Below are positions 1 to 64,000 of a DNA stretch of 64,000 nucleotides, piece by piece. The translations under genes and the position numbers were made by a program. Below the pieces are notes generated by a model, which did not search any database, was not told the DNA's origin, and worked only from the letters and a program-made list of their open reading frames with translations. Source of the DNA: Coffea arabica (Eukaryota; Streptophyta; Magnoliopsida; Gentianales; Rubiaceae). Every line of letters begins with the position of its first letter. Position 1 is the stretch's first letter. Location: assembly GCF_036785885.1 (NCBI RefSeq), contig NC_092320.1, positions 14,633,557 to 14,697,556 on the forward strand. The letters run 5' to 3'.

Positions 1-1413
1 GAAAAAGAAACAAGCCACTAGAGCTCAGAATACTAGCTACTTTTACAGTAATACTCTGGAAATCAGAAATCTGATTTCTCAGCAACTGTTTTTCCTTCAT
101 TGCGTCCCATTTCCCCATAATCTTGTGATTTTCTCCCTCTTGGAATTTTTGCAACTCTTATGTGGCTTTTTTTTTTTTATTATTATTATTGTATTCTTTT
201 ACTAAGTTTAACCATTCAGAACGTTTGCTTCAGTTGCTTTAATGTTTCTTTTGGGTCCTATTCAAATTTTTTCTAGCCTAAAGTTACCTGGGAGTTATTT
301 ATGTCCAGTGCATTTAGAGGCCTTCCACCAGGGCCTTTCAAAATTTTCCGTCCCTTTGAGTAAGCTGAGCAATTTAATAAAAAAAATGTCTGCCTCTGTG
401 CTTATATTGTCTGATTGATCTACATCCAACTCCTGCATTTCCTTCTCCGTGAGCCTGCTTTTCACCATCAGCTACAGCCCTAGCTATTGGCCGATTGTCC
501 TTGACTTCAAAACCCTTCCAACAATTTGAGGTCTATCATCCACAGCCAACTCCCCCCCTCCGCCAACCTCCCTTCCTCGCTTTTTTTCTTGTAACCAAAC
601 CACTCTAATATAATATATCTTCCTTCCTCGATGGCTCTTATATATCTTATTTTGTGCTTGACTTTAGGACATGGTATATGCAACCCATGTAGACTTATGC
701 AGATCGAGAACAATTTCAGCGTTAGGTTAAGTTGATATAGTATTAAGGTCTGGGTTACTTCCTAGCACATTGACCGCACGATCATGTAGTTTTTGTTGAT
801 TCTCAGTTACTTACTGATTGATGCTACATATATAAAACTAGGTTCCGATGTGTAGAACGACAACAATGACCAAATTATTAACTGCTATATAAATAATTCA
901 GAAGTGATTTCCAAATGTAGAAGAAAGTCTTGCTGATTCTCTTGCTTGAACCAAAGTTCATACTTCAAAGTTCGCATAATTTAGTGCCTTAATTTGTTTT
1001 CTAATTTGTTTATGTAGATAATTACTTTATAAATGAGTTGAGAGAATATTTTTACATTTTTTGTGAAGAAGACACATTCATTTTCTGGTTTTAGCATGTT
1101 ACATTTGTTAAGAGACAAAATGTTTCTCAATTCTTCAAAAAAAAAAAAAAATCAGTCATGTTAATACAATTTTAGTCCACTACATTCATTATTAAAGGTT
1201 TTGAGATGAAAGTCCAAATTCTTTAAAGAGCAAAAATACACCTAGGCATTCAATGACACTCTTGAATAATAACATTACACCTAGGCATTTAATGACACTC
1301 TTGAATGAGAACGTTCAGAGATACGTCATTTTGATGACCGTCCCAGCTGCCTCAAAACCATGTAGATGAGTCTACGGGTGAACTCACTGACATTGGTAGA
1401 AAATAAAAAAATT
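1..1413. other. Intergenic, no gene recognised
   Basis: AT-rich sequence with homopolymer runs. No coding frame with recognisable protein features was seen; the short minus-strand frame at 507-713 has no family features. A tandem duplication of about 40 bp, with a few mismatches, lies at roughly 1228-1306. Confidence 0.6.
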
Positions 1414-2045
1414 TCCTGTGCAGAGAAAATTTGTGTTGGCGGTTTTCGAAACGTGATTTTTTTTTTGCCTCATAACAAATAAGGACGGTGCTTAATTTTC
1501 TAGTGCTTGGATGTGTTCAGGCTTCTTTCATGCCTCATCAGAAATAAGGTAATATGGAAGAAAAGAGGAGCATTGTGGGTAAGAGGACAACGGCTCAAAT
1601 AAATCGTCAATTCAAGGAAATGATTGATCAATATTATGAGAAGAAGCAAAAGGAGAAGACAATGAGAGAGCCCATGACTCATGAAATGAACACTACTGAG
1701 GGGGAAGAAGAGGGAAGAACTGGAGTCAAGTAAAGTCACAAGAAATGTCGAAGAAATGGTTAGAATTAATAGCAGTAGCAATGATGAAGAGCAAGAGGAA
1801 AATGTCAACCGAAAGATCTTCAATAGAAAGGGGAAGGGAACTGGTAAAAAGATTTTCAATGATAATGAGAGTACTGGAAGTGGTGTTAGGATTTTGGGAA
1901 AGAGGAAGTTGGAAAAATGAACTTGTAGAAATTTAATAGGATGAGGAAGAGGAGGAGAGAAGCTATTTACAAGGGTAAGAATGATGATGGGGAGCTGAAA
2001 GTACTTTTAAGATTTTGCAGGATTAGTAAAAGGGTGAAGATTTGA
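1414..2045 (+). pseudogene. Block A copy 1: decayed Lys/Arg/Ser-rich coding-like sequence
   Basis: This is one of three related copies in the window (others at 2611-3570 and 20153-21002). In the plus direction it begins with a noncoding leader, then an ATG followed by a charged protein. That protein has a conserved RTxAQ-like start, an EMIDxYYEKK-type segment, a serine/acid run and a basic tail. In this copy the frame is broken by small indels, so only fragments such as 1745-1936 stay open. The product is unknown. The shared leader and conserved ATG context suggest the 5-prime end of a once-real gene. Confidence 0.5.
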
Positions 2046-2610
2046 TATGTTGCCACTAGAAGAGTTGTTAGTGCTTTGGATATAGTCGTAAAGGTCTCGA
2101 ACTAAAATATAAAGGAAACGCACATAATATTTATTGTTTAAATAATTTACCAAAAGCTATTAATTAATAGATAAACGACTAACAAAACATATTGTTCAAA
2201 GAGAAGAGATAGTCACGCACCACGCACACCTTTATACACAAAATTCTTGTGTACTCACTAGTGACTAGTGAAAATTGGGTATCTTAGTTAAATTCCGCAA
2301 GAAAACAATGAAAGGCTATCCAAACAGATGTATACAGGGGTTCAAACTAGTTTATCAATTCAAGTCATGCCAACTTAAGGCAGTTCCAATCTTCATCAAC
2401 TAAATAATCCAAAACATGCTAAGAAAATTTGATCTTATGGTCTTATGACAAATTAAGTCCCACCCATCATCATTCGTCCCGAGAATTCAATAGTCCCCCA
2501 TTAGACCAAAACCCATTTATTTTTATCATCTAGTATTTCCTTCCAAGAAAACTTGTCATCAAGCTAAGATCAAACCTGCAGAAACCCACATTCTACTTGT
2601 ACCTTTAATT

Positions 2611-3570
2611 TCCCTACGCAGAGAAAATTTGTGCTGGCGGTTCTCAAAACATGCTTCTTTCTCGCCTCGTAACAAATAAGGATGGTGCTTAATTTTCCAA
2701 TGCTTTGAAAGCTTGTGTTCAGGCTGCTACACACCTCATTAGATATAAGGTAATATGGAAAAAAGAGGAGCACTGTAGCAAAGAGGACAAGGACTCCAAT
2801 AAAAAGTCAATTGAAGGAAATGATTGATGAATACTATGAGAAGAAGCGGAAGGAGAAGAAAGATGAAAGTGAGAGAGCCCATGGCTCTCATGAAATGAAC
2901 ACCATTGAGAGGAAAAAGAGGGAAGAATTGGAGTCAAGTAAAGCCACAAGAAATGTCGAAGAAATGGTTAGAATTAGCAGCAGTAGCAGTAATGAATAGC
3001 AAGAAGGGGAAATTGTCAATTGAAAAATCTTCACTACAAAGAGAAAGGGAACTATTAAAAGATTTTCAATGATGATGAAAATAGTAGAAGTGATGTTAGG
3101 ATTTTGGGGAAAGAGCAATGTTAAGATTTTGCAGGAATAGGAAAAGGGTGAAAAAGTGATAGCAAATAAAATGAACAAAAGGGGGAGGAAAACTGTTACT
3201 AAGGGCAAGAATGACTGTAATTATGATTTTGGCGGAAGTGGATGTGATGTTATGTTTGTGACTGAAGAAGATGTCCCTCCAAATTTGAGATGCAATTATG
3301 TAAAAGTTATGAAGCTGTTTTCATCTAGAGAAAAAGGGGTAGAAGTGATGGAAATAAGACAAATGAAAAGATGACCATTGAGAGTGAACCTTTAGGGAGT
3401 GGAGCTCAAGACAAGGGAAAGGGTCTTTTGATTGGGGATCTTGATGCTCTTGACTCAAAATCTTCTGGCTCTTAAGAGGGTGCTGATTATTTTGTTAAAG
3501 ACTTAGTGAGAAAGAATCAAGGAGCTTTGATATCAGATGTAGAACCAAAAAAATATAGGAGACAATAAAT
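2611..3570 (+). pseudogene. Block A copy 2: decayed, longer copy
   Basis: Direct repeat of the 1414-2045 block, extending further downstream. The open pieces (2811-2999, 3156-3374) correspond to the start and a later part of the same ancestral protein. The later part includes a stretch reading DVMFVTEEDVPPNLRCNYV. A same-strand acceptor-like region and further coding-like sequence continue to about 3570 but contain stops. No domain was recognised. It is best read as a pseudogene of the same unknown gene as the 166-residue frame on the minus strand at 20407-20907. Confidence 0.5.
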
Positions 3571-4660
3571 TTGATGGATATTATGGATATGGTGGTAAAG
3601 GTCTCAACCTGTAGTATAAAGGAAACACAGTCTTCTCACATGCATGATTGATTTTTTTGATCTAATTCATTTTTTGGGAAGTAGGGGTATATGAGCCACG
3701 AAAATACACAATGAAAGGGCAGTCTTGTGATTGCAGTGACAAAGTTCTTCCTTTTTAAGAAAATAGAAGTAGTAACTTGTGTAAATTGTTTGAAGGTTTT
3801 TAACAAATTAGGTGGTCAAATAAAGGATATTTAAGATCAAGTAAACTCATCTTGATTTTGAAAAACAGAAAAACCACATGATTTTTTGAACATGTTTCAC
3901 ACATAGGGCATCAGGATGTAATAAAGGCAAATTATGAGACTAATACCAGCAAATTATGCTCCACGACATTCACTCCGTTGATCTGGACGAAGGATGAACA
4001 TTATAAGAAGATATAAAACGGAACATATTATCTTGAGATTTTTTTTCCCGAGCTCATTTTTCTGTAATTTTTGTGTAAATTCTTCCTTCATATATCATGA
4101 TTACAAAAACCAAAATGAAATTTTCCCAATGAATATAGCTCTCACGATCAAAAGAAGCACAAGCTTGAGTACGAGTGGAAATGATGACATGTCGGGTTAT
4201 TATCTTTGAAAAGAGATACAAATAAGCTTTAGAAGGAAAAGTCGAAGCTTTGCTAGAGAGAAAGATGGGTTTAAAAATATGGAGTCCTGCCAACCCCGAA
4301 TTATCCAGCCAGCCTTCTCCAGCCTTATTTTCAGAGGAAAGTACATTGGAACAGGGGCAGAAATTACTCTTACACAACTCCGGCAAAAGCAAAAGCAATG
4401 GGGCAGTGTTGTTATTTTCTGTTTGCTCTGGAGAAGAAGGAAAAGAAATGGAGAAATTGCTTAAAAGAGACCTGTATAATAAGATGTAGGATTCTTTGTG
4501 AACAAAGTCAATGGTTGACAATTGATTAAATGTGCATAACATTGCACTTGCAATAATTAGATGACTAATTTCGACCAAAGAACAAAAATGAGACACTTGT
4601 AAATGTTCATGACAAACGGCATAGTTTGCCTTCAATTCATTTCAATGTTGGTTCATTTTC
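3571..4660. other. Intergenic, weak ORFs only
   Basis: Overlapping frames exist on both strands (4054-4635 minus, 4250-4489 plus). They show no family motif, no signal peptide and no second copy kept open elsewhere in the window, so neither is called as a gene. Confidence 0.5.
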
Positions 4661-5340
4661 AAACATGTATGAAACAGATTTTAGCTTTTAAAAGGGAAGC
4701 TCTTAGTCATCTAGAGAGAGCAATGAAAGAGAAAGAGTAGATTTTAAGTGAAAGAGCTGCTTGGCAATCGAACAAAGTAGAAGCTACTGTCAGATTGCTA
4801 CTCTAACAAGAGAATTAGACAAAAAGAAGGCAATTAATACATCTTTAAGAAGTCAATTAAATGTAGAGAGTACAATCAACTCAAGGATGAAGGTTCCAAG
4901 AGGATGGGAGATATCAGAAATGAAACAATGGTTGAAGCCATAATGATTTATAAAAAGTCCAAACAATATGAGAGGATCAAATTTTTGAACTCAAAAAATC
5001 AACTCCTGGAAGCTGCACGCATCAAAGCACTTGATTTCGCAAAGGCCAACCACATGCCAAAATTTGAAGGCTATAAACATGAAAAATTACAATCCTGATG
5101 ATGAAAAAACTTTTCAAAAACGGCCACGGCTTTGCTTGCTAAATTTGTCGAAATTAGGCCTTTTCTTCGCACCCTGTTTTTTATGTTTATTTTGTAGTTT
5201 TATTTTTTTTTCACAAAGACCGTCATTTACAAAATTGGTAAACAATTCTCATATTTTTAAATCTATGAATTAATAGATAAAAAGAATAACAAAAACATTC
5301 TTCATCATCTGTTGATATTGATAAAGAAGAGATGGCACAC
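4661..5340 (+). pseudogene. Block C copy 1: coiled-coil-like fragment
   Basis: Repeated at 22441-23120 in the same orientation. Translation in shifting frames gives a charged, heptad-like sequence (REALSHLERA, ERAAWQSNK, RELDKKKAINTSLRSQL, SKRIEDIRKE-type segments) and then a short region containing NFLNSKNQPLEAARIKALDFAKANH-like residues. Both copies carry stops and frameshifts. Coiled-coil segments like this occur in many plant genes and transposon proteins, so I give no function. Block C runs directly into block D, and the pair was duplicated together. Confidence 0.45.
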
Positions 5341-5355
5341 GCACCTCGCACGCCT

Positions 5356-6111
5356 ATGTATATAATATACTAGTGGGGCATTTTCCACAGCCATGAAACT
5401 AAATTACTAGCTCTTAGCATTTGGGCTATGAATTCTCGCATGTGGACATTACCTCTTGAATAGGGTTAGTGGAAATAGGGTTGAAAAGTTGGTCGTGGGA
5501 GCTAGGCCGTGGAAGATTTTGAGGTCTAGGACAATAGCTTCAACTGGTAGTGTGAAGCAGGCTCAGTGAGAAGGAAATACAAGAGATCATGAAAGGCAAG
5601 TTAAACGTAGATCATTCAAGCGTTATAAACACAAGGATGAAAGCTAACATGCCTAAGCTCCAAGAGGAGAAAAGCAATCGCAAGAATGAAGGCGTAGTGG
5701 GACGCAACATAGAAGAACAGTTGTTGAGAAATCGAATCATCAACATTCTCAAGTAGGCAGGTTGGACCATTTAGTATCGACCAAGAAGAAGCAAAGAGTA
5801 CCTTGATGCAGTTTATGTTGACCATCAAGGAAGAACTTACTGGTCAGTCACCTTGGTTTATAAAAGGTGAAGAAATGGTTAAAGATTGGATAGCAGATGC
5901 TAAGGCCATATCCACTTTTACTCAAATTCCAGAGGATGAACTTTGCAAACTCTATGGAATTACATAAGAGAAAGGGAACAAATGCGAATAGCTATCAAAA
6001 GTGGGTATATAGCTATCAAATGGTACACGCCTACCGCACGTACAAATATTTGTAGTACTCAAACACTAATATATGTAATTCTGCCAGAATGACTTAATTT
6101 GTACATGACTT
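5356..6111 (+). pseudogene. Block D copy 1: IDM1-like (PHD/GNAT family) gene fragment
   Basis: Coding-like on the plus strand with stops and small indels. From about 5757 the translation gives GWTI-stop-YRPRR followed by [17 protein letters not shown]. This matches the pattern I know from the region before the PHD finger in INCREASED DNA METHYLATION 1-like proteins (a GW-x2-DYRPR, DYLDAVY, YWSV arrangement). No PHD finger or acetyltransferase part follows. The 5-prime part, with segments such as PWKILRSR and KQAQGE, is not recognised. It is adjacent to a tandem second copy at 6112-7267. The family assignment rests on this motif alone. Confidence 0.5.
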
Positions 6112-6492
6112 AATATACTAGTGGGGCATTTTCTACAGCCATGAAGCTAAATTACTAGCTCTTAGCATATGGGCTATCAATTCTCTCATTTGGATATTAC
6201 CCCTTGAATGGGGTTAGTAGAAATAAGGTTGACAAGTTGGTCAAGGAAGCTAGGCCGTGGAAGATTTTTGAGGTCCAGGAAAATAGCTTCAACTGGTAGT
6301 GTGAAGCAAGCTCAGGGAGAAAGAAATACAAGAGATCACGAAGGCGAGTTAAATGTAGATCAATCGGGCATTGTGGAAGCTAACATGCCTAAGCTCCTGG
6401 AGGAGAAAAGCAATCACAAGAATGAAGGCGTAGTGGGACGTAACATAGAAAAATAGTGGCTAAGAAATCGAATCATCAGCATTCTCAAGGAG

Positions 6493-6614
6493 TAGAGGTG
6501 CAAACGAATCGAGCCACGAGCGGCTTGAGTCGAGTTTAAACTGGTTGAGTCGAACTCGAACTTGAGTTTGAGCTCAAAATGTTAAGCTCGTTAGAGTTGG
6601 CTCGCGAGCTCGAG

Positions 6615-6691
<77 letters not shown>

Positions 6692-6913
6692 TATTTTAAT
6701 AGTAAAATTACATATATATCTTTAATATTTTATTATTTATTAACAAAAAATATTATTTTATTTATTTTTTAAAAAATAAAACAATTATTTTTTATTTTTT
6801 CGAGCTCGAGCTCGAATTTCAAAATTGTTAGCTCGTCGAGCTCGATAAAACTAAGTCAAAGTTCGGTTCTATTAAGTCAAAACTCCATTCAGTTCGATTC
6901 GTTTGTAGCCCTA
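6493..6913. mobile_element. hAT-type MITE, 421 bp, with 8-bp target duplication
   Basis: Ends are TAGAGGTGCAAACGAATCGA and, at the other side, the complement of TAGGGCTACAAACGAATCGA, so the termini are inverted repeats with a few mismatches. The flanking 8-bp duplication TCAAGGAG is at 6485-6492 and 6914-6921. The uninterrupted site can be read in the tandem copy near 5745-5755. The inside is AT-rich with a long (AT)n run and GAGCTCGAGCTCG-like palindromes near both ends. Confidence 0.9.
6614..6686. repeat. (AT)n microsatellite
   Basis: Almost uninterrupted TA dinucleotides with a single C interruption, inside the hAT MITE. Confidence 0.95.
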
Positions 6914-7267
6914 TCAAGGAGGCAGGTTGGACCATTTAGTATCGACCAAGAAGAAGCAAAAAGTATCTTGATGCAGTTTATGTTGACCATCAAGGAAGAA
7001 CTTACTGGTCAGTCACTTGGCTTATAAAAGGTTCAAAGAAATGGTTGAAGATGGGACAGCAGATGCTAAGGCCATATCCACTTTTACTCTAATTCCAGAG
7101 GATGAACTTTGCAAACTGTATAGAAATACAAAAGAGAAAGGGAACAAATGCAAATAGCTATCAAAAGTGGGTATATAGCTATCAAAAGGTACACACCTAG
7201 CGCACGTACAAATATTTGTAGTACTAAAACACTAATATGTGTAATTCTGCCAGCATGACTTAATTTG

Positions 7268-8193
7268 TACGTGCGCTTGGCCTGTACCTATTATATAAGG
7301 AGAAATGGAGAATATCTTCCCAAAGTGTTGTTTCATTAACTGAAATAACTAGTGCTTGTACTTAATTTTTGTTGCTTCACAGTGGTCAAGAATATCATCT
7401 TTATTGATTGAAAAATGTTTATTTGTGACAAGTTTAATTGTGAAGTCTACCCAATTTCATACTATTATCTTTCTTTGTTTGGTTAATGTCCTAACCTTTT
7501 GTTTTAGGTAAAATTATATGGATGTAATGTTCGTTAAAGAAAAAAAAAAAGAAAAAGGTATAACCAAACATTATCTTGAAAATTCATTTGTTGTGCCATA
7601 TGTTAAAATAAAGAATTTTGTAAATGCGGGCACTAGGTTAACACACACAAGTTACCATGATGCGTGCACTCATATTTATGCCTCTAGTAATTAGAGAGCG
7701 TGTTGGTTTAATTTCAATTTTCCAAAACAAATTAACATTAAGAGGCACACTTTCCTTCTATGCTCATACATTTTTATTTGACTTTCATTTTTTTTATTGA
7801 ATAGAAATTGGAATTTACTCGTATGAATAAACAATTTAATATAATTTTCATATGCTTCAACAGTAACATTCCACACTTAGACCCCTTAGTTTTACCAATC
7901 AAGAAAGGTCTGTGATATCCTAAACTCCTAAATATACTATTAGCAAATTATAATTATTCAAAAAGCAAATATAATGTCACACTCTACAATTAGATCATAA
8001 AAGAGGATTTTCTGACATGATAAAGCGCTTAATAAATGAAATTTGTATCACTAGGATAATTATAAGCACACAATGTATAATTGGGTTTGGGGCCATATGC
8101 ACCCAAATTTGACCAGTCTATGGTTACTAAGTATCCTAAAAAGTTAGGTATTTAAAATACTAAGAAAATTAGAATAAAAAATCCAGGTAATTG
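7268..8193. other. Intergenic, nothing recognised
   Basis: AT-rich sequence with no coding frame above chance length and no clear repeat ends. Confidence 0.6.
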
Positions 8194-8198
8194 CTCCC

Positions 8199-10986
8199 TG
8201 TGAGGACCCGTAAAAACCCTAAATTTTTCCTAGGGTTTTAGTCCCTTAAATTGCATGTTTTCTGCATTTTCTGGCTTAGAAATATTTTCTTGGTGGATTT
8301 TATGCGCAATTATAGTTTTAAGATGATTTTTCTAGCATTGGTGAATTTTTAGAAAATTAAGAATATATATTGGATGTGGGACCCATTAGTGCGAAACGTT
8401 CGGAAAAATTCGGCCAATAAGGTTAAGTTTCGGATACTGTGTAAAATTTATCGGGTGTTAAGAGATAAGTAGAGTGTGTGAAATGATTGATGTGAGAGAG
8501 AAAAGAAAGATAGGAATGCATTTATGGAGATGCCACATGTCATCCTCTTATTGGTTGGACTTTAAGAGTTACTATTCACATTTTTGACTTTTTTGACCAA
8601 AGGATTAAATATCTAAAAATTGCTCAAAAATCACCATTTTCTTACCTCTTATGGCCGGCCCTCTTAGCTCAAAGAAGAAGGAAAAATCTTCAACTTCAAG
8701 CTTCCATATGCTTCAATCTTCCACAAACAAAAGTTTAAGTTAGTTTTACTCCATACAATCTTTCCTTTTGGTGATATTGGTTGGTTTATTGAAGCTTTTT
8801 GGAAGAGTTAAGGTGTCCATCATCTTTCTCTCTCTTGTTATTAGGTGAGTGATGCTTCAACCTCTTCCCTATACTTAATGATGGTTATATGATGCTTAAT
8901 GGTGGCTTGAGTGATGAAATATATGATTTATTTCTTGATTTGATGAGTTTTGGTGAAGTTTTTATTTTATTGGGAATTTTTCTGGTTTAATATGAATGGA
9001 AGGTTGTGGCCTTGTATGATTAATGGTTATGGCTGATAATGACTCTATGAGGTGTATTGGATAAGAAAATGCAACCAATTTTGGATTTGGTGTGAAAATT
9101 GAAAAGTTAGGGTTCATAAAACCCCAATTCTGTCCGGTTTTGGATCATAGGGTTAGAGGCCGAATTGGACTTTGCTCAAAACATGAAAGTTGTAGGTATT
9201 GATATGTTTCAGGTGCCTGTAAAATTTCAGGTCATTTGGATGAGTGTAGAGTGAGTTATGCCGTTTTTACTGTAGCTGTTCTGTTTTGATCAGAATGCGA
9301 AAACTGCATTAGTAATTGGCCCTTTTGACTGGAATTGGTTTGGATTTTGAAGTTGGTGTCTTCTGATGAAATGTATCTGAATGTCTTAGATAACATATGC
9401 CTTTAGAATTTCGGCATTTGGACTTGTATGGACTGAGATATACTGATTACAGTTTTCTGTGTTTTGCAAACCTGTTTTGGTGATTCTGGTTTAGTATTTG
9501 GCACTTTTGACTAAGTTGTGTTAGGAACTGGATTGAGTGGTCTTCTACATTATTGTAGCCCTGTTCCATAGCTTCGAAACGGTGGGTCTTACACCCCCAT
9601 CCGATAACCGTAGTGAATTTGACGCCATTACCGCATAATAAGGGCAAAACAGTTTTCTATTGGGGGCCAAGGCTAATGCCATTGTTTGAATTTCTGGTTT
9701 GCTATAATGCTTGTATATGCATATGAAACCCTATTGGGGTTGTGTTCAGCATTGTTATGTGACTCGTTATCGAGTCTCATTGCATTTGTTTACGTGTTCT
9801 AGGGCGTGACGGTGGTTCACGACATTCTCCTGACGGAAGTGCATGAAATAGCACTTAATTGATTGGTGAGTATACTACTCACTTAAATGTTATTATGTGG
9901 CTTTGCTAAATGTATATGTGATGCCTTGAAGGCTTACTTGGATATTGGAATTGATTAAGGTGAGGGTGTACTTGACCGCCCTCACCCCTTTTGATAGTAT
10001 CACTGATTGTCCACTGTTTCACTGTCTTACTGAACTTGATATATGAGTTATTGCAATTCATATTATGGAAACTGATTTGGTGTTGTTTGGACGATGTCCA
10101 ACGATCTTACTGTATTACTGAGCTCAACCCCGTTTGGTAGTCAATTGGATCGAGCCGGCGAGGGCTTGGTCGTGAAGATTGAATTGCCACGGGGACTGTA
10201 CTGGGGAACCTTGTGGTATTGAGACCCTTGGTTCCGGTATACTCGAGTATTACCAAAAGCTAGTGAATTGGAGTGCGGGCCCGGTTGGGGAATGTTGGGT
10301 GGAAGGAATGGAAGTAAAGAGTTGTCTACGGTTGGTTATTATTTAACATTGACGGAGGGTCAATGAGGTTGGATCAAGACATAAGCGTGGAAATGGGCTC
10401 TTGAGAGCCGTCCGTATCCTTTCACTGATGTGATTTATTGCTTATTTGCATACTTGAACTGAACGGTTGTGCTTATGTGATCTTAGCTGCTATGGTGGTT
10501 GTATTCTCACTGGGCATATAGCTCACCCCGTTTCTTTTGTTTTCCTTACAGGAATATGACTCTTTTGGAATGAATTTTGGTTAAATGGTTGCCGAATGAA
10601 CTAGATGAATGCCTCTTTTGTATTGTATATAAAATGGGACCCCAAATGTTTCATTAGGGCCGTTTTCACTTTTGTTTTGGCAACCCACATATGTAGTGAC
10701 TTTTGTATCACTTTTAAAGGCCATTGTGGCTTGTAAATGGTTAATGTTATGTTGTATATGTTTTCGAGGTTTGGTTGGGTTTCGGATGGGTCGGTTACTA
10801 TTCGTGGCCGACTCTGGATTTCGTTTATTTTATTTTGGGTTATTTTGCCCTTTTGCCTTGTTGCGCGCATTATAAGTTTCAAAACGTGATAGATCGCTTT
10901 GTACTGCACCGTTAGTCCTGGCGAGAGCTGGGCAGGCAGTCCGCTAACCCCTTTGGTTCGCCTTAGGGGAAGGTGGGGCTGTTACA
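8199..10986. mobile_element. Solo LTR of a long-LTR retrotransposon, 2.79 kb
   Basis: Begins TGTGAGGACCCGTAAAAACC and ends GGTGGGGCTGTTACA, the 5-prime TG and 3-prime CA expected of an LTR. A perfect 5-bp duplication CTCCC flanks it at 8194-8198 and 10987-10991. No second copy of these ends, no primer-binding site and no gag/pol frame lies in or beside it, so it is a solo LTR left by recombination between the two LTRs of an element. The length suggests a Ty3/gypsy element (inference). Short ORFs inside are not genes. Confidence 0.85.
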
Positions 10987-10991
10987 CTCCC

Positions 10992-13592
10992 TATGATTAA
11001 ATTAGGCTAACCTTGTTTTTTTTTTTTTATAGAATTTTTCTAATCATATAACCCTACTAACTAAGACTCCTAAACTTAAATCCTGAGTTGAAAACTAGAA
11101 TTTGGTTTTTGGAGGGAAAGTTGAATTTGACTCTATTAAGAATTTTGGTTTTGAAACTATTTTTATTGAATCCAAATGGGGGTACTTCTATATTTACATG
11201 TAATATCTTAAATAAAAGGACATGTAACATCTTGAAAAATTTACTGAAAAATCCTGAATGCTAATAGATTGAATCACCTGTGGACTGAACACAATTTACT
11301 CAAACTTGAAGGACCAGTATACAAATAACAAACGATTTCGCCATCTTACTTCGAGTAGTGATGTAACACATATCACAACAGTTGGCACGTTTATCATAGT
11401 TTGGCACGTGTCACCATAGTGTGACACATATCATCCAAGCCAACATATGTCATGATCCTATGATATGTGTTACAATTTCATCTCCTCTCTTGTTGATTTA
11501 TTATCATCCCATTTTCCTATAAATATAGCCCCCATCTTCATTTGTACGTCGAAACTTAAAAACTTTCACCTATACTCCTGAGAGGGCAAAGAAAAGTGAG
11601 TTAAAGAGAAGAAAAGAAAGTGCAAAAAAATTCATAGAAGATAGAAAAAGAAGGCCATAATATGGAGATAGTGTTAGAAAAAGGTCATAGCCTTTCTTTT
11701 AATCCGCAAGAATGTTATTTTTTGGATGCTTAGTAATGGCCTAGCCATGAACTTACATCATGCAACTCTAAATCGATGCTCGATTAGTCTTCAGGAGTTT
11801 TCATTAATGTGGAAAGCAATCTTGGTAGAACTTAGACGTCTAGTTGGTACTATCATACAAAACCTAGAATATAGAAACTATTGCATTTGTTTTCTGTGGG
11901 CGTGCGCAATCCGTGTACCTTAACGTGGAAAACATGTTATTATCCATTATACATTAACTTGAAGATTCAACGTTAATAATATTTAAACGAGTTCTTTTTT
12001 TTTTTTTCAAGAAAAAGGAAAACTAAAACCGAAAAAGGGGTACTAGCCTAATAAAATGTCTGTCTCCGAAAAAAAAAAATCTGTCTCCAAGTGCAAAGGA
12101 TAATCAATATCATAGAAAGTAATCTTCTGAAGCAAAACCAAAGCGGATAGCTATGAATGAGAAAATCTGTTCGAAGCAAAACCAAAATTTCGTATATTAG
12201 TGATTTATCAAAAGGGAATATTGGAGACAAGAGAATAATACGGATATAGTTGGTCTTTTCACAGATCTAAAACTGCTTTAATTTGTGAGGATTTAATTTA
12301 ATGTTGTGGATAGTTAAAAATAAAAAAAATTGAAGGTAGTTAATTGCTGAAATGAAACTATTGGGGCACAAAATCCAATTTAAAGATAATTGAGGGGTGC
12401 AAACCACCATTGACCCTAAAAGAGTTTATCATAAGCGCCATCCTGTTTCCTGTATTCTCAGTAATTTGGGGGTTAAGACCCGCTCGCATGACATTTTAGA
12501 CCGCAATGAGTTCCGGGAGGCTACATAATTCATCAGCAGTAGTCAATCGGTCGTCGATGTCATTGATGGTTTGTTAACATCTCTTTCGGATAAAAGGACG
12601 GAATTGAAATAGGTATCATCAAAGAAACAAAAATTCATTAGAAATATGGTGATTCTTTCTTCTACTACCTTAAATTAAAAGAATTAATCTTTTCTATATT
12701 GTCAGTATATACAGTGACGTGTCTCGATGCATACTATATCATTGTAGTTTAAATTTTAACACTAAATTTATATATATATATATATATATATATCATATGT
12801 ATCTGGATTACATTAGTATATATATTACCGGTCTATAAAAGATTTTTTCAAATTAAAAATGAACCCAAAATGGGAACAAGCGACTGATGACTCGACTCAA
12901 ATAGTACTTTTTTTTTTTTTTTTTTTCCATTAGCGGCAACTTCTAGCCTAGAAAACATTTCTTTTGGGTGCAAACCAAAAGATTGAGGGGTGCAAACCAC
13001 CATTGACCCTAAGCGGATACTCTGCACTTCATAAATTTTCATTTCTTTTTTTTAAAAAAAATTCTCCTATCATTTTTTTCAAACAAAACAATTTTATTTA
13101 TTTTTTTATTTATTGCATGCACACATATCTAGTGTACCTTAAGCACTAGTACTTATTATGTTTTGATTTTTTTGTCCTTTTTGTTTTGGTAGTACGAGGC
13201 ACCCTCTGACTTTACTCTTCATTTTCAATATCCACTACCTACTAGGTGAAACAGGATCCAGTATTTAGTCACAAAATCAAGAAATAAATTACATACACCT
13301 CTATTAGTGTCTTATGTGATAGTACAATATACGGAAGTTGTACCTCTATATGATAATCCACATTTTCTTGTTAAAAAATAACTTTGTGGTCTCTAATATT
13401 GACTCTGAATAATGTTCTCTGACCATGACCATTGCAATTTTCAGTTTCCATGAATTGAAAAGGTAATTAGTGAGAGAGGATTAAATTCCAGTACTTTTGG
13501 CCATGATGTAATCGAAAAAAAGAAAAAAACCAATGGTCCACCCAATATTGATTACAAATTACCTTGATGCATGTATCAACTTCAAAGATGTC
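10992..13592. other. Intergenic, with a few repeats
   Basis: No gene recognised. A segment at about 11890-12060 is related to 19640-19805 on the other side of the receptor-like protein gene. A GATGTAACACATATCA inverted pair lies near 11368-11490, with a G-box-like CACGTG between. A 30-bp exact direct repeat lies at 12390-12419 and 12983-13012. A (TA)n run lies near 12768-12793. Confidence 0.6.
12390..13012. repeat. Pair of 30-bp exact direct repeats
   Basis: The same 30 bases, containing AGGGGTGCAAACCACC, occur at 12390-12419 and 12983-13012. The interval between them shows no gene. Confidence 0.8.
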
Positions 13593-16500
13593 TCACCAAT
13601 CTTCCTTCAAATTCTTCCGCATTTGTTTTCCTTTCTTATTGAAGATTCTTAAGATAAGTTGATCAACATTTTTATTGTAGCAGATTCTCCACCTCTTGGA
13701 TAGCCAAAGTGGCCCGAAAATGAAAGCTAGACCTACCAAAGATCCAACTGCCGCACTAACGCAGATATCTGTCTTGGAATATAACTGCTTCTCCTCCAAT
13801 TGAGACTCTGGAAATGCAGGATCTCTGTCACCGTTGCAAGTTCGGTTTAACTGGAATCCACACAAACCACTGTTTCCTTCAAAAGAACTTTCTAGGAATG
13901 TTTGCATTTGTCTTCCTCCTGGAATCCTTCCAACTAGTTGATTATGTGACAAATTTAACAATGACAGGAAGGTGAGGCTTGACATATTCTCTGGTATTTC
14001 CCCAGTCAGTTGATTGGAGGAGAGGTCCAATGATTCAAGATTCTTCAAATTCCCAACTGATGATGGGATTTGGCCCGTGAGGGTATTGTTTGACAGATTG
14101 AGAAGAAGCAGTGATATGAGATCTCCAACTTTTTCTGACATTGACCCTTGGAAATTATTGCTTGAAAGATCAATGGAAGTCAGGGTGGTAAGAACTTTTG
14201 TCAGCGTTGTTGGCGTTCCTTTAAAAGCCATTGTTACTGTATCCTGATAGTATGTTTTGAAATCTCGTCCTTGGTAATGCAGAAGGTCAAGGTGCAAATT
14301 TGATTTATCACCGTCAGCCATCATTGCACCTAAGCTTGAGAAAAACTTTGGTGGCAATACACCATTGAAATTGTTGGACGCCAGGTCAATAATTTGAAGA
14401 TGAGGCCAGCTGTAGTTGGAGTTGGGGCAACTAATTTTCCCACTGAATCTGTTTGAGTGCAAAACAAGGACACGCATATTGGTCAATTTGTCCAACCTGC
14501 AAGGAAAAGTGCTGCCAATCCTGTTCTGGCCGAGGTTTAATACCTTTAGCTTTCTGCAGTTGACCAAAGATTGTGGAATTTCGCCTTCAAATTGATTAAA
14601 ACTCAGGTCCAATGTCTCTAGTTTGCAGTCCCTTGGCAATGTATTGGGTATATTTCCACTGAGTTTGTTTCCATGCAAATTCAGTACCACGAGGGATCTG
14701 GACATTGCCATGAGACATGAAGGCATTGAGCCACTCAAACTATTATCTGACAGGTCAAGTACTTCTAGAAGAGTTGCATTACATAGTGATAGAGGAATGT
14801 CATCAACAATGCTGTTGTTTGCAATGTTGAAATAAATGGCAGATGAGAGAAGATTACCAATATCAGCTGCGAGCGAAGAGGTAAATTTATTGCTCGAGAA
14901 GTCCACATAGACAGCTGATGGTGGTGGTAAAGGCATAGCTCCAGTAAGCAGATTGGAGTGGATGTCCAGATAGGAATGAGTTTGAAAATGGTAAGGCTCT
15001 TGAAGAACCGTGAAATGGTTATGAGAAAGATTCAAATACGGGAGATAGCCATCATGAATTTCCCATATCCAGTTTGGAATGTCACCAGTTATTTGGTTAT
15101 TTGAAAGATCTAGCATATTCAATCTTGATTGGTTCTTCAAAAAGGGAAACTTTTGCAGCTTGCAAGAGGCCAACATCAAAGAATTAAACTGGGGGAGCAA
15201 AGAAAAGGCAGAGTCACTTCCTCTTGTGCCGACTGACAGGTTATTGTAGGAAAGATCAAGAACAGCAAGAATCTTCAGCTCGATAAATCCAACCAACTCT
15301 ACGGTGCTTGTAAATTTATTGAAAGCAAGAGAGAGACTTGAGAGACTAGTGATTTTAAATAAAAACTGGGGTATAGGCCCTTCAAGATTGTTGCTACTCA
15401 AGTCAAGTTCTCCTAGCGGAGATGGATACATACCTTCTAGTTCATTGATCTGACCAGAAAACTGGTTGTTCGCAAGTTTCAAGCTCTCCAGTGATGGTAG
15501 AGAAAACAAGAACGCAGGAAGTTCTCCACTAAGTGAATTGTTGCTCAGGTCAAGAATGGTGAGATGCTTGAGGCCTTCCCAATCTAATGGAATTTTGCCC
15601 ATCAATTTATTGTCACGAAGGCTTACAGAGCTAAGGTTCCTGGACAGGGTGAAGGATGGAAGTGAACCCATAAAATGATCACTGCCAGGTCGACCGAGAC
15701 AAGCTGGGAAAGGTTCGATATTGAACTAGGAATTGGTCCTGAAAAATTGCAACCAAAGAGTTTCAAGCTGGATAATTTTTTAAGATTATCAACAGAGTCT
15801 GGTAAATTTCCTGAAAAGGAAGTGTAACTAAGATCTAAACTCTCCAAGAATCCGTTGTCAGGGAATTCCGGTAAACAGCCACCAAGTTCCCCATTATTTG
15901 ATAAGTCAATGGTCCGCAGAGTAGGTAATTGGAATATCTGTTGCGGAGCTTCTCCTAGCAAGTCACACGAACTAGCACTCAAGGTAGTTAGATTGGCAAA
16001 TTTTGCGAAGAACCCTGGAAGTGAAGCTGAAAATTTGTTGCCATCAAGTTTGACAACAGAAAGAGACTGAAGTTTTGCCAAAGAGGAGTCGAATGGGCCT
16101 GAAATATTGCAGTTGGACAAGCTCAAGACTTGTAAATCAGGCAGTGCAGATGACACAGCATCGCACCAATCAACCCCTGCTGCGGCAATATCAACACCAT
16201 CTAGGCGAAGTTCTATAAGCCTCGTGAGGTTCTGAACCAACATGTTCAAATTTGGGTTCTGAAGTTTCAGTGAGAGCACATAGCCAGGGGAAAAAGTAGA
16301 GAGGTCTAATGTTACCAACCAGGACATTCGTGAAAAATTACTGGGGATTTGCCCAGCAAAGCCTGTTTCTGACAAGTTCAGATAAACCAATTGGTTTAGC
16401 AAGCCAAACCCCTTTGGCAAATCCGTAGAGTCAAAAGAGTTTCCGGCTAAGCTTAATCTTCGGAGAAATCGGAGGCTGAAAAGGGTGCTTGAATCGTCAA

Positions 16501-16777
16501 GATTGCCAGTGATTGAATCGCTGCTAAGGTCGAGGTCAATAACATGACCAGCATCATCACAATGCACACCTCTCCAACTGCAGCAATCAGTGTGTTCTTC
16601 CCAGCTCCCCAGCTTGGTAGAAAGCGAAGAGTCATATGTGAGATTGCTCCTCAACTGAAGCAACAAACCTTTCTGTTCACTCAGGCAATGGGCTGATGCC
16701 AACTTAACATCAAAGATGATGTACAAGTTTGAGAGAACCAGAGGCAAGTAGAGCAGGAAATGCATCATAAATGTCAT
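13593..16777 (-). pseudogene. LRR receptor-like protein (Cf/Ve1-like), one frameshift
   Basis: A single-exon gene read as two overlapping frames: 16777 to about 15685, then to the stop at 13593, in total about 1060 residues. The order is signal peptide (about 1-29), an LRR N-terminal cap with CCSWRGVHCD, some thirty plant-type LRRs (xxLxLxxNxLxGxIP), GLCGFQL and a paired Cys cap, a transmembrane segment around residues 1005-1027 (ICVSAAVGSLVGLAFIFGPL) and a short basic tail without kinase. This is the layout of receptor-like proteins such as Cf-9 and Ve1, which sense apoplastic ligands through SOBIR1-type partners. The break lies at about 15683-15688, where VDLA runs into a wrong frame; a single missing base fits. 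No other stop is seen across 3.2 kb, so the lesion is recent or a sequence error. The start was chosen for the clean signal peptide. Confidence 0.9.
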
Positions 16778-19700
16778 CTTAACCTGTAGATTAAGTCTTC
16801 TTCTTTAGGGAATCGTCTCGTAGTAGCTTTAAATACTTGATTCCTCATAAAGAATACATACAGTGGACAGCATATGGCATCTTTATAAGATAATATAATT
16901 GGCATAATTGACCACTGTCGGGCCTAAATTATTTCAGTTGGCTGTGCTACGCTGCCGGCCAGATTGTGATCACATCTTTGCTTTTTGATTGGAGTGCTAT
17001 TTAGTCAGATAAAGCAATGCGAAAGCAAGCACAATCGTGTCTAACACTTAACATATTTTATAAGCCAAGTCATTTAGATACACGTTCCAATGCTATAATC
17101 AAGACCATAAATTAATTTTTCTGTCGGTAGTAGCTTTTTCAAATTTTCAGTTTGTACTTTGCAGCCTCTATTGTTAGTTTCCCCAGAAATTTATGTAAAA
17201 TAAAAGCATCTTTAGCACTTCTTTCTAATAAGAATGTTAATTATGGTGAATTTCAAATGTGTAAAAAAGAAATAGGTAGTTAAAAAAAGACAAAAAAAAA
17301 AAAGAGGTTATTGTGTATTAATCAGTAACAGCACCAAAAGCTTTCCAGCAAAACAGGCCATATGGAGAAGTGAGTGCAAAATCTCCTGGTGATGAATTGA
17401 ATAAGCACCAAAAGCTTTCTCTCTACAACAGTAGGAATTCTAATATCTTTGAGAATTGGACTGTTCCTTGTCCACTTTTCTGCTCACCTAATCACATATA
17501 TTAGTATATCAAAGTTCGGTAACGTGATCAATGATATTCTCATATGAACAAAAAGCAAAAAAGAACAAATAAACAAATAAACAAAAAAAAAAAAAAGAGG
17601 GCGTGTCGAAAATAAGAAGGAAAAATGATTTATAAACTAATCCAAGATAGCCATAAATCGCAGTTAAAACAACTCTTTAAAGAAATCTGTCCAATTGAGA
17701 TTCATGAAGCTGATGATGAAACTCCAAAAAAGATTATTGATACTGCTCAATCAACTCATCAATAAAAGTCCTTTGCAACAGTTCTCTGTTTTTCTGAATA
17801 TCAACTGACTCTAACGATATCATTTTCTCAGGTTAAAAACTGAACACAGTACGAGCACATTGTCAAAAGTCTATTAATATTGCAGAATGCGATCTCAGCT
17901 TCCTTAAACTGTGTCAAAAGTCCGTGCCATAAGTGTGTATCAATTTTGGAGAGCACATATATTTTGTACTCTTTTATTGTTTCAGTAGATGAACTGATGA
18001 TATATCGATCATGAGATTTTGCAATACTCAAATGTCGTCATTAGTCACTTCGATGGTCCTACATTTCAAGGGAACAATCTAATTAAGTACAGGAAATAGT
18101 ACAAGGAATGTGATGTGGATTCTACCAAAAAGTCAATCAAGCCCGAAGATATTAATCATGACTTTAAATTTCAATTAGAAATTGCTACCCTTTTATTTAT
18201 GCTATTGACCATGCAGCTCACTAGACGATGGGAATTCGATCATTTTTTGCAGCAGAACCATAGACATGGTATTTTCTTTAATTGCAGGAATTGATTAAGA
18301 AAGCACTATATCTGCAAGCTATTTTGCTCAGATACGAACTATTAAAATGCTGTCCAAAGAAACATAAAGAACCAAATCATGCAGATTTCTTCTATAGCAA
18401 GTAAATCATGTGAAAAGCGCACACAAACTGAAAGGCTTTCATAGGATATAAGAAAAGTTTATTACTGAAGATTTTGGTTTGGCTGGAAAGAGTACCTTGG
18501 AAAGAAGTGAGCTGCGAGAAAGAAAGAGAGAATAAACAGAGGGATGGGGGTTTTGTTGTGTGGATTCTGCAGGCACTCACAGAGAAAGAAAAACTCTTCG
18601 TTTTCATTTGGTCTTCTCTTTCTTCAAACTGAATCTGCTGCCAAATTTTTTTTTTTTTTTTTTGTCTTGTCTTTATTTAAACATATTCTGCTGCTAATAT
18701 TTTCTGAGCAAAATTAATCTTTTCGAAGAAAGTAATTTTTAAATGTGAATCTAATCACAATTCAAGATCATATACCACCTCATGGGAAGTTTAAAAAAAT
18801 TAAAAAATTTACTCCGACGCAGGTCTTCATTTGGCTTGAAGGATTTAATGAATAATTTGAAATTTACTCAAATCACTCTATTTGTTTGAATTATTTAAAA
18901 GCCTTTGAATTTATAATCCATCAATTATCAAAATACATTTTAAATATTATAATAATTTATAATTTATATATTCAAATACCTCTTAAATAATCTAAATGAT
19001 TAGAAGAATTTGAGAGAATTTCAAATCATTCGTCAAATCCCTCAATCGAAACGACCATTTCTTAGCATGCACGACATATATAGTCGGACACACACGCATA
19101 CTGAATTTTGCAATCCAAGTTGCTAAAAGAAAGAATGAATGCAAAGAAAAAAGAAAAAAAAAAAAAAAAAAAAAAAAAAAGAAGTGGCCCTTGCAATTGA
19201 TTCGACCAGTTGCTATTGCAAATGCAGGAGGCGTCAAAGACCATTGTCCTATTTGTAAGATGGAGCACAATTGACTTACCAAAAGTATGAATATAGTAAA
19301 AAAAACTTGATAAGTGAAGTAAAGCAGCATGCAGCTTTGCCACAAGTAAACGGTGAACTCACTAGTTGGGTCTAATAAAATTCCGCCTTCAATTGAATTT
19401 CTTAAAACTAATTAATTTGTTATATTTTTCTTCTAGAGTAGTTTGATAGTTTAGTTTGTTAGAGTTTTTACCTTTTTTCCAAAGCTTTTGCTGTATTTGT
19501 TGGTTCTCTGGACCTTCGTAAGATCTCCTTTCATATATTTAAAAAAAAAACCCAAACCAGCTACAGGCAGAAAAAGCTTTCATTCATTCTATTCGGTTCC
19601 CAACAAGAAAAACTTCAGCTCTGACTTGTAGACAAAAAACTACATTTTTCCTGCATGGGCGTGCGCGATGCGTGTCAATCATTTAGGAAAATATGTTTTG

Positions 19701-20152
19701 TAGCCTATATATAATAACTTGTAGTTTCACATTCGTGAACTTTAAATCATCTTTAGAGAGGATTTTTTCTTCTGCAAGAAAAAGAAAAACTAGTGGCCAC
19801 TGGCCTAATGAGAAGAAAGGGAACAGCTCATGGCTTCAAGAGCAGAAGTGGAATCCGACAAAGCAAGACTGCCTATTTCATGGAACACATCATTTCGACC
19901 TCAAACTTGAACAGGATTCACATAGGCTAAGGCTTTTTAATAATATGTGTGAGATTTGAACCTCTTTTGTTGCTAAATTAACAAAACTGAAGATAGGGCA
20001 GATAATATAACAATTCTAGATAATATACAATTAAAAGGATTTGAATTGAATTGAAAACATATATTAACTTTCAATCAAATTGAATCAAAATAGTCAACAT
20101 GCAACAAGGTTGGAAAAGAGATTTGGAAAGGAAAAGACAAAAGGAAAGGAAA
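16778..20152. other. Intergenic, upstream of the receptor-like protein gene
   Basis: No gene recognised. A UTR-like pyrimidine-rich stretch on the minus strand near 18390-18620 and a 47-codon open frame at about 17625-17765 could belong to an untranslated or decayed transcript, but I cannot support a gene. It holds one MITE (18822-19056), long A/T homopolymers, and a segment (19640-19805) related to 11890-12060. Confidence 0.5.
18822..19056. mobile_element. MITE-like inverted-repeat element, about 235 bp
   Basis: The left 95 bases, starting GGTCTTCATTTGGCTTGAAGG, pair with the reverse complement of the right end, GGTCGTTTCGATTGAGGGAT, with moderate divergence. The whole piece could fold as a long hairpin and is AT-rich. 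No target duplication is clear, so superfamily is not assigned. Confidence 0.6.
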
Positions 20153-21002
20153 ATAAAAAATTTTCCTGTGCAAAGAAAATTTGTGTTGGCGGTTCTCAAA
20201 AATGTGCTTCTTTAATAGTCATCCTTTCACTTGTTTTATTTCCATCACTTCTACCTCTTTTTTCTCTATGTAGTAACCGCTTCCTATATGTTACATAATT
20301 GCATCTCAAATTTGGAGGAACATCTTCTTCATTTACAAACATAACATCACATCCACTTCCCCTATCACCATCATCAGAGTCATTCTTGCCCTCATTTTAT
20401 CTGCTATCACTTCTTCACCCTTTTCGTGTTCTTGCTAAATCTTAACACTACTTCCCGTTTCCTATCATCATTCTTATCCTTATAAATAGTTTCTCTCCTC
20501 CTTCTCCTCCTCCTCCTGTTAAATTTCTTCAATTTCACTTCTTCTACCACTTCCTCTTTACCCAAAATCCTAACATTATTTTCACTACTCTCATCATTGA
20601 AAATCTTTTTAGCAGTTCTCTTTCTCTTTCTATTGAAGATTTTTCGATTAGCATTTTCCCCTTCTTGCTCTTCATCACTGCTACTGCTGCTAATTCTAAC
20701 CATTTCTTCGACATTTCTTGTGACTTTACTTGACTCCAATTTTTTCCTCTTTTTCCCCTCAATAGTGTTCATTTCATGAGTCATGGTCTCTCTTTCCTCT
20801 GTCTTCTTCTTTTGCTTCTTCTCATAGTATTCATCAATCATTTCCTTCAATTGACACTTTATTTGAGCCCTTGTTCTCTTAGCCACAACACTTCTCTTTT
20901 CTTCCACATTACCTTATTTCTAATGAGACGAGAAAGAAGCCTGAACACAAGCTTTCCAAGCACTAGAAAATTAAGCACTATCCTTATTTGTTATGAGGCA
21001 AA
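20153..21002 (-). pseudogene. Block A copy 3, internally inverted
   Basis: Third copy of block A. The first 60 bases (20153-20212) keep the plus orientation of copies 1 and 2. The remainder (20213-21002) is reversed, so one inversion breakpoint lies inside the block. On the minus strand this copy contains the longest intact frame of the family, annotated separately at 20407-20907. Confidence 0.6.
20407..20907 (-). CDS. Unknown highly charged 166-residue protein (block A)
   Basis: Open frame of 166 residues on the minus strand, the only uninterrupted copy of the block A protein. It has a start rich in Arg/Thr (KRTRAQIK), a KEMIDEYYEKK segment, a Ser/Asp/Glu run (ISSSSSDEEQEGE), a FNRKRKR basic cluster and a run of eight Arg near residue 132. 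There is no signal peptide or membrane segment. Clusters of basic residues beside an acidic serine run are typical of nuclear proteins, but no domain is recognised. Related copies at 1414 and 2611 are broken and continue beyond the point where this one stops, so it may be a truncated 5-prime exon rather than a full gene. Confidence 0.3.
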   Translation of the reverse strand: MEEKRSVVAKRTRAQIKCQLKEMIDEYYEKKQKKKTEERETMTHEMNTIEGKKRKKLESSKVTRNVEEMVRISSSSSDEEQEGENANRKIFNRKRKRTAKKIFNDESSENNVRILGKEEVVEEVKLKKFNRRRRRRRRETIYKDKNDDRKREVVLRFSKNTKRVKK

Positions 21003-22440
21003 ATTGCCACACTAAAGCAGTTTGATGCATGATACCCAAAAAAGCCAACCAAAAAACAAATCGAAAACTATTCCGACAAGAGATTTAGAGAAAGAGGAGC
21101 AATTTATACAACTTTAAGAGGATCGACTTAGTACATGAGGCTGGTTTAGTTTCTCCCCAGCTTCGAATACCATACTTATTACAGAAGGCGTACAAGTTCT
21201 TTCAGCTAGCCACCATCTGATGCCCTTGGCCTGCGTTGCCATAGCCCAGCGCTACAAGGTCCTGATAGCTGCCACAATTCATCCAAATAAATGCAGCACA
21301 TTGTTTGCTCTTCTTCATCATTTGTTCTGCTAGCTTGAGTCGTATTTGGACGAGGGATCAGATATTACAAGATATCTTCATGACATAGATTGGGTGTTAA
21401 CTGTAATTTCACTTAGCATATTGCCTATTTCGTCATCACTCATCCAATCCAAATTAAAATCTAGTTTATGACGCCAATTATCACAGCCATGAATGTTAGT
21501 AACATTGCCTTGATTTTCTGCATGTCTAGTTAGAGATGCCCTAGAAAATGGTCGGCCATAGCAAGACGAACTTCTTCTCTTGTATAATCAGGAAAACTTG
21601 ATATTGTGGTAGTGGCAAACCAAGGCCAGGATACCCAGCACTTCTTAAGGAAGCTACTAAGAGCATTTGCTACGGGTGCAAGAGCAATATAAGCTCCTAA
21701 GATTGCACAACGAATTGTCTCTTGTGAATATTACCCTTGACATGCTGTATAAATATGCTATGATCGATTTTTGTGGTGTTATAATGACACCTCCACTGCT
21801 GTCATTGACATTGCCCATATTCATCCATCTGCCACCACCATCACATTGAATTACGCAACCTGAGGTGATGATATGATTGGGACCAAGACGATTTGGACGA
21901 AAAATGATATGTCGAAGAAGGGTAGTATATTGGCTGCCTATTGTCGCTGTAAATTTGGAAAGAGTGGCTATTTAAACTCCCATCCCAGTTCCCTAGCTGT
22001 GATGATATCAAGGTCAACCTTGTTGTAGTGATTGAGGTCCTAATATTGTATTGACTGAAGTCCTAATATTCTCACAGGTTAAAGAATATATAATTACATT
22101 CATGAACTTTCTCTTGATCTACAAAAATGTTCTCTTTTGGATCAAAATCAGCAACAATCTCGAAAAAATTTCTGAAATCAGTCAAATGGAATTTTTGAAA
22201 TGATCAAGTAATCAAAGGAAGCAAGGTCAAATAGAATGCACTTGATTTTTAAAGAATTAAAAATACATGATTTTTGAACATTTTCATGCATATAGGAAAT
22301 AAACATTACAATAAAGGCGAATTTTCTGCAGTATTCCTATCTTCCATGTATTTGTACTAGTTCAACAAAATTTAATTTTGGGGAAATTACAGTTGGTCCA
22401 AATCAAATTCGACCATAATATAATTCAACCCTAAACCCTA
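21003..22440. other. Coding-like remnants, minus strand, not identified
   Basis: Between 21180 and 21900 the minus strand has short segments that look like decayed coding sequence (for example LDFNLDWMSDDEIGNMLSEI near 21400-21470), broken by stops. The family is not recognised. No clear repeat boundaries. Confidence 0.3.
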
Positions 22441-23120
22441 AACATGTATGAAACAGATTTTAGCTTTTAAAAGGGAAGCTCTTAGTCATCTAGAGAGAGC
22501 AATTAAAGAGATAGAGTAGATTTTAAGTGAAAGAGCTGCTTGGCAATCGAACAAAGCAGAAGCTAAATTCAGATTGCTACTCTAACCAGAGAATTAGACA
22601 AAGAGAAGGCAATTAATACAGCTTTAAGAAGTCAATTAACTATAGATGCTGCAGAGTACAATCAGCTCAAGGATGAAGGTTCCAAGAGGATAGAAGATAT
22701 CAGAAAGGAAACTACAGTTGAAGCCATTATGATTTATAAGAAGTCCAAAAAATATGAGAGGATCAACTTTTTGAACTCAAAAAATCAACCCCTGGAAGCT
22801 GCACGCATCAAAGCACTTGATTTTGCAAAGGCCAACCACATGCCAAAATTGAAGGCTACAAACATGAAAAATTACAATCGTGATGATGAAAAAACTTTTC
22901 AAAAACGGCCACGGCTTTGCTTGCTAAATTTCTCAAAATTAGACCTTTTCTTCGTACCATATTTTTTATGTTTATTTTGTAGTTTTAGTTTTATCACAAA
23001 AACCGTCTTTGACAAAATTGTTAAACAATTCTCATATTTTTAAATCTATGAATTAATAGATAAAAAGACTAACAAAAATATTCTTCATCATCTATTGATA
23101 TTGATAAAGAAGAGATAGCG
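22441..23120 (+). pseudogene. Block C copy 2: coiled-coil-like fragment
   Basis: Same orientation and content as 4661-5340. The best open piece, 22729-23043, covers the KYERINFLNSKNQPLEAARIK segment. Upstream, the frame of the heptad-like part is broken by stops. It runs directly into block D copy 3, the same order as on the left side of the window. Confidence 0.45.
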
Positions 23121-23144
23121 CACGCACCTCGCACGCCTATGTAT

Positions 23145-23385
23145 ATAATATACTAGTGGGGCATTTTCCTCAGCCATGAAGCTAAATTTACTAGTTCTTA
23201 GCATTTGGGCTATGAATTCTCTCATGTGGATATTACCCCTTGAATGGGGTTAGTGGAAATAGGGTTGAAAAGTTGGTCGTGGAAGCTAGGCCGTGGAAGA
23301 TTTTGAGGTCTAGGGCAATAGCTTCAACTGGTGGTGTGAAGCAGGCTTAGGGAGAAGGAAATACAAGAGATCGTGAAGGCGAGTT
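23145..23385 (+). pseudogene. Block D copy 3: truncated
   Basis: Matches the first 240 bases of 5356-6111 (the part with PWKILRSR-like residues), then breaks off before the YLDAVY/YWSV motif. No intact frame. Confidence 0.55.
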
Positions 23386-24796
23386 AAATATTACCCTTGA
23401 GATCACAAAGGCTCAGTTGCTTGCTTCAATTTTTTTCTTGTGTGCTCTTTGATTTGTTTTCATTTGATCTTGATCTCTCAAGAATAAATTGTGAAAAGAT
23501 ATTAAAACTAGATAACTCTAATATTTTCCACCCCAAAAAATGTCCTAAATAGCCCCTATTTATAGTTTCTTAAAATAGTATCAGAAAGGGGGTAGGATAT
23601 GGTTTATTCGAGCTTAAAATGACAATTTTGCGCATTTTCCCGATAAACACTGGTGCAAACATCGGCCTAAACTTCGGCGCTTGTATTTTATCTGATGTCT
23701 TGACTAGAAAAACTCTGGCGTGAACATCAACGCAAGCTATTAAAGATCTGTGGATGGATCTCTTCGCATCTGCGCGCGGATCCAATTCAAGGCTAAAAAT
23801 CTCTGTCATCAAAGCCGAATCAATTCTTGCTCAAACATAAAATTTGTAACTCTTTGAATTAACTTTCCAATGCAGAAAAAATCATGTCATTTAAAGGTCA
23901 GGACACTGAGATATGTCTAAAATATTGAGAATTGGTCAGAAGAACATTGCAGTGCAACTATACTTTAGTGTTTTGAATATTTGGCTGTGAAAACATGAGA
24001 GCAGGCCTTTCATGTCTCATAACAATCGTAGAGCATTTGCTTAACTTCAAATGAATCAAGAATCATCGCAATTCGATTTATGTAGCTCAAGTTATTACCA
24101 AAATACTAAAATATATTGTTCGTGCTAATCCTCTTACTCTTCATGTTCTCTCCTTCCATTGCTTTTTCACACCACATTTTTAGTCCGTTTCCCTTGACCT
24201 ATTAGAACAATATAAGAGCAAAATTAAGTAGCTTCCATTCAAAAGAAAGGTTAAATAATATAGTTAACCAGCGACTTGTACATATAAATATAATACAAAA
24301 TACACCCTATCAAATGTCCAATTTCATGTATATACACATCACACACAGTGCACAAAAAAATTCCACATATATCTTGGGCAACTTTAAAAAAAAAAAATTC
24401 CACATACAGTAGAAGCAAACAGGTGACACAACACTTATTTTAATGTCACAGCAAATTTTTTGCTAAATGATAAATTTATCATCGGTGTTTTAGAAGAAAC
24501 TTAATTAATGTGGCAATATCATTTATCAACCAATATAGCAGCCAAAGCAAATTAAAAACTTGGTTGGCGCAGAAGAAGAAGAAGAACAGCAGCAGCATAA
24601 AACTTTTGGACAGACCAAAGACTTGTTTTTTAATTTTTTTTTTCAAGGCAAAAGAGTTGTGTTTTAATTTTTATTTTTTTTCAAGGCATTCTCATTGCCG
24701 CTTATCTTCTCTTGAGTAACAACTTTCCCTCCATTAATTAGACCTTCCTTTTCGTTATTCACCATGCACTAGCCAACAACGCACTCACCCGACAAT
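23386..24796. other. Intergenic, nothing recognised
   Basis: No coding frame with family features. The segment 23450-23950 is less AT-rich than its surroundings and resembles decayed repeat sequence, but I found no ends for it. Confidence 0.5.
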
Positions 24797-25347
24797 GGAT
24801 CTTCTATTCCATTTTTTGTGTCATTCTCTATCTCACTTTTTTTCATATTACTATTTGTCCTTTATAAATATCATACTTTTTATTTTCTTAAGATCCAATA
24901 ACTATTTTTTTCACTTAAGGGTATCCTAATCTTTCGGCCAGACTAATCCGCTAAGGCTATATAGAATCTTACCCAAAGGATATACAGTGAGATAGTACGC
25001 AGGACTCGGGACCTGCTAGTAACTACCAGGCTACATAACCAGTCAAACTACCTGCGGAGGGCAAGATCTAATAACTATTAACTGAGCAAAAAAATAAATA
25101 CAATAGTTTCAAAAAAAAATGATGTACAATGGAAAATTAAAAATATACAACAGAAATTTCATCAAAAATCTCATTTTTTATGCATTTTAAATTTTTTGAG
25201 TTTATTAAATTTTGTGTATTATTCAGTTAATAGTTATTGGATATTAATGAAACAAAATGAAACTAAAATATGATGTTTATATAGGAGAAATAGCAATACA
25301 GTAAAAAGTGAGATAGAAAATAACATAAAAAATGAGACAAAAGATCT
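24797..25347. mobile_element. Long-TIR MITE split by a SINE
   Basis: The left 100 bases (starting GATCTTCTATTCCATTTTTTG) and the right end (reverse complement starting AGATCTTTTGTCTCATTTTTT) form a long imperfect inverted repeat sharing the CTATCTCACTTTTT block. It is about 380 bp once the nested SINE and its duplication are removed. The target duplication was not resolved. Confidence 0.65.
24907..25062 (-). mobile_element. tRNA-derived SINE, 156 bp
   Basis: A 17-bp duplication (AAGATCCAATAACTATT at 24890-24906; one mismatch at 25063-25079) flanks it. Read on the minus strand it has an A-box-like TAGTTTGACTGG near the 5-prime end, a B-box-like GGTCCCGAGTCC about 35 bases on, and an A-rich 3-prime end. 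That is the arrangement of RNA polymerase III promoters in plant SINEs. Confidence 0.8.
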
Positions 25348-26770
25348 GTTGCGACCAAAATATAACAAAGGATCCAAAGCTATTCTTTGATCAGTCCTGT
25401 TTCTGTCAATTTTGCCCATCTTTCCTCTAAATTGTAAATGCTTCCTAACTTTTGCTTTTGATTATTCTCTTCAACAATTTGTATGTCTCTAGGATTCAAA
25501 TGATCCAAATTGTCTTCCTTGTGGTAATACAATAGAAAATTGGATGAATAAACACAACTACATGTGATATTAAGGATGATGATCTCTCAATTTTTGAGCT
25601 GCAAGTTGTTTATTCCAAGTCACATATTTGAAGGAGATTAGAATTGTCCTTGATTGATTTAAGTATTATATTCTTTCGTTGTGTAAAACCCTACGATAAT
25701 GGTAAACCACAAAAAAAAAGGATGAGAAGTAGAATTTCAAAATGTAGTCACGCACGTTAATTGCCGGCAAGTTATATAATAGATTGCCTTGCTTGTCACT
25801 TGAAATCATAACTGCTAAGCTCAAGCAGCCTGAGTAGATCAGCCTGTTCACAATGGTGTTATAAATTGAGTTTAGATAAATCATTTTGAAGCATTGTCAC
25901 CAGAAATTATGGCCTCCTTTTTCCACAGGTAAAAGACAATTTCTTAGATAGTACAACCAAGTGCCCCAAACTGTGAATTGGAGCTACTAAGTTGGAATGT
26001 AAAAGTATAGTGTATGAAACAAGGTCAAGAAAGCGATAAAGTGTTCGAATTTTCCCAAGGCTTATTCTCGGGGTATTCCTCTATCCACAAAAGGATGTGC
26101 TTGCAAATTCTGTTCACTGAATATGTTTCATTTGCACATTAAAGAAAGAAACACACAACCAAATTTGTCTTTCGAAGTGTTCTTTTGACAAAAAAGTGCA
26201 TACATGATCAAATTTTTTGTTGCAACTATGGTGGAAGTTTTTGGGCACAATAAAAATTTCTGCGCATTTTAAATGTCGTGACCACACTAGGACTTCTTGC
26301 GTATAAAATCTTCTAAAAATAGATTTTAATCTGCCAAAGATCTAAGGTACTTGTACTGTCATAATTTCAACTTCAAATACCTTTAGATATGCAGAAACAG
26401 TGTAAAAAAATTAATTACAAGTTTCACAATGCTGCTAACAACGGATCAAAAAAGTTTAAAAGAATATGATAAGACAACACCATGCTTTTGAATATCATCT
26501 CACAATTCATTGAACATTTCAGCTTTTGAAATTTCGCCAATGAATTGTTCGTTGACTTGTACAACACTAACTATAAGACCAGTCAAATTGGCAACTATTT
26601 TTGACCCAAACAATCTCTAAATGAAATTTATAAAATTTTAAGTACTACTTTCTTCCATTAAGGTTGTCCTTTATTTTTTGATTTATTTAATTTTTTTTTT
26701 TTTTGTCAAAGAGAACTTTGATGCTTGTACGATTAAACTAGCCAGCATGGGCGCATACTATAACACTACA
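25348..26770. other. Intergenic, upstream of chitinase gene 1
   Basis: AT-rich with no recognisable gene. Unlike genes 2 and 3, gene 1 shares only its last ~80 bases of upstream sequence clearly with the other copies. Confidence 0.6.
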
Positions 26771-26849
26771 GCTTAGTTTGATCCCTACTTTATTTGCGTT
26801 GTGAATTGAATAAATACCAAATTAGGGTTCCTTTTCCTTCAAAATTTCA
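26771..26849 (+). promoter_or_regulatory. Conserved proximal 5-prime block of chitinase gene 1
   Basis: The stretch from CTTAGTTTGATCCCTACT to the ATG is kept in all three chitinase genes. It includes GAATTGAATAAATACC about 35 bases before the start codon and a TCCTTCAAAATTTC sequence just upstream of ATG. It is probably core promoter plus short leader; the transcription start is not known. Confidence 0.5.
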
Positions 26850-29215
26850 ATGGCTTCCATAACTAAGTTCATCTTACTATCTTTAACTCTGTGTGTTCTC
26901 CATCTTAACTTCTGTCATGGACAAAATGCTGTCAAAGCAGGCTACTGGTTTCCGGATAGTGGAATTGCACTCTCAGACATTGATTCCAAACTTTTCACTC
27001 ATCTGTTTTGTGCATTTGCTGATCTTGATCCCCAATCCAATAAAGTCACCATATCCTCCTCAAACGCTGGCCCCTTTTCACAATTCACCAAAACAGTTCA
27101 ACTCAAAAACCCTTCAGTTAAAACCCTTCTATCCATTGGTGGTGGAAATTCTAATAGAGCTGATTTTGCTTCAATGGCCAGTCAATCATCTTCCCGCAAG
27201 TCATTCATTGATTCTTCAATAAACTTGGCTCGAGCCAACAATTTCCACGGTCTAGACTTGGACTGGGAATACCCACAATCCGCTTCTGAGATGAAAAACT
27301 TGGGCTCACTCCTGGATGAATGGCGAGCCGCGGTGGCAACTGAGGCCAAGAACTCAGGCAAGCCACAGCTGATTTTGACAGCTGCAGTTTCGTTTGCATC
27401 AAAGGTGGATGGATTATATCAGTATCCTATTCCATCAGTATCTAGAAGCCTGGATTGGATAAATCTTATGGCTTATGATTTTTACGCTCCAGATCGTCCA
27501 AGTACTTCTACCAGGTGTCACGCTGCATTAAAGGACCCTTCTGGCCAAGCTAGTGGAAGTTCTGGCATTGCAGATTGGGAAAAAGCTGGAGTCGGGGCAA
27601 AGAAGTTGGTTCTTGGAATCCCATTTTACGGATATGCTTGGCGATTGGTAAACGCGAATAATCATGGGATCCTGGCTCCGGCAAATGGAGCTGCCGGTCC
27701 GGATAATGGAGTCGAGCGGTACCAAGATATAAGGACCTTTGTAGCTCAAACCCCGGGGGCGGTTGTGGTGTATAATTCCACATATGTCTGCAATTACTGC
27801 TATGCTGGAACAACATGGATCGGTTATGATGATAATCAAACAGTTTCCACCAAGGTTTCATATGCTAAACAAAATGGACTTCTTGGGTACTTTGCTTGGC
27901 ATATTGGAGCTGATGACAACTTGGCACTATCACGACAAGGTTAGTTAATGGAGTGATTCCAAGATAAGCAATTCCCTGTCTGATTACATTTATCATTTAT
28001 GGAGAAAATGACCTCATACGCCCTGAAAAATTGAGTCTCTAAGGGTCCGTTTGTTTCAGGTGAAAATGTTTTCCAGGAAAATATTTTCCTAATTTCCCGT
28101 GTTTGGTTGCACAAAAGTTATTGAAAACATTTTCCTCTGTAAAATATTTTCACTCATCTTATGGAAAACAACTTCCCTTCCAAACTTACTGAAGTTATTT
28201 TCCGAAATGCATGCATCCCGCCTGTAATATATTCCAAACTTACTGAAAACATCTTGTAGTATGTTCTTTTTTTTTTGTTAGTGTAAACAGGAGGATTCGA
28301 ACCCAAGATCTCTTCCTTACATTCCCTCCCCCGTATCACCCAACCCAACCCTCCTCCTAGTATATTCAAAAAAAAAAAAAAAAAATCTCATCCTGCTCAT
28401 CCTATGCTAGTAATTAATTATGTATAATAGAGACATTCTTTTCTAGAGAAACTTTCAGTAGTGAGAGTGCAAGATATATGTCACAATAAGCATTGCATGT
28501 GATTGATATTTGATACTAAATGACCAGCAATTTGTTTATTACTTAAGGAGATATTTTTTTATTCATGTATACATTTCTCCAAGATTTTTTCAAAATTAAA
28601 CAATGAAATAAATTTTCTTATTTTGCATGGGAAGAAGTATGTAGTTATAATGTGTAGAAAGTAAAGATAGATATAAAAGTGAAAATATTTCAAAAGTTAA
28701 ACAAACACCAGAAAAATGAAGTAAGAAAATATTTTCAATAAGTTAACCAAACACCTGAAAATGATGAAAGGGAAATGATTTTCATGGAAAATTACTTCCA
28801 CGGAAAATATTTTCCCAAGGAAAACATTTTACTTCCAACCAAACAGACTCTAAGTGTACCTAATAACTGGCTATGGAACATTGTCCATCGAGCTAATATT
28901 TTCCTGTGCCTAGAATTGAATGTATGTTTTTTGGAATTTTTTCATTTACAACATTTAAGAAGTACCCTTTTTAGCAAATGGTATTTGCAGTCCTTACATA
29001 ATATTTCTCTGGTATTATACCTTTTTTCTTGTAACAAAATGCTAAAAGTGGAGTCTAAAAAACTATTTTTGAAGTGCAAATATCTCTTACCTTTTTTTTT
29101 TAACTTGTTCATTTGTATATACATCAACAATATCTCAAAGTTTCTACAATTCTCATATTTGTTACTAACACTTATTTTTTACTTGAATGTAGCTAGCCAA
29201 GCATGGGGAGCATGA
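26850..29215 (+). CDS. GH18 class V chitinase, gene 1 of tandem array
   Basis: Two exons, 26850-27939 and 29193-29215, with a GT-AG intron, giving 370 residues. It is predicted to hydrolyse chitin outside the cell. A signal peptide spans about 1-24 (ends CHGQ). The GH18 barrel follows with SIGGG at 95-99, the active-site segment HGLDLDWE (D136, D138, E140, where Glu140 is the proton donor), LMAYDFY near 206-212 and the GYFAWH strand. Exon 2 adds only ASQAWGA before the stop, matching the usual C-terminus of plant class V enzymes and confirming the splice sites. The 1253-bp intron is swollen by an 808-bp Tourist element. The frame ends early if the intron is retained. Over 90 percent similar to genes 2 and 3. 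A role in defence or stress is inferred from the family. Confidence 0.95.
28043..28850. mobile_element. Tourist-type (PIF/Harbinger) element in the gene 1 intron
   Basis: Termini GGGTCCGTTTGTTTC and the complement of GAGTCTGTTTGGTTG extend into longer subterminal inverted repeats (AAAATGTTTTCC, GAAAATATTTTCC). The 3-bp duplication TAA is at 28040-28042 and 28851-28853. Genes 2 and 3 show the unfilled site at the same intron position (TCTCTAACTG). 808 bp including a nested SINE-like piece; no transposase frame. Confidence 0.9.
28267..28357 (-). mobile_element. Short SINE-like insertion nested in the Tourist element
   Basis: Flanked by TAGTATGTTC (28257-28266) and TAGTATATTC (28358-28367), a 10-bp duplication with one mismatch. 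The minus strand carries a perfect B-box-type GGTTCGAATCC and ends in an A run, as in 5-prime-truncated or very short SINEs. No A box is clear. Confidence 0.6.
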
Positions 29216-29316
29216 AGTGGTGGTGGAAGTCATTTGACGTTCCTTATAATAAGCCAAAAGAGAACTGGCATTGTTGAATAATAATATCATTGATATGTGT
29301 ACTCCATCAAAGTATA

Positions 29317-29322
29317 AATAAA
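29317..29322 (+). terminator. Candidate poly(A) signal, chitinase gene 1
   Basis: AATAAA 102 bases after the stop. The equivalent AATAAA is kept downstream of genes 2 and 3. Confidence 0.5.
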
Positions 29323-30148
29323 TGCCTTAGAGTTTGAAAAATGATTTTCGTCCTGTGGAGACAAATTGCAAACTGGCATCTGGCTAAATCAAGGATTAGG
29401 CCTTAAGCCTTTCTGACTAAGTAAGGCGAAGAAAGCAAATAGAAATCGAAACAATTAAAAGAATGTGTTGCCGTGTCAAGATCATCTTATATTGACTTGA
29501 TATGCTTGTCAAAATATATGACACCGTCATAGGAGAATTGATATCCAGTATGAAGAAGTCCAGGCTTTTCAATTAATTGACTGGTCATTAGAGTAAATTG
29601 AGAATTAAGACATTCGCTAATGGATATAGATTGACAAAAGTTGTTAGTTGTTAACCATACTTTGCCCGACTGAAGTAAGGGGTTCATCACACTTTGCCCA
29701 TAAAGAACAAATTGAATATGTAGCAACGGACATTAACTTTTTAACATCCTAAAAGCATGTGAATTTTTTGTTTTTTTTTTCTTCCAGTTTTGCGTCAAAA
29801 TGATTCCTAACCAAAGGCTAGGCTACTTCAGTAGCCGTTCCCTAACACTTGCAGAAGATGGTCAAAGCGGCAAAAATTCTCAAAATTTAGCAAAACAATC
29901 GCAGTCTTACTTTTGCATTTTCTATTTTTTGAAGGAAAAGATACTGAGCCAAAGCAGTAAAAGAAGGAATTTTGCTGGTCATCTAGCATTGGCACTTCTA
30001 TTCTTGAAAGGCCAAGAGCATCTGTGAGGGAAGCCAGATATTATTTTGACTTCAATAGCTATAGCACCTCTAAAATTACTTGCATGGATCTTCTAGCCGC
30101 ATCAATCTGTTTAAATTTTCGTTTTCTTTTGTTTGTGCCTTGTAGTTC
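29323..30148. repeat. 3-prime flank of gene 1, duplicated downstream of gene 2
   Basis: Noncoding sequence matching about 37785-38358 and 39413-39660. The shared order includes the AGATGGTCAAAGC segment and the CATTGGCACTTCTATTCTTGAA segment. It marks the tandem duplication unit of the chitinase array. No gene. Confidence 0.7.
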
Positions 30149-33100
30149 CACTACAGGAAAATAGGCTTTTTGTGACGTTTTCGCTGCGGCACAAGAAGAA
30201 AATGCAGCAAATAAAGAGCACATTTCAAATTGTGTGGCAAGGTTGATAAAGGGGCATAATTTTTGTGGCAAAACGACGTAGTTTTAATAAATCCAGAGTA
30301 AAGAAAAGGGAAAACGCCTTTCACTTCCAATGTCTCCTTCATTCTCCGCTAATTTCAAAACCCCCCACTTCTTTCTTCTAAACTCTAAATTCTGATTCCA
30401 AATTCCCAATGACCTTGTCTCGCTTTCTGTCTCTCTCTCTCAAATGGTCAAATCTAATTCCACCTCCTCCATTTTCCACCCAATACAGCCAACGAATATG
30501 CGGCAACCACCTTCATCTTTGAGATACAGAGGAAATCTGGAAGAGTAGACAGATTGATTGCTAATTGGTTTTGACGCCTGAAGCTAGGGTTTTAACGCGA
30601 GGAAGATGGACCTCCTCCATTTTTATTCTCAGCAGTTGAAGTCGATTCCCAATTGCAGCGTTTCTTCCTTGTTGTTGTATCTCTCTTTGTTGCTCTTCTT
30701 CTTTGTCTCTTTCCAATTCTAAAGACTCGATCACATTCTCAAAGGAATATGGTGAGATTTATAGCTAACGATAGTTTTATCTCAATTTTGTGTTTGTTCT
30801 TAGGTTTAATGACTTCTGGCATGATTTTGAGAAATTAAACAGTTTCAGGTCACTTTGCCAAAAGTGAATAAATTGGTTTTCACTGGCTGGATTTGCTTCT
30901 CCATGTAATTTTTATCATCGGTTAACTAATTTTAGCTTTGAGAGAACTTACCCAACAATTTTGCTAGCTATTCTGGTTCAAAAGCAAGGTAATTAAGCTC
31001 AATTCCTTTGCGATTTTTTTCACTTTATTCATTTATTTTATGGTATAATCAAGAGAATTTATTACATGCCCTTAGTGCTCAGGAGTTTATAGACTTTTGT
31101 GGTTATTTTTATGTATTTTTTGTAATTCTTTAAAATATTTTTAATGCGACCTAAGGGGAGATAATAGGAGTTTACTCTCGTTTTAAAGAGTCCAGCCCAT
31201 ATTGCAGATGGACAATGGAATCGCCTGAGAAACTCAATACAGTCGTTGTCTTGAAACAACGAGATAGCAGCCGTTGGCAGAAGGTACATTTGAAGCTTTA
31301 GTGCACTCCATCCTCTAGTTTATATATTTGTCCGATTATCATGCTACTGATATTAGGTGTTATTTGTAATTCTGTCATAAATGCCTGTAAACAACTCTCC
31401 CTGTTCTTGGAGACTGGGGACACACAAATAGTTTAGGAGAAATCCCAACTTTGGAGCATAATCATTTCAAGAAAGTGGAAAATGACAATCAAGTATTGCT
31501 GTTTTAGACCAAGTAATTCCTGATTTAATCCTTAAAAATGGTTACAAGGCATACAAACTACTTAAAAATGCACTTGCTTATGGTAGCAAGAATTTTTGCG
31601 TCACACTATGATATGGTATGATAATATTGTAACACAAAATTGTTAAGCATGATTGCCTCTACGGGTATAATATTAGGCCCACCTTCTCTCATTATTAACT
31701 TGGTGTTACTACTTGTAGCAACTTTGGTTAATTCTTTTACGAGTTCCAGTTTCTTATATGTGTGTGTGTTATTCTGCCCAGATTAATACATGCAATGGCT
31801 TCTAGTTGGCTATATCCCAAATAAGCTTATAAACCCAGGATGCAGACTGAAGACTGGACTGGCTGGTAAATTATTGCTTATTTTTTCATAGATGGGTTGA
31901 CAAAATTTTTGAAGTTTTATAACAGGAAATTCACTGTCTTATGTCTTCATTTGCATGCTACTTCCCAAATAAGCTTATAAACTCAAAATTTTTGAAGTTT
32001 TTATGCAAAATGGTCTGTTTTCTTACGAGAAAGTTTGGGGATCTATTTAGTAGAAGACAAGTGCTAAACTTCTCCTTCAATTATGTCCCTTTAACCTTGT
32101 GATCTATATCAATTCATGCGCTCAATATACCTATAAGGGTACCACTACTAATGGTAGGAAGGTTGTGCTCAATAAGCTTGGGTTGTCCAGATGCAAGGTA
32201 ATTAAGCTTATATGATCTGCAATTCATTTTTATTTATATGCACCTTTTATCATATTTATGGAGAATGATTAAAAGTTGTTCAATGTTGGCAGTTGATAGG
32301 TTCTAAATGTGGAATTTTATGGTGTTTTTGCCTTCTGTTGTTTTGGAATTTAAAGTGATTAAGGTGAAATAATGGGGATCTAGCATCAAATTTTGAATAG
32401 CATTCAACTTTAATTCCAAAGTTTCTGATTTCGGCTAATTTTCTAATTCCCAGCAATAGTGTACTTCATATCATTAGCTTTTGACGATGCATTTATTATC
32501 GCATGGATTTTGGCTTCATTTTTTTGCTATTTATACTTTATTTTGAATGAAATTTTTCAGAAAAAAAGATTTTTTTGATTTAAATAATGGCTACTCTGCC
32601 ATTCATTGTCATAGACCCATTGTCATGCCTACTCTGCCATTCATGGTCACAGAGTTACTTCCCAAAGCAGCTCAAATTCCGTTAGTCCATTGGTCATGCT
32701 CCCATATCCTGAACCCCTAATGCCAATGTGTGTTGGTTACCCCATCTCCAACGATGCAGTTATTACTAGTTAGACCCATATTATTGCTTGTTGATATTAA
32801 TTTCATGTCATTCGCCATTATTGATGCCCATGATACCACCACCAAGCTGATTTGACATCATCGTTTCATGTATGATTTTTTGAACAGAACTCTGGGAATC
32901 ATTTGCATCTGTGTCACTAGAAAGTGCTGGCTGCTGCATTGCAATGTTCGGTGAACTAGCAGAATTCGTGTGCATTCCGGTCGGTAAGCCACCAAGTGAA
33001 GTCTGTGGAGGATCGTTAGATGATGATGCCGTTGGAGACTGGAAAGGAGAAGGATTGAGTTGCGGTTGTAGTAAGGTACTCAAGGAACACTAGGAGATGG

Positions 33101-33804
33101 CATCTGAACACCATTTCCTCCGTAAGGACCATTTGCGCTACTCTTCGGGTTTTTGCTATCTCGAGTTCATTGAGTTTTGATGACGCAGCCCAGTTATATA
33201 TGGCACTAGTAGAGGAAGTTGCAGGAGCCGAATTCAGTGGATTATTTACGTTTGCCATGCCATTTCTGGAAGGAAGTTGCAATTATTACAAAAAATGTTT
33301 CAATGTGGCCTAACCATATTGAAACGTGATGACTTTTGCAAAATTATTTGAAATTAGGAACTACTTGTGCCTTTTAGAATTAGGTTATGATGATGAATTT
33401 GGAAATTTGCAGTGATTGTTTCCATTTAGATAGTGAATTGAATTACTTACTTGAAAGGGAAATGTACTACAAGCATGAAAAATAATTCATAAAATATGCA
33501 AAAAGTGTAAATCACTGCAGTGCATCTGTTTATTGAAGGAGACTATTTAATATTTGTGACGCAATTTTTGTGCTGCATGATTATTTGCGGCACAAAGCAT
33601 ATTTTGTGGCACTAATATGTGTCACTAATTGAGCCGCAAATGCTTGCGACACATTTAAACGAAGTGTCGTTTTCTTTTGTAACGGCTACTTTTGAGGCAC
33701 AAAGGACTTGTGCCGCAAAAGCGCCGCAAATACTTTTTTGCGGCGCTTTTTGGGCTTTTTGTGGCACATTCTGGGCGTCGCAACAAGCTATTTTTCTTGT
33801 AGTG
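30149..33804. mobile_element. CACTA (En/Spm) element, non-autonomous, 3.66 kb
   Basis: Ends CACTACAGGAAAATAGGC and, on the other strand, CACTACAAGAAAAATAGC, both the hallmark CACTA terminus. Subterminal GCGGCAC/GTGCCGC and TTTGCGGCGC repeats crowd both ends. The paralogous flank at about 39660 reads straight through, showing the empty site. Duplication of 2 bp (TC), or a degenerate 3 bp. No transposase frame. It carries a SEUSS-like gene fragment near its right end, and a UTR-like stretch near 30380-30730 that may be a second captured piece. Confidence 0.88.
32590..33283 (-). pseudogene. SEUSS-like transcriptional co-regulator fragment captured in CACTA
   Basis: Minus-strand coding-like sequence in two open pieces (33282-33016 and 33083-32808) and a decayed continuation to about 32590. 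It resembles the C-terminal third of SEUSS (SEU), a Ldb1/Chip-like adaptor that works with LEUNIG in floral patterning. Recognisable segments are NGMANVNNPLNSAPATSS, NPSPFQSPT followed by SSSNDPPQTS, DSQSSVQKIIHE followed by MSNQL, and further down NSVTMNGRVGM. The Ldb-binding core is absent. Stops and a frameshift near 33060 show it is not translated as a SEU domain. It lies wholly within the transposon ends. Confidence 0.8.
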
Positions 33805-36046
33805 TCCTGTAGGATATTTATGTCCATGTATCACCACAACAGGGGTAGTTAAATTCTTGCATTACAAATTTTTTTAATTACATTGCATTTTTTTTATTGG
33901 ATTACATGTTTTTTATTTCGTTGTTGGTGTTGGAAAAGCTAGTAATTGACTGGTTTTAAAGGAGAGGCAAAGTGTATATTCCTTTTATTCAGGTCGCCTA
34001 GGTGCAATTAGTCCCTAGTTCAAGAGGGCAAAGTGTAGCCCATTTATCGTACGGTAGACTCTATTGATATTGGCATCTAGTAGAAACTAAATAGTTTCCA
34101 GTGCTTACTTGTAAAAGGGTATATTTTTCATCCTTTTGACAAGAGGTACTTTTAGAAACCTACCCAAGATTTATATTAATATCACTTGGCACCTCTAAAA
34201 TTTTTAAAAATCCCTAGCCTCCCCTATAACCATCCATTTTGTAACAATCTCACCCTTGTATTATTAAAATACTCTTACAATAATCATTTAATGAGAATAT
34301 CTTTCTACCAATTCTACCCTTTTTTGCTGTTTTATATTGAATTTTCTATCAATTTGATTATAATATACAAGGTTTACATATTTTGCCTAAAAATTTTATT
34401 TTTCATAGTGTTTTGCATAAAAATTGCTAAAGTAGCGAAGATAATTTTGTCAATTCATATAGTACACAATAGTTATTAATGGTCCCATCTCATGACTAGT
34501 GCAGGACTTGAGTGATATTTTTGAAACTTCAAAGGTGTCAAATGATATTACCATAGGTTTCAGGAGAGGTTTCTGAATTATATATCGCTAACCAAAAGGG
34601 TTAAAGGCATACACTTATACGAGTCCAAGAGGCAAAAGTATATACCTAATAATTGGAGGGTTAAAAGTCAATCAACTATATAATTCGAGTGCCATTCAAA
34701 TATTTTGCCCAAAAAAAATAGCCGGACCAATGTATGTATGATACTCTCCTAAACATAGTATTGTGGAAACAGCAAAAACATAAGAAATTTACCTTCCATG
34801 AATGATAAATATGCTGGAGCTAAACTTGCCCCGCTGCCAAGATTCATTCAACTCCGTAGTTGTTCGGGCAACTTACCTCTCTTTAATATTTTATGGTCCA
34901 AATTGGGCGGTCCCAAGATTGAAAATAAAATCTGTGATCTAATCGAAAGCGGCTGCAATATTAAACAAATTTCGGCGAGTAGCTATGAAGGACTAAAACT
35001 TATCAGTATTTCTTTTTCTTTTTTTTTTAAATTATCCAAAAGTTGTCATTAGTTGAATAGGCAAATATCTGATGCTCTTGAAGATTGAGACTTACGTGGT
35101 AGCATGTTGTTGACAGTCGTAAAGATTTAATAGTTTCAAGGAAATGTAAAGTTCCACAAATTTTTTGCATTTACCGCTATAGTGGGACAACAAAATGGAC
35201 TTTACAAATTGGGCACTTTGCCAACAAAATTAGTTTGTAGTGCGACACGATTTTCAATTTCCTTTAAAATTAAATTTTGGCATTATATAATCACAGATGC
35301 CCTCCCTCAAGACTTGATCCTCAAATCCTATCTGACAATTGTCCATGAAATGTTGTCCCTTGGATCAAACTTTTCCTTTGGTAGAATTAATTGTGGTATA
35401 CCTATTGAGATATTCGTGCACTCTGTCAATTTTTTTTCATATCTTTAACTTGTAAAATATAGTACCTTTTTTTCTTCTTGACTTGTTCATTTGTATAGAC
35501 GTCCACGGCATCTCTTACTTTCTCATATATTTCGTCTCATTCGTAATGGTTAATAAGACCAAACCTAATGTTGGTAGAAGTTTCTCCACTACTCATGTGA
35601 GAGGTGACACTGTTTGAGTGATGATTTGTGTATTCCACAATTGATACGCATATGCAAGTTTTCCGGTGCCATCACAATCAAAAGACAAATAAATTCCTTA
35701 GCACGCAAGTTCCACAAAGGTACAGTTTGAAAGTTGATTTTTTCAATCTGAAGACAAATTGCAAGCTGACAGGTGACTAAGTACCCAAGCCTAACTCGAG
35801 GATTAGGCCCTAAAGCTATCTCACTTTAGAAGAGGATCACAATTTTCTCTTGGATTCTCCACTAATGCCTCCAAATTAGATAAGGCCAAGTTTAAAAAAA
35901 TGAATTTCCTTGTCAAGGTCATTTTCGGTTGTCCTTGTATGCTTGTAAAACAGTGTCATAGCTTCACCGAATAGTTAATTTCCAGGATGAAAAGTCCAGG
36001 ACTTTTCATTTAATTGATTGATCTAAACAGATTAAATAACACCTCA
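33805..36046. repeat. Upstream flank of chitinase gene 2 (tandem unit), with one MITE
   Basis: Noncoding. From about 34720 it matches the flank upstream of gene 3 (about 40195-41750), and parts recur near 44055-44720. Short open frames at 34798-35052 and 35182-35448 belong to this repeated flank and show no protein features. It includes the MITE at 34154-34574, absent from the unit 3 flank. Confidence 0.65.
34154..34574. mobile_element. MITE-like element, about 420 bp
   Basis: Left AGAAACCTACCC and further TAATATCACTTGGCACCTCT pair with the complement of the right end (AGAAACCTCTCC, TAATATCATTTGACACCTTT). It is missing from the corresponding site at about 40140-40195, which supports insertion. 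Target duplication and superfamily not resolved. Confidence 0.65.
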
Positions 36047-36124
36047 TCTTAGTTTGATCCCTACTCTATTTGCAATCTGAATTGAATGCATACCAAACAA
36101 GGTGTCCTTTCCTTCAAAATTTCA
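36047..36124 (+). promoter_or_regulatory. Conserved proximal 5-prime block of chitinase gene 2
   Basis: Same block as upstream of genes 1 and 3. Here the AATAAATACC seen in genes 1 and 3 has become AATGCATACC, which creates an extra in-frame ATG at 36086 and removes the TAAATA element. Confidence 0.5.
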
Positions 36125-37743
36125 ATGGCTTCCACAACTAAATTCATCTTACTATCTTTAACCCTCTGTGTTCTCCATCTTAACTTCTGTCATGGACAAA
36201 ATGCTGTCAACGCAGGCTACTGGTTTCCAGATAGTGGAATTGAAATCTCAGACATTGATTCCACTCTTTTCACTCATCTGTTTTGTGCATTTGCTGATCT
36301 TGATCCCGAATCCAATGAAGTCACCATATCCGCCTCAAATGCTGGCCCCTTTTCACAATTCACCGAAACAGTTCAACTCAAAAACCCTTCAGTTAAAACC
36401 CTTCTATCCATTGGTGGTGGAAATTCTAATAGAGATGATTTTGCTTCAATGGCTAGTCAGCCAACTTCTCGCAAATCATTCATTGATTCTTCAATAAACT
36501 TGGCCAGAGCCAACAGTTTCCACGGTCTAGACTTGGACTGGGAATCCCCACAATCCGATCTTGAGATGACGAACTTAGGGTCACTCCTGGATGAATGGCG
36601 AGCCGCAGTGGCAACTGAGGCCCAGAACTCAGGCAAGCCACAGCTGATTTTAACAGCTGCAGTTTCATATGCATCAAAGGTGGATGGGTTATATCAATAT
36701 CCTATTACATCAGTATCCAGAAGCCTGGATTGGATAAATCTTATGGCTTATGATTTTTACGCTCCAGATCGTCCAAGTACATCTACCAGGTGTCATGCTG
36801 CATTAAAGGACCCTACAGGTCAAGCTAGTGGAAGTTCTGGCATTGCAGACTGGGAAAATGCTGGAGTCGGGGCAAAGAAGTTGGTTCTGGGCATCCCATT
36901 TTACGGATATGCTTGGCGATTGGCAAACGCAAATAACCATGGGATCCTGGCTCCGGCAAACGGAGCTGCTGGTCCGGATAATGGAGCCGAGCAGTACCGA
37001 GCTATAAGGACCTTTGTAGCTCAAACCCCGGGGGCAGTTGTGGTGTATAATTCCACATATGTCTGCAATTACTGCTATGCTGGAACAACATGGATCGGTT
37101 ATGATGATACTCAAACAGTTTCCACCAAGGTTTCATATGCTAAACAAAATGGACTTCTTGGGTACTTTGCTTGGCATATTGGAGCTGATGACAACTTTGC
37201 ACTATCACGACAAGGTCAGTTATTGACGTGATTCCAAGATAAGCAATTCCCTGTCTGATTAGATTTATCATTTATGGAGAAAATGACCTCATACGCCCTG
37301 AAAAATTGAGTCTCTAACTGCACCTAATAATTGGCTATGGAACATTGTCCGTCGAGCTAATATTTTACTGTGCCTAGAATTGAATGTATGTTTTTTGAAA
37401 TTTTTTCATTTACAACATTTAAGAACTACCCTTTTTAGCAAATGATATTTGCAGTCCATACATAATAATTCTCCGGTATTATACTTATTTTCATGTAATA
37501 AAATGTTAAATTGGAGTGTCAAAAACTATTTTTAGAGCAGAATTACCTTTTTTTCTAACTTGTTCACTTGTACATACATCCACAATATCTAAAAAATTCT
37601 ACAATTCTCATCTTTGCAAGTTGTAACTAACGCCTACTTTTTACTTGAATGTAGCTAGCCAAGCATGGGCAGATGGAAGTGGTGCTGGAAGCCATTTGAC
37701 GTTGCTCCTAGCAAGCCAAAAGAGAGCTGGCATTGTTGAATAA
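36125..37743 (+). CDS. GH18 class V chitinase, gene 2 of tandem array
   Basis: Exons 36125-37214 and 37655-37743, giving 392 residues. The start at 36125 matches the other copies and gives a clean signal peptide; an upstream in-frame ATG at 36086 is peculiar to this copy. The catalytic D136, D138 and E140 are kept (GLDLDWE), but the next residue, Tyr in genes 1 and 3, is Ser here (DWESPQSD). Other changes add acidity (DPESNEVT, FTETV). Exon 2 has lost the stop that ends genes 1 and 3 and reads on for about 20 extra residues (AWADGSGAGSHLTLLLASQ and on). The function is as for gene 1, but activity is less certain because the position after the catalytic Glu lines the cleft in GH18 enzymes. Confidence 0.92.
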
Positions 37744-37778
37744 TGATATCATTGCTATGTGCACTCTATCAAAAGATG

Positions 37779-37784
37779 AATAAA
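37779..37784 (+). terminator. Candidate poly(A) signal, chitinase gene 2
   Basis: AATAAA at the position equivalent to that after genes 1 and 3, 36 bases after the extended stop. Confidence 0.45.
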
Positions 37785-38358
37785 TGTCTTACAGTTTGAA
37801 AATTGATGTTCATCATGTGAAGACTAATTGCAAACTGACAGGTGGCTAAATCAAGGATTAGGCCTAAGCCTTTTTGACTTAGGTAAAGGCGAAGAGAGCA
37901 TAAAGAAATTGAAACAATGAAAAGAATGCGTTCCCGTGTCAAGATCATCTCTTACATTGACGGTCATAGGATAATTGATTGCCAGTATGAAAAATTCCAG
38001 GCTTTTCAATTAATTGATTGGTCTTTAGAGGGAATTGACAATCGAGACACTGATTAATGGGATATAGATTGTCAAAAATTGTTAGTTGTTAACCAAACTT
38101 TGCCCGACTGAAGTAAGGGGTTCATCACAATTTGCCCATAAAAGATAAAAAACAATAGATATCAACGGACATTATACTTTTCAACATCCTAAAAGCATGT
38201 GAATTTTTGTTTTTTTTTCTTCCAGGTTTGCCTCAGAATGATTCCTAAACAAAGGCTACTTCTTTTTTTTGGTAATAACAAAGGCTGCTTCAGCAGCCGT
38301 TAGGCCTAACATTTGGAAGATGGTCAAAGCAGCAAAAAGTCTCAAAATTTATCAAAAC

Positions 38359-39412
38359 TATACACAATTGGACGAGTTGATATTGGATTTTCACTTAAAT
38401 GGGTTAATCCTAACTTGTCCAACTTTAGATTGGGTTGATTTTGAGTTGGATCATCTTAAACCCATAACCTAAATATGACCCAACATATTAATTAATACAT
38501 TGTGATACATAAACTCTCTCTTATACATTTACATACACAAAAAGATTTTTTTTCACATATATAAACACATTTTCACATAAATAAATAAATATATTTTCAC
38601 ACACACTCACTTCTTAATTTTCTTGGAAACACATCATAAATAGAATAATATTTTTATATTGCTTGTGTTGCGAATTTTAGATAATAAATTGTACATTTAA
38701 ATATATTAGTAAAAAAAATTATTTACTTTATACTTTTTAATACTACTAATTGATTGAAACTTATTTTTGTCACAATTTATTTAGCACTTTTATTATTCAT
38801 ATCTACTTTATTGTAAGTTGTAATATTCTATGTACACGAATACCAATTAGGATGTTGAGCAATTCAATAAAATTTCAACACGAAATGGTAGATATTTGCC
38901 AAATTTGGTAAAGGTAAGGGACAGTTGTTGATTGTGAATAAACAGAAGCAAGTAACAATCGGAGAACAAAAAAAAAAAACTGGGAGAAAAACAATGTACT
39001 CTTAAAAGGCATAATAAATTATTATAGATGTTGAACAAGTTTAATTAATGTTGTAAAAGTAAAATAAGCATGAGTTTTTATTTCAAGTTTCTTTTAAATA
39101 AATATTAAAAAAATTGATTGAAAACATACATATGAAAATTTTGAATACAAATTGGTCAATGAATTGTTAACACATATCCAAATGCAAGTGGTTGGGCATA
39201 TGTGTATTGAATCTTGTATTTATTATTTTGAATTATTTTTTAACAAGTTGGGTATTGGGTGTTCAAATAAAAAATCCAACCCCCCAATAAATAAGTTGGT
39301 TCGTTCTTTTTTAACCCAACAAAACTCATAATCCAACTAACCCAATCCATCCTTTAAAATTAGTGGGCGCATTGGGCGGGTTGTTGGGTTTTGGACTTTT
39401 TCGCCAGCTCTA
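38359..39412. mobile_element. hAT-like insertion, 1.05 kb
   Basis: Flanked by an exact 8-bp duplication ATCAAAAC (38351-38358 and 39413-39420). The gene 1 flank near 29885-29900 shows the region without it. The inside is AT-rich with TTGGGTTG/CAACCCAA-type inverted segments towards both ends. The termini (TATACACA and the complement of TAGAGCTGG) match only weakly. No transposase frame, so non-autonomous. Confidence 0.7.
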
Positions 39413-39420
39413 ATCAAAAC

Positions 39421-41750
39421 TCTTGCATTAATTCTTAATTTAGCATTTTCTATTTTTGAAGGAAAAGAAAGTTAGCCAAAGCAGTAAAAGGAATTTTGTT
39501 GATCATCTACCATTGGCACTTCTATTCTTGAATGGCCAAGGGCATCCATGAGGGATGGCTGATATTATTTTGGCTTCAATAACTATATTGCCTCTAAAAT
39601 TGCTTGCACGATTTTCTGGCCACATTGATCTGTTTACATTTTGTTTTATTTGTTTGTTCCTTGTATTTCCTGTAGGATATTTATGTCATGCATCACCACA
39701 ATAGGGCTGTTATATCGTTGCATTACTTTTTTTTTTTTGTTTTTTAGTTTCATTGTTGGTGTCGGTAAAGCTAATATTTGACTGGTTCTATAACGTACGG
39801 ATAGGCAGAGTGTATATTCCTTTTTAGTTCAGGCGGCCAAAGTGCAATTACTCCCTAGTTCAAAGGGTAAAGTGTCATTAATCTTTTTCAAAAATTTCCA
39901 ACATTTTAATTTGAATTCACCTGCAAAAAGAGAGTGAAAATTGAGACATATTCAAACGATAGACACAAATATGTGAATTTCTAAGATCGAGGAGATGAAT
40001 TATCATTGAGTTTGTATCTTTCGTATAAGTCATATATGCCGTTTAAAGTAAGGTTGTCGATCTTCTAATTTTTACCCAATTTATCTATCATAGAGTATAG
40101 TGTATTGATAATGACATCTAGTAGAAACTAAATAGTTTCAAGAACTTAAACTTACATAATAAGAGAAGGTGCGTTGATTTGGAAAAATATATATATATAG
40201 CCCGACCAATATATGTATGATACTCTCCTAAACATGGTATTGTGGGAACAGCATAAACATGAGAAAAATTGCTCTCCATAAATGATAAATGTGCTGGAGG
40301 TAAACTTCCCTCGCTGCCAAGATTCATTCGACTCCGTAATTGGTCGGGCAACTTAACTGTCTTTAATATTTTGTGGACCAAACTGGCAGGTCCCAAGATT
40401 GAAAATAACATCTGTCATTTAATCGAAAGTGGCTGCAATATTACTAAACAAATTTCAGTGTGTAGCTACTGAGTACTGAAAGTTGTCACTAGTTTAATAG
40501 GCAAATATCTGATACCCTTGAACATTGAGACATGTAGTAGCATGTTGTTGGCAGCTGTAGAGATTTAATAGTTTGAAGGAAATGTATAGTTTCACAATTT
40601 TTTGCAAATACCGCTATACTGGAATAACATGGAGTGTTGATGAAAGTTTCAAATGCTAACCAAAATGGACTTTACAAATTGGGAACTTTACCAACAAAAT
40701 TAGTTTGTAGTGTGACACGATTTTCAATTTCCTTTAAAATTAAATTTTGGCATTATATAATCACAGATGCCCTCAAGACTTGATCCTCAAATCCTATCTG
40801 ACAATTGTCTATGAAATGTTGTCCCTTGGATCAAATTTTTCCTTTGGTAGAATTAATTGTACTATACTTGTTGAGAAATTCGTGCACTCTGTCAATTTTT
40901 TTTTCATGTCTTTAGCTCGTAAAATAGAGAACCTTTTTCTTGACTTCTTCGTTTGTATAGACATCCACGGTATCTCTTAGTTTCTCATATCTTTCTGATT
41001 CACAGTGGTTAATAAGACTAAACCTAATGCTGGTTGAAGGTTCTCCACTACTCATAAATATATATATATTTTTGTCACAACGATAGGATTCCTATAACCT
41101 AATCTAGGAGGAGGGGGAGGGGGAGGGGGAGAGGGAAGGAGAAGGGACTCGATGTGAGTAGAAACTCCATTGAAGATGGCTACTGAATACCGTCACATAT
41201 TGTGACAAATTTTTGTCTCCACTGCTCATATGAGAGCTGACAATTTTGAGTGATGATTTGTTTATTCCACAATAGATATATTAGCAAGTTTTCTGGTGCC
41301 CATCACAATCAAAAGACAAATAAATTTCTTAGTACGCAAGTTCCACGAAAGCGACAGCTTGAAAGTTGGTTTTGAAGACAAATTGCTAACTGACAGGTTA
41401 CTAAGTACTCAAGCCTAACTCCAGGATTAGGCCCTAAGGCTATCTCACTTAGAAGCGGATCACATTTTTCTCTTAGATTGTCCACTAATTATGCCTCTAA
41501 ATTAGGCAAGGCCAAGAGAGCACAGACCAATGGAAAACTTTAAAAAAAAAAAAATTGAATTTCCTTGTCAAAATCATTTTCAGTTGACCGTTTATGCTTG
41601 TAAAAATAGTGCCAAAGCTTCACCGAATAGTTAATTTCCAGTATGAAAATTCCAGTGTCATAGCTTCACTGAATAGTTAATTTCCAGTATGAAAAATTCC
41701 AGGACTTTTCATTTAATTGATTGATCTAAACAAATTAAATCAAACCACGT
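39421..41750. repeat. Upstream flank of chitinase gene 3 (tandem unit), with a SINE-like insertion
   Basis: Noncoding. The first part matches the gene 1 downstream flank. From about 40195 it matches the gene 2 upstream flank. Frames 40269-40472 and 40747-40980 are the unit 3 versions of non-genes at 34798 and 35182. Confidence 0.65.
41056..41215 (-). mobile_element. SINE-like insertion with 14-bp target duplication
   Basis: TCTCCACTACTCAT at 41042-41055 and TCTCCACTGCTCAT at 41216-41229 flank 160 bases that are absent from the matching site at about 35587 in the gene 2 flank. A TA-rich tail lies on the plus-strand left side, so the element points to the minus strand. The inside has a (GGGGGA)n tract. 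A B-box-like motif is weak. Confidence 0.6.
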
Positions 41751-41827
41751 CTTAGTTTGATCCCTACTCTATTTGCATTCTGAATTGAATAAATACCAAA
41801 CAAGGTGTCCGTTCCTTCAAAATTTCC
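41751..41827 (+). promoter_or_regulatory. Conserved proximal 5-prime block of chitinase gene 3
   Basis: CTTAGTTTGATCCCTACT to ATG, retaining the GAATTGAATAAATACC element seen in gene 1. Confidence 0.5.
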
Positions 41828-43524
41828 ATGGCTTCGACAATCAAATTCATCTTACTATCTTTAACTCTCTGTGTTCTCCATCTTAACTTCTGTCATGGAC
41901 AGAATGCTGTCAAAGCAGGCTACTGGTTTCCAGATAGTGGAATTGAAATCTCAGACATTGATTCCACTCTTTTCACTCATCTATTTTGCGCATTTGCTGA
42001 TCTTGATTCCCAATCCAATAAAGTCACCATATCCTCCTCAAACGCTGGCCCCTTTTCACAATTCACCAAAACAGTTCAACTCAAAAACCCTTCAGTTAAA
42101 ACCCTTCTATCTATTGGTGGTGGAAGTTCTAATAGGACTGCTTTTGCTTCAATGGCTAGTCAACCAACTTCTCGCAAATCATTCATTAATTCCTCAATAA
42201 AATTGGCCCGAGCCAACAGTTTCCACGGTCTAGACCTGGACTGGGAATACCCACAATCCGCTTCTGAGATGAAAAACTTGGGCTCACTCCTGGATGAATG
42301 GCGAGCCGCGGTGGCAACTGAGGCCAAGAACTCAGGCAAGCCACAGCTGATTTTGACAGCTGCAGTTTCGTTTGCATCAAAGGTGGATGGATTGTATCAG
42401 TATCCTATTCCATCAGTATCCAGAAGCCTGGATTGGATAAATCTTATGGCTTATGATTTTTACGCTCCAGATCGTCCAAGTACTTCTACCAGGTGTCACG
42501 CTGCATTAAAGGACCCTTCTGGCCAAGCTAGTGGAAGTTCTGGCATTGCAGATTGGGAAAATGCTGGAGTCGGGGCAAAGAAGTTGGTTCTCGGAATCCC
42601 ATTTTACGGATATGCTTGGCGATTGGTAAAAGCGAATAATCATGGGATCCTGGCTCCGGCAAATGGAGCTGCTGGTCCGGATAATGGAGTCAAGCGGTAC
42701 CAAGATATAAGGACCTTTGTAGCTCAAACCCCGGGGGCGGTTGTGGTGTATAATTCCACATATGTCTGCAATTACTGCTATGCTGGAACAACATGGATCG
42801 GTTATGATGATAATCAAACAATTTCCACCAAGGTTTCATATGCTAAACAAAATGGACTTCTTGGGTACTTTGCTTGGCATATTGGAGCTGATAACAACTT
42901 TGCACTATCACGACAAGGTCAGTTATTGACGTCATTCCAAGATAAGCAATTCCCTGTCTGATCAGATTTATCATTTATGGAGAAAATGACACCATACGCC
43001 TTCAAAAATGGAGCCTCTAACTGTATCTAATAATTGGCTATGGAACATTGTCCATCCAGCTAATACTTTTCAGAAAATGTTGTTTGCACTCTAATTTTTG
43101 TTAATCACACTTTCACTGTTATTTCAATCATATAGTTTTCATTTATTAGACTATATCATAAAACAAATAGTAGAAGTGCAAATAACAAAAAAAGGAGTAC
43201 AAATAAAATTTCTTTTTTTTTTCTATGGCTAGAATTGGATGTATGTTTTTTTGGAATTTGTCATTTACAATGCTTAAAACTATGCCTTTTAGCAAATGAT
43301 ATTTGGAGTCCATACATATGGTGTACGTATACCTCTTTTTATGTAATAAAATGTTAAAGTCGAGCATCAGAAACCAATTTTTTAAATGCAAATATCACTT
43401 ATCATTTTTTTTAACTTGTTAATTTGTATATACATACACAATATCTCAATGTTTCTACAATTCTCATATTTGTTAGTAATTTACTTCTTACTTGAATGTA
43501 GCTAAACAAGCATGGGGAGCATGA
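41828..43524 (+). CDS. GH18 class V chitinase, gene 3 of tandem array
   Basis: Exons 41828-42917 and 43502-43524, giving 370 residues. Signal peptide about 1-24; SIGGG, GLDLDWEYP (D136, D138, E140) and LMAYDFY are all intact, so a working secreted chitinase is predicted. Exon 2 ends AKQAWGA like gene 1. The copy is a mosaic. The first ~50 codons and codons ~115-135 follow gene 2 (GIEISDIDSTL, QPTSRKSF). Codons ~60-85 and everything after ~135, through exon 2 and beyond, follow gene 1. If the intron is retained the frame ends a dozen codons later. A small inverted-repeat insertion lies in the intron (43081-43206). Confidence 0.95.
43081..43206. mobile_element. Small MITE-like insertion in the gene 3 intron
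   Basis: About 125 bases with ends GTTTGCACTCTAATTTTTGTTA and the complement of ATTTGTACTCCTTTTTTTGTTA, absent from the introns of genes 1 and 2. AAAAT on both sides could be the duplication. Weak case. Confidence 0.4.
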
Positions 43525-43630
43525 AGTGGTGGTGGAAGTCATTTGACGTTGCTTATAATAAGCCAAAAGAGAGCTGGCATTGTTGAATAATGATACCATG
43601 TCATTGATATGTGTACTCCATCAAAAGAAA

Positions 43631-43636
43631 AATAAA
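43631..43636 (+). terminator. Candidate poly(A) signal, chitinase gene 3
   Basis: AATAAA 107 bases after the stop, equivalent to the one after gene 1. Confidence 0.5.
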
Positions 43637-45049
43637 TGTATTACGGTTTAAAAAATTTTTCTTTTCTTTTCTTTTTTATCTTCGCATCCCTTCTTCTTCT
43701 GTCCTTTTCACCCTAATTACCAGATCTAGGATCTGAACTCTGAATCAAATAGTAGGGAAAACTCTAAGAGTTTCTAACTTGAAAATTATTGTATTGGATA
43801 ATGTATAATTTAAAAAATTTTAAATATATTTATCTCATTATTTAGTTCATAATATAGGGTAAAATAATTAAATTCAATATTTTCCTTTTTAAAAATACAA
43901 TAACTATTTTAAATGCACTAAATTTTAATTTTTGCTAAAAGTGTTTTTAACACCAAAAGCTCCGCTCCTAATTTTATGGGATGATGTTCACTAAACGTTT
44001 CAAAATTACTTTTAGCACCCAAAAATACTTTTCTTCTCAATAGTACCCGCCCTTAGAAGCGGATCACAGTTTTTCCGTTAGATTGTCTACTACTTAAGTC
44101 TCCAAATTATGTTAGGCCAAGAGGGCACAGAATGGAAAACTTAAAAGAATGAATTTCCTTAAAAAAAAAAAAAAAAAAAACATTCTCAGGTGACCTCATA
44201 TGCTTGTAAAATAGTGTCATAGCTTCATTGGATAGTTTATTTCCGGTATGAAAATTCCAGGCCTTCTAATTTGATTGACCTGTCTAAACAAAAAAACGAC
44301 TTTAAATTAACAGGATATCAACAACTAATACACTAGCTAATCAACATATATATCAGCAAAAGTTGTTAATGTCAATTGTTTATCCTAACAATTTCAACAG
44401 AGAGGATAGAAATTTTAACATGCGTTTTGACACATGATTAAAATTCAACAACTCAAAAACAAGGGTTAGGACCCAAAATGGGAAGCAATTTTTCCTGTAT
44501 TTGTAGTATCACGGACTAAGAAAAATAATGGTTGAAAAGCTCAAAACCAATAAATGATGATATTCTTTAAACACGGTATTCTGGAAGCAGCCCCCAAAAA
44601 AAGAAAAATTGCCTGTCCTTTTCTGAACTAAACTTTCCTCGATAGTCGATACTACCAGACTAAGCCCTGTAAAGTTGGCAATTTAACTCTCTTGAATATG
44701 TCACGGGCCAAATAGGTCCCAAGAAAAATAAGAAATGCGACTTTAATATTAAACTAATTTACGTAACTATTGTAAGAAGTTGAATTGGTAGATATGTTCC
44801 CTTTAATATTTTTTCTCTTATAAAATTTAGAGTCTCTTTCTAGAGAAGAAAAAAAGGGGGGGGGGGGGGGGCAAATATTTGGTCCGATAGGAGTGAGCGC
44901 CATTTCCAATTAATACTGGCGGTTGACGATTGAGATTTCTGTGAAAAAGTCTTGCATCTAAAAGTCGCATGTAGTCGCCAGACAACAGTTGTAGAGATTT
45001 TAGTAGTTTCAAAGGAGTTGTTGGAAATTGCATACAGAGGGAAAAAAAA
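43637..45049. repeat. Decayed fourth flank of the chitinase array
   Basis: Noncoding. 44055-44320 matches the upstream flanks near 41440-41720 and 35820-36020 (AGAAGCGGATCACA, GCTTCA-GAATAGTT segments). 44570-44720 resembles 40240-40440. No chitinase exon follows, so this is a fourth unit that lost its gene or never had one. A run of 18 G lies near 44853-44870. Confidence 0.55.
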
Positions 45050-45051
45050 TA

Positions 45052-45380
45052 CTCCCTCCGTCCCACTTTGATAGTCCTGTTTCTTTTTTCACACAGTTTA
45101 AGAAAAAGTAGTTAACTTTGTTGGAAAAATAAATTTAGATTGCTATTTTCCTAAAATACCCTCACATTAAATAGAGTATAACTTTATGGGAACTTGAATT
45201 GATGGTAAAAAAAGAATCAACTCTCATTAAATGGGATAGGTTTATAGCAACAACAACTTGTATTGAATAAGGGTATTTTAGGAAAATGAAAATACAACTA
45301 CATTCTTCAATTGGAAAGTGGACTGCAATTTGGGACAGACAAAAAAGGAAAACAGGACTATCAAAGTGGGACGGAGGGAG
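45052..45380. mobile_element. Stowaway MITE, 329 bp
   Basis: Ends CTCCCTCCGTCCCACTTTGA and its exact complement (extending over about 28 bases), flanked by TA (45050-45051, 45381-45382). This is the canonical Tc1/mariner-type Stowaway terminus. Confidence 0.95.
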
Positions 45381-45382
45381 TA

Positions 45383-46467
45383 TATGAGTGTTGTTGGAAA
45401 TTGAATTCGATAGTTGAAATTAATGATGCTGCTGCTGAACTGATCCTCCAATTGCTAGAATATATATTATTTGTCAAATAATGATCGCTAGGACAACAAT
45501 AAGTTCGACTACCTTGATGAATTCAAAGAGCAAATGTTTTTAATTCCTGGAGTATGGTTCAAATTGAGGAAAACATGTCTTGTGCTCTCCGCAATATGTC
45601 TTGAACCACAAATTCGAACCATACTTGAGGATTTAAAATAATTGTTTCTTTTTTATTTTTCTTTCAATTTATCTAATTTTTAATATTCATTTTTAAGATT
45701 TAAAATAATTATTGATTCAAAACTATTTATGGAAGTAAAGATATGGTTTTTATAAAATAATAAGCAAAAACTTTTTCTATTTTTTTGGATTGCTTCAGGG
45801 TTAATAAAATAAAAATATATTCTTTTTTTAATGCAACATGGCCTCAATAAGGGCATTTTCGGCATTAAGGGGATTTTTGTTAAATGTTTGATCATTTAAA
45901 GGGTGAGGCCGTTATTTAGATAAATTACAGGGATTGATTGGTAATATGATCAAACCTCACGAGAGGTAAATGTAATTAACCCTTTTTTTTTTTGTTGATA
46001 ACAAGAGGTTGATACTAACACAAGCTGTTTCAGTTAATAAGAACGGATCACTTTCTTGTAAAAGGACCATATATTTGAATATCCTGACTGATGTCAATAG
46101 ATAAAAACGAATCACCTTTTCATCAAAGGTCATGTGTTTGAATTCTATTATGGACGTGAGAATTATGTTTGTGAACAATGTATAAATTGGTCAAATTTCG
46201 ATTTGAAATTGAAGCGTGGCCTTCTTTGTCTTGCCTCCATTTGGTTCCTTTGAGTTCCTGTGTTTCATCTTTTGTTTGGTTCTTATAAGAGCAGTAGAAA
46301 TAGTATTCATGGGATCAAAATATACCCATCGTTGACCTATGGTTCAACTGCAATCAAAAATTTGAGAATGCAAATTGATTACATGCTAATTGAATGATTG
46401 TGCCAGTTCATCTAATCAATTTTGAGATTCGTTTTCCAATCAAAACAAACCTCGAATCTTACTTTAA
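45383..46467. other. Intergenic, nothing recognised
   Basis: AT-rich, only short chance frames. Confidence 0.6.
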
Positions 46468-46789
46468 TACTCTCTCCCTTTTTTTTATAACTAACGTTTA
46501 AGAAATTTGCTCTAATGTACTTTTATCTGTCGTTTTATTATCCCCATACAGTATTAATTATTTTTTTCACAATTTTTCCCTTTTATCTCTCTTTTCCAAT
46601 ACAGGGTTCTTAATTACTACTCCTAGTAATTATTGTTTTTCTCTTTGTAACAACCCTAGTAATTATCTGCCCCTCCGCATTCTTTCTTCTTTTCTCGCAG
46701 TATGTTGAACCCCCTTTGTTCTTCTCCATCACGCCTCCCTCCACATCAACCACTTGCAATTCAACCATCTTTGGGGGTTGAAAAGTTGA

Positions 46790-47080
46790 ATGGACCAAGA
46801 ATTTGAAGATGAGTTAATTAAACAAGTGGTTGAAGATTCTTGTGAAGAAACAGGAGAGGATGAAGATGCACAAGTTGAAGTCGAATGTGCCAAAATACAT
46901 AAAGCTCCATTATGTATTGATTTGAATGAACCTGCAAAGTTTGATTTTGACTTGAACAAAATCCCTGATGAAATTGGAGAAGAAGTATGTATTTCTCTTG
47001 AGACTAGTTTATATAGTGAAGTCCTTATAGTCTCTCAAAATATTTGGTGGGAGTTAAAAATGTTTAAAATTTCAGATTAA
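46790..47080 (+). pseudogene. Acidic DLNEP-motif protein fragment within the mariner-type element
   Basis: 96-residue frame starting MDQEFEDELIKQVVED, very acidic, with IDLNEPAKFDFDLNKIP. Repeated (F)DLNxxP motifs at the N-terminus are what I recall from plant mariner-like transposases and some other nuclear proteins. Given the host element, a remnant of the transposase N-terminus is the best guess. A good splice donor (GAA|GTATGT) at 46985 suggests a real first exon of 65 codons. The helix-turn-helix and DDD parts are absent. The MULE insertion lies just downstream. Confidence 0.4.
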
Positions 47081-47272
47081 AAATTTAGGTGAAAATTTTT
47101 GGGGCTAATTACTCAGAATATCGTTGTAAAAAAGAAAAGTCGGACGTTTATGACTCTGACAAGGGGTGCTGCAAATTTATGGCTACCGGGCTGGCAACCA
47201 AAAAGGCAAATTTTTGTTTTTAAGCTCTGACACAGTCCGGCAGTGGAATTATTTATTTATTTTTTTTTAAAA

Positions 47273-47313
47273 GTCCCTGGCTGCTGGGCTGACAAGGCCC
47301 GGCAGCCAGGGAC
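47273..47313. repeat. 41-bp GC-rich hairpin in the left MULE repeat
   Basis: 17-bp stem beginning GTCCCTGGCTGC, one G-T pair, with a 7-base loop TGACAAG. The same structure is in the right repeat at 48778-48818. More CCGGGCTG/CAGCCCGG pieces lie on either side. Confidence 0.9.
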
Positions 47314-48478
47314 TTTATAAAAAAATCTGCACAAAACCTGCTAGATCGATTCTTAAGGGAAAAGGGGTTGAAAATATTCAATTACTACTTACTACTACTA
47401 GTATTTCATCCATTGATTTTATCTCACTAATATTTCAGCACCTTTCCATATAGTGAATTGCTCTACTAGCTGGTGAAGGCACCGGTTTTCCCTGGCCAAG
47501 TTTGCATTCTCATTTGCCAGTCTTGATTTTTCAGCACCACCATAAACTAATTATCAACTTTATTTCACCACCACCATAATTATCAACTAACTTGCATAAT
47601 AAAGTGAATTGCATTAAACTAATATCACTAGTTTCGAAATTAAGCTATGCTAATTACATTAATTTTATGTATTTAATCTATTAAATGCAACTAGTATTTC
47701 AAATATTTAAATTGCCCCGACTAAATGGCTATCTTAATCAAAACTCAATATATGCCTCGTCAAATACATCTAAATTCATTTAATCGAACCTCTTAAAATT
47801 AATTCGTTCAACTAATTAAATCACTAAACTAATTAAACTAATCATATACTAAATAACATAAACTAATTATCAACTAACTTGCGTAATAAAGTAAATTGCA
47901 TTAAACAAATAACACTAATTTCGTTAATTAAGTTGTGCTAATTACATCAATTTTATGTATTGAATTTATTAAATATGCCAATTTTAACGGATCAATTGCA
48001 ATTAGAATAACGGATCAATTGCAATTAAAAAAATTTAATTGCAAAGCAATAGGATTTCCCTTTTTTTTGGGTTATTGAAGTTGGGAAGATTTGGGATGAA
48101 CATAGTAATAGCGGATAAGCATGGTAATAACAGTTATGCAATGGTGGATGAGTATAGTAATAGCAGTTAAGTAAATATGAGAGTATGGAATATAAGATGA
48201 TTGTATATTATTTTATCATACAGAGGGTCAAATTAAAATAATGACATTTTTTTAACATCAAACCCATTATCCACACATTGTATATAGAAAGACGTGGTCA
48301 CGTTAAAAATGAAAAAAAAAATTGGTTGATTTCTCTCTCTTTTTTTTTTTTTTCCCTTTTCTTTTGGGGTGTGTACATAAGTTGATTCTTTTCTTTTTTT
48401 TTTTTTAACAATTTTTTTTTTAGTTTCTCCTTTTTGTACTTGAGGTGTGAAAATATCTAAATTATTTTAATTCTAAAG

Positions 48479-48622
48479 TTTCCAGATGGTACAAAGGAGT
48501 GGGAAGAAATTCATGCAAGTGATATCATCATATGTGCAACGAGAATAATTAAACCACAAGCTGTGGAATCTTTAATTGGGCATAGAAGTGAGTTAGTAAG
48601 AGGCAAAGAAGGAATTAATTAA
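48479..48622 (+). pseudogene. Short coding-like fragment inside the MULE
   Basis: After an AG acceptor-like site, a 47-codon frame reads FPDGTKEWEEIHASDI and ends SELVRGKEGIN-stop. Its composition looks coding and it sits just inside the right terminal repeat, so it may be a captured exon. Family not recognised. Confidence 0.3.
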
Positions 48623-48777
48623 AGAATGAAGAGATTCACTATATGGAAAGGTGCTGAAATATTAGAGAGATAAAATCAATGGATCAAATACTAGTAGTAG
48701 TAAGTAGTAATTGAATATTTTCAACCCCTTCCTTTAAGAATCGATCTAGCAGGTTTTGTGCAGATTTTTTTTATAAA

Positions 48778-48818
48778 GTCCCTGGCTGCCGGGCCTTGTC
48801 AGCCCAGCAGCCAGGGAC
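48778..48818. repeat. 41-bp GC-rich hairpin in the right MULE repeat
   Basis: Counterpart of 47273-47313; stem of 17 pairs, loop CTTGTCA. Confidence 0.9.
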
Positions 48819-49237
48819 TTTTTTTTAAAAAAAAAAAAAAAAAATTCTGCTGCCGGGCTGTGTCAGAGCTTAAAAAAAAAAATTGCCTTTTTTGTTGCCG
48901 GACTGACACAGCCCGGTAGCCATAGATTTGCAGCATCCCTTGTCAGAGCCATAAACGTCCGACTTTTCTTTTTTACAACGATATTCTGAGTAATTAGCCA
49001 ATTTTTGGTGGGAAAGTTTTTCATTTTAGAAACATTTAGTTTGGTGGGAGTTAGTTTGCATTGCTTTTGGCCTAGTAAAACAGCACCATTTAGTACTCTA
49101 GTGAGAGAAAATATAGGTGAATTGGACAGTTAATGAGGGTATAAAAGGAAAGTAATGTACAGATTTAAGCAATGAAAAACTTTTCTTAATTGGTGTGCAA
49201 AACCTTAAACGTCAGTTATAAAAAAAGGGAGGGAGTA

Positions 49238-49688
49238 TTATTTCTTCCTCTTTCATGACCAACCGTTTCCACCCGACAAACCAGAAAACCATTCATACTT
49301 AATGTTTTGTTTCTATATAGGCTGTAACATCATCTAATAATCAAAACACTTATTAGTCTCCATCAGCTCAGACCTATTCAAATGGCGTGGATAAACATTT
49401 ATGGTTTTATTCTTTGTTTGGAACCATGTTTTCTGTATTTTGACCAGAGGAGAAATAGATACAAACGCTGGTAAAATACTAAAATTTCAGAGAATTTTAT
49501 GATTTAGCAGAGGCCAGAAATCTAGCCTACTAATCCTCAGGTTTAGATGCTGGAAACCAGCCACTTTCTATTGTGAGATTTAACATATTGTCCTCATGGA
49601 AATTAAAGTTTGCTAAACAAAAATATCTTCAGTTGCCATGTTTGCTAAACAGCAAAACCTCTTGGAAATCTCTGAAGGCAATTCTTTT
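49238..49688 (+). other. Upstream region of the receptor kinase gene
   Basis: No sequence shared with the chitinase gene promoters. An in-frame ATG at 49638 would add 17 residues before the signal peptide; the later ATG at 49689 is preferred. No clear TATA assignment. Confidence 0.5.
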
Positions 49689-52600
49689 ATGGCATCAGTC
49701 AGTAGGATCATCCTGCTTTTACTGGTAATTCTGCCATCTAATCTGCCGTACTCAATAGCACAAAATTGGATAAAGGCAGGCTACTGGTATTCTGGCACGG
49801 AGTTTCCCATTGCAGACATAAATTCAGCTCTGTTCAGTCACCTTATTTGTGCTTTCGCCGACATTAACTCCAGCACCTATGAGCTTCACATCTCTCCATC
49901 TGATCAGAAGTACTTCTCAGCATTTACCAGTACTGTCAAACAGAAAAATCCATCAGTTATCACACTTCTATCTATTGGAGGAGGATCAGCTAATTATTCA
50001 GTCTACTCTTCTATGGTTAGCCAATTTTCATCTAGGAAGTCATTCATAGACTCATCGATAAATATAGCTAGGCTATATGGTTTCAAGGGCATAGACTTCA
50101 GCTGGCGTTCAGCAAGTACAGCTGCAGATGCAACTAACATGGGCACGCTTTTCAATGAATGGGGAGCTGCTGTGGAATCAGAATCAAGGAACAACAACAG
50201 CTCGAAGCTTTTCTTGACAATGGCTGCTCCTTATTCACAATATATTAGTGAAGCAACTCTCCCAATAGATTCAATAAGGAGGAACATGGATTGGGTGCAT
50301 GTTTTGGCATATGATTTCTACACACCTGTAGCAAATCCAGAACATACAGGTCCTTCTGCTGCATTATATGATCCAGCAAGCAACCAAAATACAGATTTTG
50401 GTATGAATTCATGGATAAGTGGAGGACTGCCAGCTAACAAGATTGTTCTGGCTTTGCCTTTCTATGGCTATGCATGGACGCTCAGGGATCCCAAAGACAA
50501 TGCAGTCGGTGCTCCAGCCAATGGATCAGCCGTGACAACAGAAGGGGACATGACTTACAAAGCTATCAGGGATTACATTCAACAATATAATGCTGTTTCA
50601 GTATACAATTCAACTTACGTTATGAAATACTGCAGTGTTGGGTCAACTTGGATTGGCTTTGATGACGTTGAGGTTGTCAAAACTAAAGTTTCATATGCAA
50701 AACAGAGGGGTCTGCGTGGGTATGCAGTTTGGCAAGTTCCAAACGATTACAATTGGGAACTTTCTCGGGCAGCAGGTAAAGAATGTACTTTCTGGAATTG
50801 GAACTTTTGTATGAACTGTATTAAAGACCTAGGTAAACTATGTGAAACTTCTATGTTTAACCTCGTTTTTCTTTCAACGACTTTTGAGAAAGAATTCGAT
50901 TAACTCCAGGTTGATTTCAAACTCGACAGATTTAAGAAATCATTTGTAAGCCACTAGAGAAAGAAAAAAAAAAAAAGCCTTGACCTGCAAAGTGCCCTAA
51001 CAACCAACTGATACTAGTACTCTTTACAATCTAACAAACCTAAAAGTTCCCAAAGCATAAAACAGAGTAAATATGCCCACTACTTCAATGCTAGTAAGTT
51101 GACTAGGTGCAGATCATCATAATCTAAAATATATTACTAAAGGGACATCCTAAGGTACTTCTATGTCCAGAGACATAGGCATCCCAGTACCTGCCCAATA
51201 TCTGTCCAAATTTGTCAACTTCATCCACAACTCGATTGACAGGCAGAAGAAAATGGAGGATTAGGGAAATGGAGTAATCATAACAGGTAACAAAATTCAG
51301 GCACCAATTTGATATGAAAGAAAGGGAAAAGTACAAAAGAAGTGGTAACAGATCAAAGTTTTGATAGGTAATTTACAAGATGAAAACCACCAGGAATAGT
51401 AGCCCTAGGAACTACTCATATAACCTTCAGCCCTTGAACAAAAGGCTGCATTACTTTTCACCTCATGGAAACTATAAATCAGCAGGAACTTTTGTAACTT
51501 GAACTCTGTTACTTTAAAAAGGAAATTCTACATTCCTCATTCCTGGGCCTTAAGGCCTACTAATCCACTTCAAACTTCAAACTCATGCTTTGTCTTAGCT
51601 CTACTGCTACAACAATCCAAACTAGCAAAATATTCACTAAGAACTCAAAGATGAGACTAGAAATTTGGAGGAATGTTTCAGGCTCTAAAATATTAGGCAA
51701 AATGTGTAGAACACTTACTCTTTATAACAGGAAACGGAAAATGACAAAAAAGGAATCATGACACTGAACTCCAACTAAATATGCGTAAAGACTTCAAAAT
51801 TATGCCATGGTAACTCCAAAATAGCCTACATGTCTCTTAGGTGTTCCAATTTATGCAAGAGCATAAAACTATCCTTGCCGTGCCTTTTGTGCATCTTAGT
51901 CTATGCCATTAACTATGAAGTGAAATCAATTTGTCAAGGAAATACTTCAGTTCTCCTTTTCCTCCTCTTCAATGACCAGACACCCATGAAAGGTGAACGA
52001 ACCCCACTAATATGAGGATGCATGCACCTATGCAACTTTACCACTATTTTCGTTTTGATGACAAGAGTCGTTTACAATGTATTGTGTCAATAGCATAAGA
52101 ACATTAGAAGAAGGTGAAAACATCCTTTCAAGAATCGTTTTATACCTTTACCACTTCCCCATGTAATCCTCTTACTTTTCTGAAAAAACTTTTTTGGTTG
52201 GTACTTAAATTTCTGGTCTTACAGCTGAACAAAGTAACAAAAATCAGCAAAGGAAGAAGCATATACTTTTGAAAACTCTGCTTCCTGTAGCAAGTCTGGT
52301 ACTCCTCTTACTAGGAGGCTTTACAGTTTGGCACATCAAAAGAAAACAGCTTACAGGAAAAGGTACTTTCTTCAACTTATGTGCTAGTAGATTTTGTCAA
52401 AAGGTATCATCTAACTTCTTCTGATTATTTCACGTTTACATTTATTGGTTGCATCTTTTGAAGAACTGAGGATAGAAACAGAGATGGGGCATAAGCAAGT
52501 ATTTTCAATGGAAGGCAGCGATTCTCATTCTCTACAAATGTTTAGCTTTGACGATATTAAGGCAGCAACAAATGATTTTTCAAATGAAAACAAGCTTGGT

Positions 52601-55600
52601 CAAGGAGGATATGGGCCTGTTTACAAGGTAATATTGTTTTATTTACCTTTAGATGTATACAAATTAGAGGAGAATAGCATCACAGTGAAGGCCACTACCA
52701 ACTAACATTTTCAATGTCTTCATTTTTTTACTAAATTTTACCTTTTGGATTTAGTTCATCGACTTAAATTGGACATTGTTACAATTCCTTTTCTGTCATC
52801 TTTTGTGCTTACAATGAATGTGTTACCTAACAAATGGGTAAAGCAAACTTATGAATCGCCAAGGTGGTTACCCTAGCAAAAAATATTGCAGTCGAGAAAA
52901 CTTAACAAGCATAATATTGTTAACTCTTGGATGACTTTCAGTTATGTTGTAGACATATGTATTTTTCTTTCTTTTGTTGACTAAAAGTAGTATACATGGA
53001 AGTAGATTGAAGTCTCACCTTGTTCCTGTCTCCGTAACAGCAAAAGCCTTGTGCATTAGAACCACTGTGAACATACAAGCTTATGCTTACAATTTGAACT
53101 AACCTGAAATGCTAAATTGACTTCAGTCAAACTATAATAGTTTCCGATGAATAGTCAAACTCATGCCAAGTAGGCCAACTTCATTTTTATTCACAAACTA
53201 CATAAAATAGAATAGCGCGATCATGGTCAGAAGTTCCAAACTATTGCAGAAATAAAATTTTGGACCATAATTATCCAGTACTGAGAGAGAGAGAGACCCA
53301 AAAGTTGACTCAGATTTTTGCCAAAAAATGTCTATATTGAAAACATATAAGCATGTTTGGCATAATGGCATGAACTTTTTGAGTGGGTTAGGCATTTACA
53401 CATGATATATACACAATGTACTAGCCAAGACTTGTTGAATGATGTCTATTTTTTAGGCTATATTATTAAACGGCAGAGAAGTAGCAGTAAAAAGGCTTTC
53501 TGCAACTTCCAAACAAGGAATTGAAGAATTCAAAAATGAAGTATTACTTACAGCCAGACTGCAACATGTCAATCTTGTAAGTGTTCTGGGATTTTGCATT
53601 GAAAGAGAAGAGAAGATGCTGGTATATGAGTACATGCCCAACAAGAGCTTGGATTTCTACATCTATGGTATGTCAGTGTACTTTTATGCATCATTAATTA
53701 CTCAATGAGTAAATGAACTAAGACATCTCTTTAAGCAAAGAAGCATAAGAAATTCTCACTGAACAAGACACTGCTGCAACTTTTTTAAAATCTAACATCT
53801 GAAAACTAAGAGTAAGCAAAGCCTAGGTTTAAAAGTAGGAAAAAGTATTAAGTTTAGTGAACAGGTGATTAGGGGGCCAACTATCGGCCAAGTGCGGGCT
53901 TGAACTGCAATTCAATTTTTTGAATGGTTAAGACTTCTTGCTACAGAGAAAGGTTGATTGCTTGTACATTTCCAGTCGAGAGTGTAAATCACTATGTGAG
54001 CATTTGCCTTTACTATGCCATGTTAGTTTGTACAATTTACAAGGCAATCATCTCTAACAAGTGCTAAGGCCCTTGGTCAAATGAACAGGACATTTATGCC
54101 TCCTCCCTTCATCTGTCCTTTTTCTCCTGGAATTTGGTAAGTTAGGTTCACAAGATTGATCCAACTCTCAGTTTCTCCGTGAAGAGTATGTTCTACTAAT
54201 GATTGTTTAATTGTTTGCAGAGCATCTCCTATGTCAGTAACTTATAATATACTTAATAAATTTACTGAGTTGTATAACACATCATATTATGGCACAATCC
54301 AGTAAAGACAAGAGAACATTGCACCCATATAAAATAGTCGGGCTGATCAATGCTCCTAAGGTTATTTGTGCTTGATTTCAAATTGGCTCCTTGAACATTG
54401 AATTTTGTAAATTTCGCACCTAAAGTTTAATAGTCCAAACACTAGTTCTCCTCATTCTGTTTAACTCAATGTGACGACTTGAAAACACAGAATCATAAGC
54501 CTCATTGGCTATATATGAACTAGGCTACTCCCACCAATATTGTCAATAAGGAAGAACAAATATTCCTCAATCTAGTTCAAGTGTGACCATCCAAATTCTC
54601 CTACCTGGTATATGTGTTAATAACAAAGGTTGCCTACTATAAATCTACATTTCTAAATCTGTAGTAAGAATCACATAGTATTACCCTGAAGAAGAAAAGG
54701 TGTGTCATCTAGTGCGGCCAATTTCTGCCCTGTTGCCTCCACTTGAACTGCTAATAGGGCAAGCCATTTACTGGAAATGGAACTAGGCCATGTATGCAAT
54801 GATGTTTTCCATTCTTTTAATTGCAAGTCAAGTAAAACCACTAACAAATAAAGGAGAAGGAAAGGCCATTTTTGGTGGAAAATTTGCTTCTGAACATACA
54901 CAGGATCAACTGAGATAGAATTAATATAGGCCTAAATGGTAAAAATACTCCAGGAAGATATGTGGATACAGATAAATTGGAGGAATATGGAGTTTACTTT
55001 TTGGCTTTCAAGTCTACTACATACTGGTTGCATGTTAAAATCGAATTGAGAAGGGATGTTCACATTTGGACTATATTAAAGCACAATCACAAAGTAAAAG
55101 GACAAAAAGACAAAGCTTGGAAGTTTAGTATCCGCATCAAGACAGACTGAAAAGTTAAGAGAGGCCGATGACACTTCCAATTCTTTTGTCTAGAAAAAAT
55201 TACCTTCAGATCTCAGTGCATCTACATTTTAAATAGGGTTTCACAATTATACATAGCTTGGCATATGCACAATTGAGAACTAATCGCCAAGTTTACAGAT
55301 TGGCAGACGAAAGTTCAAAGTAAATCCAGACCTGGAAAAGATTTAATTAAATGAAAGAATTAACGCAAGTAAACATGAATCCATGGAATCAGATACATAA
55401 AGCTTCTACCCAAATACTTTCTTTGGGTAGTACCAGTTCTAAAATTTTGTTTAATCAATCAACTAATTTAGCTCAAGGACTGTCTTCAGGTGCTTTGCAG
55501 AACCATGGAAGATCCATCTAAGTTTGGTTTTGATATTCTTTAGAGGATCACAGGTCCTGTTTTACTATTCTTGAATTGCGTACTATTGGATTAGTTTCTT

Positions 55601-56517
55601 GCATGCATAATTTTGTCCTTTTTTACTAATTTTTCTGTTATAGATCCAATCAACCGCTTGTCCCTCAACTGGGAACAACGGGCACAAATCATTGAGGGAG
55701 TGACTCAAGGGCTCTTGTATCTCCAAGAATACTCAAGACTAACAGTAATTCATAGGGACCTAAAAGCTAGCAATATTCTATTGGATGATCAAATGAAACC
55801 CAAAATATCAGATTTTGGAATTGCCAAAATATTCCAAAAGGACAAGGTTGAAGCAAACACCGATCGAGTAGTTGGTACCTAGTAAGTGAAATGATTCTAC
55901 AACTAACCTAAAGAATGCTCTCATGTGGTGCTAAGCTTATGATGTATGCTGCAGTGGTTATGTTCCACCTGAATATGTACGACAAGGGATATATTCCACA
56001 AAATCGGATGTTTTCAGCTTTGGAGTTCTACTTCTTCAAATAATCAGTGGAAGAAAAAATACATGCTTTTATGGACCTCATTCAAATATAAACCTCCTAG
56101 AATATGTAAGTTATTGCAGAAGCATTGGTAGAATCACTAGAACTTGCAAACAATTTGCTCAAAGTATAACTGGATTGCAGTTATTTGACTTTTTGAACTT
56201 TTATACAGGCATATGAGCTATGGAAAAATGGAGAAGGCAAAGAGTTTCTAGATGAAACACTGGATGACACACATTCATCCTGCAAACTAATGAGATGCCT
56301 TCAAATTGCTCTTCAGTGTGTTCAAAAAGATCCAAATGATAGACCTAACATGCTAGAAATTTCTCATATGCTTAGGAACGAGAATTTGGATATGAAGCAT
56401 CCAAAAAGACCAGCCTTCTCTATTAAAAAAGACGAAGGTGGAGATAAGTCCTCCACACAGTCAGAAGGAACAGGACAAGTTGATACTGCAACCATCACAA
56501 GACTAGTTGCTCGATGA
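49689..56517 (+). CDS. Chitinase-related receptor-like kinase (CHRK1-like), GH18 ectodomain inactive
   Basis: Seven exons: 49689-50775, 52225-52362, 52464-52627, 53457-53667, 55644-55881, 55955-56105 and 56209-56517. All sites are GT-AG, phases agree, and the product is 765 residues. Signal peptide about 1-24; GH18 domain to about 360, aligning residue for residue with the three chitinases. At the active site GIDFSWR replaces GLDLDWE, so D138 is Ser and the proton donor E140 is Arg: no hydrolysis is expected. Transmembrane segment about 380-398 in its own exon. Kinase: GQGGYG 454-459, K475, HRDLKASN with D572, DFG 590-592, DVFSFG, all intact and RD-type, closest in feel to the S-domain/DUF26 group. 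Tobacco CHRK1 has this architecture and lacks chitinase activity. Role inferred: plasma-membrane receptor for chitin-like or other glycan ligands. Confidence 0.95.
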
Positions 56518-58334
56518 TGCTCATTTGCTAGCAACACAGTGTATAATATATTAGCCATCACGTACAATAGAGTTTTGAGTATGTAATTAACTACTAAAGT
56601 CAAATACATGATATTTAGCTACTTGTTTGTCTCTTAAAAATATTGAGATAGTTCTAGGACTTCAGAAATAGAACCAGACCTTATTGTGTTGAGCACATCA
56701 CGTTAATCCTTTTATCCCATTCAATTTTATTCAAGACCTGCTTTATGTGAGTGGGGAGAGTTGTGTTCTTATCTATTCTTCAACTAACTACAAGTAATAC
56801 CATCATTTTCAAGTTACTCTCTGTCATTGTGGCATCTAACATCCCTCTTTGAAGATATCCTAAACTTTTATCTTATTCTGTCCTTCTATCATCCCATGGA
56901 AGTTACCTTAACATTTTCAAGTTCAAAACTTTCCATGATGTCTTAGTTTCATTTCACCATGCATCCATTTAAATTCTTGCTAGCATAAAGCTAATACGGT
57001 CCTTTGAATTCATTAGTATTTAGTATAAGAATATATACTACTCTGTCTTTAAAAACAATAATAAAGAATTAAAAAAAGACGAAGAAAAGGCAGGTACCAC
57101 TGGGAGTTGAATTGATGATTCAAAAGAAATATATCATTTCCCTAATTTTCATATTCTTTTGCTTGTTTCGACTAACATGAGAGAGAGAGAGAGAGACTAT
57201 TTTCTACCAAAAGATGAAAATCTTGAGGAGGTATTTTGTATTTAAAAAATTTTAAAATGTAAAACCTGTTGCAAAACATATGATCAGTGACACACATCTA
57301 GTCCGAAATCCCAATGCAGTGTAGATAAAAGGCAAGACAAAGAAAAATGGCAGAAATTGAAGCACTTCCAAGATTTACTCGAACCAGGCAACTGATATTT
57401 CCTCAGATGGTTAGAGATATTCGTTCGATGCTGATTTGCATCTTTGTGTGCAAGACAGAATGACTTGAATAAATACTTGATAAAATACAGTGTATGCACC
57501 AGAGGTGCAAGAGCTCATACCTGTTGGACCAAAACAAGTGCATGTAACACTGCAATGTAGATCTCAACAAACAGAATATTGCACCTCATCCCCAAGGAGA
57601 GACATCTCTTTCATCATCAAATAAACCATTCTCCTGCATGCTTAGTAAGAGAATAAACACTTCTGGAACTTTAACATCAGCAACAAGAAGTAAAAAGGGT
57701 CAAGTCCCAATCAAGCATGAAGATGCAGAAGGGTTTAATCAATATGAGCATAATAGAAAAGCAAACGGAAGGTCTTTAGTCGACTCAAACAACATATGCT
57801 CCAGAGACAGACAGATTAGACAGAGAGAACAAAAAGTGAGATAAGAATTAATCTGTTTATCTTTAATTATATTAGTCTGGTTTAATATAATTGCTCTTCA
57901 TGCTTTATTTAAGTTGCAGTGATCATATAGTGTCAAGACAGAGAGGGGGATAGAGACAGATAGTCAGAAATCGTTCGTTGCTGCAACTTGTATGGCCAAA
58001 TTCACTTGGTACAAATATGCTTAGTGACTGCAGGTGAAAAGTTGCTAACGTGGACAGTTTCATTAGAGTAGATTTTGACTCAAGTTTTTTTCTTCTCCCC
58101 CTATAGCTCCAATTTCTGCAACATTAGAACAGCACTAGGAAATAAAAGATTTTAGAATCTCATATTAGATTAAGCAGATGAAAGAGGTGAAAGATAATGC
58201 CACACAATGAACAAGGTCTTGTGATGTATGTTTCCATGAAACTGTGGAATGCTTATTTGTAATTGGAATGCCAATACAAGAGTGAAAAATTGATATGTAG
58301 GAGCAAAGTTCTTTAAAGATTCTATATAGATATA
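56518..58334. other. Intergenic, nothing firmly recognised
   Basis: Contains a (GA)n run near 57178-57197 and a 68-codon frame at 57638-57844 without family features. No gene called. Confidence 0.55.
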
Positions 58335-58339
58335 CATAT

Positions 58340-59000
58340 TGTTGGATGTGGGCCAGCCCATTTGTGCAAGAAAGCAACGCTTGAGGGTTCCTCAAGCTTA
58401 AATACAAATAGCAGTCGCAAGATGCTTTCGGTCCTGGTGAGCGAGAGAACAAAAAGCCAGCCGCCACTTTTGACAGAAATACGAAGAGAGTGAAAGAGCT
58501 AGTGAGAGAGAAACTTCAAGGTTTTGATTGGAGGATGATTCGAAATTCGATTGAGACGAAATTTTATCTATGCAATCCTCTCGTCAGACTCTACTCATCT
58601 ACCAGTTCAGATTTCGAATTTCCTTTTCGTTTGGTAATATCTTTCCAAATTCATTTCTTTGACAGTTATAGTTTTTGGGGGTGATTTTGTAGCAATTTTA
58701 CTTGGTTGGTGGTGATGATATTATTGTCGTCTGAATATTTCGGATAGACCTGTGTATTTTCATTATTGTGATAGTGGAGATTTTGACTGGACTAGGTCCC
58801 GTTATTTTTTCTAATTGGGTTTTTCACATAAAAATCTTGGTGTCCTGTGCCTTCTATTTTTTTTGCATTTTATTATCACTGCTGGCATTATTACTTGGTG
58901 ATTTGATTTGTTCCTGTTTTAACTGGTACTTGGGGAAAGAGAAATTTGTTTTGGGCTAACTCTGATATTGTGTGCCTGTACTGGTACCCCTCTCCCAACA
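58340..59000 (+). repeat. 5-prime LTR of the Copia element
   Basis: TGTTGGATGTGGGCC to CTCTCCCAACA. It starts with TG and ends with CA, carries TATA-like AT-rich stretches, and is about 91 percent identical to the 3-prime LTR by eye. Confidence 0.95.
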
Positions 59001-59002
59001 AG

Positions 59003-59014
59003 TGGTATCAGAGC
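59003..59014 (+). other. Primer-binding site
   Basis: TGGTATCAGAGC, complementary to the 3-prime end of plant initiator tRNA-Met, two bases after the 5-prime LTR. Confidence 0.95.
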
Positions 59015-59049
59015 AGTCAGGTTAGTCTGCTCATTTGTACTGATTAAAA

Positions 59050-59943
59050 ATGGATGATTCGGATAGTGGTTGCATGATAAAATTAAATTACACTAATTAT
59101 TCAATTTGAAAACCCAGAATGGAAGACTACTTGTATTGTAGAGATTTGCTTGAACCTATTTTAGGGGTTAAAAGCAGACCAAGTGATATGAGTGATGAAA
59201 AATAGGCTGTTATGTATAAGAAAACTGTTGGTAATATTAGAAAATGGATTGGTCAAACTATTTTTCAACATTTTGCTAATGCCACTAGAGCTAATGTATT
59301 GTGAAAAAAACATGAGAGTATGTATGAAAGGAAGATCGGTTTGAACAAAGTTAGTTGTTTGAAACAGATTACTCGAATGAGATATAAGAATGGTGAAGAT
59401 ATGACTGAACACCTGAGTAATTTTCAGGGATTGATAAACCAGGCAACTACGTTAAATTTGAAATTGGATGATGAAGTGCAGGCTTTATTATTATTCAATT
59501 CACTACCGGATAGTTGGGAAACTATGGTGGTCTCCGTCAGCAATTCAGCACCAAATGGTGTGTTGACCATGGCTATTGCAAAAAAAGCCGTGATGAATGA
59601 AGAGTTCAGGAGGAAGGAACAAGAAATTGTCTATGAGTCCCAAGCACTGGTGACAGAAAAGAAAGAAAGAAGAGGGAGAAGCAAACGTAGAGGACCCCAC
59701 AACAAGAATGACAAATTCAGAGGCAGATCTGAGTCGCGAAAAAATGTTGCATGCTATTATTGTAAAAAGAATGGACATTATATGAAGGAGTGCAGAATCC
59801 TAAAACGGGAACAAGTTGAGAAAAAGGATAAGGCAAAGGAAAAAGGTGATAAAGAGACTACAGCAGTTGCAGCAACTCATGATGATATGTTTGTGTTCTG
59901 TGTTGATGGTCAGGTGAATATTATTTATGATGACAATGATTAG
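59050..59943 (+). pseudogene. Copia gag, interrupted
   Basis: One frame from ATG 59050 with in-frame stops at 59107, 59203 and 59302, each where the family has Trp. After 59320 it is open. It carries the UBN2-type gag region (LSNFQGLINQ, LLFNSLPDSWE) and a CCHC zinc knuckle, CYYCKKNGHYMKEC, near 59750. A TAG at 59941 sits exactly where the Trp before the protease motif is expected. Confidence 0.9.
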
Positions 59944-62900
59944 GTAGTTGATTCGGGTGCATCCTACCATGTTACTCCTCACAGGCATTTCTTCTCAACC
60001 TACACCAAAGGAAATTTTGGATACGTTATGATGAAAAATGAGGTCTCATGTAAAGTTGTTGGCATGGGAGACATATATTTGGATACAGATATCGGGTGCC
60101 AGCTGATATTAAAAAATGCTCGACATGTCCCTAATATTCGTCTTAATCTTATCTCTACAGAAAAACTTGACGATGAGAGTTATCATAACTTGCAAAGTGG
60201 AGGCAAATGGAAACTCAGCAAAGTAAATCTCGTTGTTGTTAGAGAAAAGAAATAGAGTACCCTCCACTTGATACAAGCCAAGTTAGGGAAGGGAGAAGTC
60301 AATGCAATTCGTGATTCATCAATTGACCTATGGCATAGGCGACTTGGGCACATGGGTGAAAAATGGATTCAGACACTTGTTCGCAAACAGATCCTATCTG
60401 AAGTTAGAGGTAATGCACTTAAACCTTGTGTTGACTGTATTTATGGGAAACAACACAGAATTGCATTCAAAAATTTTCTTCCATCTAGAAAATTGAATCC
60501 GTTAAAATTGGTGCACACTGATGTTTGCTATATGAAAGATAAGTCTCTTGGTGATGCTATTTATTTTATAACTTTTATTGATGACTTTGCTAAAAAGGTT
60601 TAGTGTTTTTCTTTGAAATCCAAAGATCAGATTTTGGATGTGTTTAAAGATTTTCACAGCAAAGTTGAAAGAGATACTAGCAAGCAGTTAAAGTGTATTC
60701 GTGTTAATAATAGTGGTGAGTACAGAGGACCATTTGAAATCTATTGTAAGTCCCATAGAATCAAATTGAAGAAAACTGTACCAAAAACTCCTCAAGAATG
60801 GAGTAGCAGAAAGGATGAACAGATCTATCATTGAGCGGGTCAGATGTATGCTCCCTAATGCTAAACTGCCAAAACCCTTTTGGGGTGAGGCAATGAGGAC
60901 TGCAGTTGATTTGATAAATCTTTCTCCATCAGTTCATCTAAATGGTGATATCCCAGAGAGGGTATGGACGGAAAAAGACGTGTCCTTTAAGTATCTGAGA
61001 GTTTTTGGTTGTCAGCCATTTGTTCATATTCCCAAAGATGAGAGGTCAAAACTTCATGTAAAATCAAAAAAATGCATTTTCTTGGTTTATGGACATGAAG
61101 ATTTTGGTTATAGGTTATATGATCCTATTGAGAAGAAGGTGATCAGAAGTAGAGATGTTGTCTTTTTTGAAGATCAAACCATTGAAGACATTGATAAAGG
61201 TGATAATTCAAAATTCTCAAATGACATTCCTACTAGTTCAAATTCAGATCCAAATCCAATTCCAGTACCTGTTGATTTTAATCAAGGGGGAGTTGAGATA
61301 GAGTAGAGAGAGGATATTAATGATAGTGATAATCCTACTACTGATGAACCTGAGCATGAATCACCACCTGCTCCACCACCGCCACCACAAAATGAGATTA
61401 GGAGATCTACCAGAAAGATGAGACTTTCTAACAGATATAATCCTCATGAATATTTGTTGTTAACAGATGGAGAAGAGCCAGAGTCCTACGGTGAAACTTT
61501 AGAGCCTGAGAACAAAGAAGATTGGTTGCAAGCCATGCAAGAGGAGATGGTGTCCCTGCATGAGAATCATACTTATGACTTAGTGAAACTACCTAAGGGT
61601 AAGAGAGTTCTGAAGAATAAATGGGTCTACAGGTTGAAGGCTCAGGAGCATAGCTCACAACCAAAGTACAAAGCAAGATTGGTTGTGAAGGGATTTAGTC
61701 AAAAGAAGGATGTAGATTTTGAAGAAATTTTCTCTCCTGTGGTAAAAATGTCATCAATTCGAATTGTTCTTAGTATTGCAGCCAGTTTGAATTTAGAAAT
61801 CGAACAACTTGATGTGAAGACAGCCTTCCTGCATGGCGATTTGGAAGAGGAGATCTACATGGAGCAACCGGAGGGATTCAAAAAAAGTGGTAAGAAAAAT
61901 CTTATATGCCGTCTCAAGAAGAGTTTGTATGGGTTGAAACAAGCACCGAGACAGTGGTATAAGAAGTTTAATTCCTTCATGATAGACCATGAGTACCACA
62001 GGACTACATCTGATCACTGTGTTTATGTGAAAAATTTTTTAAATGGTGATTTTGTTATTCTCTTGCTATATGTTGATGACATGTTGATTGTTGGCCGTGA
62101 TACTATAAAAATTGAAATCCTTTGCAATGAAAGATTTAAGCCCGGCTAGACAGATATTGGGGATGAAGCTCTGGTTGTCTCAAGAAAAATATATTGAGAA
62201 AGTGCTCAACCAATTTAACATGAGCAATGCTAAGAAACTCTCAACTCCACTTGCAGGTCACTTTAAATTGAATATCAAACAGTGTCCTATAAGTGAGAAA
62301 AATAAAGAAGACATGAAAAAAGTTCCTTATGCTTCGGTTGTTGGTAACTTGATGTATGCTATGGTTTGCACCAAGCCAGATAGTGCTCATGCAGTTGGAG
62401 TAGTCAGTCGGTATCTCTCTAATCCTGGTAAGGAGCATTGAAATGCTGTTATATGGATTCTCAGGTATCTCAAGAGAACTTCTAGATTATGTCTATGTTT
62501 CGACAATGGTAAAACTATACTAGATGGATGCACTGATGTAGATATGGCAGGTGATCTTGATAATAGAAAGTCCACATCTGGGTACTTGATGATCTTTGCA
62601 GGGGGAGCAGTGTCATGGCAAAGTAAGTTACAGAAGTGTATCGCCCTTTCTAGTATGGAGGCGGAGTACATTGCAACCACTGAAACATGCAAGGAAACTC
62701 TTTGGTTGCAGAAATTCTTTCAGGGGTTGGGTATGAAACAAGATAAGTATAGTCTTTATTGTGACAGTCAGAGTGCTATTCATTTGTGTAAGAACTCTAC
62801 ATTTCACTCTCGATCCAAACATATTGATGTGAGATATCATTGGATTCGGGAAGTATTAGATTCCAAGTTATTGACACTTGAGAAAGTGCATACAAATGAT

Positions 62901-62990
62901 AATAGTACTGACATGTTTACCAAGGCATTACCTAAGGAGAAACTCTTGTTTTACAGACAAGAAGCAAGTTTGGTTGAACCCCCCAAATGA
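59944..62990 (+). pseudogene. Copia pol (protease, integrase, RT, RNase H), interrupted
   Basis: Protease motif VDSGAS at 59947. GAG-pre-integrase LWHRRLGHMG near 60330 and an integrase zinc/DDE region (HTDVCY, FIDDFA, NNSGEYRG) to about 61000. RT from 61480 with ARLVVKGFSQ, QLDVKTAFLHGDL and YVDDML near 62070. RNase H with STSGY and SMEAEY near 62570-62660. Stops at 60253, 60601, 61304 and 62439; frameshifts near 60795 and 62105. Domain order (IN before RT) is Copia. Confidence 0.92.
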
Positions 62991-62994
62991 GCTA

Positions 62995-63005
62995 GAAGGG
63001 GAGAT
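62995..63005 (+). other. Polypurine tract
   Basis: GAAGGGGAGAT immediately before the 3-prime LTR. Confidence 0.85.
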
Positions 63006-63665
63006 TATTGGATGTGGGCCAGTCCATTTGTGCAAGAAAGCAATGCTTGAGGGTTCCTCAAGCTTAAATACAAATAGCAGTCGCAAGATGCTTTCGGTCC
63101 TGGTGAGTGAGAGAACAAAAAGCCAGCCGTCACTTTTGAGAGAAATACGAAGAGAGAGAAAGAGCTAGTGAGAGAAAAACTTCAAGGTCTTGATTGGAGG
63201 GTGATTCAAAAGTCGATTGAGATGAAATTTTACCCACGCGATCCTCTCGTCAGACTCTACTCATCTACCGACTTAGATTTCAAATTTTCTCTTCGTTTGG
63301 TAATAGCTTTACAAACTCACTTTTTTGACATTTGTAATTTTGGGGGGTGATTTTGTAACAATTTCACTTGGTTAGTGGTGGTGATATTATTGTTGTTCGA
63401 ATATTTCGGATAGACCTGTGTATTCCCATTATTATGATGTGGAGATTTTGACTGGACTAGGTCTTGTGATTTTTCCTAATTGGATTTTTCACGTAAAAAT
63501 CTTGGTGTCCTATGCCTTCTATTTTTCTTACATTTTATTATCACTGCTAGCATTATTACTTGGTGATTTGATTTGTTCCTGTTTTAACTGGTACTTGGAG
63601 AAAGCGAAATTTGTCCTGAACTAACTCTGATATTGTGTGCCTGTACTGGTACCCCTTTCCCTACA
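63006..63665 (+). repeat. 3-prime LTR of the Copia element
   Basis: Starts TATTGGATG (first TG changed to TA) and ends CCCTACA; otherwise matches 58340-59000. Confidence 0.95.
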
Positions 63666-63670
63666 CATAT

Positions 63671-64000
63671 TATATTTTTTCTGGTTTCAAAACGCCATAA
63701 CCTGACTTTTATTGAGAATAATAAGCGAAAATCCTGAGTAATACATCACAAAGGCTCGAGCCCCCATGCTTGAACTTCAAACAAACATGTATTGAGCGAT
63801 TATGTCCACTTCTATTAGTATTGTTTTGTTATTACCATGGCTTCTACTCTTGATTGATTCTGGGGATCGGTGCAGGGTTTTTTTAACTCTTAAGGGCAAA
63901 CGTGGAGGCTTGATCGAAGTAGCCAAGTACTTTTGAGTGACGGAACCTAAAGCAAATTCCAGCCACTGAGAGTTCTCACTTCACCAAATTTCAGATCATT
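63671..64000. other. Intergenic, nothing recognised
   Basis: No gene or repeat boundary seen up to the window end. Confidence 0.5.

Follow-up and report, generated by a model that had tools for sequence, protein, structure and literature searches.

Receptor kinases with a GH18 ectodomain have been known since 2000. Tobacco CHRK1, which combines a class V chitinase-like ectodomain with a kinase at the plasma membrane, is compared here by description, not by sequence. According to the available text of the literature, 91 plant GH18-kinase sequences were counted in one review (PMC5485988), Glyco_hydro_18 is among the extra receptor-like kinase domains found in at least eight species (PMC7333395), and GH18 receptor kinases are less studied than other classes (2023 review, PMC10573068). 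The CRA-type lectin receptor kinases likewise have GH18 and kinase in one protein; in soybean, one of six CRA proteins carries a transmembrane segment and a kinase, as given in the accessible part of PMC6272470. The same part describes RobpsCRA (4URI), a plant GH18 protein with affinity for high-mannose N-glycans and virtually no chitinase activity, a precedent for the change from enzyme to lectin.

The window analysed here is a stretch of 64,000 nucleotides of Coffea arabica contig NC_092320.1, and all features are given as positions in it, on the forward (+) strand. It contains a gene, RLK1 (49689-56517), modelled from the DNA with seven exons, GT/AG at every junction and a product of 765 amino acids. 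Exon 1 (49689..50775) encodes a signal peptide, recognised by inspection, and the entire GH18 ectodomain; exon 2 (52225..52362) the juxtamembrane and transmembrane segment (a hydrophobic stretch, by inspection); exon 3 (52464..52627) the start of the kinase with the glycine-rich loop GQGGYGPV; exon 4 (53457..53667) the VAVK lysine and the alphaC region; exon 5 (55644..55881) HRDLKASN (RD) and SDFG; exon 6 (55955..56105) PPEY and a further 13-residue motif; and exon 7 (56209..56517) the end of the C-lobe and the tail. Pfam assigns GH18 to residues 31-353 (215.6 bits) and kinase to residues 448-716, and the motifs of the predicted RD kinase are intact. There is also a weak Pfam ABC1 match within the kinase. 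RLK1 shares with CHRK1-type receptors a class V GH18 ectodomain with a signal peptide, the absence of the catalytic Glu and, together with a second gene, RLK2, a transmembrane segment (by inspection) and a kinase in the same gene model. The architecture is already known, and RLK1 and RLK2 of coffee are a further example of that kind.

Three class V GH18 chitinase genes precede RLK1. The first, chiA, encodes a putative secreted enzyme and has exon 1 at 26850..27939 (DLDWEY; phase-1 donor after LSRQ, by eye) and a short exon 2 at 29193..29215 (tail A-SQAWGA-stop; phase-1 acceptor, by eye). Exon 1 of chiB lies at 36125..37214 (DLDWES), and chiC has exon 1 at 41828..42917 (DLDWEY) and exon 2 at 43502..43524 (tail A-KQAWGA-stop). 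No tail exon was found for chiB within the window at three or fewer mismatches, and its catalytic Glu is followed by Ser at residue 141 (DWES); chiA, chiC and the chiB homeolog have Tyr (DWEY). The PF00704 scores of chiA, chiB and chiC are 242.9, 254.2 and 256.5 bits (cut-off 29.6), and the predicted catalytic motif DxDxE is present in all three as DLDWE. At the sequence level the trio are young tandem copies, chiA being 94% and chiB 92% identical to chiC; counting both chromosomes, dS between the six copies is 0.03-0.14. The ATG of RLK1 lies 6.8 kb beyond the end of chiC exon 1. The RLK1 ectodomain aligns with the three enzymes at 46-48% identity with two one-residue gaps, and its active-site motif (50094..50108) reads D136-F-S138-W-R140 where the enzymes have D-L-D-W-E. 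These results bear out the initial annotation, which had described three tandem secreted GH18 genes with an intact site, a receptor about 6 kb beyond them whose ectodomain matches position for position with Ser at D138 and Arg at E140, and its fusion to a membrane segment and an intact RD kinase, and which had named CHRK1 as a known case of the architecture.

A search for PF00704 in this one genome (1.2 Gb, paired chromosomes) gave 76 matches. The best 20 all fall in one cluster of about 90 kb on chromosome C11 or in its C12 homeolog, and the next-best match, outside the cluster, has an E value of 8e-22. Gene order is the same on C11 and C12: three chitinases are followed by RLK1, RLK2 and five more chitinases, so each homeolog carries eight chitinases and two receptors. 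Among the aligned blocks longer than 1.5 kb between the two clusters, 12 of 15 are 93-98% identical, and the remaining three (89-92%) are paralogous matches. Because the 20 best GH18 matches lie here, in an order common to both homeologs, the linkage of enzymes and receptors is beyond chance. To coincidence or an assembly artefact we give practically no credence: nothing beyond general caution, a single genome having been searched, speaks for it, while the repeated order, the identity of the 12 blocks and the location of the best matches all speak against it. A description of this cluster was not found in the literature searched, which is weak evidence as subscription journals are mostly absent from it, and no relatives of the ectodomain were found in the viral contigs searched. 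RLK2 is a second receptor with a dead site, with a complete seven-exon model of 754 amino acids on C12 and a copy disrupted by an insertion on C11. Between homeologs, dN/dS is 0.17 for the RLK1 ectodomain and 0.27 for its kinase, both based on few substitutions, and 0.60 for the RLK2 kinase, where substitutions are again few and one gene of the pair is broken.

The closest solved relatives of the RLK1 ectodomain, of the same fold family, are the class V chitinases of tobacco, NtChiV (3ALG and 3ALF, E 8e-104 and 1e-103), and Arabidopsis, AtChiC (3AQU, E 3e-101); the lectin RobpsCRA follows (4URI, E 1e-83). Because of this match to solved class V enzymes the GH18 fold of the ectodomain is clear, although an AlphaFold model of it, made with the four window proteins, was of unusable quality (pLDDT 43, pTM 0.48). 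NtChiV and AtChiC keep DxDxE and have no kinase; RLK1 is the opposite on both counts. In the tree, the receptor ectodomains form one clade (support 100/100), sister to the ChiC-type enzymes of coffee, tobacco, Arabidopsis and black locust, the rosids and asterids sampled. Support is 98/96 for receptors plus ChiC-type enzymes and 94/91 for the enzymes alone (98/94 without two long rows). RobpsCRA retains the letters DLDWE and sits within the enzyme clade, whereas the receptors do neither. Without the two long rows, there was no firm rejection of an asterid-only receptor origin (AU p 0.056), of receptors with AtChiC (0.064), or of receptors with the coffee, tobacco and Robinia enzymes (0.062). 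A tree in which the receptors join the coffee trio was rejected (AU p 0.030; 0.017 once the two long rows are left out), and with it the idea of the trio as parents of the receptor ectodomain. That RLK1 took its ectodomain straight from a member of the adjacent trio by recent neofunctionalisation is therefore very improbable, in spite of the physical adjacency and the common exon end, and the 46-48% identity of RLK1 to the trio, set against 92-94% within it, points the same way.

The initial annotation had proposed an enzyme-to-receptor conversion whose relatives are still adjacent. What stands is a dead-site receptor linked to paralogs that carry the catalytic motif, in the same order on the homeolog; what finds no support is the idea of the neighbours as ancestors or closest relatives of its ectodomain. 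Of the two signs by which the linkage was to be judged a coincidence, an ectodomain not close to the trio in the tree is what we found, but the linkage itself is not absent, being common to both homeologs.

Columns invariant among enzymes were defined over 18 sequences (16 from this genome plus tobacco and Arabidopsis), giving 68. RLK1 keeps 53 of these and RLK2 52, and several of the 15 and 16 changed columns lie in or near active-site motifs. D138 and E140 are lost in both receptors: the DxDxE motif is DFSWR in RLK1 (D136 kept, D138S, E140R) and D-L-F-G-A in RLK2 (D138F, E140A). Retained in both are D136, Y32 and W348, the pocket Trp of the sugar-binding floor, and RLK1 also retains the AYDFY motif. 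We infer from sequence that catalysis has been lost in RLK1 and RLK2. The available text of the review that counted GH18-kinases gives their ectodomain as predicted enzymatic, whereas both receptors here are without the catalytic Glu (PMC5485988). The RLK1 pocket also lacks L137, P142, A178, V180, N204 and M206, the last four being changed in both receptors, and RLK2 has a rebuilt SxGG loop with an 8-residue insert as well as M206R. Because the replacement is identical in RLK1 and RLK2 at four sites (A178M, N204H, S234N and Y324F), remodelling of the pocket may have started before the two diverged.

Sugar binding may be gone as well, because the RLK1 pocket has lost those six residues. GH18-fold inhibitors and other pseudo-GH18 proteins bind protein or peptide, and it is possible, if on balance improbable, that the ectodomain, with sugar binding lost along with catalysis, now does the same. 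The number of changed invariant columns in each receptor, the replacements at L137 and P142 in RLK1 and at A178, V180, N204 and M206 in both, the rebuilt loop of RLK2 and the Arg that replaces the catalytic Glu, which could fill the -1 site, would all be compatible with such a change; W348, Y32 and D136, kept in both receptors, and AYDFY in RLK1 argue against it.

RLK1 exon 1 ends in phase 1, at most one codon from the intron of the chitinases, and a phase-1 donor G^GT after LSR-x is common, by eye, to RLK1, RLK2, chiA and five further chitinases. In two CRK and two S-domain genes, too, the ectodomain exon has a phase-1 donor at its end (by eye). Since a phase-1 intron sits at the matching boundary in class V chitinase and in these kinase genes alike, fusion by exon shuffling would be the simplest origin. 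The kinase intron phases 0,1,2,0 are found in RLK1, RLK2, two of three CRK loci and two of three S-domain loci, one CRK and one S-domain locus of those fetched having given no usable alignment; with the phase-1 intron before the transmembrane segment (by eye), they are a feature of the S-domain/CRK kinase lineage. The RLK1 kinase shares 51-52% identity with two S-domain kinases, against 46-49% with two CRKs, and a nine-row kinase tree did not separate CRK from S-domain parentage. A full-length kinase search (114 of 3738 candidates scored) was biased to intronless kinases, because genes match exon by exon, and exon 7 alone was therefore used to name the lineage. Among the 150 of 551 exon 7 candidates scored, the top seven outside the GH18 genes each have an S-locus-domain match no more than 5 kb away (by eye). 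The membrane and kinase exons probably came from an S-domain/CRK-type gene, most likely of the S-domain branch. We considered whether a kinase fragment at C12:13614110 might be a third receptor and rejected this, since none of the CRK, S-domain and RLK queries matches it clearly better than the others (44-46%). No match to a GH18 query was found in its vicinity, and it reads like a cytoplasmic receptor-like kinase.

The reading we favour, with a probability of about 0.75, is that RLK1 is a glycan-sensing receptor of the CHRK1 type, with a ChiC-derived pseudo-chitinase ectodomain and an S-domain/CRK-type kinase. A ChiC-type class V GH18 enzyme would have given rise to the ectodomain, its GH18 exon would have been joined at the phase-1 intron to membrane and kinase exons of S-domain/CRK type, and catalysis would have been lost by D138S/E140R in RLK1 and D138F/E140A in RLK2. 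The ectodomain would bind a GlcNAc-containing glycan, either a chito-oligomer or an N-glycan, without cleaving it, and would signal through an active RD kinase. This ligand and this mode of signalling are likely for RLK1.

Coupling of a GH18 enzyme to a receptor exists elsewhere, since in pear, according to the available text, a LysM receptor kinase has its ectodomain bound by a secreted GH18 chitinase, which reduces the ROS response to chitin (PMC10611555). By analogy, the linked chitinases of coffee might free fragments that are sensed by RLK1 and RLK2, with clustering kept for co-regulation. The eight chitinase and two receptor genes in the same order on both homeologs (RLK2 broken on C11) are in keeping with such a relay, which we nevertheless regard as unlikely: tandem origin by itself accounts for clustering, one RLK2 copy is already disrupted, and the soybean CRA family, one CRA kinase included, is without tandem duplication in the accessible part of its description (PMC6272470), unlike the coffee cluster, so that linkage is not general. 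Quite doubtful, too, is a cluster that acts as a functional module, in which the two pseudo-chitinase receptors, with pockets that decayed differently after a shared first loss, sense either the products of the eight linked chitinases or the fact that these are inhibited. If this were true, one locus would both produce a chitin signal and detect it, and in lineages that have no such receptor (Arabidopsis, by report) the sensing half would be the part that was lost.

The locus is a clear case that brings together two receptors with different dead sites, related enzymes and a common intron at the likely point of fusion. Two homeologous copies are available, one of which is a natural insertion disruption of RLK2. 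Both receptors speak against the view of such ectodomains as predicted enzymatic, as given in the available text of one review (PMC5485988). The steps from hydrolase to sensor become testable by residue swaps in soluble ectodomains, and the locus is well suited to work on the origin of a sensor from an enzyme.

The window (C11:14633557-14697556) contains chiA, chiB and chiC, three genes for class V GH18 chitinases that start at 26850, 36125 and 41828, respectively. They are followed by a receptor kinase gene, RLK1 (49689-56517), whose seven-exon model from the DNA has GT/AG splice sites and gives a product of 765 aa. This product is composed of a signal peptide (by inspection), a GH18 domain, a membrane segment (also by inspection) and an RD kinase. 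The catalytic motif reads D136-F-S138-W-R140 in RLK1, whereas chiA, chiB and chiC have D-L-D-W-E, and the initial annotation was right to describe a dead-site GH18 receptor kinase beside tandem chitinases. The feature is bigger than first noted: it is a cluster with a second such receptor, RLK2, and five more chitinases (chiD-chiH), present on both homeologous chromosomes, C11 and C12. Elsewhere in the window, two ORFs that overlap but differ in frame encode an LRR receptor-like protein (by inspection; 13593-16804, minus strand), so this gene is frameshifted or split. Directly past RLK1, a Ty1/copia-like polyprotein (59305-62990; type by inspection) is spread over several adjacent ORFs, and the element is apparently decayed.

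A PF00704 profile scan of the whole genome (1.198 Gb, 131 contigs) gave 76 hits, and 80 of 80 candidates were scored. The best 20 of the 76 hits are all inside the two homeologous clusters, C11:14660403-14749656 and C12:13555878-13651800; the 21st (E 8e-22) is outside both. Most genome matches are to contigs C1 to C22, and these contigs behave pairwise. A methyltransferase exon of this genome has its best match in the xanthosine methyltransferase of solved entry 2eg5 (E 6e-73), a Coffea canephora protein, suggesting Coffea arabica, a species with 22 chromosomes and about 1.2 Gb. Both clusters have the same gene order: three ChiC-type chitinases, RLK1, RLK2 and five second-clade chitinases, the last two on the opposite strand; the C12 cluster has an additional 5' fragment. 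Among fifteen aligned C11-C12 blocks longer than 1.5 kb, 12 show 93-98% identity, and the remaining three (89-92%) are paralogous matches. Away from the clusters, the weaker hits examined were two class V-like GH18 copies, both with in-frame stops, at C15:3569273-3570197 (L022) and C16:3481641-3482619 (L023). On each homeolog, a shortened copy of the RLK1 kinase, with exon 7 94-97% identical, precedes the cluster by some 0.5 Mb, at C12:13036530-13037406 (L020; only exons 5-7 found in the 19.5 kb searched) and C11:14177025-14177330 (known from the exon 7 match alone).

Invariant positions were defined in 18 enzymes, 16 from this genome plus one each from tobacco and Arabidopsis, excluding the Robinia chitinase-related lectin RobpsCRA and the solved chain 3wij, in which Gln replaces the catalytic Glu. 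Of 68 invariant columns, RLK1 retains 53, RLK2 52 and RobpsCRA 64. D138 and E140 are gone in both receptors, replaced differently in each, and four replacements are identical in the two (A178M, N204H, S234N and Y324F). Both retain Y32, D136 and W348, the last of which we take, from GH18 structures, to be the floor of the sugar site. Our first choice is that the ectodomain would bind a glycan without cutting it and would be coupled to an active kinase. The main rival is that it binds a protein, a reading that remodelling of the sugar pocket would favor. The RLK1 homeolog pair has a dN/dS of 0.17 in the ectodomain and 0.27 in the kinase, values that rest on few changes and suggest purifying selection. 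Among the enzymes, residue 141 of chiB (36545-36547), directly after the catalytic Glu, is Ser, and its C12 homeolog has Tyr; therefore, chiB activity should not be taken for granted. Tyr or Phe occupies this position in the 15 remaining cluster chitinase genes that were read (seven on C11, eight on C12).

RLK2 is complete on C12, with seven exons, 754 aa, the motif D-L-F-G-A and intact kinase motifs. On C11, an insertion some 5.8 kb long (C11:14707902 to ~14713706; L002, base 902 to ~6706) interrupts its GH18 exon just before the active-site motif, and the insertion site is empty in the C12 homeolog. The 5-bp target duplication, the TG at the left edge and the ends identical over 594 bp mark it as a probable young LTR retrotransposon. 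The kinase exons 3' of it have open reading frames, and the homeolog dN/dS of the RLK2 kinase, 0.60, is consistent with one of the two copies being broken.

A 23-row tree groups the receptor ectodomains in a single clade (100/100), whose sister is a ChiC-type enzyme clade from coffee, tobacco, Arabidopsis and Robinia (94/91), itself supported at 98/94 without the RobpsCRA and 3wij rows; the five other cluster chitinases fall outside this grouping. A direct enzyme-to-receptor conversion from the adjacent genes was not upheld: receptors and coffee trio (chiA-chiC) as one clade gave an AU p of 0.030 (0.017 without long rows). Three alternative receptor placements (AU p 0.056-0.064) are not firmly rejected. 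Most likely, judging from the few species sampled, receptors and ChiC-type enzymes split before the rosid-asterid divergence, which fits the GH18 kinases reported from tobacco (PMC10573068) and soybean (PMC6272470). The trio itself is young, as indicated by dS of 0.03-0.14 among its six copies on both chromosomes.

The complete GH18 domain is a single exon in enzymes and receptors alike. In RLK1, RLK2, chiA and chiD-chiH, LSR-x or equivalent residues are followed by the phase-1 donor that closes this exon, and chiB and chiC have G^GT at the same place. Two CRK and two S-domain receptor kinases of the same genome likewise have a phase-1 donor at the end of their ectodomain exon (all by eye, without cDNA). 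The following exon is a short tail in chiA and chiC and a membrane exon in the receptors. RLK1, RLK2, two CRKs and two S-domain kinases all have kinase intron phases 0,1,2,0; this comparison covers four of six CRK/S-domain loci, the other two (L027, L029) having been dropped for lack of a usable alignment. Compared by eye, the seven best non-GH18 matches of kinase exon 7 adjoin S-locus-domain hits. From the shared exon ends, intron phases and exon 7 matches we infer, as the simplest origin, that exon 1 of an S-domain-type gene would have been exchanged, phase-compatibly, for a GH18 exon.

No account of this GH18 chitinase/receptor cluster was found in the literature searched. CHRK1 of tobacco shares the architecture of RLK1 and likewise lacks the catalytic Glu of the chitinases; a chitinase-like sequence is not reported from any RLK of Arabidopsis (PMC10573068). 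A review has 91 plant GH18-kinase sequences, with the ectodomain predicted to be enzymatic (PMC5485988). In soybean a single CRA kinase is described, and the CRA genes are not in tandem (PMC6272470). Glyco_hydro_18 is listed with the additional domains that receptor-like kinases carry in at least eight species (PMC7333395), and a five-genome survey mentions kinase-CRA combinations (PMC5485960). The RLK1 locus is an already known receptor type in an instructive genomic setting.
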